DNA from: Aequorivita sp. CIP111184
Lineage (GTDB): Bacteria; Bacteroidota; Bacteroidia; Flavobacteriales; Flavobacteriaceae
Direction of reading: 5' to 3'
DNA: 64,000 bases
Assembly: GCF_900489465.1 (NCBI RefSeq)
Contig: NZ_UEFQ01000024.1
Coordinates: 1 to 64,000, forward strand
The translations under genes and the position numbers were made by a program. The notes below the pieces were generated by a model. It was not told where the DNA came from, did not search any database, and saw only the letters and a program-made list of their open reading frames with translations. Below are positions 1-64,000 of this stretch, piece by piece (position 1 is the first letter of the stretch; each line of letters opens with the position of its first letter).

Positions 1-28
1 AGACCGTGCCTATATCTCTAAGCGGGTG

Positions 29-58
29 CAAATGTACAACTCTTTTTTAATCCTGCAA
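29..58 (-). promoter_or_regulatory. Leftward promoter, distal member of a tandem pair
   Basis: On the minus strand a TTG (56-58) is followed after exactly 19 bases by TACATTTG (29-36). This fits the Bacteroidota primary sigma pattern TTG-N19-TAnnTTTG. The bases after the -7 box read CACCCGCT, as they do at the second promoter at 145. The target lies left of base 1 and cannot be seen. Confidence 0.75.
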
Positions 59-144
59 TACTTTTTAAAAAATATTTCAAAAAAAATTTAAGACCGTTGC
101 TCTTTGCTTTTTAGAACACCTCTAGTTGTTCTTTTTAGCGGGTG

Positions 145-174
145 CAAATATAGATCGCTTTTTCAATCCCACAA
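145..174 (-). promoter_or_regulatory. Leftward promoter, upstream member of a tandem pair
   Basis: On the minus strand a TTG (172-174, within TTTG) is followed after 19 bases by TATATTTG (145-152) and then CACCCGCT. Spacing and initially transcribed bases match the promoter at 29-58. Tandem promoters of this kind often serve stable RNA operons, but that is an inference, since the transcribed gene is outside the window. Confidence 0.75.
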
Positions 175-409
175 ACTTAATTCGTAGTTTTTTTAAAGTT
201 TTTTTCAAATACTTTCCAAGCATTTGAAAGCTACCTATTTAAAAACAAAAAAGTTTTTACAAACTATTCAGATAGGTAAGAAGCTTTAAAAAAACACCAG
301 ACAAAACCATAAACAAGGCTTATTCAGCGAATTAGATAACAATCAAAAATTAAAAGAACGAACTTCAAAAGTAATACCTTTTAAACTCCTGTGCAACCTG
401 CACCGCCTT

Positions 410-1111
410 TTAGTTATCAACAGATTTTCTTTTCCAATGTGAGGTGAGATCTAAATAATCAATTGGAAATGCAGGAGCTTGGCGCTCAAGTATATTATCC
501 CGAAAAGATCTTTCCAGGATGTCTTCAATTAAATAATCTTCTTTCACCTCAAAAGGCTTATATTCTTCTTTAAGGGAAATTTCAAAAAGACTGGCAGTAG
601 TATTATACCAGAAGGCTCGCCAACCAGTGCGGAGTTCTTTTACAAGATCAAAAGCCGTACGGCCCGTTTGTCTATCAATAAGCTTTACCAATATTTGGCC
701 CTCGGTGTGTGTTAGCTTTTTCAATTTTTCAGAAAACTCTCCTTCAATATAGTTTTGTATCCGTTTGGTATATCTTCTTCTATCCCCTTTGTTCTCTATA
801 GTCTTTAACCTTTCTGTCATTGTGGTCAATCTTTCGGCAGCGAGCTTGGCATATGGATATACCTTACGTGTTTTTCGGCGAAGAATTAAATACCGACGCT
901 TATCCTGTTCTGACATGAACTTAACTTTTTTCAAAAGATACACTTCATCCAGATTAATAATTTCACGAGCCGTAGTATCCCCTTTAATTATATAGTACAT
1001 AATCTCAGTGGAATCTTTTTGTTTTTCCAGAGTCTCTGTATCGGTTTGTCCAATAGCCGTGGTCAAACTGAATATTATTATACATATATATATAGGTACT
1101 GTGATTTTCAT
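410..1111 (-). CDS. DUF4294 domain protein, secreted or periplasmic
   Basis: The protein has 233 residues from the ATG at 1111. A longer frame opens at 1168, but the inner Met gives a clean signal peptide (MKITVPIYICIIIFSLTTAI, then GQ), so I prefer it. The central block contains RRYLILRRKTRKVYPYAKLA, a basic-aromatic signature I associate with DUF4294 of Bacteroidota. The rest is charged and probably helical. The function is unknown. It is divergent from the M42 peptidase gene to its right. The family call is from memory of the motif. Confidence 0.75.
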   Translation of the reverse strand: MKITVPIYICIIIFSLTTAIGQTDTETLEKQKDSTEIMYYIIKGDTTAREIINLDEVYLLKKVKFMSEQDKRRYLILRRKTRKVYPYAKLAAERLTTMTERLKTIENKGDRRRYTKRIQNYIEGEFSEKLKKLTHTEGQILVKLIDRQTGRTAFDLVKELRTGWRAFWYNTTASLFEISLKEEYKPFEVKEDYLIEDILERSFRDNILERQAPAFPIDYLDLTSHWKRKSVDN

Positions 1112-1238
1112 TCCAATAGTTTTTATAGAAAGCGAGATGTTATCCAAAAACGTTCCAAAAATAAGCAAATTGCATTGTGCGACTTAATAAGAAATCGCTA
1201 ATTTTACCGATACACATCTTTTCAGAACAAAAAACTAT

Positions 1239-2324
1239 ATGACTACTTCAATATTAACTGACAAATCTTTAAAATTTTTAGAGGAATACTTAAACAATGC
1301 TGCGCCGACTGGTTATGAATGGGACGGACAAAAATTGTGGATGAACTATCTTAAACCGTACGTTGATGAATTTTTCACCGATACCTATGGAACTGCAGTG
1401 GGCGTAATAAATCCCAAAGCTAAATTTAAGGTTGTAATTGAAGGGCATGCAGATGAAATTTCTTGGTATGTTAATTATATATGTGATGATGGATTGCTAT
1501 ATGTAATTAGAAATGGCGGCAGCGACCATCAAATTGCGCCTTCAAAAATTGTAAATATTCATACTAAAAATGGTATTATAAAAGGTGTTTTTGGATGGCC
1601 GGCAATACATACGCGCGATAAATCAAAAGAAGAAACCCCTAAACCTGACAACATTTTTATAGATGTAGGTGCAAAGGATAAAGAAGAAGTAGAGAAAATG
1701 GGTATTCACGTGGGTTGTGTAATAACATATCCCGATCAATTCCATATTTTGAACAAGGATAAATTTGTTTGCCGTGCTTTGGATAACCGAATGGGTGGTT
1801 TCATGATTGCCGAAGTAGCGAGATTACTTCACGAAAATAAAATCCAATTACCTTTTGGGCTCTACATCACCAATTCAGTACAGGAAGAAATTGGTCTCCG
1901 TGGCGCCGAAATGATTGCAGATCGTATAAAACCGAATGTAGCTATAGTTACTGATGTTACCCACGACACCACTACCCCAATGATTGACAAAAAGAAACAA
2001 GGGTTGGCAGAAATTGGTTGTGGTCCTGTAATAGCATATGCCCCGGCAGTGCAACAAAAACTACGCGACTTAATAGTTGAAACTGCAGAAAAGAAAATGA
2101 TTCCATTTCAACGGGCTGCACTATCTAGAGCTACGGGAACAGATACAGACGCATTTGCATATAGCAATGGAGGTGTGGCGAGTGCTTTAATCTCCCTTCC
2201 TTTACGTTATATGCACACTACTGTGGAAATGGTCCATCGTGATGATGTTGAAAATGTAATTAAACTTATTTATGAAACATTGCTAAATATAAAAGATGGT
2301 GAAACCTTTAGCTATTTTGATTGA
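1239..2324 (+). CDS. M42 family metallo-aminopeptidase
   Basis: This 361-residue protein belongs to the M42 (FrvX/glutamyl aminopeptidase) family of cytoplasmic dinuclear-metal peptidases that trim peptides from the N terminus. The expected residues are visible: EGHADE (His70, Asp72), RALDNRMGG (bridging Asp182), QEEIGLRGA (catalytic Glu216 and Glu217), TDVTHDT (Asp239) and RYMHTTVEM (His326). Length is normal for the family and there is no signal peptide. The gene converges on the hybrid kinase with only three bases between the stop codons, so there is no room for a separate terminator. Substrate preference cannot be read from sequence. Confidence 0.93.
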   Translation: MTTSILTDKSLKFLEEYLNNAAPTGYEWDGQKLWMNYLKPYVDEFFTDTYGTAVGVINPKAKFKVVIEGHADEISWYVNYICDDGLLYVIRNGGSDHQIAPSKIVNIHTKNGIIKGVFGWPAIHTRDKSKEETPKPDNIFIDVGAKDKEEVEKMGIHVGCVITYPDQFHILNKDKFVCRALDNRMGGFMIAEVARLLHENKIQLPFGLYITNSVQEEIGLRGAEMIADRIKPNVAIVTDVTHDTTTPMIDKKKQGLAEIGCGPVIAYAPAVQQKLRDLIVETAEKKMIPFQRAALSRATGTDTDAFAYSNGGVASALISLPLRYMHTTVEMVHRDDVENVIKLIYETLLNIKDGETFSYFD

Positions 2325-2327
2325 TAG

Positions 2328-4694
2328 CTAGGCAATTTTTAAAATTGAATCATTTTTATACTTTTTCATTTTTTCTATTAATAAGTCTCTATTTACAGGC
2401 TTAGTCATATAATCATTCATCCCAATGTCCAAAACTTTTTTGTGCGTTTCCTGCATAGCATCTGCTGTAACGGCAATAATTGGGATGGTTGAAATTGTTT
2501 TACCCGATGCTCCATTTCTAATAAGCCGGGTGGCTTCATATCCATCCATTACGGGCATTTGAAGATCCATTAAAACAATATTATATATATCTTTTTTTAA
2601 GGCTTCAATAGCTTCTGCCCCATTATTTACAACTGCAAAGCTTACTCCCGAATAACTGTTTAGCATTTTGCGCATTACCATTTGGTTTAATACATTGTCC
2701 TCCACAACCAATACGTGTAATTTATTTTGTAAACTGGATTCTACATAGGCTGGGGTATCAATAGATGAATCCTTCACCACACCTTCAATCAAAATATCTA
2801 TAAAAACTTGGGTGCCTTTGTTAGGCGTACTTTCAATATTAATTGTTCCTTGGTGTAATTCTACTAAATACTTTACAATAGTTAAACCAAGACCTATTCC
2901 TCCAAATCGGCGTTTGTGGTCTAATTTCATTTGATTGAAACTGTCAAATATATTTTGTTTGAAATCGGAATCTATCCCTACTCCTGTATCAGAAATATTA
3001 AAGGAAAAATTATATATTCCTTTTGCGCGTTTTGTACATCTCATTTTGAAGAGAATGTTTCCAGTATTGGTAAATTTCACCGCATTCCCCAACACATTGT
3101 TGACTATCTGTACAAATCTTTCCTGATCTCCTTTAACCAAAATTGGTATTTCATAATCCATCTCGAACTGATAATTCAGTCCTTTATTAATAGCTTCTTC
3201 TCTCCAGTTATTACTTATTTGATTAAGAATAATAGATGGATTGAATTCTTCCTTTTTCAATTCGAGTTGTTTCGTCTCAATTTTTTCAAAATCGAGAATA
3301 TCATTTACATTACTTAAAAGACTGATGGAGGCATTTTTAATAATCTCAAATTGCTTGCGCTCCTCATTATTATTTAGTTTGCTCAATTCAATTTCAGCAA
3401 TACCCATAATAGTATTGAGAGGGGTTCTAAGTTCGTGGCTCATATTGGACATAAAATATGATTTTAGCCCACTTATTTCTTCGGATTTTTGAAGGGCTAC
3501 TTCTTGTGATTTTTCTTTTTCAATCCTTAAATTTCTAATGAAATAGGTCATGGATATGGAAAGAAAAATTATCTCAAAACCAGTCCCAAATTTTGCGCTA
3601 TTAAGAGTATAAAAATTATTGGGCAGCAAGTTTAAATTATTCATTACGAAACCCATTAGACCTATTACCAAGAAAAAAATTCCAATCGAAAAATACCTGT
3701 CTATTGTGATTTTTCTAAAACGCATTAAAACAATGGTAGTTATAATAAGCAACAAACTCAACATACCATTAATATTGCAAATTGGATACGCAACAGCTAA
3801 CGTTTTCGGATTTATAAAAATTAATAAAGCCGCTATGGCCATGAGCGCATATAGTATTTTATATATTATTGAAAAACGCGGTAGTTTACTATTTACTCCA
3901 AGGAAATGCTCACAATATTTCAAAAGAAAAAAGTTGGAAAAAATAGCAGTTATAAGTACTGCTCTGGCGGCGAAATAACTTGGGGAAGTGAAAAAATACT
4001 GAAAAAGAAGTCCATCGAGCGCAGCCTGCATCAAGCCAATGGAAAGAACATAAATCCCGTAATAAAGAAAAGATTTTGCCCTTAAACTGGTATAAAAGAA
4101 TAAATAAATAATTCCGGCCAAAAACAATATTCCATAAAATAACCCAAGAAACATTTGTTGTTTATAATTTACTTGCCAAAATTCAGATTCTGTATAAAGG
4201 TTGAATGGAAGGTTAATTGTTTCACCATCACTTTTAAGATGGAGATAAAATTGCTGTTCACTATTTTCGGGAAGCTCTATTTTGAAAACTGTAGAACGAT
4301 GCGCCACTTGCCGTTCATTAAAAGGAATTTGGTCTCCACTTTTAAATTTCGTTATTTTATCATCATTGCTAATTTGATAAAGTTCGGCAACATCTGTAAT
4401 AGGCCTAGCTGTTTCAAGGTAATATGTTTTAGCTTGATCATTGCTATTTTCCAACTTAAACTTAATCCAATAATTATCCGTGGTGAAGCCAGTACTTTGG
4501 TTTTCGGAATTTAATGGCAAAAATTTATTTGAAAAACCATGCTGGATTTCTGAAAGCTCGTAATTAGATTTTCCGGCATCATAAAATTCAGCATATTCAT
4601 ATAGTTTTCCTTTACTGTTCTCAGTATCAAACACAGCATTTTGTGCATTACAGCCAAATCCTATAATGAAGAATAAAAGTAGTAGGTGTTTCAT
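2328..4694 (-). CDS. Hybrid sensor histidine kinase with 7TMR-DISM sensor
   Basis: A 788-residue membrane protein. The order is signal peptide (1-18), extracytoplasmic beta-rich 7TMR-DISM ligand domain (about 25-170), seven predicted membrane helices (about 180-390), HisKA with SHELRTPLN (phospho-acceptor His420), HATPase with DTGVGID (569-575) and GGIGLGL (598-604), and a C-terminal receiver with VVEDN (663-667) and acceptor Asp710 in LMDLQMP. It is therefore a hybrid kinase that passes phosphate to its own receiver. No output domain or HPt domain is visible, and no response regulator lies next to it, so its partner is unknown. The signal sensed is also unknown; the DISM extracellular domain is often carbohydrate-binding-like. 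Confidence 0.92.
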   Translation of the reverse strand: MKHLLLLFFIIGFGCNAQNAVFDTENSKGKLYEYAEFYDAGKSNYELSEIQHGFSNKFLPLNSENQSTGFTTDNYWIKFKLENSNDQAKTYYLETARPITDVAELYQISNDDKITKFKSGDQIPFNERQVAHRSTVFKIELPENSEQQFYLHLKSDGETINLPFNLYTESEFWQVNYKQQMFLGLFYGILFLAGIIYLFFYTSLRAKSFLYYGIYVLSIGLMQAALDGLLFQYFFTSPSYFAARAVLITAIFSNFFLLKYCEHFLGVNSKLPRFSIIYKILYALMAIAALLIFINPKTLAVAYPICNINGMLSLLLIITTIVLMRFRKITIDRYFSIGIFFLVIGLMGFVMNNLNLLPNNFYTLNSAKFGTGFEIIFLSISMTYFIRNLRIEKEKSQEVALQKSEEISGLKSYFMSNMSHELRTPLNTIMGIAEIELSKLNNNEERKQFEIIKNASISLLSNVNDILDFEKIETKQLELKKEEFNPSIILNQISNNWREEAINKGLNYQFEMDYEIPILVKGDQERFVQIVNNVLGNAVKFTNTGNILFKMRCTKRAKGIYNFSFNISDTGVGIDSDFKQNIFDSFNQMKLDHKRRFGGIGLGLTIVKYLVELHQGTINIESTPNKGTQVFIDILIEGVVKDSSIDTPAYVESSLQNKLHVLVVEDNVLNQMVMRKMLNSYSGVSFAVVNNGAEAIEALKKDIYNIVLMDLQMPVMDGYEATRLIRNGASGKTISTIPIIAVTADAMQETHKKVLDIGMNDYMTKPVNRDLLIEKMKKYKNDSILKIA

Positions 4695-5034
4695 TGTGGG
4701 GACTTAAAAACATTTAAACATACGGAAAAAACTTACAAAGAGTTTTAAGTTTTATTAAAATTATTTAAGATTGATAAAAAGGATGGCATATTAATTATGC
4801 AAGCCTATTTTTTTTATATCTCTTAAATAATTTAAAAAAAATAAAGAAATACATTAGTGTAAATTGCTGACTATAAAATACCTAACAAGTTATATTGCAA
4901 ACAATATTCAATACGTAAAATGAATTATTATTCTAATATCTAAAATGAACTATCTATAAATAATTCTGAGGTATCTATGAAAAGCTTTACTCTGGTTGCA
5001 ATTTTATTATATTTACCTCAAAATTCCCCAGCTT
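4695..5034. other. Divergent intergenic region
   Basis: About 340 very A/T-rich bases lie between the hybrid kinase and the acyltransferase gene. They must hold two divergent promoters, but I find no clear TTG-N19-TAnnTTTG match. A short out-of-frame ATG reading frame beginning at 4977 overlaps the acyltransferase start and looks like a chance frame. Confidence 0.5.
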
Positions 5035-6465
5035 TTGTTATTCAACTCCTTTTCATTTGGATTGTTTCTGCCCATAACCCTTTTATTATATTGGGCAGTT
5101 GGCTTCAAAAGAATAAAAGCTCAAAATCTAATTCTACTTGTTGCCAGCTACTTTTTTTATAGTCTTTGGGATTGGCGATTTTTGTTTCTTATTATTGCTA
5201 GCTCACTTGTAGATTACTATGCCGCACTTGCTATAAAAGAGAACGAAAAGAATAACACTCAAAAATTTTATCTCTACAGCAGTATTCTTTGGAATCTGGG
5301 AGTGCTTTTCATTTTTAAATACTACAATTTTTTTATTGATGAATTTGCACTGCTTTTTAATCTGCAACAAGGCGAATATGCTTTTAGTACATTAAACCTT
5401 ATTCTTCCAGTTGGGTTAAGTTTTTATACTTTCCAAACGATGAGCTACACCATTGACGTTTACAAAAAACGAATTAAACCTACTGGAAACCTGCTCAACT
5501 TTTTATGTTTTGTTAGTTTCTTTCCACAGTTAGTTGCAGGGCCAATTGAAAAAGCTTCTGATTTGTTGCCTCAGTTCAGCAAAAAGCGGACTTTTAAAAA
5601 AGAAGAGGTAAAAGAAGGCCTACGTCAGATTCTTTGGGGGCTTTTTAAGAAAATGGTAATTGCAGACAATGCCGCTTATATTGTAAATATGGTCTACGCT
5701 TCTCCCGAGGATTATGGAAGTCTTTCCTTACTTTATGCTTCAGTGCTTTTCTTTTTTCAGATTTACGGTGATTTTTCGGGCTACTCAGATATTGCTATTG
5801 GTAGCGCTAAATTATTCGGTTTTAAACTTAGTAAAAACTTTAATATACCATACTTAGCCAAAAGTGTAACAGATTTTTGGCAGCGTTGGCACATAACCCT
5901 AACTCGTTGGTTTACAGATTACGTTTATTTTCCACTAACAAAACAAAACCCTCGCAGCAAATGGTTGCGAAATATAGCCGTTCTCTTAACTATGGGCCTT
6001 GTAGGTATGTGGCACGGTGCTAATTCTACCTTCATAATATTCGGTGTTTTTCAAGGATTTTTAATTGTTCTAGAAAGAACCCCAATATCAAAAAATGGTA
6101 GATCTCGACTATTTCATAAAACACTGAGACCCCATTTACTTTTTCCTTTATTCAGTTTGCTTGTTATTATTGCATCCAGTATCCTTTTTAGAAGTCAAAA
6201 TATTGATGATGTTTGGCTTATTTTTCAAAGAATTTTTTCCTTTATTCCTAGTGGCAATATTGGTTTATTAATAAACAAATATTTTTTGGTATGCTTCTTT
6301 ATTATGATAACTGCTGAAATATTGACGCGATTTAAGGAATTTCCGTTAAGTAAAATTGACAGATATGTTAGTTTGCCTGTGCGTTGGATTATTTATTATA
6401 CTCTCATTTTTTTCATTTTTCAATATGCCGGATTTAAAGAAGATTTTATCTATTTCCAATTTTAA
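5035..6465 (+). CDS. MBOAT family membrane O-acyltransferase (AlgI-like)
   Basis: A polytopic membrane protein of about 477 residues in the AlgI/DltB-type MBOAT family, which transfers acyl groups to extracytoplasmic polysaccharide. The signature GMWHGA near residue 325 carries the conserved His, with NFNIPYLAKSVTDFWQRWH before it. No in-frame ATG lies near the N terminus. TTG at 5035 gives MLFNSFSFGLFLP, which matches the usual family beginning; an earlier TTG at 4996 adds 13 unusual residues. The last 41 bases overlap the next gene, an SGNH-type protein, as in known acetylation pairs. The acceptor polymer is not known; it need not be the capsule encoded at 40-61 kb. Confidence 0.9.
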   Translation: MLFNSFSFGLFLPITLLLYWAVGFKRIKAQNLILLVASYFFYSLWDWRFLFLIIASSLVDYYAALAIKENEKNNTQKFYLYSSILWNLGVLFIFKYYNFFIDEFALLFNLQQGEYAFSTLNLILPVGLSFYTFQTMSYTIDVYKKRIKPTGNLLNFLCFVSFFPQLVAGPIEKASDLLPQFSKKRTFKKEEVKEGLRQILWGLFKKMVIADNAAYIVNMVYASPEDYGSLSLLYASVLFFFQIYGDFSGYSDIAIGSAKLFGFKLSKNFNIPYLAKSVTDFWQRWHITLTRWFTDYVYFPLTKQNPRSKWLRNIAVLLTMGLVGMWHGANSTFIIFGVFQGFLIVLERTPISKNGRSRLFHKTLRPHLLFPLFSLLVIIASSILFRSQNIDDVWLIFQRIFSFIPSGNIGLLINKYFLVCFFIMITAEILTRFKEFPLSKIDRYVSLPVRWIIYYTLIFFIFQYAGFKEDFIYFQF

Positions 6466-7429
6466 TAAATCGCAGCGGCAATTTTTAAAATACTGCCTGC
6501 TTTTTTTCATACCTGTGGTTATCATCTATTGTATACTGGAGATGTTAGCTGTAAATCTTCCTATAAATTACAAGGTTGTGAGTGATTATTTAAATTCACA
6601 TTCAAAAAAAATTGAATTAATGGCTTTAGGGTCATCTCAGGTAAGATGCGGCTTTAACCCTGCCTTATCAAATAAAATAGCTATTAATATTGCTTCTTCG
6701 TCGCAACATCACAAAGAAGATTTTTTAATTTTACAGGGAACTATAGATAGGCTTCCAAATTTAAAATATGTATTGTTTGAAGTATCCTATATGCATTTAG
6801 AATTGCCATATCATTCAAATGAATTTTGGAAAAACAACATTTATCTAAAATATTATGATATTAATGCTTTTGAACGAACCACTTATTTTAAAGATAGACT
6901 GTTATATCTATCAAACGCAAGATTTTATTCTGCAAAATTGAGAAACTATTATATATATAAAGATGATAAGGTTCATTTGAATAAGTTCGGCTTTGATACT
7001 AATAATTATTACGGCTCCTTCAATAAATTAAACTACGACACTTCCAAAATCACTAACAATCATTTTAAAATATATACGCGCGAAAATTTAGATATATTTA
7101 AAAACAATACCACATATCTATTCAATATGCTGGACTATATGCAGTCCAAAAAATTGAGCGTAATAATTTGCACCTTTCCCTTGTATAAAACATATCTTAA
7201 AAAAAGAAACCCAGCTGTAGTTCATCGAAGAGACAGCATACTTACTATAATTAAGAAAAAATACAGCAACGTATTACTTTTGAGAGAGGAAACTGATACA
7301 CTCCAATTTATAGTGAATGATTTTTTAAATGAAAACCATTTAAATCCAGATGGAGCAAAAAAATTCACAGCTTTGGTAAACCAAAAACTGGATAGTTTTT
7401 CTACGAAAGCACCAAAGAGGCCTCATTAA
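6425..7429 (+). CDS. SGNH-like partner of the MBOAT acyltransferase
   Basis: The ATG at 6425 (MPDLKKIL) gives about 334 residues. A longer frame from 6356 lies wholly within the MBOAT gene and is less likely. One N-terminal membrane helix (about 22-42) anchors a soluble domain that is probably extracytoplasmic. GSSQVRCG holds a candidate nucleophilic Ser, and ENHLNPDG near the C terminus supplies the Asn/His of an SGNH-type triad, so it is probably an AlgX/DltD-like esterase or transferase. The 41-base overlap with the MBOAT gene implies translational coupling and joint function in O-acylation of a surface polymer. The family call rests on motif placement and context; overall similarity to known members is weak by eye. 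Confidence 0.72.
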   Translation: MPDLKKILSISNFNKSQRQFLKYCLLFFIPVVIIYCILEMLAVNLPINYKVVSDYLNSHSKKIELMALGSSQVRCGFNPALSNKIAINIASSSQHHKEDFLILQGTIDRLPNLKYVLFEVSYMHLELPYHSNEFWKNNIYLKYYDINAFERTTYFKDRLLYLSNARFYSAKLRNYYIYKDDKVHLNKFGFDTNNYYGSFNKLNYDTSKITNNHFKIYTRENLDIFKNNTTYLFNMLDYMQSKKLSVIICTFPLYKTYLKKRNPAVVHRRDSILTIIKKKYSNVLLLREETDTLQFIVNDFLNENHLNPDGAKKFTALVNQKLDSFSTKAPKRPH

Positions 7430-7481
7430 AAATAAAGATTTCATAATCCTTGCCCTTAATTCAACGGTTAAGCTAGTGATG

Positions 7482-7510
7482 ATAAACCTCACTTTTGAAG
7501 GTAGGTTTAT
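7482..7510. terminator. Weak hairpin between convergent genes
   Basis: ATAAACCT (7482-7489) pairs with AGGTTTAT (7503-7510). It lies between the SGNH gene and the symporter gene and overlaps the symporter stop codon. The stem is A/T-rich and there is no long T tract, so this is a weak candidate. Confidence 0.35.
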
Positions 7511-8892
7511 AAGGACATCTTCTTATGCTTTAATTTCTCAAAATAAACCTTTGCTTCCCTTATCACTCTTGGCGCAAGTATAATTGTCGCCGTCATCGTA
7601 GGAATTGCCATCAATGCAAAAAAGGTATCAATCAAATTAATCATCATATTCAATGATGTTGTAGCTCCTATAAGAATACTTATAATGTAGAAATAGTTAT
7701 AAATCCCCTTGTTTTTTGCACCGAAAAGGAATGACATACATTTACTACCGTAATAAGAATATGAAAAAAGCGAAGAAATACTGAAAGTGACAATGCATGC
7801 CAATAAACCGTATTTTCCTAAAACCGGCATGCTTTCCTCAAATGCAGATGCAGTTAAACTAACACCGTTTGCATCGCTACTCTGCCAAACACCCGTAACC
7901 AAAATTGCCAAAGCTGTAAGCGTACAGATTATTAAAGTATCTATTGCTGGACCTAACATTGCTACAAGTCCTTCCCTTATTGGTTCACTGGTTTTTGCTG
8001 CGCCGTGGGCCATAGGCGCTGTACCAATTCCTGCTTCATTTGAAAATGCACCACGACGAATTCCCAAAAGAATTATTCCTCCAATAGCCCCGCCCAGAAA
8101 GGCATCACCTTTATAAAAATTTGCAGAAAAAGCATCGGTAATAATCATTCCCAAGTATTTGGGAACTACATCAATATGAACCCCTAAAATGATTAAAACC
8201 AATAGAAAGTAGAGAATCACCATTCCTGGAACAATTTTAGAAGCTGTTTTGCTGATACGCGAAAGTCCTCCTAATATTACAAGGGCAGTGATTGCAGCCA
8301 ACACCAAACCAATAATTAAGTCTGTTTTAAAACCATAGTATATTCCGGCAGGTTTCAACAGTATATCATTAATAGCTTGGGTAAGTTGGTTTACATTGAA
8401 AACTGGCAAAGCCCCAACCAACCCTGCAACACTAAATAAAACTGCCATAGGCATCCACTTTCTGCCCAAACCTTCTGTTATAAAATACATAGGGCCGCCT
8501 TGAATTTTTCCTTCACTATCTTTTCCGCGGTAGAGAATGGCGAGCGTAGCCGTAAAGAATTTAGTTGACATCCCAATTACAGCGCTCACCCACATCCAAA
8601 AAACAGCTCCTGGGCCACCAATAGCAATGGCCACGGCAACTCCTGCAATATTTCCCATTCCAACTGTGGCAGAAAGAGCTGTTGTCAATGCTTGAAAATG
8701 TGTTATTTCGCCAGCATCGCTTTCGTTGTCATATTTTCCTCTCAATACTGCAATGGCGTGTCCCAAATAACGAAATGGAAGAAATTTAATTCTAATTAAA
8801 AGATATAATCCTCCTCCAATTAAAAGTATTAATAATGGCAAACCCCAAGCTGCAGAGGCCATTTGCGAAACAATTTTGTCTAGTTCTTTCAA
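7507..8892 (-). CDS. Alanine/glycine:cation symporter (AGCS family)
   Basis: A 461-residue polytopic inner-membrane protein of the AGCS (sodium:alanine symporter, SSF-unrelated) family. It takes up alanine or glycine with Na+ or H+. Family marks are ALSATVGMGNIAGVAVAI near residue 73, GPGAVFWMWVSAVIG shortly after, and GRGAFSNEAGIG-like sequence in the middle (seen here as RRGAFSNEAGIGTAPMAHG). About ten hydrophobic helices are visible and the length is typical. It is monocistronic, divergent from the PagL-like gene and convergent with the SGNH gene. The exact amino acid and ion cannot be determined from sequence. Confidence 0.93.
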   Translation of the reverse strand: MKELDKIVSQMASAAWGLPLLILLIGGGLYLLIRIKFLPFRYLGHAIAVLRGKYDNESDAGEITHFQALTTALSATVGMGNIAGVAVAIAIGGPGAVFWMWVSAVIGMSTKFFTATLAILYRGKDSEGKIQGGPMYFITEGLGRKWMPMAVLFSVAGLVGALPVFNVNQLTQAINDILLKPAGIYYGFKTDLIIGLVLAAITALVILGGLSRISKTASKIVPGMVILYFLLVLIILGVHIDVVPKYLGMIITDAFSANFYKGDAFLGGAIGGIILLGIRRGAFSNEAGIGTAPMAHGAAKTSEPIREGLVAMLGPAIDTLIICTLTALAILVTGVWQSSDANGVSLTASAFEESMPVLGKYGLLACIVTFSISSLFSYSYYGSKCMSFLFGAKNKGIYNYFYIISILIGATTSLNMMINLIDTFFALMAIPTMTATIILAPRVIREAKVYFEKLKHKKMSL

Positions 8893-8970
8893 AGGAGATA
8901 CTTAAATTTTCAACTAATGTAGGATTAAAATTTTTAAAATTAACAGGGAAATTGTTACTTGCAGCGCCAA

Positions 8971-10236
8971 ATGAAACTACAACTAACCATTTTCTTTCTT
9001 TTTGTATCTTTTCTGACATTCGCTCAAACAGAGACCGATTGGAAGAAAAGTGCCTTCACTTTTACGCCGGAAATTCTTGTGGGATTAACCATGGAAGCTA
9101 ATGATGGCTTTCCGGAAACAAAGCTACAGAAACAAGCTGTTTTAAATTTTGGTCGCAATCACAATAATAATCCACAGGATTGGGCACAGCAACTGAAGGC
9201 GCCAAAAACAGGCTTGTCACTTGGCATAACTCATTTCGGAAATTTGGATAGTTTGGGAATCGCTATAACAGCAATGCCCTTTATAGAATTTAAAGCTTTT
9301 GGAAGCGACCGTTGGAAAATATTTACGGGAATGGGCGCTAGCTATTTCACAAAAAAATTCGACGCAGAAACAAATCCACAAAACCAAGCCGTAACTACAG
9401 ATATAACTTGGGCATTTCGAATGTATCTTTATTACCAAATTCTTTCAACAAAAAGCATAGATTGGAGGGTTGGTTTAGGTTATTCGCATCACTCCAATGG
9501 ACATATGCGTTTGCTGAATCAAGGATATAATTCTTTTTTGGTAAGCTTTTCGGCAGATATTAAAAATCCTTTAAATCAATCTGAAACTGTTACATCTCAA
9601 TCCCTTCCAGTTTATAAAAAAACAGTTTATGATTATTATGCGATTCGTGGTGGGCTCGGCCAAAACGTATTTGGACTTGCTTTTAATGATAAGAAAAATG
9701 TTTACACTATCGCAGGGGAATACGGCCGGGTTTATAATAACACGTTTAAAATTGGAATTGGTTTTTATTACCGATTTTACCAACACTACTACGATTATAT
9801 AAAAGGAAACGAATCTTTGGTGCAGGATGGACGCGAGTTTGATTATTTCAGAAACGATCCGTGGTATTATGCTACCAATTTAGGAGTTAGTCTTCATGGA
9901 GAGATATACTTAAATCACGTGGGTATTGATCTACAGTTGGGATATAATATTTTTAAGCCTGCTTACAAAGCAGAATGGAGAATTAATCAAGGTTGGGACA
10001 ATACCCCTAGGGAGATTCCTGAAAGTTGGGTTTTGGGTGAGTTAGATGCAAGTTATAAGAAAAAACATCGCATTTCCTCAAGATTAGGTCTTAAATACTA
10101 TTTAATAGGAATGGAAAAAACACCGAAAAATAATTTCTACATAGGCGCACACCTCAACGCAAATCTTGGACAAGCAGATTTTACGGAACTTAGTTTAGGA
10201 TATGTTCACAGTTTTAATTTTCGGGAACGGAAATAA
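8971..10236 (+). CDS. PagL-like lipid A deacylase / outer-membrane beta-barrel protein
   Basis: A 421-residue protein from ATG 8971, with signal peptide MKLQLTIFFLFVSFLTFAQ. The segment GYSHHSNGHMRLLNQGYN at about 170-187 matches the PagL (acyloxyacyl hydrolase) signature, including the His-Ser pair of the catalytic triad. Alternating aromatic/hydrophobic strands throughout fit an outer-membrane barrel. PagL removes the 3-O acyl chain of lipid A. The protein is more than twice as long as Pseudomonas PagL (about 170 residues), with roughly 230 extra residues of barrel-like sequence after the motif. The activity call is therefore moderately confident; membership of the acyloxyacyl hydrolase family is likelier than precise substrate identity. 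Confidence 0.75.
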   Translation: MKLQLTIFFLFVSFLTFAQTETDWKKSAFTFTPEILVGLTMEANDGFPETKLQKQAVLNFGRNHNNNPQDWAQQLKAPKTGLSLGITHFGNLDSLGIAITAMPFIEFKAFGSDRWKIFTGMGASYFTKKFDAETNPQNQAVTTDITWAFRMYLYYQILSTKSIDWRVGLGYSHHSNGHMRLLNQGYNSFLVSFSADIKNPLNQSETVTSQSLPVYKKTVYDYYAIRGGLGQNVFGLAFNDKKNVYTIAGEYGRVYNNTFKIGIGFYYRFYQHYYDYIKGNESLVQDGREFDYFRNDPWYYATNLGVSLHGEIYLNHVGIDLQLGYNIFKPAYKAEWRINQGWDNTPREIPESWVLGELDASYKKKHRISSRLGLKYYLIGMEKTPKNNFYIGAHLNANLGQADFTELSLGYVHSFNFRERK

Positions 10237-10267
10237 AAAACCCTTTCCTATTACAGAAAGGGTTTTT
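10236..10267. terminator. Bidirectional intrinsic terminator
   Basis: AAAAACCCTTTC (10236-10247) pairs perfectly with GAAAGGGTTTTT (10256-10267) around an 8-base loop. With A and T tracts on either side it can serve both the PagL-like gene and the convergent giant repeat gene. Confidence 0.85.
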
Positions 10268-10289
10268 AAAATTTAATTTAATTAAATAA

Positions 10290-13200
10290 TTATTTCGCCA
10301 AGATCAATCGGTGTGTTGAACTTGAAGTTTCAGAAACAATTTTTATTACATATACTCCATCTGAATAGCTACTGAAATCTAAATCTTTTTCGCCATTTGT
10401 AGTTTTGAAATTGCGAACTATTTTACCTGAACCTAATTCAACAATAACTATTTGAACATCGTTTCCAAAAGTTGCAGGAATTTTTGCAGTTGCAAAACCT
10501 CTTGAAGGGTTTGGATAGATTACAATACCGCTTTCACCAGCAGTAATATCTTCTATTGAAAGAAGAATATTCTGTGCTTCAAAAGCCCCTATATCGCGAA
10601 TTCCACCAAAAACAGCTTGCTCAATTTGGTCATTGAACAAATCTGAAGGATCACCTGCATTATATGCCAATGAACCTATTAAAAGTTCATGGGTTGCGGT
10701 AACACCACCATTATTTTGAAGTGGGCCAACCCTTGGATCTACTTCTTCAACATCATTTGCTTGTTCTGGGAATGCAGCTGCATCATCCGTTCCAATTAAA
10801 TTATAATTGTTTGATGCTAAAGAACCATTAACATCCATACCAGAACTTGCAGTGTTTAATGCAATCAAAGTATTCTTTAGTGAAGTACTTGAAGCACCTT
10901 CAATACCACCACCGCTTGAACCAGCTGTATTCATTGCTACAGTTACTGCATTTAAATCAAAACTTGCACCGTTGTTATAAACACCTCCTCCAGCACCGTT
11001 TGCAGTGTTTCCAGAAAGTGTACTTCTCATAACAATTACATCACCACCAGTCGCATTGTGAATTGCTCCACCTCCACTTGTTCCAGATGTTGCATTGTTG
11101 TTTGAAATGGTTGAAGTTATAACTTCCAACATTCCTCCATTATTAAAAATACCAGCACCACCATCATCTGTTGCAGTTCCAAATGAACTGTTTCCATCGA
11201 TTGTTGTAGTATTAACATTCATAACAGTTCCGCTTTGGTTCCAAAGTCCACCTCCTTCGCGAGCTGCTTCGTTTCCTGAAATTATACTTCCAGAAATAGT
11301 AACCAAACCACTTGTTCCAGTTACGTGAAGACCACCACCATTTCCTGGTGCAGCAGTTCCTGCAGTTCCATTAACGTCATTATTTGTTAAATCTGAATTT
11401 GTGAAAGTAAGTGTTCCATCAATCAATTCAATTGCACCACCAGCTCTGTTTGCTGAGTTCCCGTTGAAAGAAGAATCAGAAACCGATACATCCCCTGAAG
11501 TACTCAACAATCCACCACCTGAACCAGCGGTTCCGTTTGAAAGGTTGTTTGTAATTGAAGTTCCATTTACAATATTCAATGTTCCACCATTGTTAAAAAC
11601 ACCACCTCCACCGTTGTCGGCGTCAGCTCCTTGGGCCATGTTAGCGTCTATAATCATTCCATCAACAGTCATAACTCCCATTCCATTCCAAAGTGCACCA
11701 CCTTCAGCGGAAGCAACATTTCCTGTTGCAGAACCGCCTGTAATGTTTGAGTCTCCAGCACCAGTAATGTGAAGTCCTCCTCCGTTTCCGGGAGCTGCAG
11801 AAGTTGTGTTTGTTGTGAAAATTACATTAGTAAGATTCAACTCACTTCCTGCAATCGAATTTTCTTCAATTGCACCACCAGCTCTAACTGATGTATTACT
11901 TGTGAATTGTGTATCAGAAACAGTCAAGGTTCCAAGGTTGTTCAAAATACCACCACCAGAACCTGCAGCTCCATCAGCGATATTGTTTGAAATGGTTGCA
12001 TTTAAAACAGTCAAGGTTCCCATCTCGTTGAAAATACCTCCACCACCTTGGTCAACATCAGTACCACTTGCAGTGTTTCCATCAACAGTTGTACCGTCTA
12101 TAGTCATTGTTCCAGTTCCGTTCCAGTATGCACCACCTTCGGCTGAAGCCGTGTTCCCTGTTGCAATACCACCTGCGATATTTGAATCACCGGCGCCAGT
12201 TATATGCAATCCACCACCGTTTCCGGGAGCAGAAGCTGTGCTGTTATTCGTCAAATTTGCATTTGTCAAAGTTAAAATGCTTCCAGCAACCGATCTTTCT
12301 TCAATTGCACCACCGGCACGCATTGAAATATTTCCAGTTAAATCTGAATCTGTAACGGTAAGTGTTCCTTCATTGTTCAAAATTCCACCACCTGAACCTG
12401 CAGCTCCATCGGCAATATTATTCGAAATTGTAGCATTTAGTACATTTAAAGTACCTCCATTGTTGAATATACCAGCACCACCATCATCGGCTAAAGGACC
12501 ACTTGCAATGTTTGCATCTATTGTAGTTCCATCAACAGTCATAATGCCTGCGCCATTCCACAGTCCACCTCCTTCTTGGGAAGCAGTATTTCCACTAACA
12601 GTTCCTCCAGTGATATTTGAATCGCCGGCACCTGTAATGTGCAATCCTCCACCGTTTCCGGGAGCAGAAGCTGTGCTGTTATTCATCAAATCTGAATTTG
12701 TTAAAGTCAATAAACTTCCTGATGCAGAATTTTCTTCAATTCCCCCACCAGCTCTCATTGAAGTGTTTCCACTTAATTCAGAATCTATAACTGATAACGT
12801 TCCAAGATTATTCAATATACCTCCACCAGAACCAGTAGTTCCGCCAGCAATATTATTGCTAATAGTTGTTCCATTTTGAACAATTAAAATACCGGTTTCG
12901 TTGAAAATACCACCGCCACCTTGATCTGGATCATTTCCGCTTGCGGTATTTCCATCAATAACAACATTATCAACGGTCATTGTTCCACTTCCGTTCCACA
13001 AGCCACCACCTTCTGCGTTTGCAAAGTTTCCATTTACGGTACCATTAGTAATATTTGCAATTCCAGGGCCAGTTATATGAAGACCACCACCGTTTCCTGG
13101 GGCAGTTCCAACTGTGTTATTATCCAAATTGGTTGAAAAAAGTGTAATATTTCCAGGTGAAACTGAAGAATTATCCTCAATACCACCCCCAGCTCTCTTC

Positions 13201-16200
13201 GCTGAGTTATTTGCAATTACTGAATTATTCACAGTCAGTGAACCACCATCAACATTTTGAATTCCACCACCGGAGCCAGCTGTACCGGATGCGTTGTTAT
13301 TTGTGATTGTTGAAGCACTTTGAACAATTAAAATACCTCCATTATTAAAAATACCTCCACCACCATTTGTGGCATCATTCCCACGAGCTACGTTGCTGTC
13401 CAATAAAGAACTGTCAACAGTCATTGTGCTTCCTACTTGATTCCATAGACCCCCACCTTCGCTTGCAGCTTCATTATTAATTATGGTACTTGCAGAAATG
13501 TTTATTGTGGCAATTCCAGTAACGTGCATTCCACCACCATTTCCTGGGTTTGGTGTTCCAGCAGTAATATCAACTTTGTTTCCTATTAAAGAAGTATTTG
13601 TCATATCTAATGTTCCTGCAACTATTTCAATACCTCCACCTGCACGGTTTGCGGCGTTGGCATCAATCATTCCTCCGATAATGGCTACACCACCATCAGT
13701 TGTTAAAATTCCACCACCAGAGCCCGAGGTTCCAGTTGCAAGATTGCTTTGGATAGTTCCATTTATAACCCCTAGTTCTCCACCATTATTATAAATTCCT
13801 CCCCCACCAGAGCCGCTAATGGCTTTATTTAAATTAACCATTGTATTGAAAACACTCATGGTGCTTCCTTCTTGGTTCCAAATTCCACCACCTTGATTGA
13901 AAGCGTTGTTTGCAGAAATAGACGCATCATTAATAATTGTTGTAGTAGCTCCAGAAATATGTATTCCACCACCGTTCCCGGGGTTTGGTGTACCTGCAGT
14001 TCCGTTTACATCATTCAGCGCTACAAAGGTGCCATTTAAATTAAGGGCTCCATCAATTACTTCTATCCCTCCTCCTGCTCTATTCGCAAAGTTTTGGGTT
14101 ATTGCAATATCTGCAACGGTTACGGTTCCATTTGTCGATAAAATTCCACCACCAGAGCCTGCAGCTCCGTTAGCCATATTATTATTAATGGAAGTTCCTT
14201 CAAGAATATCTAAAGTTCCTCCATCATTGTAGATTCCACCACCACCATTGTCGGCATTTGCACCACTAGCAATATTATTTGTTACTGGCACTCCATCAAC
14301 AGTCATTGATCCGCCGCCATTCCAAAGACCACCGCCTTCTGCAGCTGCAATATTTGCATCAACGGTTCCTCCTGTAATAGTTGCATTTCCAGTTCCACCA
14401 ACGTGAAGCCCACCACCATTTCCTGGAGCGGCAACAGCTGGTGCAACACCTGCATTGTTTGTATTTAAAGTAGTCCCAGATATTATTAATGTTCCTGCAG
14501 CGATTTCAATTCCACCACCTGCACGATTTGCAACATTATCTGTAATTATCGCATTGGTTACCGTTACAGTTCCATCAGTGCTATGAATTCCACCACCAGA
14601 ACCTGCCGTTCCATCTGCTTTATTATTTGTTATTTCAGTTCCTGCTAAAACATTAAGTATTCCCCCATTATTGAAAAGAGCTCCACCACCATCATCTGCC
14701 AAAAGACCACTTGCAGTATTTCCACTTAGAGTTGTTGCTTCAACAGTCATAATTCCAGTGTTATTCCAAAGTCCACCACCTTCTTGGGCAGCTTTGTTAT
14801 CTTGAATTGTACTATTTGAAATAGCTGCGTTCGTAGTTCCAGAAAGGTGAATAGCGCCACCGTTACCCGGATTTGCCATTGTACCTAACCCAATATTAAC
14901 ACCTGCAGAGTTTCCACTTAAGGTAACTCCGTCTAAAGTGAGCGTATTTCCTGACGCATCTTCTATTGCCCCACCTGCACGACTTGCATAGTTTCCTGAA
15001 ATGGCACTTCCGGTTGCAACATTTAATGTTCCTCCCGTGTTATTAAACAAAGCACCCCCGCGTCCTCCTGGGGTTGCTCCCATTGCTACGTTAGCAGTAA
15101 GCGTAGTTGCAGCATCAACATTTAAAATACCTCCAAAGTTGAAAATTCCACCACCACCGGTTGCATCACCAGTTGCTTTATTTCCTGTAATGGAAGTTCC
15201 AGAAACAGACATTGTTCCAGTCCCATTCCAAAGTCCACCGCCTTCAAAAGCCATGTTATTTGTAACACTTCCGCCGTTATAGTTTACATTTCCAGGACCA
15301 GTAATATGAAGTCCTCCTCCATTTCCTGGCGCTGGAGCGTTGGCTGTATTTTGATTTAAAACAACATTGTTGAATGTATACGTTTCGCCCATAGCAGAAT
15401 TTAGTTCAATTCCACCACCGGCTCTGTTTGCTGAATTGTCTTCAAAAGTTACCCCATCAACTACCAAAGTTCCTGGGGTAAGGTTGAAAATTCCACCTCC
15501 AGAACCTGCAGTTCCACTTGCTACATTTCGCACTACTTGAGTTCCTGGCGCAAGAGTAAGGGTACCTCCGTTATTGAAAATACCTCCGCCACCATTATCA
15601 GAAGCATCACCTTCTGCTGTGTTAAAATCTATAAAGGTATCTGCAAAGATTACAGCTCCAGCCTGAACAGTCATAGTTCCGCCGTTGTTCCATAATCCTC
15701 CACCTTCAGATGCGGCCGCATTCAAAAATACGATTCCACTTAAAGTTACATTGGTTGTGTTACCAGTTACGTGAAGTCCACCCCCATTTCCTGGATTTGG
15801 AATTCCACCAGTAGCTGTTCCGTTTACATCATTGAAAATTAATTGCAGATCAACAAGATTTGCTGTTCCATCTATAATTTCTATTCCACCGCCCGCACGG
15901 TTTGCTCCGTTTGAAGTAAGTGCCGCCGAATTTACATTCAGAGTTCCAGAAGTACTCAAAATAGCTCCCCCAGAACCAGAAGTTCCAGTTGCTATATTGC
16001 TAAAAATATCTGCGAATGAATCAATATTCATGGTTCCTCCATCATTATAGAGAGCACCTCCACCTTGTTCAGGATTGTTTCCTGTAGCTTCGTTTGTGCT
16101 TAACTCTGTATCGCTACCTGTAATAGTCATTATTCCGGTACCGTTCCAAAGTCCACCACCTTCAACGGCTGTGTTATTTTGAACAATACAATTAGTGAAA

Positions 16201-17747
16201 GTTGAATTTCCGACTCCACTTATATGAAAGGCTCCACCATTTCCTGGTGCAGTTGCTCCCGTTGCTGTATTATTTCTCAAAGTAACATTGGAAAAGTTGT
16301 ATAATTCACCTGGAGCAGAAAGCACTTCAATACCTCCTCCTGCTCTATTGGCAGTGTTTCCAGAGATATTAATTCCGTTAATATTTAAGATTCCCGGGGT
16401 AAGGCTAAAAATTCCTCCTCCCGAACCCGCAGTTCCATCTGCAATGTTATTGGATATGGTTGTTGAAGAAACCATTAAAGCTCCCCCATTATTGAAAATA
16501 CCTCCACCACCATCATCTGGAAGATTACCCGAAGCTATATTTCCTGAAATAGTTGAACCTGTTACTGACATCATTCCAGCATTGTTCCATAGTCCACCTC
16601 CTTCTTGGGCGGCTTGATTATTTCTTATTGTACTGTTTGAAATTGTTGCAGAAGTAGTTCCCGACAAATGCAAAGCGCCTCCGTTTCCTGGATTTGCCAT
16701 TGTTCCCAATCCAATGTCTGCCCCTGCGGAATTTCCTTCCAAAGTGATTCCAGTCAAGGTTAAATTTCCGCCTGAAGTGTCTTCAATTGCACCACCAGCT
16801 CTACTTGCGTAATTACCGTTAATAATTAGACCAGAAGCCAATGTAAGTGTTCCTCCGGTATTGTTAAAGATTGCTCCACCGCGTCCGCCTGGAGTTGTAC
16901 CCATTGCGATATTTGCAGTAAGTTTTGTTAATGCATCAACATTTAAATTTCCACCATTATTGAATAAAGCTCCACCACCAGTATTTGGGCCCAGTGCAGA
17001 GTTTCCATTAAGATCACAATTTATAAGAGTCATTGTGCCTGTACCATTCCATAAAGCCCCTCCTTCATTTACTGCTATGTTTCTTAAAAATCTAGCAGAC
17101 AAAGTTGAAGATGCTGCACCTGTAATATGAATAGCTCCACCATTTCCTGGAGGACCTGTAACAGTATTGTCCGAGAAAACTGTGTTTCCGGTAACAATTA
17201 AATTATTAGAGGATTGAACTTCAATAGCTCCACCTGCTCTATTTGCTGTATTTCTTCTAAAAGAACCTCCATTAATATCTAAAATTCCAGTTCCAATATT
17301 AAAAATTGCACCCCCACTTCCTGGAGATCCATTCGCATTGTTGTCATTAAAAGAACAGCCATTTATATCGAGACTAGTATTCTCACTATATATAGCTCCC
17401 CCATTTACGTCGGTACCATTTATAAAAGTTACGTTCGTAATCTTTACAGAATTCGCATTAGTGATTGTAAAAATTCTACCATTATTTGCAGCAGCATTAA
17501 TTGTGCTTCCAAAGGCTGAAATAGTTAATTCATCTGTAATACTTATTGGACCCGATGTTAAAACTGGGTTGACAAACAACCCAATAGTAATTGTATTTGG
17601 ACCAGGGTTTGCATTGGCGTTTGCTATTGCTAGACGCAATGAACCAGGACCTGTATCATTGCCATTGGTTACTTGACCAAATGACAAGAATGCCGTTAGT
17701 AAAAATGAAATCGATAAGAAAAGATTTCGCGTAATTTTAATTTTCAT
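10290..17747 (-). CDS. Giant parallel beta-helix repeat protein with T9SS sorting domain
   Basis: About 2,485 residues from the ATG at 17747 (MKIKITRNLFLSISFLLTAF, a signal peptide ending near FGQ); a longer frame to 17774 is less likely. After a short choice-of-anchor-like region, about 2,100 residues consist of 14 units of about 145 residues. Each unit repeats the order RAGG(G/A)IE, PGNGG(G/A)(L/I)H, EGG(G/A)LWN, GGG(I/A)(F/L)(N/Y)N and GSGGGI, spaced 20-35 residues apart. This Asn/Gly/Thr-rich pattern fits a right-handed parallel beta-helix. The last 85 residues hold YPNPSRGFATAKI and end in VYVIKIVSETSSSTHRLILAK-like sequence, a type A T9SS sorting domain. It is therefore probably exported by T9SS and anchored or released at the surface, acting as an adhesin or polysaccharide-binding stalk. 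No catalytic motif is seen. Confidence 0.9.
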   Translation of the reverse strand: MKIKITRNLFLSISFLLTAFLSFGQVTNGNDTGPGSLRLAIANANANPGPNTITIGLFVNPVLTSGPISITDELTISAFGSTINAAANNGRIFTITNANSVKITNVTFINGTDVNGGAIYSENTSLDINGCSFNDNNANGSPGSGGAIFNIGTGILDINGGSFRRNTANRAGGAIEVQSSNNLIVTGNTVFSDNTVTGPPGNGGAIHITGAASSTLSARFLRNIAVNEGGALWNGTGTMTLINCDLNGNSALGPNTGGGALFNNGGNLNVDALTKLTANIAMGTTPGGRGGAIFNNTGGTLTLASGLIINGNYASRAGGAIEDTSGGNLTLTGITLEGNSAGADIGLGTMANPGNGGALHLSGTTSATISNSTIRNNQAAQEGGGLWNNAGMMSVTGSTISGNIASGNLPDDGGGGIFNNGGALMVSSTTISNNIADGTAGSGGGIFSLTPGILNINGINISGNTANRAGGGIEVLSAPGELYNFSNVTLRNNTATGATAPGNGGAFHISGVGNSTFTNCIVQNNTAVEGGGLWNGTGIMTITGSDTELSTNEATGNNPEQGGGALYNDGGTMNIDSFADIFSNIATGTSGSGGAILSTSGTLNVNSAALTSNGANRAGGGIEIIDGTANLVDLQLIFNDVNGTATGGIPNPGNGGGLHVTGNTTNVTLSGIVFLNAAASEGGGLWNNGGTMTVQAGAVIFADTFIDFNTAEGDASDNGGGGIFNNGGTLTLAPGTQVVRNVASGTAGSGGGIFNLTPGTLVVDGVTFEDNSANRAGGGIELNSAMGETYTFNNVVLNQNTANAPAPGNGGGLHITGPGNVNYNGGSVTNNMAFEGGGLWNGTGTMSVSGTSITGNKATGDATGGGGIFNFGGILNVDAATTLTANVAMGATPGGRGGALFNNTGGTLNVATGSAISGNYASRAGGAIEDASGNTLTLDGVTLSGNSAGVNIGLGTMANPGNGGAIHLSGTTNAAISNSTIQDNKAAQEGGGLWNNTGIMTVEATTLSGNTASGLLADDGGGALFNNGGILNVLAGTEITNNKADGTAGSGGGIHSTDGTVTVTNAIITDNVANRAGGGIEIAAGTLIISGTTLNTNNAGVAPAVAAPGNGGGLHVGGTGNATITGGTVDANIAAAEGGGLWNGGGSMTVDGVPVTNNIASGANADNGGGGIYNDGGTLDILEGTSINNNMANGAAGSGGGILSTNGTVTVADIAITQNFANRAGGGIEVIDGALNLNGTFVALNDVNGTAGTPNPGNGGGIHISGATTTIINDASISANNAFNQGGGIWNQEGSTMSVFNTMVNLNKAISGSGGGGIYNNGGELGVINGTIQSNLATGTSGSGGGILTTDGGVAIIGGMIDANAANRAGGGIEIVAGTLDMTNTSLIGNKVDITAGTPNPGNGGGMHVTGIATINISASTIINNEAASEGGGLWNQVGSTMTVDSSLLDSNVARGNDATNGGGGIFNNGGILIVQSASTITNNNASGTAGSGGGIQNVDGGSLTVNNSVIANNSAKRAGGGIEDNSSVSPGNITLFSTNLDNNTVGTAPGNGGGLHITGPGIANITNGTVNGNFANAEGGGLWNGSGTMTVDNVVIDGNTASGNDPDQGGGGIFNETGILIVQNGTTISNNIAGGTTGSGGGILNNLGTLSVIDSELSGNTSMRAGGGIEENSASGSLLTLTNSDLMNNSTASAPGNGGGLHITGAGDSNITGGTVSGNTASQEGGGLWNGAGIMTVDGTTIDANIASGPLADDGGAGIFNNGGTLNVLNATISNNIADGAAGSGGGILNNEGTLTVTDSDLTGNISMRAGGAIEERSVAGSILTLTNANLTNNSTASAPGNGGGLHITGAGDSNIAGGIATGNTASAEGGAYWNGTGTMTIDGTTVDGNTASGTDVDQGGGGIFNEMGTLTVLNATISNNIADGAAGSGGGILNNLGTLTVSDTQFTSNTSVRAGGAIEENSIAGSELNLTNVIFTTNTTSAAPGNGGGLHITGAGDSNITGGSATGNVASAEGGALWNGMGVMTVDGMIIDANMAQGADADNGGGGVFNNGGTLNIVNGTSITNNLSNGTAGSGGGLLSTSGDVSVSDSSFNGNSANRAGGAIELIDGTLTFTNSDLTNNDVNGTAGTAAPGNGGGLHVTGTSGLVTISGSIISGNEAAREGGGLWNQSGTVMNVNTTTIDGNSSFGTATDDGGAGIFNNGGMLEVITSTISNNNATSGTSGGGAIHNATGGDVIVMRSTLSGNTANGAGGGVYNNGASFDLNAVTVAMNTAGSSGGGIEGASSTSLKNTLIALNTASSGMDVNGSLASNNYNLIGTDDAAAFPEQANDVEEVDPRVGPLQNNGGVTATHELLIGSLAYNAGDPSDLFNDQIEQAVFGGIRDIGAFEAQNILLSIEDITAGESGIVIYPNPSRGFATAKIPATFGNDVQIVIVELGSGKIVRNFKTTNGEKDLDFSSYSDGVYVIKIVSETSSSTHRLILAK

Positions 17748-17907
17748 AAGCTTGATTTTTAAGTTAATTATCAATACTTACGTTAAATTCTAAAACCACG
17801 GTTTCCCAACGAAATGTTAAATTTATTGAATGATAGTATTTTAGAACATTCCAATATGTTAAAAAGAATACAACTATCCTTTTTTTATATAACCTAATCT
17901 CAATAAA

Positions 17908-17931
17908 AAAGCACCTTTAGAAAGGTGCTTT
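17908..17931 (-). terminator. Terminator after purC
   Basis: AAAGCACCTTT (17908-17918) pairs with AAAGGTGCTTT (17921-17931) around a 2-base loop. A run of A on the plus strand supplies the U tract for leftward transcripts. It ends the phoH-purC unit ahead of the giant repeat gene. Confidence 0.8.
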
Positions 17932-17956
17932 AGAGTTAATTTGATAACAGTGAAAA

Positions 17957-18904
17957 TTATTTTAAATAATTCAAAACATTTTTCTCTATACGCTCATGAA
18001 TATTTGAAACATCTGCTTTCACAAATTTTTCACCTGTAATATTTTCATAAAGCTCAATATATCTTTCAGAAACGGTTTCAATATATTCATCGCTCATAAA
18101 TGGAACTTTCTGTCCTTCCAAACCCTGAAAGCCATTCTGAATTAGCCATTGGCGCACAAACTCTTTTGAAAGCTGTTTCTGTGGCTCGTTATTTTTTTGT
18201 CGTTCTTCATAACCTTCTGCATAAAAATAACGTGAAGAATCTGGAGTGTGGATTTCATCTATAAGAACTATTTTACCGTCCTTCGTTTTTCCAAATTCAT
18301 ATTTCGTATCCACTAAAATCAATCCGCGCTTGGCAGCAATCTCACTTCCTCTTTGAAAAAGTTTTCGGGTATAGTCTTCCAACTGTAGGTAATCAGCTTC
18401 TGAAACGATTCCTCTTTTCAATATATCTTCTCGGGAAATATCTTCATCGTGATCGCCCATTTCTGCTTTAGTTGCAGGTGTTATTATTGGCTGCGGAAAT
18501 TTATCGTTTTCACTCATTCCTTCCGGCATCTCCACGCCACAAAGAATTCGTTTACCTGCTTTGTATTCCCTCGCTGCATGACCACTCATATAACCGCGAA
18601 TTACCATTTCAACTTTAAATGGTTCACAAGCTTCACCAATAGCTACGTTTGGGTCTGGTATGGCAGTCAACCAATTTGGCACCAAATCTTCAGTATCGCG
18701 CATCATTTGAGTAGCAATCTGGTTCAAAATCTGACCCTTATAAGGAATTCCTTTGGGCATAACTACGTCAAAAGCGCTTAGCCTATCCGTTGCTACCATC
18801 AAAAGTTTGTTATTTTCCAAAGTATAAACTTCTCGAACTTTTCCGTGATAAACACTTTTCTGTCCAGGAAAGCTGAAATCTGTGACAATTATAGTATTAC
18901 TCAT
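17957..18904 (-). CDS. purC: Phosphoribosylaminoimidazole-succinocarboxamide synthase
   Basis: A 315-residue cytoplasmic SAICAR synthetase of purine biosynthesis, which joins aspartate to CAIR using ATP. The N terminus shows GKVREVY and [11 protein letters not shown], and VDTKYEFG and [13 protein letters not shown] follow in the expected order. The length is that of the longer Bacteroidota and yeast-like form. It begins three bases after the stop codon of phoH, so the two are probably cotranscribed. No other pur gene is adjacent. Confidence 0.96.
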
Positions 18905-18907
18905 TCT

Positions 18908-19861
18908 TTAATCTACGTTTTCAATATTTTTATAAGCAGCAATCACTTCTTTTACCAGACGGTGACGAATTACATCTTTGTCATCAAGATAAACCATTCC
19001 TATGCCTTTCACATCTTTCAAAACAAGTAATGCTTCTTTCAATCCAGAGGTTACGCGTCGCGGTAAATCTATTTGTCCGGGGTCGCCCGTAATCATAAAC
19101 TTGGCGTTTTTCCCCATACGGGTCAAAAACATTTTCATTTGGGCGTGGGTCGTGTTTTGGGCTTCGTCTAAAATCACGAAAGCATTATCCAATGTTCTAC
19201 CACGCATAAATGCCAAAGGTGCAATCTGTATAATTCCCGTTTCAATATGTGAAGCCAACTTTTCTGCAGGAATCATATCGCGAAGTGCATCATACAAAGG
19301 TTGCATATAGGGGTCTAATTTTTCTTTTAAATCTCCAGGAAGAAAACCTAAATTCTCTCCAGCTTCCACTGCAGGCCTTGTTAAGATTATTCGCTTAACT
19401 TCTTTATCTTTTAATGCTTTAACGGCTAAGGCAACACCTGTATAGGTTTTTCCAGTTCCGGCTGGCCCAACGGCAAAAACCATATCGTTTGTTCCCATTA
19501 GCGCCACCAATTTTCTTTGGTTTGCTGTTTGGGCTTTTATAGGTTTTCCGCTTAAACCATGGACAATTACTTCTCCGCTTCCTGCTGGACTTTCATATTC
19601 TTCCTTATTTCTGCTTAAAAGTACACGCTCAATTACATTTTCATCAAGCTTATTGTATTTAGCAACATGCTCCAAAAGCATTGTAATTCTTCTGTCAAAT
19701 TCCTCCAAAACATCTTCATCGCCATAGGCTTTGATTTTATTGCCGCGTGCAACGATTTTGAGTTTTGGGAAATATTTTTTAAGAAGGTCAATATTAGCAT
19801 TTTCAAGTCCGAAGAAATCTCTTGGACTAATCTCTGTGAGTTCGATGATAAGTTCGTTCAA
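18908..19861 (-). CDS. PhoH family ATPase
   Basis: About 318 residues of a PhoH-like P-loop ATPase, a family linked to RNA metabolism. Walker A is GPAGTGKT and Walker B is VILDEAQN, followed by TRMGKNAKFMITGD. The frame contains no ATG near its beginning. TTG at 19861 gives LNELIIELTEISPRDFFG, where family members usually start, while TTG at 19894 adds 11 poorly conserved residues. I chose 19861 on that basis only. It is cotranscribed with purC and divergent from the SAM hydrolase gene. The true substrate is unknown; flavobacterial copies often stand next to purC. Confidence 0.9.
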   Translation of the reverse strand: MNELIIELTEISPRDFFGLENANIDLLKKYFPKLKIVARGNKIKAYGDEDVLEEFDRRITMLLEHVAKYNKLDENVIERVLLSRNKEEYESPAGSGEVIVHGLSGKPIKAQTANQRKLVALMGTNDMVFAVGPAGTGKTYTGVALAVKALKDKEVKRIILTRPAVEAGENLGFLPGDLKEKLDPYMQPLYDALRDMIPAEKLASHIETGIIQIAPLAFMRGRTLDNAFVILDEAQNTTHAQMKMFLTRMGKNAKFMITGDPGQIDLPRRVTSGLKEALLVLKDVKGIGMVYLDDKDVIRHRLVKEVIAAYKNIENVD

Positions 19862-19968
19862 AAGGCGCGCATTTTTATTATGTGGAATATGCAAAAAATA
19901 GTTTTGCTACTAACAAAAGTAACCTATTTTTGTGGTAACTCTTTTAAGAAAATATCAACAATCCATTT

Positions 19969-20802
19969 ATGCCTATAATCACACTTACTACTGACTTCGG
20001 AGAGAAGGATCACTTTGTGGGCGCAGTAAAAGGAGCTATTTACAGCGAAATGGAAGATGCCAAAATTGTTGATATCTCGCACTCTATTTCGCCATTTCAC
20101 TTACACGAAGCTGCCTATATAATCCAAAACGCATACAAGAGTTTTCCGCAAGGAACAATACACGTAATTGGGGTAGATTCTGAGTTAAACCCTGAAAATA
20201 AGCACATTGCTGTTTATATGGACGGACACTATTTTGTCTGTGCAGATAATGGTATTATTTCTATGCTAACTTCAGAAATTCGTCCTGAAAAAATTGTTGA
20301 GATAAATATTCACGATCGTATAATTAGCAATTTCCCTGTTTTAGATGTTTTCGTGAAAGTTGCTGGACATATTGCCCGTGGAGGAACACTTGAAGTTATT
20401 GGTAAAACTATTTCTGAAATAAAGGAATTAACCGGCATCCGTCCTGTTGTGAGCAATAAAGAAAGTCAAATAATTGGAAATGTTATCTATATTGATAACT
20501 ATGGAAATGTGATAAGCAACATAACAAAAAAGCTTTTTGAAGAAGTAGGTCGCGGCCGAGAGTTTATTATAAATGCTCGAACTGCTAAATTCAATCAAAT
20601 ACACACACATTATAGTGATGCTATAAATTTTGATCTTCCCCCAGAAAAACGCGAGGAAGACGGAAAGAAACTGGCTCTTTGGAATTCATCACAATTTCTG
20701 GAATTGGCTATTTATAAAAGCAATCCTACCTCGGTGGGCGGTGCCTCCAGTCTTTTTGGGCTGGAATTTAGAGATACAATTACAGTAAATTTTAATGTAT
20801 AA
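19969..20802 (+). CDS. SAM hydroxide adenosyltransferase (DUF62 family)
   Basis: A 277-residue protein of the S-adenosylmethionine hydrolase family, which splits SAM with hydroxide to adenosine and methionine. It relates to fluorinase and chlorinase. ITLTTDFGEKDHFVGAVKG at the N terminus is the family signature, with the SAM-binding Asp. HVIGVDSELNP and CADNGIISML follow, and NVIYIDNYGNVISNI lies in the C-terminal barrel. No signal peptide is present. The physiological role is not settled; it may limit SAM levels. It is divergent from phoH and followed by an ABM monooxygenase gene after 68 bases. Confidence 0.92.
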   Translation: MPIITLTTDFGEKDHFVGAVKGAIYSEMEDAKIVDISHSISPFHLHEAAYIIQNAYKSFPQGTIHVIGVDSELNPENKHIAVYMDGHYFVCADNGIISMLTSEIRPEKIVEINIHDRIISNFPVLDVFVKVAGHIARGGTLEVIGKTISEIKELTGIRPVVSNKESQIIGNVIYIDNYGNVISNITKKLFEEVGRGREFIINARTAKFNQIHTHYSDAINFDLPPEKREEDGKKLALWNSSQFLELAIYKSNPTSVGGASSLFGLEFRDTITVNFNV

Positions 20803-20870
20803 TAAGGAAGAAATGTTCATGATAATTGTAACCATTTGCACTATAAGCTCAGTAATCTTAAATTAACTAT

Positions 20871-21167
20871 ATGTTTACAAGAATAGTAAAAATGGAATTT
20901 GAAAAAGAAAACATAGCTACTTTTCTGGCTAATTTTGAGTTAGTTAAAAAAAAGATTCGCAATTTCCCCGGCTGTACTTTTTTGGAACTTTACAACGATA
21001 AAAATGACGAAACAATCTTTTTCACCTATAGTCGTTGGAATGATGAAGCTGATTTAGAAAATTACAGAACCAGCGAACTTTTTAAAAAAGTTTGGAGCGA
21101 AACAAAACCAATGTTCAAAACTAAAGCCGCAGCTTGGAGCGTTGATACTCTTCACAGTTTGAAATAA
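20871..21167 (+). CDS. ABM-family (quinol) monooxygenase
   Basis: A 98-residue protein of the antibiotic biosynthesis monooxygenase superfamily, a ferredoxin-like fold that usually dimerises. Visible are the opening MFTRIVKMEF strand, FPGCTFLELYND and TYSRWNDEADLENYRTSELF, which is typical of YgiN-like members. These act on quinols or small aromatics, but the substrate is not readable here. It ends ten bases before gldF and may be cotranscribed with it; there is no evidence that it acts in gliding. Confidence 0.85.
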   Translation: MFTRIVKMEFEKENIATFLANFELVKKKIRNFPGCTFLELYNDKNDETIFFTYSRWNDEADLENYRTSELFKKVWSETKPMFKTKAAAWSVDTLHSLK

Positions 21168-21177
21168 TTAGAACTCA

Positions 21178-21885
21178 ATGTTTACACTAATAAAACGCGA
21201 AATAAACTCCTTCTTTTCCAGTACCATCGGGTATTTGGTGATTGCTGTTTTTTTGGTAATCAACGGTTTGTTTCTTTGGGTTTTTAATGGAAATTTCAAC
21301 ATACTAGATTCTGGTTTTGCAGACCTTTCCCCTTATTTTGAACTCGCTCCTTGGGTTTTATTATTTTTGATTCCGGCAGTTTGCATGCGCGCCTTTAGTG
21401 ACGAAATGAAAATGGGCACTTTGGAACTTTTGCTTACCAAACCCATATCATTACAGCATATAGTTTTGGGGAAATACATTGGAGCAGTAATATTAATTTT
21501 AATAGCTTTACTTCCAACTGTTTTATACGTATTTACAATCGCTGAACTTGGCAACCCACCCGGAAACTGGGATGTTGGCAGCACAATTGGCTCCTACATT
21601 GGTCTGTTCTTTTTGGTGCTGGCCTATACTTCAATCGGAATATTTTCATCCACGCTTTCGCAAAACCAAATTGTGGCTTTTATAATTGCTGTCTTTCTTT
21701 GTTTTGCACTTTATTATGGTTTTGAAGGCTTTACTTCTTCCTCTTTTAATATTTCAAATTTGGGCATGAAAGCACATTTTGATAGTGTGGCACGCGGAGT
21801 TTTAGATACACGTGATTTGATTTACTTTTTGAGCGTAACGGTATTCTTCATTGCGCTAACCATTTTTAAATTGAAGAAACTGTAA
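21178..21885 (+). CDS. gldF: Gliding-associated ABC transporter permease GldF
   Basis: A 235-residue inner-membrane permease with six hydrophobic helices. The opening FTLIKREINSFFSSTIGYL and MRAFSDEMKMGTLELLLTKP mark the ABC-2 permease of the GldA-GldF-GldG complex. In Flavobacterium johnsoniae that complex is needed for gliding motility, though some gliders lack it. The stop codon overlaps the start of gldG (TAATG), so the two are translationally coupled. The ATPase gene gldA is not in the window, as is common. Confidence 0.95.
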   Translation: MFTLIKREINSFFSSTIGYLVIAVFLVINGLFLWVFNGNFNILDSGFADLSPYFELAPWVLLFLIPAVCMRAFSDEMKMGTLELLLTKPISLQHIVLGKYIGAVILILIALLPTVLYVFTIAELGNPPGNWDVGSTIGSYIGLFFLVLAYTSIGIFSSTLSQNQIVAFIIAVFLCFALYYGFEGFTSSSFNISNLGMKAHFDSVARGVLDTRDLIYFLSVTVFFIALTIFKLKKL

Positions 21886-23579
21886 TGAAGACTACAATTA
21901 AACAAAATATCGTTTCTGTACTTATTCTACTAGTAGGATTAATTCTATTGAATGTTCTTGGAAACTATTTCTACATACGCTTCGACCTTACACAGGATAA
22001 ACGTTTCACTCTTTCTGATGAAGCAAAAAAAATTGTAGATCAAGTAGATTCTCCATTAATCGTTGATGTTTTTTTGAAAGGAAATTTTCCGCCAGAATTC
22101 CGAAGACTCCAAGGTGAAACCAAACAACTTTTAGAAGAATTTTCAGCATACAATCCCAACATAAAATTTGAATTCATTAATCCTACTGAAAAAGGAAATG
22201 AAGCCTTTCAATCACAATTTGAAAAATTTGGATTAACGCCTGCGCAAGTTTCGGTAACCGAAAGTGGCAAACAAAGCACCGAACTTGTCTATCCTTGGGC
22301 ACTTGCTCATCACGACGGTAAATCTGTTAAAATTGGTTTACTGAAAAATCAACTCGGAGCAACTTCTGAAGAACGAGTTAATAGTTCGCTTCAAAATTTA
22401 CAGTATGCTTTTGCCGATGGTTTTAAAAAATTAGCTACTGAAAAATCCAAAAAAATAGCCGTGCTAAAAGGAAATGGTGAATATGACGATCGCTACATTG
22501 CCGATTTTTTTTCCACCCTTCGGGAATATTATTTTATAGCACCTTTTACACTCGATTCCGTCGCTTCAAATCCTGAAAAAACTTTAAAAGCTTTGGAAGG
22601 TTTTGATTTAATAGTTGCCGCCCAACCCACAGAAGCCTTCAGTGATACTGAAAAATATGTGTTGGATCAATATATTATGAACGGTGGCGAATCGCTTTGG
22701 TTAATGGATGCAACACAAATGCAGGTTGATACTGTTAGCGGAAAAAGCTACGCCTTCGGAAAAGATTTAAATTTGAATGATTTCTTTTTTAAATACGGAA
22801 TCCGAATCAATCCAAACTTAGTTAAAGACGTCTATTCCGCGCCAATAGTTTTGGCAAGTGGCGATGAACGCGACGCACAATACAACCGCTATCCGTGGTT
22901 TTTTAGTCCATTGAGCAGCAGCGCAAACAATCATCCAATCGTTTCGAATATTGAAGCTGTAAAGTTTGATTATGCCAGTGCTATTGACACACTTCCGAAC
23001 AACATTAAAAAAACGGTTTTACTTTCTACTTCACCCATAACTAAAATCGTGGGACTCCCATTCCCTATTGATTATGAATCAGAAATCCCAAAGAATTTAC
23101 AAGTAGTGAACGAAGGTCCCAATCCTGATGAATACAACGCGGGAGAAGTACCGTTGGCAGTTTTAATGGAAGGGGAATTTACCTCGGTATTTAAAAATCG
23201 CGTGAAGCCAATAAAGCTTGAAGGTGAACTAAAGAATATTGATGACGGAAACCCTGCAAAAATGGTTGTTATTAGCGATGGCGACATCATAAAAAACCAA
23301 ATGCAAGGCAATCGTCCCCTTGAGCTTGGCTTTGATAAAATGACCAATCAATTCTACGGAAATAAAGAATTTCTGCTTAATACCGTCAATTACCTTCTCG
23401 ATGACAGTGGACTTATAAACATTAGAACACGGCAAATTGCAGTGCCATTTCTCGATCCACAAAAAACCTTGGAACAAAGAAACAAGTGGCAAATACTTAA
23501 TATATTGTTACCGTTGGGGTTACTGGCTCTTTTCGGAATTGTTTTCACCATTTACCGCAAACGCAAATACACACATTGA
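21885..23579 (+). CDS. gldG: Gliding-associated ABC transporter substrate-binding component GldG
   Basis: A 564-residue protein with an N-terminal membrane helix (about 10-32), a long extracytoplasmic domain and a C-terminal helix (about 535-555) followed by a basic tail. The sequence RFDLTQDKRFTLSDEAKKI is typical of GldG and the related DUF4350/Gldg family. It overlaps gldF by one base and is the last gene of that unit. It is thought to work with GldF and GldA in an ABC complex linked to gliding. A promoter-like element for dnaN lies in the gap after it. Confidence 0.95.
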   Translation: MKTTIKQNIVSVLILLVGLILLNVLGNYFYIRFDLTQDKRFTLSDEAKKIVDQVDSPLIVDVFLKGNFPPEFRRLQGETKQLLEEFSAYNPNIKFEFINPTEKGNEAFQSQFEKFGLTPAQVSVTESGKQSTELVYPWALAHHDGKSVKIGLLKNQLGATSEERVNSSLQNLQYAFADGFKKLATEKSKKIAVLKGNGEYDDRYIADFFSTLREYYFIAPFTLDSVASNPEKTLKALEGFDLIVAAQPTEAFSDTEKYVLDQYIMNGGESLWLMDATQMQVDTVSGKSYAFGKDLNLNDFFFKYGIRINPNLVKDVYSAPIVLASGDERDAQYNRYPWFFSPLSSSANNHPIVSNIEAVKFDYASAIDTLPNNIKKTVLLSTSPITKIVGLPFPIDYESEIPKNLQVVNEGPNPDEYNAGEVPLAVLMEGEFTSVFKNRVKPIKLEGELKNIDDGNPAKMVVISDGDIIKNQMQGNRPLELGFDKMTNQFYGNKEFLLNTVNYLLDDSGLINIRTRQIAVPFLDPQKTLEQRNKWQILNILLPLGLLALFGIVFTIYRKRKYTH

Positions 23580-23590
23580 ATGTTGATAAG

Positions 23591-23626
23591 TTTGTTTTAA
23601 CAAACACTTCAATTGAAATATATTTG
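23591..23626 (+). promoter_or_regulatory. Candidate dnaN promoter
   Basis: TATATTTG (23619-23626) matches the -7 pattern TAnnTTTG. A TTTG at 23591-23594 lies 24 bases upstream, slightly more than the usual 19-21. It is 92 bases ahead of the dnaN ATG and would free dnaN from gldFG read-through. Confidence 0.5.
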
Positions 23627-23717
23627 TGGTTCGACAGGTTCACCAACCTTTTATTACACTATAAATTAAAAGTTGTGGCGAGCATTATTGAGAATTATTT
23701 CATCAAAAACACACATA

Positions 23718-24836
23718 ATGAAATTCATCGTATCGAGTTCGTATTTATTAAAACAACTACAGGTTTTAGGCGGTATCATCAACAATAACAATACCCTGCC
23801 TATTTTAGATAATTTTCTGTTCAATTTAGATGGAAAATCCCTTACAGTTTCAGCTTCCGATTTGGAAACCACAATTTCCTCAAAATTGGAAGTGGAAAGT
23901 ACTGAAAAAGGATTGGTTTGCATTCCCGCAAGACTTTTATTGGAAACACTTAAAACCTTTCCGGAACAACCTTTAACATTTACTATTGAAGACAACAATA
24001 CTATAGAAATAAGCAGTAACCACGGGAAGTACGCTTTGGCATACGCCAGTGGCGAAGAATTTCCAAACGCTGTGGAGTTGAAAGATCCTTCTTCAACTGT
24101 AGTGCAAGGCGATGTGCTTGCAACAGCAATCAGCAAAACTATTTTCGCTTCGGGGAATGACGATTTAAGACCTGTAATGAGCGGTGTTTTCTTTCAGTTT
24201 TCAACAGACAACTTAGTGTTTGTAGCTACCGATGCCCACAAATTGGTGAAATACACACGTGATGATATCAGCGCTTCGCAAACTGCGGAATTCATTATGC
24301 CTAAAAAACCTCTTACACTTTTAAAGAGTATTCTTGCCGGTAGCGAAGACGAAGTAACTATTGAATATAACGACAGTAACGCAAAGTTCATTTTTGAAAA
24401 TACTGAAATGGTTTGCCGTTTGATTGATGGAAAATACCCAAACTACGAAGCTGTTATTCCAAAGGAAAATCCGAATAAATTAATTATTGACAGAAACCAG
24501 TTTTTGAATTCTGTTCGTCGTGTTTCCATTTTCTCAAGCAAAACCACGCACCAAATTCGTTTGAAGATTGCTGGAGCAGAACTGAATATTTCGGCAGAAG
24601 ATATAGATTACAGCAACAAAGCTGAAGAGCGTTTAACTTGCGATTACCAAGGGGATGATATGCAAATTGGTTTTAACAGCCGTTTCCTTACCGAAATGCT
24701 AAATAACCTAACGAGCGATGAAGTTTCTTTGGAAATGAGCCTTCCAAACCGTGCAGGAATTCTAACTCCTGTTGATGGCTTAGATGAAGGTGAAACAGTT
24801 ACTATGCTTGTTATGCCAGTAATGCTGAACAATTAG
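23718..24836 (+). CDS. dnaN: DNA polymerase III beta sliding clamp
   Basis: A 372-residue sliding clamp that tethers the replicative polymerase to DNA. I chose ATG 23718 (MKFIVSSSYLLKQLQVLGG), as an upstream in-frame Met would add 15 atypical residues. The three clamp domains are in order, with VFFQFSTDNLVFVATDAHKL in the second and the C-terminal MLVMPVMLNN that completes the hydrophobic peptide-binding pocket. Length is normal. It stands apart from dnaA and recF, as is usual in Bacteroidota, and follows gldFG. Confidence 0.97.
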   Translation: MKFIVSSSYLLKQLQVLGGIINNNNTLPILDNFLFNLDGKSLTVSASDLETTISSKLEVESTEKGLVCIPARLLLETLKTFPEQPLTFTIEDNNTIEISSNHGKYALAYASGEEFPNAVELKDPSSTVVQGDVLATAISKTIFASGNDDLRPVMSGVFFQFSTDNLVFVATDAHKLVKYTRDDISASQTAEFIMPKKPLTLLKSILAGSEDEVTIEYNDSNAKFIFENTEMVCRLIDGKYPNYEAVIPKENPNKLIIDRNQFLNSVRRVSIFSSKTTHQIRLKIAGAELNISAEDIDYSNKAEERLTCDYQGDDMQIGFNSRFLTEMLNNLTSDEVSLEMSLPNRAGILTPVDGLDEGETVTMLVMPVMLNN

Positions 24837-24866
24837 ATTCTTCGATTGTTAGATAATTAGATTTAA

Positions 24867-24890
24867 AAAATCCACCTTTTGGTGGATTTT
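24867..24890 (+). terminator. Terminator after dnaN
   Basis: AAAATCCACC (24867-24876) and GGTGGATTTT (24881-24890) form a perfect 10-bp stem with a TTTT loop, followed by more T. It is a strong intrinsic terminator 30 bases after dnaN. Confidence 0.9.
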
Positions 24891-24981
24891 TTTATTTCAA
24901 AATATGTGATGACATTTTATTTATTATTTCGATGTGTAGTTAGTTTAATCCTTAAAATCAATAATAACTAAAACTACACAC

Positions 24982-25494
24982 ATGAAAACATTAAAAACAT
25001 TAAGCATTTTATTCTTCTCTCTACTCATTCTTTCCTGTTCCAAAGATGATGGTGATGACGAAGGTAGCACCGATCCTGAAGCTGAATTTACAGCTACTAT
25101 TAATGGCGGACCCTATAACAACTTTGTGGCAAAGTTAGGTAGCTATTCATCTGATAGTACTTACGGACTTACAATTGCAGTTGTTGACGAAAATGGAAAT
25201 ACTATCCGCCTTTTTATGAACAATACAGGTGGATTTAGCAGTGGTGTTACTAAGGAAGTGGGAGATGTAGATGGAGACGGCTTTCAAACAAGTGCTCTTT
25301 TTAGAGACCAAGCAACCCAAATTATCTATACTGCAAATTCGGGAAGTTTAAATATTGAAAAAAACAATGAAAGTAATGCCGACCCAGACAATAGAGTTGT
25401 TTCAGGGACTTTTAATGTTACAGCTACTATTAATTCAGGAGTCACAGTTACTATAAATGGTAATTTCAAAAATATGGTAGTTTCTGGTTTGTAA
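24982..25494 (+). CDS. Hypothetical lipoprotein
   Basis: 170 residues with a lipoprotein signal (LLILSCSK, Cys19) followed by an acidic linker (DDGDDEGSTD). The body is rich in beta-prone residues and begins EAEFTATINGGPYNNF, the kind of start seen in small DUF6252-like flavobacterial lipoproteins. I cannot assign a function. The gene stands alone between two strong terminators. The acidic residues just after Cys may act as a surface export signal for Bacteroidota lipoproteins, which is an inference. Confidence 0.75.
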   Translation: MKTLKTLSILFFSLLILSCSKDDGDDEGSTDPEAEFTATINGGPYNNFVAKLGSYSSDSTYGLTIAVVDENGNTIRLFMNNTGGFSSGVTKEVGDVDGDGFQTSALFRDQATQIIYTANSGSLNIEKNNESNADPDNRVVSGTFNVTATINSGVTVTINGNFKNMVVSGL

Positions 25495-25513
25495 AGAATT
25501 TTTAAGACGGAGT

Positions 25514-25548
25514 AAAAAGGGAAATAATCTTGTGTTGTTTCCCTTTTT
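25514..25548 (+). terminator. Terminator after the lipoprotein gene
   Basis: AAAAAGGGAAA (25514-25524) pairs with TTTCCCTTTTT (25538-25548), an 11-bp stem with a 13-base loop ending in T. It could work in both directions. Confidence 0.85.
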
Positions 25549-25639
25549 ATTTAAAGTAGCATACTTTTCAATTTTTATTATACTATTTATAAATCGATAA
25601 CTATTATTCAAGTCCAGAAGTGTAAACAACAATAATTAG

Positions 25640-25647
25640 TACTTTTG
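25640..25647 (+). promoter_or_regulatory. mnmE promoter -7 element, near-leaderless
   Basis: TACTTTTG fits TAnnTTTG exactly and lies only six bases ahead of the mnmE ATG at 25654, so the transcript would begin at or very near the start codon. I see no TTG at 19-21 bases upstream. Confidence 0.55.
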
Positions 25648-25653
25648 CAGCCA

Positions 25654-27057
25654 ATGACACACTCAGACACTATCGTGGCAATGGCAACCCCAGCAGGCGC
25701 TGGAGCAATAGCTATTTTAAGGCTTTCAGGGCCAGAGGCTATCAACATTGCTTCCTCTATTTTCACTTCCATTTCGGGAAAGGAACTCGCAAAGCAGAAA
25801 ACACATACTGTACATTTAGGAAATATAAAAGATGGTGAACGTGTTATAGACGAAGTGCTAATCACAATTTTCAAAAACCCAAACAGCTATACAGGAGAAG
25901 ACGTGGTGGAAATTTCCTGTCACGGAAGTAGTTTCATCCAACAAGAAATAATACAACTATGCCTTCGAAAAGGTAGCCGAATGGCACAGGCGGGTGAATT
26001 TACATTACGTGCCTTCCTCAATGGAAAGATGGATTTAAGCCAAGCAGAAGCAGTTGCAGACCTAATTGCTAGCGACAGTGCTGCCAGCCACCAATTGGCA
26101 ATACAACAAATGCGCGGCGGCTTTTCTTCAGAAATAAAAAAACTTCGCGAAGAGCTTTTAAATTTTGCTTCTTTAATTGAGTTGGAACTAGATTTCGCAG
26201 AAGAAGATGTGGAGTTTGCTAATAGGGAAGAGTTTCAAAAACTTATCTCAAAAATCACCCTTGTTCTTAAGCGCTTGATAGATTCCTTCGCCACAGGAAA
26301 TGTGTTAAAAAATGGTATTCCTGTTGCCATTGTTGGCGAACCCAACGTGGGTAAATCTACGCTTTTAAATGCGCTGTTAAATGAAGACCGCGCCATAGTT
26401 TCAGAAATTGCAGGAACTACACGCGATACTATTGAAGATGAAATAAGCATAGGCGGAATCGGGTTTCGCTTTATTGATACTGCGGGAATCCGAGAAACGA
26501 TTGACGTTATTGAAGGCTTGGGGATAAAGAAAACTTTTGAAAAAATTGATGCTGCACAGGTTGTTGTATATCTTTTTGATGCTGAAAAGTTTCTAGTTTC
26601 AAGCTCCAAATTTCAAATTGAAATTGAAACGATAAAAAATAAGTATCCCTTAAAAAATCTTGTAATTGTTGCAAATAAAGTTGACAAGCTTACAGAAGAA
26701 GAAATAAAACAACTAAATGTCACCCTGAGCGCAGTTGAAGGGGCTTCCTATTTGTTGCTTTCTGCTAAAACCAACCAGGGCGTGGAAGAACTCCAAAATA
26801 AATTACTCGAATTTGTAAACACCGGGGCGCTCCGAAACAATGAAACCATCGTTACCAACAGCCGCCATTACGACGCTATGCTGAAAGCCTTGGAAGAGAT
26901 TATAAAAGTTCAAGAAGGTATTGACAGCGATTTGAGTGGAGATTTGCTGGCTATAGACATTCGGCAAGCACTTTATTATTTCGGAGAAATAACCGGTGAA
27001 ATATCCAACGACGAACTTCTTGGAAATATTTTTGCTAATTTCTGCATCGGGAAGTAA
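25654..27057 (+). CDS. mnmE: tRNA modification GTPase MnmE
   Basis: About 467 residues. MnmE works with MnmG to make cmnm5U at the wobble base of certain tRNAs. The N-terminal folate-binding domain (IVAMATPAGAGAIAILRLSG) is followed by a helical domain holding a G domain: GEPNVGKST (about 228-236), TTRDT, DTAG and NKVD. The C terminus FCIGK supplies the conserved Cys. I chose ATG 25654 rather than the TTG nine bases upstream. An oddity is TLSAVEGAS between the G4 and G5 regions: it is encoded by a REP-like word (26719-26743) that is usually intergenic in flavobacteria, so part of this loop may come from repeat insertion. Confidence 0.96.
   Translation: MTHSDTIVAMATPAGAGAIAILRLSGPEAINIASSIFTSISGKELAKQKTHTVHLGNIKDGERVIDEVLITIFKNPNSYTGEDVVEISCHGSSFIQQEIIQLCLRKGSRMAQAGEFTLRAFLNGKMDLSQAEAVADLIASDSAASHQLAIQQMRGGFSSEIKKLREELLNFASLIELELDFAEEDVEFANREEFQKLISKITLVLKRLIDSFATGNVLKNGIPVAIVGEPNVGKSTLLNALLNEDRAIVSEIAGTTRDTIEDEISIGGIGFRFIDTAGIRETIDVIEGLGIKKTFEKIDAAQVVVYLFDAEKFLVSSSKFQIEIETIKNKYPLKNLVIVANKVDKLTEEEIKQLNVTLSAVEGASYLLLSAKTNQGVEELQNKLLEFVNTGALRNNETIVTNSRHYDAMLKALEEIIKVQEGIDSDLSGDLLAIDIRQALYYFGEITGEISNDELLGNIFANFCIGK
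26719..26743 (+). repeat. REP-like word inside mnmE
   Basis: The bases CACCCTGAGCGCAGTTGAAG, preceded by GT and followed by GGG, match a short repeat that I know as common in intergenic DNA of flavobacteria. Here it lies in frame inside mnmE. A related copy in the other orientation is at 39940-39963. Confidence 0.6.
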
Positions 27058-27183
27058 AACTGTTTTTAATTCCGTTAAGATTTCCTTAAATCAACCGATT
27101 AATACCATTATTCCGTGGAATTGGCTATTGAAACCCATAGTTTTGCCCATTATTGATTAAATAATTGAAAAAAACAAAATATT

Positions 27184-27612
27184 ATGAGTCAAGTTACAGG
27201 AAATGAAACCGTAAAACTTCACTACACAGGAAAACTGAATGACGGACAAGTGTTCGACAGTTCTGTGCAACGCGAGCCACTAGAGGTAAAACTTGGAGAA
27301 GGTCGATTGATTCCAGGTTTTGAAAAGGGATTAGTGGATATGAAGGTTAATGAAAAGAAAACTATTACCATCCCGAAAGATGAGGCATATGGTGATGTTC
27401 AAAAAGAACTTTTCCAAAAAATTCCAAATGACAACCTTCCACAGGAAATAAAACCGGAAGTTGGTATGGGTCTTGTGTCTAAAAATCCTGACGGTAGTGA
27501 GCGTCAACTGCGCATCGCAGATGTAAAAGACGATTTTATTATCGTAGATGCTAACCATCCATTGGCTGGACAGGATCTTACTTTTGAGCTTGAACTATTG
27601 GAGATAAAATAA
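27184..27612 (+). CDS. FKBP/SlyD-type peptidyl-prolyl isomerase
   Basis: 142 residues of a SlyD-like FKBP: an FKBP half at the N terminus (LHYTGKLNDGQVFDSS), the sequence LIPGFEKGLVDMKVNEKK, an insert-in-flap chaperone domain (about 70-120), and the closing strand LTFELELLEIK. It catalyses cis-trans isomerisation of prolyl bonds and assists folding in the cytoplasm. It lacks the His/Cys-rich metal tail of E. coli SlyD. A terminator follows directly. No signal peptide is present. Confidence 0.93.
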   Translation: MSQVTGNETVKLHYTGKLNDGQVFDSSVQREPLEVKLGEGRLIPGFEKGLVDMKVNEKKTITIPKDEAYGDVQKELFQKIPNDNLPQEIKPEVGMGLVSKNPDGSERQLRIADVKDDFIIVDANHPLAGQDLTFELELLEIK

Positions 27613-27639
27613 TTTTTTATCATATTTTTTAAAGAAGAA

Positions 27640-27667
27640 GGCTGCCGTTTTGGCGGCCTTTTTTTTT
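27640..27667 (+). terminator. Terminator after the FKBP gene
   Basis: GGCTGCC (27640-27646) and GGCGGCC (27652-27658) form a G/C-rich 7-bp stem with one G-T pair, followed by nine T. Confidence 0.9.
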
Positions 27668-27721
27668 AAAACTTTTCAAGCTTATGTAACTAAAGTAGCA
27701 AACTAATACTAAGGTTTTTCT

Positions 27722-27729
27722 TAAATTTG
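27722..27729 (+). promoter_or_regulatory. Candidate -7 element for the TPR-LuxR gene
   Basis: TAAATTTG matches TAnnTTTG and lies 32 bases ahead of the ATG. A clear TTG upstream box is lacking, so this is tentative. Confidence 0.4.
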
Positions 27730-27761
27730 TGAATATCCATCAATTCTAAGACACCTCACCT

Positions 27762-29360
27762 ATGATTGAACAAAAGAAGTATTTATATATACTTATTTTT
27801 TTAATAATAGCACCAATTACTTCGCACTCCCAAAAATTTTCTAATAACCAAATTGATAGTTTATTTAATGAAATAAAAGTAAAGCCAAACACAACTACTA
27901 AGGTCGATGGCCTAATTTCATTGTATAAAAAAGCTAATCGTTCTAAAATAAAAAATGAGGCTATTATTGATGAAGCAATAGCTATTTCAGAAAAGATATT
28001 TTACTTAAAAGGCCTTGGCGAAAGTTACGACAGGCGCGGATTGGCAGCTAGGTATGCCAACGATTATGAGCAAGCTGTAAATGATCATAAAAGGGCGCTA
28101 AGCTATTTTGTTAAAACAACAGATACGCTACTAAAAATTAAATGCCTAAATAATTTGGGGGTCAGTTTTAGAAAGTTAAATCTGGAAAAAGAAGCTTTCG
28201 ACTATTATTTTCAAGCACTGGCATTATCAGAAAAAATAAATCACGATAAAAGTATTAGTATAGCTTTAAATGGGATAGGCAATGTATTTCTTGATATTAA
28301 AGAATATGACAAAGCATTATACTATTTCAAAAAAGTATATACGCTTGATGTAAAGTCTAAGAATATAGAAGGGCAACAATATAGTTTGTCTAATATTGGC
28401 GAATCGTATTTATATAAGAAATCTTATGATACGGCATATTTTTACATCAATAAGGCCTTAGAATCTACTAAAGAATTTAACAATAAGGAAAGTGAAGCTA
28501 TTAGGTACAATCTGCTAGGGTTACTTTTTCAAAAGAAAGAAGACTATAAACAATCTACCGAATACTATAAGGAAGCCATTCCTATGTTTACACAAACAAA
28601 TAATATTAGGTATTTGAGCAATACGCTCATTAACCTTGGCCGTAACGAGTTACATTTAGGACATTTTGATATTGCAAAAGACAATATAACCAACGGCTTA
28701 AAAAACGCTAAAATTATAAAGTCTAAGGAAAATATTGCCTTAGGATACCATGCATTAGTAGATTATTATACAATTACCAAAGATTACAAAAACGCGCTAG
28801 AAGCTCATCAAATGGCTATGGTTTTTAAGGACAGTATTGTAAACGAAAAAATTCAAAAAAGCATTGTTAGTACGCAGATTGCTTATGAAACGGAGAAAAA
28901 GGATACTGAAATTCAACAATTAGCAATTGAAAAAAGCGAGATACAAGAAGATGCCAAAACCAATTATAATAGGTTGTTAATATCTATAATTGGGGGTTCG
29001 AGTGCAATGATTGCTGTACTTATTATGTTTTATTTATATCGTAAAAATTCTGATTTAAAAATTGAATTTAAAAACAATCAATTACAAAAGTTTATGAATC
29101 AAATTAAGGAATTGGAAAACAAAGCAAATTCTAAAGATGAAATAAATCAGGAAAATTTCATTGCGCATTTAAACGAATTCAATCTTACAAAACGTGAAAT
29201 AGAGGTTTGTTCTTTAATCGCGGAAGGATTAAATAATAACGAGATAGCTAAAGCCATGTTCGTTTCAAAAAACACTATTAAAACACATATTAAAAATATC
29301 TACTCAAAATTAGATGTAAATAACAGGATTCAAGCAATTCAGAAATTGAATGTTGCTTAA
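27762..29360 (+). CDS. TPR-containing transmembrane LuxR-type regulator
   Basis: 532 residues. A signal-like N terminus (YLYILIFLIIAPITSHSQ) is followed by at least six tetratricopeptide repeats (about 70-330), a coiled-coil stretch, one membrane helix (about 405-425), a second coiled coil and a C-terminal LuxR/GerE helix-turn-helix (LTKREIEVCSLIAEGLNNNE, then KNTIKTHIKNIYSKL). The layout places TPRs outside the cytoplasm and the DNA-binding domain inside, a one-component membrane regulator common in Bacteroidota. No kinase or receiver domain is seen. It stands just before an OmpA-LamG gene and two envelope protein genes, which are plausible but unproven targets. Confidence 0.88.
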   Translation: MIEQKKYLYILIFLIIAPITSHSQKFSNNQIDSLFNEIKVKPNTTTKVDGLISLYKKANRSKIKNEAIIDEAIAISEKIFYLKGLGESYDRRGLAARYANDYEQAVNDHKRALSYFVKTTDTLLKIKCLNNLGVSFRKLNLEKEAFDYYFQALALSEKINHDKSISIALNGIGNVFLDIKEYDKALYYFKKVYTLDVKSKNIEGQQYSLSNIGESYLYKKSYDTAYFYINKALESTKEFNNKESEAIRYNLLGLLFQKKEDYKQSTEYYKEAIPMFTQTNNIRYLSNTLINLGRNELHLGHFDIAKDNITNGLKNAKIIKSKENIALGYHALVDYYTITKDYKNALEAHQMAMVFKDSIVNEKIQKSIVSTQIAYETEKKDTEIQQLAIEKSEIQEDAKTNYNRLLISIIGGSSAMIAVLIMFYLYRKNSDLKIEFKNNQLQKFMNQIKELENKANSKDEINQENFIAHLNEFNLTKREIEVCSLIAEGLNNNEIAKAMFVSKNTIKTHIKNIYSKLDVNNRIQAIQKLNVA

Positions 29361-29459
29361 AATATTCAGCTACTCCCCGATTCCCATTTTTACTAGCCTA
29401 AAAGACTAAAAACCACCCTTCTGGGTGAGTAAAATCACACTTTATAATGAAGTAAATTT

Positions 29460-29511
29460 TATAGTTTAAAACTAATTTAGCATTAGTAAAAGTGCTAACA
29501 TTTAAACTATA
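29460..29511. promoter_or_regulatory. Nested inverted repeats upstream of the OmpA-LamG gene
   Basis: TATAGTTTAAA (29460-29470) and TTTAAACTATA (29501-29511) are perfect 11-bp inverted arms. Between them lie TTAGC and GCTAA, a second pair, and a TAATTTAG that resembles a -7 box (29473-29480). The set sits directly before the ATG at 29518 and could be an operator or an mRNA leader hairpin. Confidence 0.5.
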
Positions 29512-29517
29512 AACACG

Positions 29518-30807
29518 ATGAAAAAACCAATTCAGAATTACCATTTCAACATAACGATTAAATTCTTGTTAGTTGCGTTGCTATTTAGTTTTGCACCGCA
29601 GCAATCGAATGCTCAAATTTTTAAAAAGCTTACACAAAAGGCTCAAGATAAAATTGAGAAAGAAGCGGAAGATAGAACTGAAAGAAGAGTTAATAAAAAG
29701 ATTGACAAAACTTTTGATGAAACCGAAGATGCCATCGATGGGAAAACTTCAGAAGACAACAATTCAGAGAATAATTCAAATAATACTAATAATTCAAGCA
29801 ATTCTACAGCAGAAAACGGAAATCAGGCATCTAATAACCCTAATGTAGTTTGGAATAAGTTCGATTTTATTCCTGGAGACACTGTAATTTTTGAAGATGG
29901 CCCAAGCGCCAACGAAGAAAACGGTGAGTTTCCTAGCCGTTGGGATTTATATAGAGGATCTGCAGAAATTGGAGAAGTAAATGGCGAACCTGTTATTATG
30001 TTCTTAAATGGTGGGGGGCGAATTGTTCCGTATTTAAAAAATTCAAAAGAAGACTATTTACCCGAAGTTTTTACAATTGATTTGGATGTTTGGTTTGATG
30101 GCGATGATTCTCATAATCATAGATATTGGATAAAATTTAAAGACGATAAGAATCAATTTAATAAAACAAAAAATGATCAATTAGAAATTTACTCCAATGG
30201 GTTAGAATTTTTAGATACAGATAAACGCTATCCTGGGAGAGAAAATGTTAATTGGAATGTGAATAAAGTGGGGGTTTGGAAACACATTTCAATTGCGTAT
30301 ACCAAAGGAAAATTTAAAGCTTATATGGATGACACAAGATTAATTAATGTGCCTCATTTAGAAATGAACCCTTGGGGAATTACACTTCTTGCTGAAAACG
30401 ATATGATGTACGTTAAAAACTTCCGTATTGCCAAAGGCGGTGTGAAATATTATGACCGTGTACTTTCCGAAGGGAAAATTATTGTTAATGGAATTAAATT
30501 CGATACAAACAAAGCTACGCTGAAACCAGAAAGCATGGGTCCGATTAATGAAATTTACAGCCTTATGGAAAAGCAAGCCGATCTTAATTTTAGTGTAGAA
30601 GGCCACACAGATAGTGATGGGGATGATACTTCGAATATGACTTTATCTAAAGCCAGAGGAAAGACCGTTATGGATAAGCTTATTGAAATGGGGATTAGCG
30701 CCAACAGACTTAAAGCATCTGGTTTTGGTGAAAGTAAACCTATAGATAACAACACTACTCCTGAAGGAAAAGCCAACAATAGAAGGGTTGAATTTGTCAA
30801 GTTTTAA
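29518..30807 (+). CDS. OmpA-family protein with LamG-like domain
   Basis: 429 residues. A signal peptide (ending near SNAQ, residue 33) is followed by a highly charged helical stretch (about 35-80), an Asn/Ser-rich linker (about 82-110), a LamG/concanavalin-like beta domain (about 115-305) and a C-terminal OmpA domain with FSVEGHTDSDGDD and ANNRRVEFVKF, which bind peptidoglycan. It is probably an outer-membrane or periplasmic protein anchored to the cell wall, with a carbohydrate- or protein-binding domain. It lies between a TPR-LuxR regulator and a secreted protein of unknown function. The OmpA call is firm and the LamG-like call is from strand pattern. Confidence 0.88.
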   Translation: MKKPIQNYHFNITIKFLLVALLFSFAPQQSNAQIFKKLTQKAQDKIEKEAEDRTERRVNKKIDKTFDETEDAIDGKTSEDNNSENNSNNTNNSSNSTAENGNQASNNPNVVWNKFDFIPGDTVIFEDGPSANEENGEFPSRWDLYRGSAEIGEVNGEPVIMFLNGGGRIVPYLKNSKEDYLPEVFTIDLDVWFDGDDSHNHRYWIKFKDDKNQFNKTKNDQLEIYSNGLEFLDTDKRYPGRENVNWNVNKVGVWKHISIAYTKGKFKAYMDDTRLINVPHLEMNPWGITLLAENDMMYVKNFRIAKGGVKYYDRVLSEGKIIVNGIKFDTNKATLKPESMGPINEIYSLMEKQADLNFSVEGHTDSDGDDTSNMTLSKARGKTVMDKLIEMGISANRLKASGFGESKPIDNNTTPEGKANNRRVEFVKF

Positions 30808-30817
30808 ATTGACTACT

Positions 30818-30851
30818 ATTTCTTAACAGGTCTTAAGGCCTGTTAAGAAAT
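30818..30851. terminator. Perfect 13-bp hairpin between envelope genes
   Basis: ATTTCTTAACAGG (30818-30830) pairs perfectly with CCTGTTAAGAAAT (30839-30851) around 8 bases. It lacks a T tract, so it may attenuate transcription or protect mRNA ends rather than terminate fully. Confidence 0.5.
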
Positions 30852-30881
30852 ACCATTTACGAATTTTTAAAACAAACAAAA

Positions 30882-32087
30882 ATGCTACACAGATTAATAC
30901 TTATTACACTATTCACTTTTGTTGCAACGATAAACGGTTTTTCACAAGAAAAAACGAATGTTTCGGGGGAATGGATGTTAGAACATATAGCCAAAAATGG
31001 AAAATACGAAAGTATAGGCGCGCTGCTAGACTTTAATGAAGATGGTAAAGTGTATACTCGGCAAATACCTATGGGAACTTGGGAATTTAACCAAGCTGAA
31101 AACACCATTATAATGAATATAAAGGAAAAACCGGAAAGCTATGAAATAGTTTACTTATCTAGCACCAATATGCAGCTGAGCGTTAATGATGAAGAGTGGT
31201 ATTTAAGCAAAATAGATCGCGAAAAAATAGAGAAAGACAATTTGGCCTCCGGCTTAATAGGTTTATGGGAATACGCAAATGATATGGGCGATGGTACGCG
31301 TCGTTTAATTGAATTTAAAGCACCCGATAACCTAACGCTTATAGAGAAATCTAAAGATATGCAGGGTCGCTCTTCTGGCATGTGGTTATTTGATGCAGAA
31401 CTTAATAGACTGACTATTATTGGGCAAATAGAACGAATTAGGGGTACTAATGAAGAGGTAACTATTACAGATAACGAAGTAAATTTTGTAAATAATAAAG
31501 TGGCTACTACCTTAAAAAAGGTAACCCGAGATACGGTAGCGCTAGAGCGTCTTACTTTTAAGAAGGAAGATTTTTATGATGAAAATGGAGATTACAAATA
31601 CTACGATGACGAACAAAAATTACCATGGAATGATTCAATGGAAATGATGATGAAGCTGGAAAACGTAAAACAATTGGTTTACTCCTATTCAACATTAATA
31701 GAAGGAGCCGTTGTTTTTGAGAAGAAAACGCTTATTGCAAATGTAGATTCGAACCTTGATGAGCAAACATTGAGTATTGATTTTATTTTTTATGGATACG
31801 ACCGCTATAATCTTCCGGAAGACGCCGAACTACCTCCAAATGAATATGATGAATACAATGATCTTTACCCTTTAGAAGACGACACCTATAGAGTTGTTGG
31901 AGAAGAAAATATTACAACCCCTGCAGGAAGTTTTAACTGCACCGTTGTTGAAGCTGCTGGTAGTTTTGATGAAAACATAAAATTCTGGATGATTAATGAC
32001 CAACCCGGTATTGTTGCCAAAATCATTAAAGATGAACCCGGCAAATTTGGTCATTATATTATATACGAACTACAAGAAATAAAATAA
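30882..32087 (+). CDS. Secreted protein of unknown function, lipocalin-like N-terminal half
   Basis: 401 residues with signal peptide MLHRLILITLFTFVATINGF (cleavage near FSQ). The first half has two GxW starts (GEWMLEHIAKNG and GLWEYANDMGDG) about 100 residues apart, suggesting two lipocalin-like beta domains. The second half resembles TapB/DUF3108-like proteins at TPAGSFNCTVVE and KFWMINDQPG. There are no catalytic motifs. It precedes a lipoprotein gene by 20 bases and is likely cotranscribed with it; the two may share a function in the periplasm. I do not recognise a named family with certainty. Confidence 0.7.
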   Translation: MLHRLILITLFTFVATINGFSQEKTNVSGEWMLEHIAKNGKYESIGALLDFNEDGKVYTRQIPMGTWEFNQAENTIIMNIKEKPESYEIVYLSSTNMQLSVNDEEWYLSKIDREKIEKDNLASGLIGLWEYANDMGDGTRRLIEFKAPDNLTLIEKSKDMQGRSSGMWLFDAELNRLTIIGQIERIRGTNEEVTITDNEVNFVNNKVATTLKKVTRDTVALERLTFKKEDFYDENGDYKYYDDEQKLPWNDSMEMMMKLENVKQLVYSYSTLIEGAVVFEKKTLIANVDSNLDEQTLSIDFIFYGYDRYNLPEDAELPPNEYDEYNDLYPLEDDTYRVVGEENITTPAGSFNCTVVEAAGSFDENIKFWMINDQPGIVAKIIKDEPGKFGHYIIYELQEIK

Positions 32088-32107
32088 GAATCTAAAACTT
32101 TAAAGAA

Positions 32108-32983
32108 ATGAAAAAATCTAGCCTATTATTAGTATTAATTATAACACTTATAAGTTGCAATAGCAACAGTCAGAAAGCATTAAAGCGGTACCAAATAAAA
32201 TCGGGTATTGTGGAATACAAATCTACAATTACAGGAAATGCTTTGGGAAGCACTATGTCTGGTGCTGGTACAGAAACAATTTATTTTAAAGATTGGGGTG
32301 CTATTGAATTAAAGGATGAAAGATCTACCCAAAACACGACTATTAAAATTCTCGGTACCGAGAAAAACGAAACGGAGGAAACTCACATTGTCAACAAATT
32401 AGACAATGGTGAATGGTATACCGTTAATTTTGACAGAAAGGAGATAACCGCTCAAAGATCGATACCCATGGATATGATTACAGCATTTCACCCCGATGCC
32501 GATGCAGGTGATGTTGGTAGAGATATGATAAAAGGACTTGAAGGAAAAATGATTGGGGAAGAAGATTACAAGGGTTATAAGTGTGAAATCTGGGAAGCCA
32601 TGGGCGTGAAACAATGGGTTTATAAACATTTCACATTAAAAATTGAAAGTACTGTTATGGGAATAACTACTTCTAAAGAAGCCACTAGTATACAATTTGA
32701 TATTCCTGTTCCCGATAAATATTTTGAACTACCAGATTTTCCAATTGTAAAAACAGAAAGTTTTTTTAACAATGAAGATTTTAACGAAGATATGGATATG
32801 GAAACAGACATGGAAAGTATTAATGAAGATATGACTAAACTAAGCAAACTTTCCTTTGAAGAATGGAAAACAATGGCATTGGCCGATAAAAACGATGAAG
32901 AAATGCAAAACATGAGCGAGGCAGAACTTCGTGAAATGTATAATATGATTCAGAAAATGATAAAAATGAGAAATGGGGAGTAA
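32108..32983 (+). CDS. Lipoprotein of unknown function
   Basis: 291 residues. The lipobox is LISCNSN (Cys17). A beta-rich domain (about 25-210) includes IKSGIVEYKS near its start, as in DUF4412-like proteins, and KQWVYKHFTLKIES. A Met- and acid-rich helical tail (about 225-291) contains repeated MDMETDMES-like and MSEAELREMYNMIQK sequences. The Met-rich acidic tail is unusual and could bind metal, though no His accompanies it. It is likely in an operon with the preceding secreted protein gene. The function is unknown. Confidence 0.7.
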   Translation: MKKSSLLLVLIITLISCNSNSQKALKRYQIKSGIVEYKSTITGNALGSTMSGAGTETIYFKDWGAIELKDERSTQNTTIKILGTEKNETEETHIVNKLDNGEWYTVNFDRKEITAQRSIPMDMITAFHPDADAGDVGRDMIKGLEGKMIGEEDYKGYKCEIWEAMGVKQWVYKHFTLKIESTVMGITTSKEATSIQFDIPVPDKYFELPDFPIVKTESFFNNEDFNEDMDMETDMESINEDMTKLSKLSFEEWKTMALADKNDEEMQNMSEAELREMYNMIQKMIKMRNGE

Positions 32984-32995
32984 ATAGATTCCAAT

Positions 32996-33030
32996 TATCA
33001 ACCTGCCGCCTGCTGGTAGGCAGGTTGATA
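32996..33030. terminator. Hairpin between convergent genes (REP-like)
   Basis: TATCAACCTGCC (32996-33007) pairs perfectly with GGCAGGTTGATA (33019-33030). The loop includes GCCTGCTGGTA, itself part of an inner palindrome-like CTGCC/GGCAG pattern. It lies in the 52-base gap between two convergent genes and may end both transcripts. Similar GGCAGG palindromes are frequent in flavobacteria from memory. Confidence 0.6.
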
Positions 33031-33035
33031 AATAC

Positions 33036-34595
33036 CTAATCCCTAATTAACTTCCCCGCAATCGAATCCACACAATTAATTCCATCAATAGCTGCGGAAA
33101 TTATACCGCCGGCATAACCAGCACCTTCCCCACAAGGGTAAAGTCCTTTTATTTCAATGTGCTCCAATGTTTCAGGATTTCGCGGAATACTTATTGGCGA
33201 AGACGTCCTACTCTCCGGCGCGTGCAACACTGCTTCGTTTGTATAATACCCCTTCATTTTCTTTCCAAAAGATACAAAAGCTTTCTTCAACCGTTTTGAT
33301 AGTAAAGGCGGAAGCACTTCATTTAAATCTGCGGAAACTATTCCAGGTTGATATGAAGTCTTCGGAAAATCTTCAGAAACCTTTCCTTCCACAAAATCAA
33401 TCATCCGTTGGGCAGGTACTTTTTGGGTCTTCCCTCCTGCTTCCCAGCAACGTTGTTCCACAAACTTTTGAAAGTCGAGACATACAAATGGATCATCTTC
33501 TTTATAATTTGGCAAATCTTTTGGCTCCACACTCACCACAATTCCAGAATTTGCATACGGATTGTTCCGTTTACTAGGGCTCCAACCGTTAGTAACCACT
33601 TCCTCCTGCGCTGTGGCGCAGGGTGCAATAATCCCCCCCGGACACATGCAAAATGAATACACACCCAAACCATCAACTTGCTCTACCAAGGAATAACTTG
33701 CTGGTGGTAAATATGGATTGTCATCTTCGCCGTGATATTGAATATAATCAATAAGCTCCTGTTGATGTTCTACACGAACACCAATTGCAAAAGGCTTGGC
33801 TTCAATCTTTATATTTTTACCGTGAAGTAAATAAAAAATATCCCTAGCCGAATGGCCCGTTGCGAGAATCACGTTATCAAACTCCAACCAATTTTCATTA
33901 TTGATTTGAATAGCTTCAATAGAATTATCTTTCACTTTTAGATCCGTCAATTTTGAATTGAAATGTACTTCCCCACCATTTTCAAGTATCGCCTCTCGCA
34001 TTGAAGTTATGATCTTTGGGAGTTTATTGGTTCCTATATGCGGATGTGCATCTACCAAAATATCTTCATCTGCTCCAAAATGAACAAACCATTCCAACGC
34101 TTTCAACACATTCCCCCGTTTTTTGCTGCGTGTATAAAGTTTACCATCGGAATAGGTTCCGGCGCCACCTTCTCCAAAACAGTAATTGCTTTCCGGATTT
34201 ACAATTTGCTCCTTATTGATTGCGGCAAGATCTCGCCTCCGTTCGCGAACGTCTTTGCCACGTTCAAATACAATTGGCTTTAACCCAGCCTCAATAGCTC
34301 GTAAAGCAGCATAAAGGCCTGCCGGACCAGCACCAATTATTGCTATCTGTTTTGCAGAAGAAACATCCATTGGAATAAACGGCGGAATTGTTTCCCGCTT
34401 TTCGCCCTTCAGCCATAATTCAATTTGTAGATTTATTTTTATGGGTTTCCGGCGCGCATCAATAGAACGTTTCCTAATTCGCCAATCGCTTATACCATCT
34501 CTGCGAAGCTTTTCCTTTTCCAAAGCAAGCTCCAAGATATAATCTAAATCTTCCTGTTGGCGAGGTAAAACAGCTATTTGAATCAATATACTCAT
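33036..34595 (-). CDS. FAD-dependent dehydrogenase (COG2509 type)
   Basis: About 519 residues from ATG 34595 (MSILIQIAVLPRQQEDLDYI). A longer frame to 34760 only translates a tandem repeat array into His/Thr-rich sequence and is rejected. An N-terminal BFD-like helical domain leads to the FAD-binding AIIGAGPAGLYAALRAIEAG-type fold (about 96-115) and FERGKDVRERRRD. CFGEGGAGTYSDGKLYTR and a C-terminal YPCGEGAGYAGGIISAAIDG complete the FAD site. The family is large and mostly uncharacterised. It would be a cytoplasmic oxidoreductase; the substrate is unknown. Confidence 0.9.
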   Translation of the reverse strand: MSILIQIAVLPRQQEDLDYILELALEKEKLRRDGISDWRIRKRSIDARRKPIKINLQIELWLKGEKRETIPPFIPMDVSSAKQIAIIGAGPAGLYAALRAIEAGLKPIVFERGKDVRERRRDLAAINKEQIVNPESNYCFGEGGAGTYSDGKLYTRSKKRGNVLKALEWFVHFGADEDILVDAHPHIGTNKLPKIITSMREAILENGGEVHFNSKLTDLKVKDNSIEAIQINNENWLEFDNVILATGHSARDIFYLLHGKNIKIEAKPFAIGVRVEHQQELIDYIQYHGEDDNPYLPPASYSLVEQVDGLGVYSFCMCPGGIIAPCATAQEEVVTNGWSPSKRNNPYANSGIVVSVEPKDLPNYKEDDPFVCLDFQKFVEQRCWEAGGKTQKVPAQRMIDFVEGKVSEDFPKTSYQPGIVSADLNEVLPPLLSKRLKKAFVSFGKKMKGYYTNEAVLHAPESRTSSPISIPRNPETLEHIEIKGLYPCGEGAGYAGGIISAAIDGINCVDSIAGKLIRD

Positions 34596-34601
34596 AGGCG
34601 A

Positions 34602-34609
34602 CAAAGATA
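34602..34609 (-). promoter_or_regulatory. Near-leaderless promoter of the FAD dehydrogenase gene
   Basis: On the minus strand TATCTTTG (plus CAAAGATA) lies six bases before the ATG at 34595, a full TAnnTTTG match. This supports the chosen start and shows that the repeat array to its right is untranslated. No TTG upstream box is found inside the array. Confidence 0.6.
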
Positions 34610-34620
34610 ATTTATTAAAT

Positions 34621-34744
34621 GGTGAATCTGTGAGTTTGTGAATCTGTGAATCTGTGAGTCTGTGAATGTGTGAATCTGTAAATGTGTGGATGTGTGGATG
34701 TGTGGATGTGTGGATGTGTGGATGTGTGGATGTGTGGATGTGTA
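34621..34744. repeat. GTGAAT/GTGGAT short-period array
   Basis: GTGAATCTGT-like decamers give way to at least seven copies of the octamer GTGTGGAT. The array lies in the divergent gap before the FAD dehydrogenase gene. Its word GTGAAT is the complement of ATTCAC, the word of the neighbouring array at 34768. Confidence 0.9.
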
Positions 34745-34767
34745 AATAATATATACTCACTAAATAA

Positions 34768-34880
34768 CTTATTCACCTATTCACCTATTCACTTATTCAC
34801 CTATTCACTTATTCACCTATTCACTTATTCACCTATTCACTTATTCACCTATTCCCTATTCACCTATTCACTTATTAACC
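34768..34880. repeat. ATTCACCT/ATTCACTT decamer array
   Basis: About ten to eleven copies of a 10-base unit, alternating TATTCACC and TTATTCAC forms, with one shortened unit (CTATTCCCTATTC). It is in the opposite sense to the array at 34621, so the two could pair as a long imperfect stem. There is no spacer structure as in CRISPR. Confidence 0.9.
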
Positions 34881-34974
34881 TAACAATCCAAACTCCGTTA
34901 AAAATTATCTAAACTTTCAACATAATTCTTTAAGTGAAACTGTAATTAGCTAATTTTAAGAAAAACCAAAAATT

Positions 34975-36258
34975 ATGAAAAAATATATACTTCTCTTGGC
35001 GCTTTGCACCTTTACTATCTATTCCTGCAAGTCGGAACAGAAAAAGAGTTCAGAAGAAATGGCAAACTCACAAATAAGCGAAACTGCCGATACTGTACAA
35101 ACGGCCATTGGACCATTAGTACTCCCAAAACCATTTGCCACTAAATCTGTAAGAAATTCCACAAAATTGGTAGATTGGCCCGAAGGAAAAATGCCAGTTG
35201 CGCCCGAAGGTTTTACAGTAACAAAATTTGCAGATGGTTTTAAAAACCCACGTTGGACTTACATTGCACCAAATGGAGATATGTTTGTTTGTGAAGCAAA
35301 CACACGCGGAAGTGCGGGACTCATAACTTTGCTACGCGATAAAGATGGCGATGGAACTGCAGAATTGCGCCAAACTTTTCTGGAAGATTTAAAACAACCT
35401 TTTGGGATGCTTGTAATTGACGATAGTTTTTACGTAGCTAATACTGATGGACTCTATAAATATCCATACACTAAAGGACAAACTTCATTAGAGGCCCAAA
35501 AAGGTGTAAAAATTGTTGAGCTACCAGCTGGTGGTTATAACAATCATTGGACAAGAAATATTATTACCAATGAAACCAAAGACAAAATATATATTTCCGT
35601 AGGTTCTGCCAGCAATGTCGCCGAGCACGGAATGGATGAGGAAGTACGTCGCGCAAATATTCTGGTGGTTGACCTAAACGGTCAAAATGAAAAAGTATAC
35701 GCCAGCGGTTTGCGAAATCCTGTCGGAATGGATTGGAACCCTATTAATGGTGAACTGTGGACGGCCGTAAATGAACGCGACAAACTTGGTGATAATTTGG
35801 TGCCTGATTATGTTACCAGTGTTAGGGAAGGCGGTTTTTACGGTTGGCCTTACTCCTATTACGGTCAGTTGAAAGATCCACGTATGGAGGGAAAAGGGAC
35901 TGATCTTGTTGCCAAAGCAATTGTACCAGACGTTTCAGTGGGACCACATACAGCTTCACTTGGCCTTACTTTTTATGATGCCAACAGCTTCCCTAAAAAA
36001 TATAAAAATGGATTATTTGTGGGACAGCATGGCTCTTGGAATCGGTCTGTTCTTTCTGGTTACAAAGTAGTTTTTGTTCCTTTTGAAGATGGAAAACCAT
36101 CGGATCAGCCCCAAGATTTCCTTACTGGATTTATTGCAGATGAAAATGCCTCCGAAGTATATGGAAGACCTGTTGGTGTTACCGTCACCCCAAAAGGTGA
36201 TTTACTGGTAAATGATGATGCGGGAAACGTTATTTGGAAAGTGAGTTATAATAAGTAA
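34975..36258 (+). CDS. PQQ-type sorbosone/glucose dehydrogenase-like lipoprotein
   Basis: 427 residues. The lipoprotein signal has lipobox TIYSCKS (Cys18). The six-bladed beta-propeller resembles GSDH/L-sorbosone dehydrogenases: GFTVTKFADGFKNPRW, MFVCEANTRGSAG, VYASGLRNPVGMDWNP, VREGGFYGWPYSYYG and FVGQHGSWNRS are all typical. Members bind PQQ or Ca and oxidise aldoses or sorbosone in the periplasm, but many have no tested substrate. It sits before a TonB-dependent receptor gene 108 bases away; the two might act in uptake and oxidation of one compound, which is speculative. Confidence 0.88.
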   Translation: MKKYILLLALCTFTIYSCKSEQKKSSEEMANSQISETADTVQTAIGPLVLPKPFATKSVRNSTKLVDWPEGKMPVAPEGFTVTKFADGFKNPRWTYIAPNGDMFVCEANTRGSAGLITLLRDKDGDGTAELRQTFLEDLKQPFGMLVIDDSFYVANTDGLYKYPYTKGQTSLEAQKGVKIVELPAGGYNNHWTRNIITNETKDKIYISVGSASNVAEHGMDEEVRRANILVVDLNGQNEKVYASGLRNPVGMDWNPINGELWTAVNERDKLGDNLVPDYVTSVREGGFYGWPYSYYGQLKDPRMEGKGTDLVAKAIVPDVSVGPHTASLGLTFYDANSFPKKYKNGLFVGQHGSWNRSVLSGYKVVFVPFEDGKPSDQPQDFLTGFIADENASEVYGRPVGVTVTPKGDLLVNDDAGNVIWKVSYNK

Positions 36259-36366
36259 AAAGTGAATTTGTGAATTAGGAAATGCATGTACCAATAAGAT
36301 TTGATTCTTGGCAATTGGCAAATGGTTATCGCTATATCCTTCGCTCTTAAAAAACTATAATAAATA

Positions 36367-38658
36367 ATGAAGTTACTTCTTCAAAAAACATTGGCGGTTA
36401 TATTTGTGACCGCCTTTTTTAATTTTTCATTCGGGCAAACTATTGAAGGATCTGTTTTTTCCGAAGAAAACCTTCCTATTGAAAATGTTTCCGTTTTTTT
36501 TAAAAATAAAGAAATTACTAAAACCGACAAAAATGGCTCTTTTACTCTTCCAGAAAAATTCAAATTACCACTTTCGCTCCGGTTTGAGCATCCAGATTAT
36601 TTTATAAAAAATGCTGAAGTCACAGAAAATAAAATGATTTTCAACCTTTCTCATCTTTCAAAAAATGAAAATCTGGAAGAAGTAATTATTTCCTCCACAT
36701 ATCAAAAGCAAAGCGAGGTTATAATTCCTACTTCAAAAATTACTTCAGAAAAATTTGAGGAATACAGTCCCATAGATTTGGTTTTGGCAATCAATGAAAT
36801 ACCTGGAGTTTTTATTCAAAGTGGCGCTATAAATACCAACAGAATTGTAATTCGCGGAGTGGGTTCACGAACACTTTACGGCACTAATAAAATTCGCGCT
36901 TATTTTAACGGAATTCCCATTACCAATGGCGCGGGCGAAACCGCTATAGATATTTTCGATCCCGAAGATCTAGAAAATATTGAAATAATAAAAGGACCAA
37001 AAGCCACACAATATGGCACCAATCTCGGGGGGACTTTGCTTCTCAATTCCAAACAAGCGCCGGGACGCGAATCTTTATTGAAAAGCAATTTAACAGTAGG
37101 CTCCTTCCGAATGATAAAAAACTCAGTTTCTGTAGCAACATCCTTTGAGAAATTTTCACTTAATCTAAATTATGATCATTTGGAAACAGAGGGATTTCGG
37201 GACAACAGCAATTATGATAGAAAAACTTTGCTACTTACTTCAAAATATACTTTCAATTCAAAAAACCAACTTTCTATCTTGGTAAATTATATAGATTATT
37301 TTGCGCAAATTCCAAGTTCCATAGGAAAGACCGCTTTTATGGAAAATCCGAAAGCAGCCGCTTTTACCTGGGCACAGGCACAAGGATTTGAGGATAATAA
37401 ACAAACCCTTGCCGGCTTGAGCTTTACCCATCGATTTTCTGAAGATTTCAGTAATACGAGCAGCGTTTTTTACACCTATTTGGATCATTACGAGCCGCGT
37501 CCTTTCAATATTCTAGACGAGTTTACAAATGGCTATGGCGCGCGAACTGTTTTCGCAAAAGACTTCATTTTTCTGAAAAACAAAGCCAATATCAGTTTTG
37601 GAGGGGAATTTTATAAAGATGAATACAACTGGAATACCATTGAAAATTTATACGAAGAAAACAATGGCAACGGAAGTTTGGAGGGCAGTCAGTTAAGTGA
37701 TAATTTAGAAATTCGCGACAATTTGAATGTATTCGCAACTGTAACATTACCTTTTACAGAAAAATTTAAAGCACAACTTGGCCTTAATTTTAATACTACA
37801 CAGTATGATTTTAAGGATGAGTACAATTTTGATGAAATTGATAAAAGCGCCAAGCGAAATTTCGATCCAATCTTGGCGCCCAATCTCAACCTTTTATATC
37901 AATTTACTTCGGATATAAGTTCGTATTTCAATTTTAGCAAAGGTTTTAATTATCCGTCCATCGAAGAAACACTTACTCCGGAAGGAGTTATAAATCCTGA
38001 GCTGGGGCCCGAAAAAGGATTTAATTATGAATTGGGAAGCGAGCTATTCTTCTTCAAAAGAAAACTTCATTTGCAAGTAGCTGCTTATTTTTTAAAAATA
38101 GAAGATTTATTAGTGGCAGAACGCGTTGGCGAAGATCAATATATTGGTCGGAATGCGGGGAAAACAGCACATAAAGGCATTGAGATCAGTACAGAATATA
38201 CTATTCCTGTCAATGCAAATTTTTACGTTTCTCCCTTTTTAAACGCAGAATTCAACAATCATAAATTTATTGATTTTGTTGATGGGGAAGATAGTTTTTC
38301 GGGCAACCAACTTACGGGAGTTCCGAATAAAAAAGTGAATGGTGGAATTAATTTAGGATTTAAAAATTTGAGATTGAATACCAATTTTCTTCACATTGGT
38401 GAAATTCCCCTAAACGATTCTAATTCTCTTTATTCAGAAAAATACACTGTTTTCAACACAAAAGCTTCCTATAAAAAAGAACTTTCTAAAAAGCTTTCTT
38501 TAAAAATAAACGTAGGCATCAGCAATTTCACAAATGAAAAATACGCATCATCCGTATTGATAAATGCCACAAGTTTTGGTAATTCAGAACCTCGCTATTA
38601 TTATCCGGGAATGCCAAGAAATTGGTTTGGGGGAGTAATGGTTAACTATAAGATGTGA
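36367..38658 (+). CDS. TonB-dependent outer-membrane receptor
   Basis: 763 residues. After a signal peptide (to about FSFGQ) comes a carboxypeptidase-regulatory-like beta domain (EGSVFSEENLPIENVSVFFK), then a plug domain (about 115-230) with NEIPGVFIQSGAINTNRIVI and IEIIKGPKATQYGTNLGG, and a 22-strand barrel. The layout fits FecA/siderophore-type or small-substrate receptors rather than SusC, as no SusD gene is next to it and the length is below 1,000. It would import a ligand using TonB energy. The ligand is unknown. A regulator is not adjacent. Confidence 0.92.
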   Translation: MKLLLQKTLAVIFVTAFFNFSFGQTIEGSVFSEENLPIENVSVFFKNKEITKTDKNGSFTLPEKFKLPLSLRFEHPDYFIKNAEVTENKMIFNLSHLSKNENLEEVIISSTYQKQSEVIIPTSKITSEKFEEYSPIDLVLAINEIPGVFIQSGAINTNRIVIRGVGSRTLYGTNKIRAYFNGIPITNGAGETAIDIFDPEDLENIEIIKGPKATQYGTNLGGTLLLNSKQAPGRESLLKSNLTVGSFRMIKNSVSVATSFEKFSLNLNYDHLETEGFRDNSNYDRKTLLLTSKYTFNSKNQLSILVNYIDYFAQIPSSIGKTAFMENPKAAAFTWAQAQGFEDNKQTLAGLSFTHRFSEDFSNTSSVFYTYLDHYEPRPFNILDEFTNGYGARTVFAKDFIFLKNKANISFGGEFYKDEYNWNTIENLYEENNGNGSLEGSQLSDNLEIRDNLNVFATVTLPFTEKFKAQLGLNFNTTQYDFKDEYNFDEIDKSAKRNFDPILAPNLNLLYQFTSDISSYFNFSKGFNYPSIEETLTPEGVINPELGPEKGFNYELGSELFFFKRKLHLQVAAYFLKIEDLLVAERVGEDQYIGRNAGKTAHKGIEISTEYTIPVNANFYVSPFLNAEFNNHKFIDFVDGEDSFSGNQLTGVPNKKVNGGINLGFKNLRLNTNFLHIGEIPLNDSNSLYSEKYTVFNTKASYKKELSKKLSLKINVGISNFTNEKYASSVLINATSFGNSEPRYYYPGMPRNWFGGVMVNYKM

Positions 38659-38664
38659 GAATTT

Positions 38665-38695
38665 AGTATTGAGTATTGAGTATTGAGTATTGAGA
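38665..38695. repeat. TATTGAG heptamer array
   Basis: Four tandem copies of TATTGAG just after the TonB receptor stop codon, the same word family (AATACTAA/TATTGAG) as the array at 61711. Confidence 0.85.
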
Positions 38696-38810
38696 AATAA
38701 ATTTTATTTGTTGTGTTTTGCACTGTATTTATTTTGAAATTCTTCAGTGGAATTAAATTTGAGGTTTATGAATACAATTCCTAACCCCTATTCGCTTTTC
38801 AGCAATCATC

Positions 38811-38913
38811 ATTCACTTACTCACAAACTCACCTACTCACAAATTCACAAACTCACAAACTCACAAACTCACAAACTCACAAACTCACACATTCACCAAT
38901 TCCCAAATTCCCC
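38811..38913. repeat. ACTCACAA decamer array upstream of lplA
   Basis: ATTCACTTACTCACAAACTC-type decamers, with five successive units ACAAACTCAC, then CACATTCACC and AATTCCC. It runs up to a TATCTTTA box (38914-38921) that could be the lplA -7 element, so the array occupies the upstream region of that promoter. Confidence 0.9.
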
Positions 38914-38921
38914 TATCTTTA
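38914..38921 (+). promoter_or_regulatory. Candidate lplA -7 element
   Basis: TATCTTTA differs from TAnnTTTG by one base and lies 18 bases before the ATG. The usual TTG position falls inside the decamer array, where no TTG is present. Confidence 0.4.
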
Positions 38922-38939
38922 CAAAACAAAAAAACAAAT

Positions 38940-39932
38940 ATGATTTTCATAGAAAACGAAGGCATTACCAACCCCAATCTCAACCTTGCACTGGAGGAAT
39001 ATGCGCTGCGGAATTTTAGTGCGGAAAGTGATTATCTATTATTCTATATCAATGAGCCCTCAATAATTATAGGCAGGAACCAAAACACCTTAGAAGAGAT
39101 AAATCACGAATATGTTGATAAAAACGGGATTCACGTGGTGAGAAGGGTGTCCGGCGGCGGCGCAGTATATCATGATTATGGGAATTTAAACTTTAGTTTT
39201 ATAACAAATCACGATGGAAAAAGTTTAAATAATTTTAAAAAGTTTACCGCGCCAGTTATTAAAGTTTTAAAGAATTTAGGACTGGATGCTGAACTTAAAG
39301 GAAGGAATGACATTCAGGTGAATGAGAAAAAAATATCGGGTACCGCCCAGTTTTCCACAGGAAAAAGAATGGTGAGCCACGGTACGCTTTTGTTAGATAC
39401 TAATTTAGGCGAAGTGGTTAATGCGCTGAATGTAAAAATGAGCAAGATTGAATCCAAAGGTCACAAATCTGTTCGGAGTCGGGTGGCAAATATTTCTGAA
39501 TTTTTAAAAGAACCCTTGAAGATTGAGGAATTCCGAAAACTTCTTTTAGAAGGACTTTATGAGGAAAGCGAACCTTTTGAAAGTTACCATTTAACAGACG
39601 ATGAGTGGAAAGGGGTTCACCAATTAAAAGAAGAAAAATACGACACTTGGACATGGAATTACGGCCGGTCGCCTAAGTTCAATATTCAGCGGAGTAAACG
39701 TTTTGCTGTTGGAGAGATAGATTTGCGGATTTTTGTGGAGAAGGGGCATATAAAGGAGTTTAAAATATTTGGAGATTTTTTCGGAAAGGAACCAGTGGAA
39801 AACCTTGAAAAGCTTTTGGAAGGTGCTCGCTATGAAAAGGAAGATATTTCAGACCTCTTGAAGGATATCGAGATAAAGGAATATTTCGGAGATATTCCGA
39901 AGCTTGACTTTATTGAACTGGTTTATGGGTGA
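38940..39932 (+). CDS. lplA: Lipoate-protein ligase
   Basis: A 330-residue protein that activates lipoate with ATP and joins it to lipoyl domains of 2-oxoacid dehydrogenases and GcvH. The signature RRVSGGGAVYHDYGNLNFSF at about 62-81 binds lipoate, with GRNDIQVNEKKISGTAQ after it containing the conserved Lys. It has the large domain plus C-terminal accessory domain of E. coli LplA. It is cytoplasmic and monocistronic, between a decamer array and a strong terminator. Confidence 0.94.
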   Translation: MIFIENEGITNPNLNLALEEYALRNFSAESDYLLFYINEPSIIIGRNQNTLEEINHEYVDKNGIHVVRRVSGGGAVYHDYGNLNFSFITNHDGKSLNNFKKFTAPVIKVLKNLGLDAELKGRNDIQVNEKKISGTAQFSTGKRMVSHGTLLLDTNLGEVVNALNVKMSKIESKGHKSVRSRVANISEFLKEPLKIEEFRKLLLEGLYEESEPFESYHLTDDEWKGVHQLKEEKYDTWTWNYGRSPKFNIQRSKRFAVGEIDLRIFVEKGHIKEFKIFGDFFGKEPVENLEKLLEGARYEKEDISDLLKDIEIKEYFGDIPKLDFIELVYG

Positions 39933-39939
39933 GTTTGTG

Positions 39940-39963
39940 CCCTTCGGCAGGCTCATGATGACA
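39940..39963. repeat. REP-like intergenic word
   Basis: CCCTTCGGCAGGCTCATGAT followed by GACA. It corresponds, in reverse orientation, to the word found inside mnmE at 26719. Here it lies just after lplA. Confidence 0.55.
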
Positions 39964-39983
39964 AAATTGTGAGAACATTTTAT

Positions 39984-40016
39984 AAAAAAAAGCCGCAATT
40001 ATATTGCGGCTTTTTT
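39984..40016. terminator. Bidirectional terminator between lplA and azurin gene
   Basis: AGCCGCAAT (39991-39999) and ATTGCGGCT (40003-40011) form a perfect stem with a 3-base loop, flanked by A and T tracts on the two sides. It can end both convergent genes. Confidence 0.9.
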
Positions 40017-40052
40017 ATTAAATACTTCTCATTTCGTTTTTTAGCACTTCGT

Positions 40053-40562
40053 TTATTCAACAATAAATTGACCTTGCATTAAGGCGTAGTGTCCTGGAAA
40101 TGTACACATAAAAGTGTAAGTGCCGGGAGCTGGAGCATCAAATTCAATTGTATCACTCTCGCCACCACCAAGCATTTTAGTATGTACGATAATCTTATCT
40201 TTCATATCTGTAGGGATATATTCGCTATCTTTTGCAAGAGCAGCAGCTTGTCCCACAGCAGCCATGTCTGCATCTTGGGTAAGTAAGGTCCAATTATGCC
40301 CCATTACTGTTTTGTCCATCTTCCCAACGTGTTTCAATGTAAGTTTAACTTTTTGACCCGCTTTAACGCGAATCTCGCTTTTGTTGAACTTCATTTGATC
40401 ATTACCCTCTATTGTTACATTAGCTACAGCATCATCTGTAGTTTCGGCTGGAGAGGTTTCCTCCACTTGGGTACCAATTTTCAATTCTTTCTTCTCTTCT
40501 TTTTTATTGTCTCCGCAACTAATTGCCAAAGCGGCCACAAAAATTAATATCAACTTTTTCAT
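40053..40562 (-). CDS. Azurin-type blue copper lipoprotein
   Basis: 169 residues. The signal has a lipobox ending at Cys16 (ALAISCGDN), then a Lys/Glu/Thr linker (about 20-45) and the cupredoxin domain. Copper ligands are readable: His89 in MGHNW, and Cys153, His158 and Met162 in CTFPGHYALMQG. The Cys-x4-His-x3-Met spacing equals that of azurin. It would carry single electrons in the periplasm or at the outer membrane, attached by lipid. A good promoter is present. The partner oxidase or reductase is not in the window. Confidence 0.94.
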   Translation of the reverse strand: MKKLILIFVAALAISCGDNKKEEKKELKIGTQVEETSPAETTDDAVANVTIEGNDQMKFNKSEIRVKAGQKVKLTLKHVGKMDKTVMGHNWTLLTQDADMAAVGQAAALAKDSEYIPTDMKDKIIVHTKMLGGGESDTIEFDAPAPGTYTFMCTFPGHYALMQGQFIVE

Positions 40563-40588
40563 ATCACTTTTATTAAGGTTAATTAATA

Positions 40589-40618
40589 CAAATTTAAACG
40601 CTATTGCTTCCTTAACAA
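40589..40618 (-). promoter_or_regulatory. Azurin promoter
   Basis: On the minus strand TTG (40616-40618) is followed after exactly 19 bases by TAAATTTG (40589-40596), a full match. The leader to the ATG at 40562 is about 20 bases. Confidence 0.75.
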
Positions 40619-40709
40619 AAATTAATAGCAGTAATTTTTCAAAGATTAAGAAACTCCTAACATTTAAAACTTACTATTATAAGGAAGTCTAGTCTTTTGA
40701 AATAAAAAT

Positions 40710-42047
40710 TTAGAATGAATAAGAATATGCAATTCCACCCCCTAAGAGTGTTTCGGAAATGTTAGAGAAATCAGCCCCAGCCATAATGGTAAACATCCCC
40801 AGTTTTGGGGTTTTGTAGGAAAGTGTTCCGTAATTATACCAATATTTCCAAGTAGGGTATATTGGCTTTCCGTAGGTGCCTAAGTAATTTGCATAGGTAC
40901 TTTTTAGCTTCCATTGAAAATTGTTGAATTTTCCCGTTACCCCGAAATGATGCACTTTTGAACGAGTACTTATAAAGGGTGTGTTGGTGCCATTAATCTC
41001 AACATTCTTATCAAAAAGGATAAACGGAATTCCGATAATGTTTTCTTCATACGTCCATCCGCTTCTATATATGGAATTGCTGAAGTAATTGTCCTTGCCA
41101 CTTCCTATAGAAATACCACTTTGATCTACAGTGTCTATATATTCATAAAGTACTGAAGATATTATGTTTTGATTTTTTGGTTTAAAATAAACACCCCATA
41201 AACCATCTGGAAAGTTTGCCCAACGGGTGCCAGACCCATCTTCTATATAATGATCATGGTAAAGGGAGAAATTTCCCCATGTATTTTCAAACTCATAATT
41301 GATTAAAATACTGCCTAAATGATTTCCTACTTTATTAATAGTCTCACCCTCTATTCCATATTCTTCTGCATTGTGGGCAAAAAATACATTCACATAATCC
41401 TTAAAGCCACTTTTTAATTTTCCCCAATCGGGAGAAGTGCCACCCCATTGGGCATAATGTTGTACACTTAAGGTCAGTTTATGATTTTCGTTAAATGTGG
41501 TGATTAAACCCAATCTTTTATAATGTAACTGGGTATTATCTACATAACGAGCATCATTCAATACATAATATCCAAATCCCCAATCTATTGCAAACGTATT
41601 GGAGATTTTGAAAGGATTATTGGCTTCTAAAAGAATTCCGGGTAAGGGCCGTGCATTACCTGACCATAAAAAGTTTTGATTGGTAGCGGAAAGTCCGTCC
41701 AGCACCTCAGTTTGCTTTTTTGCTCCAAGAGTAGCCAGCAACCAAGAATTTTCAAATTGAATATATAAATCCCTTCTTTGAATTGCATCTTCAACTCCAT
41801 CTCTTCCATAAATAGCTACACCTGCATTTAATTTAAACGAAGAAAAAGTAAGGTTAGCTTTTAAATCTGCCGTTACAGAAAGATTGCTTAGTTCGCCTAC
41901 CGAATTATTTGTATTCGTGTGAAACCAAAAGGGGTTTTCATCTTCCGTTGCTAGAATGGATTTTAACTCAACAGTACCGTCAATTCCTAATTCCTGTGAC
42001 AAAAGCTGTAAGGGTAATAGAAATATAATTATTACGTACGCTTTCAT
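40710..42047 (-). CDS. Capsule assembly Wzi family outer-membrane protein
   Basis: About 445 residues from ATG 42047 with signal peptide MKAYVIIIFLLPLQLLSQ; a longer frame would reach into wzc and is rejected. Many alternating amphipathic strands and aromatic residues fit an outer-membrane barrel of the Wzi kind, which anchors capsule at the surface. It ends TLLGGGIAYSYSF with a terminal Phe, as expected for BAM-inserted barrels. It is the last gene of the wza-wzc-wzi export unit. Wzi assignment rests on pattern and context. Confidence 0.82.
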   Translation of the reverse strand: MKAYVIIIFLLPLQLLSQELGIDGTVELKSILATEDENPFWFHTNTNNSVGELSNLSVTADLKANLTFSSFKLNAGVAIYGRDGVEDAIQRRDLYIQFENSWLLATLGAKKQTEVLDGLSATNQNFLWSGNARPLPGILLEANNPFKISNTFAIDWGFGYYVLNDARYVDNTQLHYKRLGLITTFNENHKLTLSVQHYAQWGGTSPDWGKLKSGFKDYVNVFFAHNAEEYGIEGETINKVGNHLGSILINYEFENTWGNFSLYHDHYIEDGSGTRWANFPDGLWGVYFKPKNQNIISSVLYEYIDTVDQSGISIGSGKDNYFSNSIYRSGWTYEENIIGIPFILFDKNVEINGTNTPFISTRSKVHHFGVTGKFNNFQWKLKSTYANYLGTYGKPIYPTWKYWYNYGTLSYKTPKLGMFTIMAGADFSNISETLLGGGIAYSYSF

Positions 42048-42057
42048 AAAAAAGAAT

Positions 42058-44439
42058 TTATCTATTGAATACTCTCTGTAGAAAAGAACGGTTTTCCTCA
42101 GAATAGGCGTAACCGTATTTATTTCCATAGCCAAAATTGTTTAAATCTACATTGTTAAGCACAATAGCTACATTAGCCAAACGCCCATCATTAATAGCGT
42201 CCTGTGGAAATTCTAACAAACGTTTATCAGTATAACCTGCGCGCACTACATACAGTGTGATATCTGCAAGTTTGTTAATTAAAATGGTATCAGTAACGAG
42301 CATGGATGGCGCCGTATCCATAATAATATAATCAAAATCTTTTTTAAGCTCTTCAATAAATTGGGTTGTTCGTTTTTGCATCAGCAACTCCGCCGGGTTT
42401 GGAGGTATGGCACCCGAAAGTACTATGCTTAAGTTTTCATTGTATTCGCTTTGATTCACAACATCATTTACTTGAATGTCATCGTAAACTATAAATTCGG
42501 TAAGTCCTTTTCTTGTCTTTAAATGATCCGGTAGATACCGCTGCAATTGGGGGTTACGAATATCAGCTCCAACCAAAGCCACCTTTTTACCAGTATTGGC
42601 AAGAGTCAAGGCTAAGTTAAAGGCAACAAAAGTCTTTCCTTCTCCTTTAATGGTTGAGGTGACAATCATGGTTTTCCCTCTCTCACTTTCTTCCAATTTA
42701 TTTATAAATAGATATTGCAGGTTAGTCCTTAATATTCTATAGGCTTCCGCCATTACACTGCGGTCATTATGCTGGATAAGATCTGAATCTCCTTTTTGTA
42801 CTTTCGGAATTTCACCGATTATAGGAATAGATTTTAACTGTTTTTCTACATCTTTCCTATTTTTCACTTTGGTACTAAGTAGATAAAAACTGTAAATACC
42901 ACCAAAAGGTATTAAAAGACCTGCAAGAAGAGCACCTAGATAAATAAGTGGTCTTTTTGGGGAAACTGGTTGTTGTGAACCGTAAGCCATATCCACAATC
43001 TTCGCCTTATCAGAAGTTGCTGCCAAAGCAATTGATGCTTCCTCGCGTTGCTGTAGCAAGAAAAGGTATAGCTGTTCCTTAATAGATTGCTGGCGCTCAA
43101 TACCTCTAAATATCTTTTCTTTTGCGGGAACCTGCGAAATTTTGGAACTGATAATATTTTCTTGGATATTTAAATCCTTCATCGCAATTTTTAATGCATT
43201 TTTAGAGTTTTCCAAACTTCCCAAAATATTGTTTCTCATTTGGGATATTTGCTCGTTCACACTCTTTACAACTGGATTTTTAGGAGTAGACGTTTGCAAA
43301 AGTTTGTTTCTATATAAAATAAGCTCATTATAATTGTTTACCGCAGTGCCTACATTCTCATTTGAAATACCAATATTGGCAGGTAGCAGCTCATCAGTAG
43401 AACTATTTTTCATGTAATCAATCATAGTATTGCTCAATTCCATTTGAGTGGAAACATCTAACTGTCTTTTATTGAAATCACTGGCATTTTCGAGTGTAAT
43501 CTGAGCCTCAGCTTGAATGTCTGTCAAGCGATTGGTACTTTTAAAATCTTCCTTATTGGTTTCTACTGAATCTAGCTCACGCGTTATAATCTGTAATCTC
43601 GATTCAATAAAGGCAGAAGTTTTCTTAGCTATCTCATTCCGGTCTTGTACCGCATCTTTATTGTACTGACTCACAAGATCATTTAAAAAATCTTCTCCTT
43701 TTTCTTTATTTTGAGTTTGAATTGAAAGCTCTACCACATTGCTTTTAGCATCAGCATTCAAAATGTTAACCCTCTCTTGAAATCCCAATGCTACATCTTC
43801 TACAGACTTATAACTTACAAGAACAGTTTTGTTTATGTATGATTCAAATCTCTCTGTATCTTCTAAATTTGGCAACACGGTTATATCACCAAAAACTAAA
43901 GAGATACTTTCTCCAAATTTATGGGTCGTTTTACTGCTTCTAGTTTCGTCTTCAATAATAAATTCAGAATCAGATAAAATTTCTAGGTACAAAGTAGGCA
44001 CTGGCTTACTTGAAAACGTTTCATTAAAAGTCTGAAAACGAACTACGAAAGGTTTATAGCCATAGATTTCGGAGGTTTTAATATTCCCCAATACTTCATA
44101 CTTTATATTAAGCTGAAGTTCCTTAACGGTTTCTGAAATTAGCCTTTTAGAGTTGAATATAGCCAACTCATTATCAATTTGGTTACTCTTAAAACGCGAC
44201 AGAAAACTACCAAACTGCGAAAAGGCAGCCATTTCTAGTGGACTTTGGGTCTTTTCGTCTTTTATAATGATTGTGGCCTTACTTTGATATAATTGTGGTG
44301 CATAGCGTAAATAAACAAAGGCAACTGCAAGTGCTATAATTACCCCTATTACAAAAAAATACCAATAACGCGCGTATTGGTCTATAAGCTCCCTTAGCGA
44401 AAGTTCGTCTGATTCTTGGTTATTCTGAATTTCCAACAT
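42058..44439 (-). CDS. Wzc-type polysaccharide co-polymerase and tyrosine kinase
   Basis: 793 residues. The N-terminal Wzz domain has membrane helices at about 30-50 and 495-515 with a long coiled coil between. The C-terminal BY-kinase has Walker A STIKGEGKT (about 592-600), Walker A' VALVGADIR and Walker B IIMDTAPS. The tail YGNKYGYAYSEENR is the Tyr cluster for autophosphorylation. This inner-membrane protein controls chain length and export of the polymer together with Wza. It lies between wza and wzi in one unit. No separate phosphatase gene (Wzb) is present in the window. Confidence 0.95.
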   Translation of the reverse strand: MLEIQNNQESDELSLRELIDQYARYWYFFVIGVIIALAVAFVYLRYAPQLYQSKATIIIKDEKTQSPLEMAAFSQFGSFLSRFKSNQIDNELAIFNSKRLISETVKELQLNIKYEVLGNIKTSEIYGYKPFVVRFQTFNETFSSKPVPTLYLEILSDSEFIIEDETRSSKTTHKFGESISLVFGDITVLPNLEDTERFESYINKTVLVSYKSVEDVALGFQERVNILNADAKSNVVELSIQTQNKEKGEDFLNDLVSQYNKDAVQDRNEIAKKTSAFIESRLQIITRELDSVETNKEDFKSTNRLTDIQAEAQITLENASDFNKRQLDVSTQMELSNTMIDYMKNSSTDELLPANIGISNENVGTAVNNYNELILYRNKLLQTSTPKNPVVKSVNEQISQMRNNILGSLENSKNALKIAMKDLNIQENIISSKISQVPAKEKIFRGIERQQSIKEQLYLFLLQQREEASIALAATSDKAKIVDMAYGSQQPVSPKRPLIYLGALLAGLLIPFGGIYSFYLLSTKVKNRKDVEKQLKSIPIIGEIPKVQKGDSDLIQHNDRSVMAEAYRILRTNLQYLFINKLEESERGKTMIVTSTIKGEGKTFVAFNLALTLANTGKKVALVGADIRNPQLQRYLPDHLKTRKGLTEFIVYDDIQVNDVVNQSEYNENLSIVLSGAIPPNPAELLMQKRTTQFIEELKKDFDYIIMDTAPSMLVTDTILINKLADITLYVVRAGYTDKRLLEFPQDAINDGRLANVAIVLNNVDLNNFGYGNKYGYAYSEENRSFLQRVFNR

Positions 44440-44554
44440 AGTTTCATTCTCTACAAACTAAATGACACAATGGCCATTTCAAAAATTTATACCTTATTAA
44501 TTTTCGACAATTAAATATCACTTTTTTAGTGTAATCTCTATTGCTTTAAAAATA

Positions 44555-45340
44555 CTATCTAAAAATAATAGCCATAGCAGAAAGAAGCAGTGAGGCTACA
44601 CTAACATAGATAGCCGTATTCCTATTAAAACTACTACTTTGTACTTGTGCTTTATTTGGTTCCACATAAACAACATCATTCTGTTGTAGATAATAATAAT
44701 CACTGTTTAAAATTTCAGCACTTCTAAGATCTAAATATTTATAATTCTTAGTTTTGCCATCATCCCTAACTACTAATACATTATCCCTACGTCCATATAG
44801 AGTCAAATCTCCTGCCAATCCAAGTGCTGCTGGCAATGTAAGACGTTCGCCTTCAAAATTATAAGTACCTGGCCTGTTGACCTCTCCCAATAAACTCACC
44901 TTGAAATTTACTATGCGTATGGTAACTATGGGGTCTTTAACATATTCTGAAATGCTTTTGCTCAACATTTCGCTCAACTCGGTTCTAGTCAGTCCAGCCA
45001 CTTGAATCCTTCCCAGTACTGGAAAGTCTATGGTACCATCCTGTGCGGTAAGATAAGATTGCTGCTGGTTACTGTTGTTATAAGTTATGCCAGAAGATTC
45101 TACTGAAGGGCGCGTCTCGCTTATAAGATTGAACGGGCGGACAGCATTTAAATCATATGCCGATACCACGATACTAAGAAGATCATCAGGCTGAATCTTT
45201 GAACTTTTTTGAATTGTATCCAAAAGCATTTGACCCTGAGTCAAATCCTGGAAATACACAATTTTTTTGGAAGAAACACAGGATACGCCAATGGTTCCAA
45301 GAAATAACAGTATAAAAATTTTAGTAAAAAACCCCCTCAT
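44555..45340 (-). CDS. Polysaccharide export lipoprotein (Wza-like)
   Basis: 261 residues from ATG 45340 (MRGFFTKIFI); the longer TTG start is inconsistent with the promoter placed at 45353. The lipobox IGVSCVSS (Cys21) precedes KKIVYFQD, which is usual in Bacteroidota export proteins. A PES domain with IQPDDLLSIVVSAYD and two SLBB-like segments (VSLLGEVNRPGTYNFEGE) follow, and a C-terminal hydrophobic segment ends the protein. It forms the outer-membrane channel for the polymer. It has its own promoter, so export is set apart from the synthesis operon. Confidence 0.93.
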   Translation of the reverse strand: MRGFFTKIFILLFLGTIGVSCVSSKKIVYFQDLTQGQMLLDTIQKSSKIQPDDLLSIVVSAYDLNAVRPFNLISETRPSVESSGITYNNSNQQQSYLTAQDGTIDFPVLGRIQVAGLTRTELSEMLSKSISEYVKDPIVTIRIVNFKVSLLGEVNRPGTYNFEGERLTLPAALGLAGDLTLYGRRDNVLVVRDDGKTKNYKYLDLRSAEILNSDYYYLQQNDVVYVEPNKAQVQSSSFNRNTAIYVSVASLLLSAMAIIFR

Positions 45341-45352
45341 AATTTTTTTTTG

Positions 45353-45384
45353 CAAATATAATCTTTTCTAATTAGCCCACTCAA
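45353..45384 (-). promoter_or_regulatory. Promoter of wza-wzc-wzi
   Basis: On the minus strand TTG (45382-45384) is followed after 21 bases by TATATTTG (45353-45360). The ATG at 45340 is 12 bases downstream, so the leader is very short. Confidence 0.7.
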
Positions 45385-45506
45385 CAGAAGAGCATATAAC
45401 CGAGAAAACTATCTTTTAATCTATAAAAACAAATCAATATTATTAAACAAATAAAGTCATCCTCATTCTAATAAGATAATTAAGACTTCTTTTTATTCAC
45501 TTTTGT

Positions 45507-45543
45507 AAAAAAAGAGAACCCTCATAGATAAGTACGAAGGTTC
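45507..45543 (-). terminator. Terminator after the pglF-like gene
   Basis: On the minus strand GAACCTTC (45536-45543) pairs with GAGGGTTC (45516-45523) with one mismatch, followed by TC and a run of seven T. It separates the synthesis operon from the export operon. Confidence 0.7.
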
Positions 45544-45573
45544 AGAATACTAAAAAGTTTAATTTTTCTTTAC

Positions 45574-47499
45574 TTAGTTTTGATGGTGAACATCTAATAT
45601 TTGGTATTCGGAATTTTGACTTATAAATTCCGGAACTAATCCTTTAAGCTTTATAACTACTTCCATTTTATTAGTTTTTGAAGTAGCGTTAATTATCGAC
45701 TGAATCTTCTCACTAACACTATTGAAGTTTTCAACATAAACTTTAGAAACCATAATTTTAGGGTGGAAAGTAGGCAATGTTAATGCCGTGTCGCTTAACA
45801 ATTCTTCATAAAGCTTTTCTCCAGATCGTAAACCGATTATCTGTATGTCAATATCCTTGTATGGTTTTAAACCGGATAGTGATATCATCCGTTCAGCCAT
45901 ATCCAATATTTTCACTGGCTTACCCATATCAAAAATATAAATTTCGCCCCCATTTCCCATTGTTCCTGCTTGCAAAACGAGCTGACAGGCTTCAGGAATG
46001 GTCATAAAATATCTTATAATGTCTTTATGTGTAACGGTAACTGGACCTCCCGCTGCAATTTGTTTTCTAAAATATGGGATTACAGATCCATTAGATCCCA
46101 ATACATTACCAAAACGTGTGGTAATAAATCGTGTATGGGTACCTATTTTTTCCTGTAGAGATTGCACATACATCTCTGCAGCCCGTTTGGACGCGCCCAT
46201 CACATTTGTTGGATTTACGGCCTTATCTGTGGAAATCATTACAAACTTATCAATTCCATGTTGCACAGAAAGATTAGCTAAATTTACAGTTCCACTTATA
46301 TTAACGTCTATTGCTTCGTGAGGATTCTTTTCAATTAAAGGCACATGTTTATATGCCGCAGCGTGATACACCATATCAAACTTATAATTTGAAAATATCA
46401 TCTCTAAACGTTCTACATTTCTTACATCTGCTAAAACCGTAGAAAACTTTAAGTCTGGAAATTCACTGCTTAAATGTAACTCCATTTCGTAAAGTGCAGA
46501 TTCAGCATTATCCAATACAACAATTTCTCGGGGATTGAATACTGCTAATTGCTTCACTATCTCACTCCCTATAGAACCCGCTCCACCAGTTACCAGAATC
46601 GTTTTATTTTCTAAATCGTCCTTGATAATTTCAGTATCTATTTCAATAGGACGTCTATCCAAAAGATCCTCAATTTCAATGTGTTTTATTTGTGTCTGTA
46701 TATTCTCTTTTTTGTTCCAATTTTCCACTAACGGCACATTGAAAACTTCTATACTATTAGCTAAACAAGTCTCTACTATTTCATTTGTCTCCGCCATAGA
46801 AAGAGAATCACGAACCATTAATATTCCGTCTATTCTATGTTTAGCGATAAGATCTGCAAACTGAATAGAATCTTTGTTGATAGACATTGAAAAAACAGGC
46901 TTTCCAAGTACGTTTAAGCTTTTGTTTAAATTATCTTCAGAAATAAACCCAACTAATTTAAAAGATAAGTCAGATTCCGTAGTAAGTGCTCTAGCCAAAT
47001 TAATGGTTTGGTTGTCCATTCCGACTATAACAACACGCTTTTTCAAACTGCTGCTGTTCATTCTTCTCAAATACTGATAAGATTCCTTCACTACTATTCT
47101 GAAAAACAGCATCAGGGTAAAGGAAAAGAACATATATAAAATTATGCCCGTGGTTAGAAATATTTTTTCTCCACTCACAGCAAAATAAGCCAAATTAAAA
47201 ACTACTACCGAAAGAGCAGTTAAAAATGATGCCGCAGCAACTCTAAATACATCTGTAAAAGTAGAGTGGCGAACTATCCCCGCATACGTTCGAAGCATGT
47301 AGAAAAAGAAAATATTGGTGGCTAATATAAAAGAAGCCCTAACTGGCACCGACCATACCTTCTGAAATTTCAACGGAGTTCCGTCCAATATCATATATGC
47401 TATCCCAAAAGATACGATACATATAAAAATATCAAGCAAAAATACTGCCCAACGCGGTAAATAGCGTTGATTGAGTAAACACATGGTCTTAGTACGCAT
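45574..47499 (-). CDS. UDP-sugar 4,6-dehydratase, membrane-bound (PglF/WbpM type)
   Basis: About 642 residues from ATG 47499; a GTG at 47535 is an alternative. Four N-terminal membrane helices lead to a CoA-like domain and then an SDR domain: TGGAGSIGSEIV (about 303-314) binds NAD, YHAAAYKHVPL and STDKAVNPTN follow, with the catalytic pair shifted to Met/Lys as in the WbpM class. It is predicted to convert UDP-GlcNAc to UDP-2-acetamido-2,6-dideoxy-hexos-4-ulose. With the PglE-like and PglD-like genes next in the operon it would supply UDP-di-N-acetylbacillosamine. Other products (quinovosamine, fucosamine) are possible if the neighbours act differently. Confidence 0.9.
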   Translation of the reverse strand: MRTKTMCLLNQRYLPRWAVFLLDIFICIVSFGIAYMILDGTPLKFQKVWSVPVRASFILATNIFFFYMLRTYAGIVRHSTFTDVFRVAAASFLTALSVVVFNLAYFAVSGEKIFLTTGIILYMFFSFTLMLFFRIVVKESYQYLRRMNSSSLKKRVVIVGMDNQTINLARALTTESDLSFKLVGFISEDNLNKSLNVLGKPVFSMSINKDSIQFADLIAKHRIDGILMVRDSLSMAETNEIVETCLANSIEVFNVPLVENWNKKENIQTQIKHIEIEDLLDRRPIEIDTEIIKDDLENKTILVTGGAGSIGSEIVKQLAVFNPREIVVLDNAESALYEMELHLSSEFPDLKFSTVLADVRNVERLEMIFSNYKFDMVYHAAAYKHVPLIEKNPHEAIDVNISGTVNLANLSVQHGIDKFVMISTDKAVNPTNVMGASKRAAEMYVQSLQEKIGTHTRFITTRFGNVLGSNGSVIPYFRKQIAAGGPVTVTHKDIIRYFMTIPEACQLVLQAGTMGNGGEIYIFDMGKPVKILDMAERMISLSGLKPYKDIDIQIIGLRSGEKLYEELLSDTALTLPTFHPKIMVSKVYVENFNSVSEKIQSIINATSKTNKMEVVIKLKGLVPEFISQNSEYQILDVHHQN

Positions 47500-47567
47500 T
47501 CTTAATTTTTCTAAAAGAGAATTTTTATAAACCACAATAAAGTAAGATTTGGGACTACAAATATACT

Positions 47568-48704
47568 CTATTTATCGATTAAATGTATTAAAACATCGTT
47601 AATCTTAACCTTTTCTTCACTTTGCAAGTTTGAACCAGATGGGAGACATAAGCCAATTTCGAATAGCTTTTCTGAAATATCGGTTCCATAATAGGGTGCA
47701 TTTTTAAAAATAGGCTGCAAGTGCATTGGTTTCCATAACGGCCTACATTCAATATTATTTTCGGCCATTGCCAAGCGTATCTCTTCATTTGAAAAACCAC
47801 TGGTTCTTTCATCTACAAGAATACAGGACAACCAATGGTTAGAAAAGTAATCTTCATTTGGCTCTTTAAATACCTTCACCCCTGCTTTATTCCGAAAAAT
47901 ATTTTGGTAAAATTGGTTCATCTCTCTTCTTAATCCTACATGTTTATCAAGCACTTCCATCTGCCCACGCCCTATCCCAGCTGAAATATTACTCAACCGA
48001 TAATTATACCCAATCTCTGAATGTTGGTAATGCGGCGCTGCATCACGTGCTTGGGTGGCAAAGAATATCGCTTTCTCTTTGTGTTTTAAATTACGGGAAA
48101 CCAAAGCCCCACCCCCAGAGGTGGTAATAATTTTATTTCCATTAAATGAGAGGATTGATAGGTCTCCAAAAGTGCCGCATTTGTTTCCTTTATAGCTACT
48201 TCCAAAAGCTTCGGCGCTATCTTCAATAATAGGAATTTCGTATTTTTCAGAAATCTTTCTTATTTCATCAACCTTATAAGGCATTCCATAGAGATGCACT
48301 GCTATAATTACTTTCGGTTTCTTTCCTTTAACTATTCGGTCTTTTATAGCTTCCTCCAAATGGTTGGGACAGATATTCCATGTATCAAGCTCACTGTCAA
48401 TAAATATAGGTGTAGCACCTAAATAAACAATTGGATTTGCAGAAGCGGAAAATGTCATGCTTTGGCAAATTACTTCATCGCCTCTTTCAACACCCAATAA
48501 TATAAGCGCTAAATGAATCGCGGCCGTTCCAGAACTAAGTGCTGCAACGTGATTTCCCTCGCCCAGATAATTTTCTATTGCGCCTTCAAACTCCTGAACA
48601 TTAGGTCCCAAGGGAGCTATCCAGTTGGTTTTAAAGGCTTCGTTTACGTAATTTTGCTCACTTCCGCCCATATGCGGCGATGATAAATAAATCTTTTCTT
48701 TCAT
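47568..48704 (-). CDS. DegT/DnrJ sugar aminotransferase (PglE-like)
   Basis: 378 residues from ATG 48704. A PLP enzyme: ALSSGTAAIHLAL near residue 57, EDSAEAFGSSYKG around 160 and the catalytic Lys in SFNGNKIITTSGGG near 190. IYLSSPHMGGSEQNYVNEAF at the start and TNWIAPLGPNV match PglE, which adds the 4-amino group to the 4-keto sugar made by PglF. It would need glutamate as the amino donor. It lies between the dehydratase gene and the second phosphoglycosyltransferase, in the order expected for a bacillosamine pathway. Confidence 0.92.
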   Translation of the reverse strand: MKEKIYLSSPHMGGSEQNYVNEAFKTNWIAPLGPNVQEFEGAIENYLGEGNHVAALSSGTAAIHLALILLGVERGDEVICQSMTFSASANPIVYLGATPIFIDSELDTWNICPNHLEEAIKDRIVKGKKPKVIIAVHLYGMPYKVDEIRKISEKYEIPIIEDSAEAFGSSYKGNKCGTFGDLSILSFNGNKIITTSGGGALVSRNLKHKEKAIFFATQARDAAPHYQHSEIGYNYRLSNISAGIGRGQMEVLDKHVGLRREMNQFYQNIFRNKAGVKVFKEPNEDYFSNHWLSCILVDERTSGFSNEEIRLAMAENNIECRPLWKPMHLQPIFKNAPYYGTDISEKLFEIGLCLPSGSNLQSEEKVKINDVLIHLIDK

Positions 48705-49031
48705 TAGCAATATTTGCTTAAAAACAAATTTTCATTAAAATATAAATCTGAAATCGAACGAATATTAATTAAACTGGATTAATTAGTAGACGATATCACA
48801 GAACTTTGTATTGTCAAAATTCTCAAATACTTATGTTTTTTTTTCGAGGGCGCAAAATTAGAAAATTTATAATGGATTTATAACCTTTTAGAGAAGTTTA
48901 ACCTTAAAAGTAAAAGCCTAAAAATAGAATCTGTAAAACATTATCCCGATAGCTATCAGGACATATTCACATACTCACATATTCACATACTCACATATTC
49001 ACATACTCATACTCACATACTCACTTACTCA
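48705..49031. other. Intergenic region with array and palindrome
   Basis: About 327 bases between the aminotransferase and the second phosphoglycosyltransferase. It holds a leftward TAATTTTG (48853-48860) that could be a -7 element for the pglE-pglF pair, a TCCCGATAGCTATCAGGA palindrome (48944-48961) and the decamer array at 48962-49033. No gene is visible. Confidence 0.6.
48944..48961. repeat. Dispersed palindrome TCCCGATAGCTATC(A/G)GGA
   Basis: A near-perfect 18-base palindrome with one mismatch. Further copies are at 59811-59828 and 59884-59901. Confidence 0.8.
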
Positions 49032-49033
49032 CT
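48962..49033. repeat. ATTCACATACTCAC decamer array at a stop codon
   Basis: CATATTCA and CATACTCA decamers alternate for about seven units. The array ends in ACTCACTA, whose CTA is the stop codon (TAG) of the adjoining glycosyltransferase gene. Confidence 0.9.
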
Positions 49034-49598
49034 AATACCTAACTGCCAAAAGCTTCCAAACAACCACCTCCAAAATAATCCTCAAATCTCCAAAAAACGA
49101 ACGATTATAATAATACTCTAAATTCATCCGAACCTTATCAGGAAAGATAATTTCATCATTATATAGTAAGGGATCTTTTTGTTTTGCCAATAGCGCTTCC
49201 TCATTATAGTATTTAAGGGCGGCACGGCTGCATAATCCGGGCTTTAGTTCCAGTATTTTTCTCTCCTCTCCTTCCATCTTATCGTAATATCCGGGTACAT
49301 CGGGTCGCGGGCCTACAAAGCTCATCTGACCCAAAAGTATATTTAACAACTGCGGCAGCTCGTCAAATTTAGAGCTTCTAAGAAACTGTCCATAGGAAGA
49401 TATAGTTCCGCAACAAACTTGCATAGAACGTATTTTATAAATGGCGAAAGGTTTGCCATATTGCCCAATTCGGGTTTGTAGAAAAAGGCCTTTTCCAGTA
49501 TCAATAGCCGCAATTACAATTAATAATAGTATAAGCCAACCGAAAAACAGAAGACCAAATGCTGAAAATAGTATGTCGAAAATTCTTTTAATGGAAAT
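49032..49598 (-). CDS. Second phosphoglycosyltransferase, no canonical start codon
   Basis: The frame is open from a TAA at 49614-49616 to the stop at 49032 but has no ATG, GTG or TTG before the first conserved residues (IKRIFDILFSAFGLLFFGWL). ATT at 49598 or 49590 would be the only near-canonical starts; ATG 49424 would remove the membrane domain. The rest shows [23 protein letters not shown] with the catalytic Asp-Glu. The segment after IRSM (QVCCGTISSYGQFLRSSK) is about ten residues shorter than in relatives. It would attach a sugar phosphate to undecaprenyl phosphate. It may be decaying, or use an ATT start. Confidence 0.65.
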   Translation of the reverse strand: MSIKRIFDILFSAFGLLFFGWLILLLIVIAAIDTGKGLFLQTRIGQYGKPFAIYKIRSMQVCCGTISSYGQFLRSSKFDELPQLLNILLGQMSFVGPRPDVPGYYDKMEGEERKILELKPGLCSRAALKYYNEEALLAKQKDPLLYNDEIIFPDKVRMNLEYYYNRSFFGDLRIILEVVVWKLLAVRY

Positions 49599-49633
49599 AT
49601 TATATTTTAATTGTTAAATGATAGCGGATTGTC

Positions 49634-49654
49634 TGGTCGAGCGCAGTAGAGACC
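49634..49654. repeat. GGTCGAGCGCAGTAGAGACC-like word
   Basis: A 20-base near-palindromic word resembling a dispersed flavobacterial repeat (GGTCGAGCGCAGTCGAGACC, from memory) with one changed base. It lies between the second phosphoglycosyltransferase and the PglD-like gene. Confidence 0.5.
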
Positions 49655-49714
49655 TCAACCAAAAATCCAAAACGTGGTCTACAGTTTTTAACATATATTC
49701 TAAATTCAAAAAGG

Positions 49715-50305
49715 TCAACCAATTATTCTCCCTGGATTTCCAACTACAACCGCCCCATCAGCCACATCCTTAATAATTACAGCTCCTGCCCCAATTGTGA
49801 CCCATTTTCCTATTTTGATTTCAGGCAATACACAAGCTCCAATTCCAATATGGGTGCCTTCACCCACTGTTACTCCGCCCGCTAAACTAGCATTGGGGGA
49901 AATGTGTGCAAAATCCTCTATCTGGCAATCGTGTTCAATGACGGCACCGGAGTTTATGATGCAATGCTTTCCAATTGAAGTACAGGTATTTATTACAACA
50001 TTTGCCATAATAACGGTTCCGTCTCCTACTGTTGACCAAGAAGAAACACTTGCAGTACGATGTATAAGCAAGCCAAAGTTTTGGGTAAGTTTTTCTGCAA
50101 TTTTCCTTCTATTTCTATTATTGCCAATTGAAACTATCCATGGCTCATATGCATTAGAAGGTTCGGTAAGAAATTTTTGAACCGGAATATGGCATACCGC
50201 CTCCACTTTGGGATTATCGTCATATATACGTGTTATCTCCTCGCTTATGGATTCTGCAATGTCAATTACAGATTTACAATGTCCGCTTGCTCCGTATAGT
50301 ATCAT
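49715..50305 (-). CDS. Sugar O/N-acetyltransferase (PglD/NeuD family)
   Basis: 196 residues. An N-terminal Rossmann-like half (MILYGASGHCKSVIDIAE) is joined to a left-handed beta-helix of hexapeptide repeats (SWSTVGDGTVIMANVV, SIGKHCIINSG, TVGEGTHIGIGA). His125 in AVIEHDCQ aligns with the catalytic His of Campylobacter PglD, including its number, as I recall it. It would acetylate the 4-amino group of UDP-4-amino-sugar using acetyl-CoA, giving UDP-di-N-acetylbacillosamine. Together with the PglE-, PglF- and PglC-like genes nearby the pathway is complete. Confidence 0.9.
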   Translation of the reverse strand: MILYGASGHCKSVIDIAESISEEITRIYDDNPKVEAVCHIPVQKFLTEPSNAYEPWIVSIGNNRNRRKIAEKLTQNFGLLIHRTASVSSWSTVGDGTVIMANVVINTCTSIGKHCIINSGAVIEHDCQIEDFAHISPNASLAGGVTVGEGTHIGIGACVLPEIKIGKWVTIGAGAVIIKDVADGAVVVGNPGRIIG

Positions 50306-50478
50306 TTATAATTAAATTATTTCGTTTCTTAATCGGTGGTCTCGATACAAATTCAAATGCGCTGCGCTTTTTGAATTCACTCGGACACCTTCAATCTTGC
50401 TTTTATTTATAAATCCTAATCAAGGTCCCTGAGTGCGTTCTTCCGCCCAAAAAGCGAGAACGTGCATCGAAGGACCAG

Positions 50479-51087
50479 TTATTGCTTACTGCCCTTGAAT
50501 GTCTCTGCGGTCACATGTCCTTCTTGCGATATACCTTCCCTGATAAACACTTTTTTTACCGTAAGGAAGAAGATCTTTACGTCCAACCAAAAACTGATAT
50601 TATCTACATACCATACGTCCAATTCAAATTTGCGTTCCCAGCTTACGGCATTGCGGCCATTTACCTGTGCCCAACCTGTTATTCCCGGTTTCACATCGTG
50701 CCGTCTGCGTTGGGTTTCATTGTACAAAGGTAAATATTCCGGCAATAAAGGTCTTGGTCCCACAAAGCTCATATCTCCTTTTAATACATTCAGTAATTGC
50801 GGTAGCTCGTCCAAAGAAGTTTTGCGCACAAAATTACCAATTGCCGTAAGCCTTTTGGCATCGGGCAATAATAGGCCACTGTCATCCCGCTTATCGTTCA
50901 TTGTCTTAAACTTGATGATGGTAAATATGCTTTCTCCTTTGCCCGGCCTGCGTTGGTAAAAGAAAGGTTTTCCATTGTTAGCGATTATCAAGGCTATCCA
51001 CACTAAAAAAAATATAGGACTTAAAATCACGAGACCCAATAGTGCAGAAAGCAAATCGAATAGTGGCTTTATGATGATTTTGTACAT
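50479..51087 (-). CDS. Phosphoglycosyltransferase, PglC-like initiating enzyme
   Basis: 202 residues from ATG 51087 ([19 protein letters not shown]). One N-terminal re-entrant membrane helix with [12 protein letters not shown] is followed by [20 protein letters not shown] and [26 protein letters not shown] has the catalytic Asp-Glu. The length is that of PglC/WcaJ C-terminal type monotopic enzymes. It transfers phospho-bacillosamine, or another UDP-sugar phosphate, to undecaprenyl phosphate at the start of repeat-unit synthesis. A related truncated copy is at 52329, beyond the ATPase gene. Confidence 0.93.
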
Positions 51088-51091
51088 AAGG

Positions 51092-52213
51092 CTAAAGAAT
51101 AAAGCTATCAAAGTTCGCTTGGGTTATTATTTTTACTTCAGTATTAGGATAGTTAGTACTAAACTGTCTGGGGATTTTTACACGGGCTCTAGAATTCCAT
51201 TTAAACTCATAGCCAGTAATCTGGCCATCTGCCTCTTCAATAAAGTCCAGTTTTTTTTGATCCTTTGTCCTCCAAAACCAATAATTAACCCACTTCCCTT
51301 TATAATCCAAATATTTAATGCGTTCAGAGATTAGAAAATTCTCCCAAAGTGCACCAACGTCTGTCCTATTTTCAACCTGATTAAAGTTGGCTATAAGTGC
51401 ATTGCGTATGCCATTGTCATAAAAGTATATTTTTTTGCTGTTCTTTAACTCATTGCGAACATTCCGGCTAAAGGAGCTCAACTTAAAAATTACGTAAGTC
51501 TGCTCTAATACTGTAACATATTTTTCAACGGTTTTTGAATCGAGGCCACAAAGTTGCCCCAACTCGCTGTACGAAACCTGCGAACCAACCTGGAGCGCCA
51601 AGCCTTGTAACAACTTCACCAATTTTTCAGGTTTTTTTATAGTTTCCAGCATTAGCACATCTTTATAAAGATAACTATCCGTCAATTGTTTTAGCAGTTC
51701 CTTCTCATTTCCCTGCTGTTTTACCACTTCGGGATAATAACCGTATAAAAGCCGGTGCGGTAGTAAGCGCCGCTCTTCCAGCAATCCGTGGTGTGCCACC
51801 ATTTCAGAGAAAGAAAGTGGGTAAAGTTTATACTCCCACTTTCGCCCAGTCAGTGGCTCATTGACGCTGTTTGCCAATTCAAAAGAAGAGCTTCCGGTGG
51901 CAATAAGCTGTACTTCTGGCAAAGTATCTGTTATTAATTTTAATCGTAGTCCAATGTCTTTAATACGTTGCGCCTCATCAATTATCACTATTTTCTTTTT
52001 GCCAATAATCGCCTTAAATCGGTCTGCTGAAACACCTTCAAATAAGTTTTGAATATCGAGTTCGTCTCCGTTCAACCAAATCATTTCTTCATTGGCCAAA
52101 AATAGTTCTTTTAGCAAAGTGGTCTTGCCTACCTGCCGTGGCCCCATGACCAAAATGGCCTTACCATCAAAAAGCTTATTCTTTATTATACCCTCTAAAC
52201 TGCGTTTTATCAT
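51092..52213 (-). CDS. AAA ATPase with DUF4143 domain
   Basis: 373 residues. A P-loop AAA domain starts at once ([20 protein letters not shown], Walker A GPRQVGKT at about 24-31; Walker B IVIIDEAQ near 75) and the C-terminal DUF4143 domain holds [15 protein letters not shown], a PD-(D/E)XK-like remnant. Such proteins are widespread, of unknown role, and behave as loosely mobile accessory genes. It interrupts the glycan operon between two phosphoglycosyltransferase copies and carries its own promoter and repeated operator-like sites. I see no glycan-related motif, so I treat it as a passenger. Confidence 0.92.
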
Positions 52214-52227
52214 ATATAAGTAAAGGC

Positions 52228-52235
52228 CAAAAATA
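52228..52235 (-). promoter_or_regulatory. Promoter -7 element of the DUF4143 ATPase gene
   Basis: On the minus strand TATTTTTG matches TAnnTTTG, with the ATG 14 bases further on. The repeat at 52235-52251 touches it. Confidence 0.55.
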
Positions 52236-52283
52236 CAACTTTCTCGGAATCAAATCCATAAAAAGCACAACTTTTTCGGAATC
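52235..52283. promoter_or_regulatory. Paired 17-bp repeats (possible operator)
   Basis: ACAACTTTCTCGGAATC (52235-52251) and ACAACTTTTTCGGAATC (52267-52283) differ at one base and start 32 bases apart, about three DNA turns. The first abuts the -7 element of the ATPase gene, so they could bind a regulator, perhaps the gene product itself. Confidence 0.55.
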
Positions 52284-52328
52284 TGTTACCTGAAATTTGA
52301 AATATTCTATGATATAAAATAATTGGGC

Positions 52329-52586
52329 TTATTTATAAAAGAATGGCTGTTTGGCGTCAGCTAACAATTGTCCATTGTCATCGCGCTTGTCATTCATTGT
52401 CTTAAACTTGATAATGGTAAACAAACGCTCCCCTTTTCCCGGTCTTCTTTGATAGAAGAAGGGTTTGCCATTGTTGGCTAAAGCCAGACCTATCCAAACC
52501 AATAAGAATAGGGGGCTTAAAATCAGTAGACCAACAAGGGAACAGATAAAATCTAAAAAGGGTTTTATGAGGTTTTGGTAGATCAA
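52329..52586 (-). pseudogene. Truncated PglC-like phosphoglycosyltransferase
   Basis: 85 codons from a TTG at 52586 match the N-terminal 75 residues of the intact gene at 50479: LSPLFLLVWIGLALANNGKP and [15 protein letters not shown]. It then breaks after ADAK and ends QPFFYK, before the catalytic Asp-Glu and the C-terminal half. It would not be active. The copies differ at many third positions, so this is an old paralogue, not a fresh duplication. It lies right before the ATPase gene in the operon. Confidence 0.85.
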
Positions 52587-52652
52587 TGTTATGTATTTGG
52601 TTTACAAAAATAGAGATAAACTTGGAGGCATTGAAAATTCCGCGTAATTCAA

Positions 52653-53816
52653 CTATTTCTTTTCTTCCAGTAGGCTCTGATACTCGGCTAGCAGAGCATC
52701 CCAAACCTGCTGCCTTTCGTAGCGGCTTGTTATTTGGATTCTCGCATTGCTTTTTAAGCGATTATAAAGTTCAATATCATTTATTAGTAATTGCATCGCT
52801 TCTGCTAATGCTTCAGTATTCTTAGGAGGAATTATTAATCCGTTTACGTTTGGGATTATAATTTCGTTACAGCCATTAATATCACTTACAATAGAGGGTA
52901 ATCCCATCGCGCCGGCTTGCATTGCAACATTGGGAAAACCTTCGCGATAACTAGGAAAAACTAAAGCATCTGCCGCTGCGAAATAAGGACGTACGTCGTT
53001 CTGATATCCAACCGAAATAATATTAGGGTTGTTTTCTATCGCAGTTATTGTCTCCCGTTTTAATGGATCTAGCTCCCCCTCAAAAGGACCAACCAATAAT
53101 AATTTCGAATCCTGAATTCTGAATTCTGAATTTAGTTTCGAAAAAGCTTGAACCAGTTCATTTATCCCTTTGTCTCCCACTAGACGCCCGACGAATACGA
53201 AGACAAAACTATCTGCCGGAATATTTAGTTCTTGGCGGAAAGTATTTCTCTTTGCAGTAAAAATTGAAGGATCAAAGTATTGGGTATTTATACCATTGCT
53301 ACTGCCCTGCCCTATTATTTTAAGCTTTTCTGGCTTGGCAAGGTTTTCAGCAACTATAAAATCATAAAGACCTTTGGAATTTGGATATACCTTAGTGGCA
53401 AATCTATAGGTAAGCTTTTCCACAAAGTCTAGTAATTTTCTTTTTTTGCCTGTGGCTTCCATCAGGGGAAGTCCGGCCACGGTATGCAATCTATTTGGGA
53501 TTCTGGCCAACCAAGCAGCCATCATCCCAACGATTCCTGCTTTTGGGGTATGGGTGTGGACAATTGTTGGTTTTTCTTTCTTAAAATATTTATATAGTTT
53601 ATAAAGTGATTTAATATCAGAGATAGGTGTTATTTGGCGAGTCATTTCAACGTGATAAGTTTCATAACCGTTATTCTTGCCTAAAACCTCCAAACTTTCT
53701 AAATCTGCCGAAATAGCAATTACCTGAAAATAATCTTGCATAAATTCAAGTTGTCCCTCAAGAAGCTTCTCAAGTGACATAGGTACAGTTGTAATACGGA
53801 TAAGTCTAGGCTTCAT
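52653..53816 (-). CDS. GT4 glycosyltransferase (PglA-like)
   Basis: 387 residues of a GT-B fold enzyme. The N-terminal domain holds HTHTPKAGIVGMMAAWLA and the C-terminal domain VFVFVGRLVGDKGINELVQA and SYREGFPNVAMQAGAMGLP. The beginning and HTHTPK match the PglA type, which adds GalNAc to undecaprenyl-diphospho-bacillosamine. Its EX7E motif reads EGFPNVAMQ, so the second Glu is Gln. It overlaps the neighbouring GT4 gene by 11 bases. With the PglFEDC homologues it suggests the second sugar of the repeat unit. Confidence 0.9.
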   Translation of the reverse strand: MKPRLIRITTVPMSLEKLLEGQLEFMQDYFQVIAISADLESLEVLGKNNGYETYHVEMTRQITPISDIKSLYKLYKYFKKEKPTIVHTHTPKAGIVGMMAAWLARIPNRLHTVAGLPLMEATGKKRKLLDFVEKLTYRFATKVYPNSKGLYDFIVAENLAKPEKLKIIGQGSSNGINTQYFDPSIFTAKRNTFRQELNIPADSFVFVFVGRLVGDKGINELVQAFSKLNSEFRIQDSKLLLVGPFEGELDPLKRETITAIENNPNIISVGYQNDVRPYFAAADALVFPSYREGFPNVAMQAGAMGLPSIVSDINGCNEIIIPNVNGLIIPPKNTEALAEAMQLLINDIELYNRLKSNARIQITSRYERQQVWDALLAEYQSLLEEKK

Positions 53817-54909
53817 TCAAATAAAAATCTATTTTAGAAACAAACGATTCTACACTTCTTGTATCTAATTCATCATCGAATAATTTTCTATTCTTTGTAT
53901 TATCAGTGACTAAGCATTTTTCCATCTGCGTCGCTAAATCATTTACATCATTAGTTTCTGATACATAAACTCCTTTTAAATTTTCAATGCCTCCAGCACA
54001 CTTAGTTGAAACTACGTTAGTATTTTGGGACATCATTTGAAGTAATACATTGGGGAAACCTTCGATTCGGGAAGAAACTACGCATAACTTTGCTTCTCTG
54101 AAATATGGATATATGTTATCTACAAAACCAGGCATCAAAATTTTATGTTTTAAACCTAAATCAGCTATTTTGCCTTCAAGTTTATTTCTTAGCAAGCCTT
54201 CACCAAAAATCACCAATTTATAATCAGGAAAATCAAAATGAAGAATAGCGAATGATTCAATTAAAATTTCATACCCTTTTTCTGGAATTAATCTTCCTGC
54301 GGAAACTATATATGGGCCATCAAACATTATTTTATTTATTTTAACTAAAGCCAAAGTTTTAATCTTTTCCAAGTCAAGCGGATTGCCAATAACCTCAATT
54401 TTAGTTGCCTTTTTAATCCAAGAAATCCCATTTATAAGCTGCTCCTTCATTAATTCACTTTGGCAAATAAGCAAATCTAATCCAGGATATCCATACCTAT
54501 ACTGAGTTTTGAAAATTTTCAATTTTAATCCATCAAATCTTGAAAATGTTGACGTAGATTCCCTGCCCACGTGGTATTTTGTTTTCAGAACATTGAGTCT
54601 TCTCATTAATCCTACCAAACCATTAGTATGAATATGTGATGTGAAAGTGTAATCGAAATTAATATGGCGCAACTTGTAGATACTTTTTATCACATTAAAA
54701 ACTCCATACCTTTCTTTATTACTAGCTCCATAGTATGAAATAAATTCCGACTTATCCCAAGCGCCTGATTTCCTTTTTTTAAAAAAAATAACAAAAACAC
54801 TAGCTACTTTCTTTTCTTTAAAATAATCTCCTAGAAGTTTTAAAAACTGTTCAGCTCCTCCAAGATTATCATTGGGTAAGACGATTAAGATTTTTTTCTT
54901 GTGACTCAC
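53806..54909 (-). CDS. GT4 family glycosyltransferase
   Basis: 367 residues. The opening KKILIVLPNDNLGGAEQFLK is a usual GT4 start, with YIVSAGRLIPEKGYEILIES and SSRIEGFPNVLLQMMSQNT in the C-terminal domain. As in its neighbour, the second Glu of EX7E is Gln. Sugar specificity cannot be told. It overlaps the wzy start by 4 bases and the next gene by 11 bases, so translation is coupled. Confidence 0.9.
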   Translation of the reverse strand: MSHKKKILIVLPNDNLGGAEQFLKLLGDYFKEKKVASVFVIFFKKRKSGAWDKSEFISYYGASNKERYGVFNVIKSIYKLRHINFDYTFTSHIHTNGLVGLMRRLNVLKTKYHVGRESTSTFSRFDGLKLKIFKTQYRYGYPGLDLLICQSELMKEQLINGISWIKKATKIEVIGNPLDLEKIKTLALVKINKIMFDGPYIVSAGRLIPEKGYEILIESFAILHFDFPDYKLVIFGEGLLRNKLEGKIADLGLKHKILMPGFVDNIYPYFREAKLCVVSSRIEGFPNVLLQMMSQNTNVVSTKCAGGIENLKGVYVSETNDVNDLATQMEKCLVTDNTKNRKLFDDELDTRSVESFVSKIDFYLNEA

Positions 54910-56207
54910 TGCTTTTGGCGTTGAATTTTATAAGTTGTAAAAAAGAATATTAAAAATAATATAAATGTAAAATTATAGAAATAGTTAGCTGGAAGACCAG
55001 TTCTAATCCAAATCATGCTGCTCACAATAAAATAAGCATAGATGTAAATATAATCAGCGTTTATTGCTGACACTTGTTTAAAGGTAACATCAAAAACTTT
55101 GAATAAAAAGCCCGTGAAATAAGAAACTAGAATAATTCCAATAAATCCTAAGCTATAAAAACCTTGCGCAAATATTCCTGGTGGTATGGACTTCACCGAC
55201 ACCCCAACCATATAAAAACTGTTTAAATAGTTACTGCCCACTATTCCTGGATTCCAAGATGAAGGAATTATCTTTCCGAAAGTACCAGAAACAAAATCCG
55301 AAAAAACAAAATAAGAATAATTCTCTTTTATTGAATATGATAAACTATAGTAAGGGAAGCCAAATTCATTCAATAATATTTCAAATATAGAGCTCGAGTA
55401 ATTTGCAGATGCTAGTGATCTATTAGAAAAAAAGAAATCAAGGATCGGAAGAAATAACAAAAATACAAACCCTAAAATTAAAATTTTCAAATTAAATATT
55501 TCTTTCCTTTTCAACATTGCTGAAAATAAAAATATAAGGATAAGGTCAAGAATTGACTGCCTCCCCGGGGAAAGATATAGATACAGAATAGATAAGACAA
55601 TAAGGGAAGTGATAATAATGAAAAATCTAACAACGTTATGAAGATTTTTATTAAAATAGAAAAAAAGTAATGGTATTATAGCAAGGAAAATAAATCTAAA
55701 AAAGAATGTATGAGCGGTGTCACCATCTTCAACGCTAATATAGTAACCAGACCGAACCAAATTAGCATTTTCAATAGCGTTTGACAATGAGCCAAAACCG
55801 GTAACGTAAAAATATAATCCTGCTAATGAGAATAAAAAGATAATAGATACATACAATTGAGGTAATCTTTGACGACCGAAGAACTTTGGCGATATTGCGA
55901 TTATTCGAATATTAACTCGCCGATTATAGCCAAGGAAAAAAAATATTATACCTAAACAAATACAAAAGAATGTAATAGTCATTAATTCAGTATTCCCTTG
56001 ATCAGGAACTATGTAAGCGATATTTAGACCACTTAATATTTCATAATTATAGACTGATAATGAAATTATAGGAGATACTATATAAAATAAAAAAAGATAT
56101 ATACACGAGTATGTAAAAAGAGACCACCCATCTTTACGTAACCTACGTAGTAAGGAGACGAAAAAAAATACACCAATTAAAATATAAAATATAATAAGAA
56201 TAATCAT
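54906..56207 (-). CDS. O-antigen/capsule polymerase (Wzy-like)
   Basis: 433 residues with about eleven hydrophobic helices and a long periplasmic loop (about 280-350). It shows no signature strong enough to name, as is usual for Wzy, but a polytopic protein of this size between glycosyltransferases and a flippase is best read as the repeat-unit polymerase. It lies in the same unit as the GT4 genes, with a 4-base overlap. It would join lipid-linked units on the periplasmic face. Confidence 0.85.
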   Translation of the reverse strand: MIILIIFYILIGVFFFVSLLRRLRKDGWSLFTYSCIYLFLFYIVSPIISLSVYNYEILSGLNIAYIVPDQGNTELMTITFFCICLGIIFFFLGYNRRVNIRIIAISPKFFGRQRLPQLYVSIIFLFSLAGLYFYVTGFGSLSNAIENANLVRSGYYISVEDGDTAHTFFFRFIFLAIIPLLFFYFNKNLHNVVRFFIIITSLIVLSILYLYLSPGRQSILDLILIFLFSAMLKRKEIFNLKILILGFVFLLFLPILDFFFSNRSLASANYSSSIFEILLNEFGFPYYSLSYSIKENYSYFVFSDFVSGTFGKIIPSSWNPGIVGSNYLNSFYMVGVSVKSIPPGIFAQGFYSLGFIGIILVSYFTGFLFKVFDVTFKQVSAINADYIYIYAYFIVSSMIWIRTGLPANYFYNFTFILFLIFFFTTYKIQRQKQ

Positions 56208-56290
56208 TATATGTCTCTAAGTAGTTTATATCAAAGATTATTGAAAACTAAATTATTGGTAATATTAATTATTTTCTAGAAACTCTAATA

Positions 56291-57322
56291 TCAAAATTTG
56301 TCAGACTCAATTATTCCATTAATTAAATTCTCAATTATCCATTCCTGTGGATTAAAAATGCCACCGGTCCAACTTAAATTATTATTCCAGTATCCAGGAC
56401 ATTTGTCATAGGCATGAACTGAATATCCAAAACTGATTTCTACAATTAATGGATTATTATTGGCGTCAAAAACAAAGTCAAAAGCAATACTTTGAGATTT
56501 GATTTTCTTATTAACTTTAAAGGCTATTTTCACACACCTTTCATCTACCGCCTCTTTATCATAAATAATAACTCCACTACCAGAAGCTCTGAAATCTCTC
56601 GCTCGAGTCATTCTTTTTAAGCCAAAAGCTCTATCGCCTATTACTACGATCCTTATATCAAATGAATTATCAGGAATAAAATCTTGGAAATAAACATAAC
56701 CCTTCTCGTATTGTGACATTTTTTCAAAATCATTTGGTCGCAATAATCTTGAAATACCGCCAAAAACAGTTTTAATGGAGGCGGTTCCCTGTCTGTATTT
56801 ATTAATTCGATCACTTAAACCGTACCAAGGATCATGTTGAGCAAAACCTTTTCCAAAAGATTTTTTAATCAACTTTTTGCAATTATCCACACTACGCACT
56901 AACCGCACATTCTGCCCTCCAGCCCCGCCTCGAAGTTTGAAGACTTTAGGATAAGTTGTATTGTTTGCCCAAAGTAGTGCAGATTGTTCGTCATAAAAAA
57001 TAGATGTAGGCACTGATGGAGCCCCTACAGCTTCCAATAAATATTTCTGTCCAATCTTGTCGTCAAAATGCCATGCAGTATTAAAATTCGGAAACACCTG
57101 AAGGCCTGATTGTTCTAAAGAAAATAACAACCCTTTTGCAAAAACTGCATCCCCATAGTTATTGTGATGGTGATGCCATAACAGTCCAGAACAATCCTTC
57201 AATTGTTCTACGATATCAACACTATAGCAATTTACAATTTTGAAATCAATATTTTTGTCTTCGCAGTAAACTATCCATCTATCTGAAAAACTATCCTTTC
57301 TGTTGTGAATTGCTATTTTCAT
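56291..57322 (-). CDS. ATP-grasp family ligase-like protein
   Basis: 343 residues with an N-terminal pre-grasp fold (MKIAIHNRKDSFSDRWIVYC) and ATP-grasp elements: KVFKLRGGAGGQNVRLV (about 126-142) as the ATP-binding loop, FQDFIPDNSFDIRIVVIGD with Lys/Arg contacts, and DFVFDANNNPLIVEISFGYS with the metal-binding Asp/Glu. It resembles RimK/glutathione synthase folds. Its place between wzy and wzx suggests a substituent, such as an amino acid linked to a uronic acid of the repeat unit. The substrate is an inference and no acceptor motif is known to me. It overlaps wzx by 4 bases. Confidence 0.8.
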   Translation of the reverse strand: MKIAIHNRKDSFSDRWIVYCEDKNIDFKIVNCYSVDIVEQLKDCSGLLWHHHHNNYGDAVFAKGLLFSLEQSGLQVFPNFNTAWHFDDKIGQKYLLEAVGAPSVPTSIFYDEQSALLWANNTTYPKVFKLRGGAGGQNVRLVRSVDNCKKLIKKSFGKGFAQHDPWYGLSDRINKYRQGTASIKTVFGGISRLLRPNDFEKMSQYEKGYVYFQDFIPDNSFDIRIVVIGDRAFGLKRMTRARDFRASGSGVIIYDKEAVDERCVKIAFKVNKKIKSQSIAFDFVFDANNNPLIVEISFGYSVHAYDKCPGYWNNNLSWTGGIFNPQEWIIENLINGIIESDKF

Positions 57323-58557
57323 TTAATACGTTTTTTATATTTATAAAATAACCCTAAACCCATCATCCATCTGGAAAGACTCAAGTTAAGCGCGGCGCCT
57401 ATTATTCCAAAATAAAAAATAAGAGGAAAGGCTAAGACGAAACCAATCATAGATGAAATAATAGTGTTTTTCATAACAAGTTTATCTTGCCTATTTATTA
57501 TGAAATAATTTACGCCGTAAATATTGTACAGAGTATATCCGATCAACCCCAATGCTAATATTGCAAGAATCGTAAAAGCATTATCATCCTGTATGTTTAA
57601 ATACCAAAAAACTAACTTATAGGAAACTAGACACAGTGCTGTAAGAATTATTGAAACTGCCAACATTAACTTTTTATATCTCAAGAACGCATGCTTTTTT
57701 CTATTAAGAAAAGGAAAGAAGACTCGTGATAATATTTCTATCAAACTAACACAGAAATTAATAATAATTTTAATAGCATTAAACACACCAACGAAAGTAT
57801 TGTTTGTGAGTATGCCTAGCAGAAAAGTGCTTGTATTGTTATATAAAGTAGGAACGAATTGATTAATAAATATAGGAACATTACCCTTAATTGTTTGAAC
57901 AATGATTCGGGGCTTCAACCATAAAAATTTTAATTTATACTTTCTGACCAAAATAAATTGACCTACCAAACCAGCACCCACAAAACCAGCACTCTGTAAT
58001 AGAGGAAAAATCCAATAATCTGTTTCTTTCTTTATAAAAATAAATATGCAAATGGTGAAGAATAGCTTAATCCCTAAATTTAAAAAAGTGATATACTTCA
58101 TTTTTTCAATTCCTTGAAAAAACCATTCTGGAAAAAGAGCTTGCCCCAATAACATTGGAACAGTCAGAAAATATATCAATCTATTTTCATAAAAGGGTTT
58201 GTAACTATAAACTACTATAGTTATAATTATAAAAGAAAGAAGAAGGAAAATTGCCTTTATCGTTAAAACCTTACTGTATATTAGATTTAATTTTTCGGGA
58301 CTATCTTTAAATATTGCTACATCTCGTGTAGCTGTATATTTGAAACTAAAATCGGTTAAGGCAGTAAAATAAGCTATTAAAGAGGCCGCGAAGACAATTG
58401 TTCCATAATTTTCAAATCCTAAAACACGAAGAACATAAGGTAATGTTATTAAAGGAAGGATCATTCCCACCAGTTGTAATGCTGATAGCGAAATAAAGTT
58501 TTCCAAAAGGACCTTCGCATCCTTTCCCTTAAACAGATTCCTTAGTTTTTTAAACAC
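57319..58557 (-). CDS. Oligosaccharide flippase (Wzx-like)
   Basis: 412 residues with about 12-14 hydrophobic helices of the MOP (polysaccharide transport) family: LQLVGMILPLITLPYVLRVLG and ENYGTIVFAASLIAYFTALT are typical of Wzx. It flips the undecaprenyl-linked repeat unit to the periplasm for Wzy. It lies between the epimerase gene and the ATP-grasp gene with which it overlaps. No substrate can be assigned. Confidence 0.93.
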   Translation of the reverse strand: MFKKLRNLFKGKDAKVLLENFISLSALQLVGMILPLITLPYVLRVLGFENYGTIVFAASLIAYFTALTDFSFKYTATRDVAIFKDSPEKLNLIYSKVLTIKAIFLLLSFIIITIVVYSYKPFYENRLIYFLTVPMLLGQALFPEWFFQGIEKMKYITFLNLGIKLFFTICIFIFIKKETDYWIFPLLQSAGFVGAGLVGQFILVRKYKLKFLWLKPRIIVQTIKGNVPIFINQFVPTLYNNTSTFLLGILTNNTFVGVFNAIKIIINFCVSLIEILSRVFFPFLNRKKHAFLRYKKLMLAVSIILTALCLVSYKLVFWYLNIQDDNAFTILAILALGLIGYTLYNIYGVNYFIINRQDKLVMKNTIISSMIGFVLAFPLIFYFGIIGAALNLSLSRWMMGLGLFYKYKKRIK

Positions 58558-58579
58558 GCGTTCTTATTCAACAATAATA

Positions 58580-59578
58580 TTATCCCAAATTCCCCCAATA
58601 CCATTCCACCGCCTCTTCAATACCTTTGTCAATGGTATGGCTAGGGGTATAGCATAAAAGTCTTTCCGCCTTCTCCACAGAAGCCAAAGAATGTGGAATA
58701 TCCCCCTTGCGGTTTGGCCCGTGCTTAATTTCAACCTCTGCAATAGCGGGGTCAAAGGTGCTTAAATGCTTTTTAAGCAATTCAGTAAGCTGTACCAAGG
58801 TAGTTCTGTCGCCTACTGCCGTGTTGTACACTTGGTTGAGTGCTGCCTCATTTTCGGTGGTGATGGCTAAAAGGTTCATCTGTACCACATTGTCTATATA
58901 GGTAAAATCGCGGGAGTAACTGCCATCGCCATTAATAAGCGGGCTTTCGTGCTCCATAAACTGTTTTACAAATAGCGGGATTACCGCCGCATAAGCGCCG
59001 TTGGGATCTTGGCGTCTGCCAAAAACATTAAAATATCGCAAGCCAATGGTGTTTAGGCCGTAGCTATTGTAAAAATTCTCGGCATAAAGTTCGTTTACAT
59101 ATTTGGTGATAGCATAAGGCGATAAGGGTTTCCCTATTACATCCTCCACCTTTGGCAAAGCCTCACTATCGCCATACGTAGAACTACTGGCGGCATATAC
59201 AAAACGTTTTACCCCTGCATCGCGTGCTGCTACCAGCATATTTAAAAATCCGCTTACGTTAACCTCGTTGGAGGTAATGGGATCGATAATAGAGCGCGGC
59301 ACCGAGCCGAGCGCTGCTTGGTGCAGCACAAAGTCTTGCCCTTTGCAGGCAGTATTGCAGGTTTTCAGATCGCGTATATCGCCTTCTATCAACTTAAAGT
59401 TTTCATCCGACAAAAAGGGCCCAATATTATGCTTATGCCCGGTAGCGAAGTTGTCTAGGCAGGTTACGTTTGCCCCTATTTTCAAAAGCGCCTCCACGAG
59501 GTTGGAACCGATAAAGCCGGCGCCGCCTGTGACGAGTATATTTTTATTTGCTAGGACTTGGAATTGTGTGTAATCCAT
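58580..59578 (-). CDS. UDP-GlcNAc(A) 4-epimerase (TviC/WbpP type)
   Basis: 332 residues of the SDR extended family. TGGAGFIGSNLVEAL (about 17-31) binds NAD, and SSSTYG with SPYAITKYVNE give the catalytic Ser and Tyr-x3-Lys. HQAALGSVPRSI and YFNVFGRRQDPNGAYAAVIP fit the TviC/WbpP group, which epimerises UDP-GlcNAc or UDP-GlcNAcA at C4. Next to the 6-dehydrogenase it would give UDP-GalNAcA. It is followed by wzx after 22 bases. Confidence 0.93.
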   Translation of the reverse strand: MDYTQFQVLANKNILVTGGAGFIGSNLVEALLKIGANVTCLDNFATGHKHNIGPFLSDENFKLIEGDIRDLKTCNTACKGQDFVLHQAALGSVPRSIIDPITSNEVNVSGFLNMLVAARDAGVKRFVYAASSSTYGDSEALPKVEDVIGKPLSPYAITKYVNELYAENFYNSYGLNTIGLRYFNVFGRRQDPNGAYAAVIPLFVKQFMEHESPLINGDGSYSRDFTYIDNVVQMNLLAITTENEAALNQVYNTAVGDRTTLVQLTELLKKHLSTFDPAIAEVEIKHGPNRKGDIPHSLASVEKAERLLCYTPSHTIDKGIEEAVEWYWGNLG

Positions 59579-59601
59579 TACTTTTTGGTTAATTTGGGAT
59601 T

Positions 59602-59674
59602 AGTGATGCGTGATTCGTGATTCGTGATTCGTGATTCGTGATTCGTGATGCGTGAATCGTAAATCGTAAATCGT
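59602..59674. repeat. GTGATTC heptamer array
   Basis: Five successive copies of GTGATTC flanked by GTGATGC and GTGAATC variants, then AAATCGT repeats. It lies just upstream of the epimerase gene start. Confidence 0.9.
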
Positions 59675-59680
59675 TACTTA

Positions 59681-59735
59681 TCAACTTCGTTGATTCGTTA
59701 TTCTTTACTTCATTACTTCTCAACTTCGTTGATTC
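59681..59735. repeat. Two copies of TCAACTTCGTTGATTC
   Basis: Identical 16-base copies at 59681-59696 and 59720-59735. Each holds the inverted repeat TCAAC-TTC-GTTGA, a small 5-bp hairpin. Confidence 0.8.
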
Positions 59736-59810
59736 TCTGATTAGTATTCGTTATTTTTTAAGCTAGTGGTTTGTTATTTCGTTCCCATTTCATGAATCGC
59801 AGATTCCCGA

Positions 59811-59828
59811 TCCCGATAGCTATCTGGA
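59811..59828. repeat. Dispersed palindrome, copy with one mismatch
   Basis: TCCCGATAGCTATCTGGA, as at 48944 and 59884. Confidence 0.75.
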
Positions 59829-59883
59829 AACAAATCGCGAATCCCGTTTTCCGAATATCAATCCCAGTCTACCGAATCCCGAA

Positions 59884-59901
59884 TCCCGATAGCTATCGGG
59901 A
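59884..59901. repeat. Dispersed palindrome, perfect copy
   Basis: TCCCGATAGCTATCGGGA, a perfect 18-base palindrome. Confidence 0.85.
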
Positions 59902-59928
59902 AACGATTCCCAAATCACGCTTTCCAAA

Positions 59929-61314
59929 TTACAACTTAGCCGTTGCGTTTTCAAGAACGCCTTTCACGTCATAAACTATCGCCATTTCTTTTTTAAACGG
60001 CTCCAGGTCCAGTTTTAAAAATTCGTTATGCGCTACTCCTAAAACGATGGCGTCAAATTGGCCTTGTTTGAGGGAAGCGGTGGTTTCTATACCGTATTCG
60101 TGTTTTACTTCTACTGGGTTTGCCCACGGGTCGTAAGTGGTTACTTTTACGCCGTAGTCGCACAGGGCTTTTATCACGTCTACTATTTTAGTATTGCGTA
60201 CATCGGGGCAGTTTTCCTTAAAGGTAACGCCCAGCATTAGCACTTCTGCAGAGCTGATGGCGATGTTTTTTTTGATCATACACTTTATTACCTGACTGGC
60301 TACATATTCGCCCATGGAATCGTTCAATCTTCTTCCCGCCAAAATAATTTCTGGGTGATAGCCTTTCTCCTGCGCCTTTTGCGCTAAATAATATGGGTCA
60401 ACACCTATACAATGCCCACCGACCAAGCCGGGTTTAAAGGGCAAAAAGTTCCATTTGGTGCCTGCCGCCTTTAGCACTTCGTGGGTATCGATTTCCAAGA
60501 GGTTGAATATTTTTGCAAGTTCGTTCACGAAAGCAATGTTAATATCGCGCTGCGAATTCTCAATCACTTTTGCAGCCTCAGCCACTTTGATGCTGGGGGC
60601 TAAATATGTACCGCCGGTAATAACCGAAGCGTAAAGGGCATCGATCTCCTTGGCCGCCTCTGGGGTTGAACCCGCGGTTATTTTAAGTATTTTATCTACG
60701 GTATGCTCCTTATCGCCAGGATTAATACGCTCTGGAGAATAGCCAACAAAAAAGTCTGTATTAAAAGTTAGGCCGCTTATCTTCTCAAGGACGGGTACAC
60801 ATTCGTCTTCTGTTACCCCGGGATAAACTGTTGATTCATAAATAACCGTATCGCCTTTCTTAATAACTCTGCCAACAGTTTCACTTGCTGCGTATAAAGG
60901 GTTAAGTACGGGTCTATTGTTTTTATCAACGGGTGTAGGTACTGTTATTATATAGTAGTTGCAATTTTGGATATCCATTAAATCGCTAGTACAAAACAAA
61001 CCCTTTTTAGTTTTATCAGTGGTTATGTCAATGCCCTTTTCTTCCAATAGGTCATTTAAGTCGCCCATAGGCATACTTTTTAGCAGTACTTTTTGTAATA
61101 CATCATCTGCAACTTCTAGAGTACTGTCATGGCCCTTTTGAAGTGCCTCTACCCTATTTTTATTGATATCGAAACCTATAACTTGATATTTTGTTGCGAA
61201 AAGTCTGGCCAAGGGTAGCCCAACATAGCCAAGACCTATAATGGCGATTTTCACGGAGTTATCTGCTCCTATTTCCTGTAATTTTAACTTTGGTGATTTT
61301 TCAACTACTCGCAT
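59929..61314 (-). CDS. UDP-sugar 6-dehydrogenase (TviB/WbpO type)
   Basis: 461 residues. IAIIGLGYVGLPLARLFA (about 23-40) binds NAD, YIITVPTPVDKNNRP marks the family, and the catalytic Cys is in GLVGGHCIGVDPYYLA. Two-fold oxidation of UDP-GlcNAc (or GalNAc) to the uronic acid is predicted. It is the first gene of the long glycan operon, about 80 bases after a promoter-like element. It may begin at a later codon, as most relatives lack the N-terminal 20 residues. Confidence 0.93.
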   Translation of the reverse strand: MRVVEKSPKLKLQEIGADNSVKIAIIGLGYVGLPLARLFATKYQVIGFDINKNRVEALQKGHDSTLEVADDVLQKVLLKSMPMGDLNDLLEEKGIDITTDKTKKGLFCTSDLMDIQNCNYYIITVPTPVDKNNRPVLNPLYAASETVGRVIKKGDTVIYESTVYPGVTEDECVPVLEKISGLTFNTDFFVGYSPERINPGDKEHTVDKILKITAGSTPEAAKEIDALYASVITGGTYLAPSIKVAEAAKVIENSQRDINIAFVNELAKIFNLLEIDTHEVLKAAGTKWNFLPFKPGLVGGHCIGVDPYYLAQKAQEKGYHPEIILAGRRLNDSMGEYVASQVIKCMIKKNIAISSAEVLMLGVTFKENCPDVRNTKIVDVIKALCDYGVKVTTYDPWANPVEVKHEYGIETTASLKQGQFDAIVLGVAHNEFLKLDLEPFKKEMAIVYDVKGVLENATAKL

Positions 61315-61398
61315 GCTTCTTTTTCATATATATGTTAAATTCCAAACTCATTGATATCCAAATTGATAAAACCAACTCATCAAAAAATTTTGAAGCCG

Positions 61399-61406
61399 CA
61401 AAGATA
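61399..61406 (-). promoter_or_regulatory. Candidate promoter of the glycan synthesis operon
   Basis: On the minus strand TATCTTTGCGGC contains TATCTTTG, a full TAnnTTTG match, about 85 bases before the ATG of the dehydrogenase gene. The position 19 bases upstream reads ATCG/TTTA rather than TTG, so the upstream box is weak. Confidence 0.5.
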
Positions 61407-61613
61407 AAAAACCTCTTTCGATAAAGTGGTAGCTTTTAACGTTAAAATGTATAAGTAGTTTTTAATGAAAATAAAATCAAAATAGAAATAGAACTATTTG
61501 AATTTATGCATCTAACCCACAATAACAATCGGGATTAAAACCGGAATCGAAATTCCAATCTTGAATAACTCAAAGTTAACCAACAGAAAACAGACAACAG
61601 ACAACTGATAACT

Positions 61614-61670
61614 GTGAATAGGTGAATAGGTAAATAGGTGAATAGGTGAATAGGTGAATAGGTGAATAGG
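61614..61670. repeat. GTGAATAG octamer array
   Basis: Seven copies of the octamer GTGAATAG, one changed to GTAAATAG. It shares GTGAAT with the array at 34621. Confidence 0.9.
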
Positions 61671-61710
61671 AAAGTATATAAATTATTTATAAGCTGTCAA
61701 CCTATTCCAG

Positions 61711-61806
61711 TACTAAACAATAATCACTAAATACTAACTACTCAATACTAACTACTCAATACTAACTACTCACTACTAACTTCTCAATACTAACTACTCA
61801 ATACTA
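61711..61806. repeat. ACTAACTACTCAAT 14-bp array at the cysN stop codon
   Basis: About five units of 14 bases (ACTAACTACTCAAT with variants). It runs into cysN, and its ACTA supplies the TAG stop codon of that gene. Confidence 0.9.
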
Positions 61807-63060
61807 TACAATCATCCCCGCCGCCACAGTTTCATTGGTATTGTCATCTATCAATATAATACTCCCGGTAGTGCGGTTGGTGCCGTATGAATCTATCATT
61901 AACGGTTTTGTCGTTCTTATGGTAACCCTTCCTATTTCATTCATAGTAAAGATTTCCTCTTCGGTTATACGATTGTAAGTGTTGATGTCTATTTTGTACA
62001 AAACGCTCTTTATCATCGCTTTTTGGGAATTCTCAGTATGGCAAACCGTGTATTTCGCTCGCGGCTGTGAAGGTTTATTACTCATCCAGCACAGCATTAC
62101 GTCAAATTCCTGTGAGGTTTCAGGTCTGTTATTGGTCCTTACAATCATATCGCCCCTACTTATATCAATATCGTCTTGTAAAGTAATAGAAATAGACATT
62201 GGTACGTATGCCTCGTCCACCTCTCCATCAAAAGTGTCAATACTTTTTATTTTGGAAGTAAAACCGGATGGAAGCGCCACTACCTCATCTCCCTTTCTGA
62301 AAACCCCGCTTGCCACCCTACCCGCATAACCTCTGTAATCTATAAAACCTTCTCTTTGCGGACGCAGAACGGTTTGTACTGGGAAACGTGCATCTATTTT
62401 ATTAAGGTCGTTGCTAATATGTAGCGTTTCTAGCGTATATAATAAGGTCGCCCCCTTATACCAATCCATATTCTCAGATCTGTTTACCACATTGTCGCCA
62501 TACAAAGCACTAATTGGAATATAGGTGATATCTTGAATTACAAGTTTGGATGACAATTCCTCGTAATGTGCAACTATATCGTTATAAACAGACTCATCAT
62601 AATCAACCAGATCCATTTTATTGATACAGACAATTAAATGTGGTATTTGTAAAAGGGAGGCGATAAAAGAGTGCCTTTTGGTCTGTTCAATCACGCCGTG
62701 TCTAGCATCCACAAGAATTATTGCAGCATTTGCCGTTGAGGCTCCTGTGATCATATTTCGAGTATATTGAATATGACCAGGTGTATCGGCTATAATAAAT
62801 TTTCTCTTAGGGGTAGTAAAATATCTGTATGCAACATCTATAGTAATGCCCTGCTCCCGCTCTTCCTTTAGACCGTCAGTAAACATGGCCAAATCAATAT
62901 TGTCATGTCCCTTTTTCTTGCTAGTTTTTTCCACAGCCTCCAATTGGTCTTCAAAAATTGATTTTGAATCATACAGCAGCCTACCTATTAAAGTGCTTTT
63001 CCCATCATCAACACTTCCTGCAGTTGTGAATCTTAGTAGTTGGTTGTTATCTATTTTCAT
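61804..63060 (-). CDS. cysN: Sulfate adenylyltransferase subunit 1
   Basis: 418 residues of a GTPase like EF-Tu that drives APS synthesis with CysD. G1 is AGSVDDGKST (14-23), G3 is ADTPGHIQYTRNM and G4 is CINKMDLVD. It lacks a fused CysC kinase domain, so APS is probably reduced directly. It would be cotranscribed with cysD, but a four-helix-bundle gene of about 350 bases lies between them. Confidence 0.96.
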   Translation of the reverse strand: MKIDNNQLLRFTTAGSVDDGKSTLIGRLLYDSKSIFEDQLEAVEKTSKKKGHDNIDLAMFTDGLKEEREQGITIDVAYRYFTTPKRKFIIADTPGHIQYTRNMITGASTANAAIILVDARHGVIEQTKRHSFIASLLQIPHLIVCINKMDLVDYDESVYNDIVAHYEELSSKLVIQDITYIPISALYGDNVVNRSENMDWYKGATLLYTLETLHISNDLNKIDARFPVQTVLRPQREGFIDYRGYAGRVASGVFRKGDEVVALPSGFTSKIKSIDTFDGEVDEAYVPMSISITLQDDIDISRGDMIVRTNNRPETSQEFDVMLCWMSNKPSQPRAKYTVCHTENSQKAMIKSVLYKIDINTYNRITEEEIFTMNEIGRVTIRTTKPLMIDSYGTNRTTGSIILIDDNTNETVAAGMIV

Positions 63061-63062
63061 TT

Positions 63063-63099
63063 TAATGCTTTATGCCGTAAGCTATAGGCTTTAGGCTAT
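63063..63099. repeat. GCTTTATGC/GGCTTTAGGC word repeat, left flank
   Basis: TAATGCTTTATGCCGTAAGC followed by TATAGGCTTTAGGC. Similar words stand at 63461-63500 and 63597-63625, so the four-helix-bundle gene is flanked on both sides. Confidence 0.75.
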
Positions 63100-63100
63100 T

Positions 63101-63454
63101 TTACTTTTTTAACTTTTTACTTAAATTATAAAGTTTTCTCTTAATGTCATTTATCGCCTTTGAAAATTTTTCTTCAGATTCAGTAGAAATAATGGACAAG
63201 TCTTTAGCCAGAATAAAAAAATACTCTAGTTCATGAGCTGATCCTAATGCTATCTGTACAAACCTATTGAAATCCTTGTCTGAATCTCTTCCGCACCCTT
63301 CACAAAAATTAGAAGGAATAGAATATGCAGCTCTTTGCATTTGACTTGTTAGTTGAAACTTTTCAGAATTAGGAAATTCAGAAGTAATTTTATAAACTTC
63401 CAAAACAAGTTCGTGACTTAATTTCCAAACATCGTATTTTCTAAAATCTCTCAT
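63101..63454 (-). CDS. Four-helix-bundle protein (23S rRNA IVP-like)
   Basis: 117 residues of the TIGR02436/S23-like family. RDFRKYDVWKLSHELVLEVY and QLTSQMQRAAYSIPSNFCEG match the family, followed by two more helices (LGSAHELEYFFILAKDL). In other bacteria related proteins are encoded in intervening sequences of 23S rRNA genes, and related folds appear with diversity-generating retroelements. Here it lies between cysD and cysN with flanking word-like repeats. Its function is unknown. I infer a small mobile unit. Confidence 0.9.
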   Translation of the reverse strand: MRDFRKYDVWKLSHELVLEVYKITSEFPNSEKFQLTSQMQRAAYSIPSNFCEGCGRDSDKDFNRFVQIALGSAHELEYFFILAKDLSIISTESEEKFSKAINDIKRKLYNLSKKLKK

Positions 63455-63460
63455 ATTTTA

Positions 63461-63500
63461 GTGCTTTAAGCTTTAGGCTTTATGCTTTGAGTCCTGTGCT
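63461..63500. repeat. GCTTTAGGCTTTATGCTTT word repeat, right flank
   Basis: GTGCTTTAAGCTTTAGGCTT, then TATGCTTTGAG. It stands just upstream of the four-helix-bundle gene. Confidence 0.75.
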
Positions 63501-63596
63501 TGTTATCTTTTATATTAAGTTTACGTCTTTGCACCCTAACTTTATTTTATTTACTCCTTTTGAACATTCTTAATTTTCACTTTATTAAATCGCATA

Positions 63597-63625
63597 TAGC
63601 TTATGGCCTACAGCTTACAGCCTAA
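63597..63625. repeat. GCTTATGGCCTACAGCTTAC word repeat at the cysD stop codon
   Basis: Related text just after cysD; CCTA at 63621-63624 supplies the TAG stop codon (63622-63624) of cysD. Confidence 0.65.
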
Positions 63626-64000
63626 AAATACCCCTGCCTCTTCCTATCTTCCATCGCCGTTTCAGAACGCTTATCATCTGAACGATTCCCGCGTTCCGTC
63701 ATTCGCATTGTTGCAACTTCTTCTACAATTTTCTCCAACGTATCCGCATCACTTTCTATTCCGCCTGTAATGGTAATGTCCCCCAAAGTTCTAAAACGAA
63801 TTTTTTTAGAAACTACCGCTTCCCCATCTTCCAATTTCAAAAATTTAGAATTTGGAATCCAAGAATCACTTCGCCATACCACTTCTCTATCGTGTGCTAA
63901 ATAAAGAGATGGAATTGCTATGTTTTCACGTTTTATATAGTTCCAAACGTCCATTTCCGTCCAATTGCTTATAGGAAACGCACGGAAATGTTCTCCTTCA
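63622..64000 (-). CDS. cysD: Sulfate adenylyltransferase subunit 2, C-terminal part
   Basis: Only the last 125 codons are in the window; the frame runs off the right edge (HFRAFPISNWTEMDVWNYIK). RFRTLGDITITGGIESDADT and the ending MEDRKRQGYF are typical of CysD, the ATP-PP-loop subunit that forms APS with CysN. The gene runs leftward towards cysN with the four-helix-bundle gene in between. Confidence 0.93.
   Translation of the reverse strand, partial: EGEHFRAFPISNWTEMDVWNYIKRENIAIPSLYLAHDREVVWRSDSWIPNSKFLKLEDGEAVVSKKIRFRTLGDITITGGIESDADTLEKIVEEVATMRMTERGNRSDDKRSETAMEDRKRQGYF

Follow-up and report, generated by a model that had tools for sequence, protein, structure and literature searches.

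The window analyzed here is a 64,000-nucleotide stretch of the Aequorivita sp. CIP111184 genome (contig NZ_UEFQ01000024.1, positions 1 to 64,000), which was chosen by an earlier reading of its sequence and not at random. Between 34.6 and 61.8 kb it carries eight tandem arrays with periods of 7 and 8 or multiples of these, as determined with Tandem Repeats Finder (TRF), together with a surface-polysaccharide locus of the Wzx type (40710..61314, − strand). The locus includes genes for Wzi, Wzz/AAA, Wza (Poly_export), CapD-like, DegT and PglD proteins, two GT4 proteins, Wzx, an epimerase and a UDP-sugar dehydrogenase, and its conserved parts are syntenic in the relatives G001 and G011. The arrays both flank and interrupt it. 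All eight share TGA[A/G/T]T. In five of them the unit is an octamer made of GTGA[A/G]T plus two variable bases, repeated head to tail without spacers, while the remaining three have a period of 7 (one as a 14-mer) and the words TGAGTAT, TGAGTA/TTAGTA and TGATTCG. Genes were called as longest ORFs, and distances to start codons are approximate.

The first array (34618..34747, + strand) comprises about 16 GTGA[AG]TNN units, for which TRF reports the 8-mer GTGAATCT as well as a period of 24, and contains a run of GTGGATGT. It ends 22 bp before the start of an FAD protein gene (− strand), just past the TATCTTTG promoter-like box of that gene. Head to head with it is a second octamer array (34770..34882, −; about 14 GTGAATA[GA] units; TRF periods 8 and 16), located upstream of a GSDH-like gene on the + strand. 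A heptamer array of TGAGTAT (38656..38694, +; period 7) begins at the stop codon of a TonB-dependent receptor gene, and 11 octamers of GTGAGTTT, which read ACTCACAA on the + strand (38819..38907, −; period 8), are found 32 bp upstream of the lipoate-protein ligase (LplA) gene, where they adjoin TATCTTTA. Nine GTGA[AG]TAT units (48961..49032, −; TRF periods 8 and 22) sit between genes of the polysaccharide locus, with an aligned array in G011 and a 28-mer repeat in the G001 spacer. Nine GTGATTC heptamers, equivalent to the TGATTCG word (59598..59660, +; period 7), are separated by 20 bp from the start of the epimerase gene (−). In the spacer that divides the UDP-sugar dehydrogenase gene from the CysN-like gene, seven octamers of GTGAATAG (61614..61670, +; period 8) are head to head with a heptamer array in which TGAGTA[GT] alternates with TTAGTA[GT] (61726..61806, −; TRF period 14, or 2 × 7) and which overlaps the stop codon of the CysN-like gene.

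An earlier note on this sequence had listed where the arrays begin, and TRF agrees with all eight starts to within 15 bases. The note gave periods of 8 or 10 for the arrays with ATTCAC; TRF recovers the 8 and no 10-base period. It gave 7 or 14 for the others, which we also obtain, but the words it took to be different are close to the same core. In agreement with the note, TRF detects no core-bearing array over the first 34 kb. Over contig positions 1-384000, a stretch ended at 384 kb because the octamer pattern had a match there, one further core array exceeds a TRF score of 50, at 382.5 kb. Units of 7-8 bp set head to tail without spacers support the note's view that these are neither CRISPR nor transposon remains, and the longer repeats and unique spacers of a CRISPR are not found in the window arrays. 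No known RNA family was identified, with 0 Rfam matches at gathering score in 33000-64000.

Other features of the region and the genome were observed alongside the arrays. A 435-bp tandem repeat of 2.9 copies (11657-12920) lies inside a 2494-aa ORF on the − strand. G001 and G011 have the same flanks but lack the 5.4 kb block (27666-33059) that lies between them here and encodes a LuxR-TPR protein, an OmpA-family protein and others; both have a short array in the junction spacer where the block is missing. Inside the polysaccharide locus, an AAA_14/DUF4143 ATPase gene (50525-52283) shares 94% protein identity with G001, above its neighbors, and may perhaps be a recent transfer. On contig C38 of this genome (L057, 15286-18364), a reverse transcriptase (PF00078) gene precedes a DUF2130 gene and an octamer array, GATTGTTG. 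Four of this genome's contig ends (the end of C16 and the starts of C22, C33 and C36) fall in or at most ~35 bases from TGAGTAG heptamer arrays, and arrays therefore probably break assemblies.

Occurrence and unit structure of the arrays

No array of period 24 or less at TRF score 50 was found in Markov shuffles (one first-order shuffle per locus). Genome-wide, the octamer pattern (~3.5 units) gave 40 overlapping matches versus 0 for the reversed pattern, and a mixed 7/8 pattern with one or two spacer bases gave 120 overlapping matches versus 0 and picked up at least two more octamer sites in other parts of the genome. The heptamer pattern matched 72 times versus 65 for its reversed control, which is uninformative, as TGAGT is unchanged by reversal. 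Among arrays rich in the TGA[AG]T word, 88 of 100 are outside ORFs of at least 100 codons (simple ORF call).

Of 28 Aequorivita genomes searched, 18 have octamer arrays of at least ~3.5 units (the present genome among them), versus 2 for the reversed control. Among 397 genomes of the family they occur in 11, three of Aequorivita and eight in seven other genera, and the reversed word occurs in 0 of the 397. Phylum-wide, 9 of 395 genomes have them, six of these outside the family, where the reversed control is positive in 10; outside the Flavobacteriaceae the octamer word has no advantage over its reverse. From these family, genus and phylum counts and their controls, we conclude that preference for the octamer word is a family feature that is strongest in the genus. 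The class is not genome-specific, as had been suggested, and the eight non-Aequorivita genomes also rule out exclusivity to the genus.

Intergenic exact tandem runs numbered 15, 11 and 13 at periods 7, 8 and 14 in an even sample of G001, and 0-3 at periods 4-6 and 9-12. At the same three periods there were 14, 2 and 3 runs in 13 named Aequorivita loci, where period 8 is not raised (2 runs) when G011 is left aside; 6, 10 and 8 in the 384 kb of this contig, falling to only 1, 2 and 5 outside 34-62 kb, where the peak is absent; 2, 0 and 6 in 19 loci of other Flavobacteriaceae; and 9, 1 and 9 in other Bacteroidota. Because the counts differ between samples, we consider the 7-8 bp excess to be real but uneven along the genome.

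Within the units, variation is mostly at positions 5, 7 and 8. In 45 octamer arrays (418 units), which entered the set on how well their units matched GTGA.T on average, a rule that favors a conserved core, and some of which are mutual orthologues, the minority fraction at positions 1-8 was 3.3, 4.1, 4.5, 6.7, 19.6, 2.6, 24.2 and 18.4%, and the number of polymorphic arrays was 3, 3, 5, 7, 17, 3, 22 and 18; 11 of 13 different consensus units in this set keep GTGA.T. When the one four-unit run demanded by the search was dropped from each array, the remaining 270 units gave 5, 6, 7, 10, 19, 4, 27 and 20%. Admission by consensus only (51 arrays, 436 units) gave polymorphic counts of 2, 3, 5, 7, 17, 4, 23 and 20. 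The pattern is less sharp in samples not chosen by it, with minority fractions of 3, 7, 7, 14, 16, 5, 20 and 24% in 13 such octamer arrays and 7, 12, 9, 21, 16, 9, 22 and 16% in the six of this contig. By these fractions, the pooled set shows core restriction clearly, and this contig on its own shows it weakly. Arrays of period 8, 16 or 24 taken without the pattern at TRF score 40 (from the 384 kb of this contig, the G011 FAD locus, the named FAD loci and the G001 even sample) have a GTGA.T consensus in 13 of 18 cases and lack the core in five; other octamer words are present among unselected arrays and elsewhere. The polymorphic counts of 29 heptamer arrays were 8, 1, 6, 3, 6, 11 and 10 at positions 1-7, and core arrays are C-poor on the GTGA strand. 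The unit consensus and the variation counts bear out the common seed word proposed in the earlier note, in the sense that the arrays form a class sharing one core word.

We considered whether GTGA[AG]T could be the recognition core of a putative DNA- or RNA-binding protein that would control or insulate flanking genes, with the 7- or 8-bp pitch set by one or two free bases and the arrays adjoining promoters and stop codons. Position-restricted variation in the 45 and 51 octamer arrays, the same word at the same site across several species and the lack of the reversed word among the 397 family genomes are all consistent with binding, as is a promoter-like TAnnTTT[GA] box separating the array from the start codon in 13 of 19 hand-picked start-side arrays, a raw count with no background rate. 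However, the positional contrast weakens in the 13 arrays and the six in this contig that were not chosen by pattern, 5 of 18 unselected octamer-type arrays are without the core, the neighboring genes are unrelated, and relatives carry the same genes with no array, making binding sites an unlikely explanation. Equally improbable is a fuller form of the recognition-core reading, in which a putative Flavobacteriaceae protein, or a single-strand enzyme with 7-8 nt steps, would bind or extend the units and so amplify the core at many unrelated intergenic sites with a 7- or 8-bp pitch, with the units sometimes head to head at promoters and the spacer bases free to vary.

Length change at orthologous sites and the polysaccharide locus

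Most stretches from relatives were sampled because they matched the core pattern, and a protein scan with the FAD-dependent protein found Aequorivita records at 86-95% identity. The spacer upstream of the FAD gene is 253 bp in G011 versus 128 bp in A. antarctica, and the 125-bp difference is made up of 77 bp (11 AGCCAAG heptamers, 13 versus 2) and 48 bp (six octamers). The last 79 bp, which contain the TATCTTTG box, are identical in the two, and the far-end 19 bp have one mismatch. Upstream of LplA, the same octamer is present in 11 units here, 21 in G001, 13 in G011 and 5 in A. soesokkakensis. Its place is taken by CTTTTCG-like heptamers in A. antarctica and L086, and L083 and L113 have a 42-bp spacer without repeats. 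Upstream of CysN, the octamer is found in G001 and G014, with GCTTTAA-type repeats in this genome. This genome and G004 have one octamer in common at the FTHFS site, in 6.6 and 11.6 units, respectively. These comparisons, which are between species with one genome per species, demonstrate a whole-unit difference at FAD, unit-number differences at two further sites and, at one site, words that differ between species. The growth in place proposed in the earlier note is supported to the extent that length changes in place, by whole units at one orthologous site.

Octamer sites, merged when less than 500 bp apart, fall in the orthologous polysaccharide locus in 4 of 10 cases in this genome, 7 of 10 in G001, 5 of 5 in G008 and 6 of 16 in G011, counts for which the patterns differ per genome and the bounds were set after seeing the sites. 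The locus represents 0.8-2.2% of each of these four genomes, and inheritance accounts for part of the sites that this genome shares with G001 and G011. In G014 and G805, arrays occur at the CysN flank of the locus, and G804 has one octamer site 6 kb from its CapD-like gene. An array cluster on contig C12 of G804 was also considered as a polysaccharide locus, which failed as the CapD-like gene is on C51. Among the sites listed, none is at the locus in G003, G004, G005, G006, G010, G017 or G802, some of whose assemblies are fragmented. A tight link of arrays to polysaccharide loci as a rule of the genus was rejected. Elsewhere arrays are found at housekeeping genes, for example FTHFS and DapB.

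It is conceivable that the arrays provide homology for swapping sugar-coat cassettes or neighboring genes. Crowding at the orthologous locus in four genomes would fit, as would the absence of the 5.4 kb block in G001 and G011 and of the GSDH and cupredoxin genes in G011, with an array in each junction spacer. However, L079, L083, L084, L086, L088, L113 and L118 are without the same genes and without a junction array, seven genomes lack a listed octamer site at the locus, and arrays also occur at housekeeping genes, so we regard a function as recombination joints as quite improbable. Gene-loss scars as a cause of arrays were rejected, since some junctions have an array and several in other species do not. 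The surface locus, together with promoter-like boxes beside arrays whose lengths differ by whole units between species, could also suggest phase variation, in which arrays abutting promoters would act as length-variable switches of polysaccharide and other genes. This too has little likelihood, given that the FAD and LplA arrays are upstream of the promoter-like box and not inside it, and that several array sites are at housekeeping genes.

Array orientation and proposed growth by slippage

All 7 opposed pairs of core arrays less than 200 bp apart in 1.73 Mb are head to head, and one further pair brings this to 8 of 8; two of the eight are orthologous to others, leaving six distinct sites (two-sided sign test, 0.031). 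Fourteen neighbor pairs of core arrays share one direction. In this survey the reversed-motif control found 46 arrays versus 110, and TGAGT reads the same backwards. Relative to gene borders, we counted 23 sense and 12 antisense arrays within 150 bp of stops and 20 antisense and 13 sense near starts (Fisher P 0.051), with four contrary rows that look like one orthologous site counted separately; outward orientation of all arrays was rejected as being a tendency only. The head-to-head orientation and the surface-polysaccharide locus are additions to the earlier note. Five pairs were folded, of which three are far better than shuffles (z −10.1, −6.0 and −8.3) and two are not (z −1.9 and −0.5). 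Unit exchange between the two arms of a pair was not seen by eye, and the arms differ in their free bases. Large hairpins serving as transcription stops or cruciforms would account for the eight head-to-head pairs at six sites and the three strong folds, but opposed orientation itself yields such folds, the other two pairs fold poorly, the 34.6 kb pair needs no terminator because it is between divergent genes, and 14 neighbor pairs run in one direction with most arrays single, making this very improbable.

We favor the interpretation that these arrays have grown by slippage and represent a core-restricted variant of the heptamer-type long simple sequence repeats already known; to this we assign a probability of roughly 0.64. 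New arrays would form in intergenic DNA and would gain or lose whole units when strands slip or re-anneal out of register, with genes and promoter cores kept free of them by purifying selection. The core may be kept as the stretch that re-pairs when strands misalign, while other positions drift, and crowding at the polysaccharide locus may reflect old array sites retained in a fast-changing region instead of selection for switching. Slippage fits the whole-unit changes, the 7-8 bp excess, the intergenic confinement and the turnover of words. Against it, this contig shows no period peak beyond the 34-62 kb region, and the named loci show no rise at period 8 once G011 is set aside. Slippage alone also leaves unexplained the head-to-head rule and the retention of the core next to freer positions 5, 7 and 8.

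Relation to known repeats

Heptamer arrays in Aequorivita sublithincola are already in print (MacGregor 2015, PMC4679880). That paper describes TAACTGA direct repeats in Beggiatoaceae, cyanobacteria and some Bacteroidetes. A. sublithincola is among the hosts and carries other heptamers in those same spacers; in A. capsosiphonis the spacers are shorter and have no obvious repeats. It also reports that slippage was proposed for long simple sequence repeats with units of 5-11 nt (Mrazek 2007, as reported in PMC4679880). Our search of the open-access literature found no further paper on Aequorivita tandem repeats and none on octamer repeats in flavobacteria. As to why heptamer arrays occur in scattered bacterial groups, these sources offer proposals and not tests. 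In Aequorivita, comparing orthologous sites between species makes it possible to follow how arrays grow, are lost or have their word replaced, and free versus fixed unit positions could tell slippage from binding.

Like the TAACTGA repeats, the window arrays have short periods, are intergenic and are near starts and stops. They differ from them in the unit, which is GTGA[AG]T plus one or two bases, in the octamer period with variation at few positions, in crowding at a polysaccharide locus in some genomes and in the head-to-head pairs; none of the eight window arrays has TAACTGA as its unit. The short tandemly repeated repetitive (STRR) sequences of filamentous cyanobacteria are usually 7-bp repeats in promoters and intergenic regions, with no known function (PMC2670836). 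Set beside them without a comparison of words, our arrays are likewise short intergenic repeats, although STRR belong to another phylum and octamers are present here. Proximity to surface-structure genes is shared with the simple-repeat tracts of phase variation (PMC11868660), from which the FAD and LplA arrays differ in being upstream of a promoter-like box. The closest match is to the long simple sequence repeats and STRR-like arrays, as the units are short (within 5-11 nt) and beyond chance and mainly non-coding (88 of 100); length change by whole units was also found, at one site and between species only. Unlike the long simple sequence repeats as reported from Mrazek 2007, however, many arrays here have one core in common, and there is an 8-bp class rich in that core. 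We conclude that this kind of repeat is itself known and that the traits particular to the variant are its GTGA[AG]T core word and 8-base spacing.
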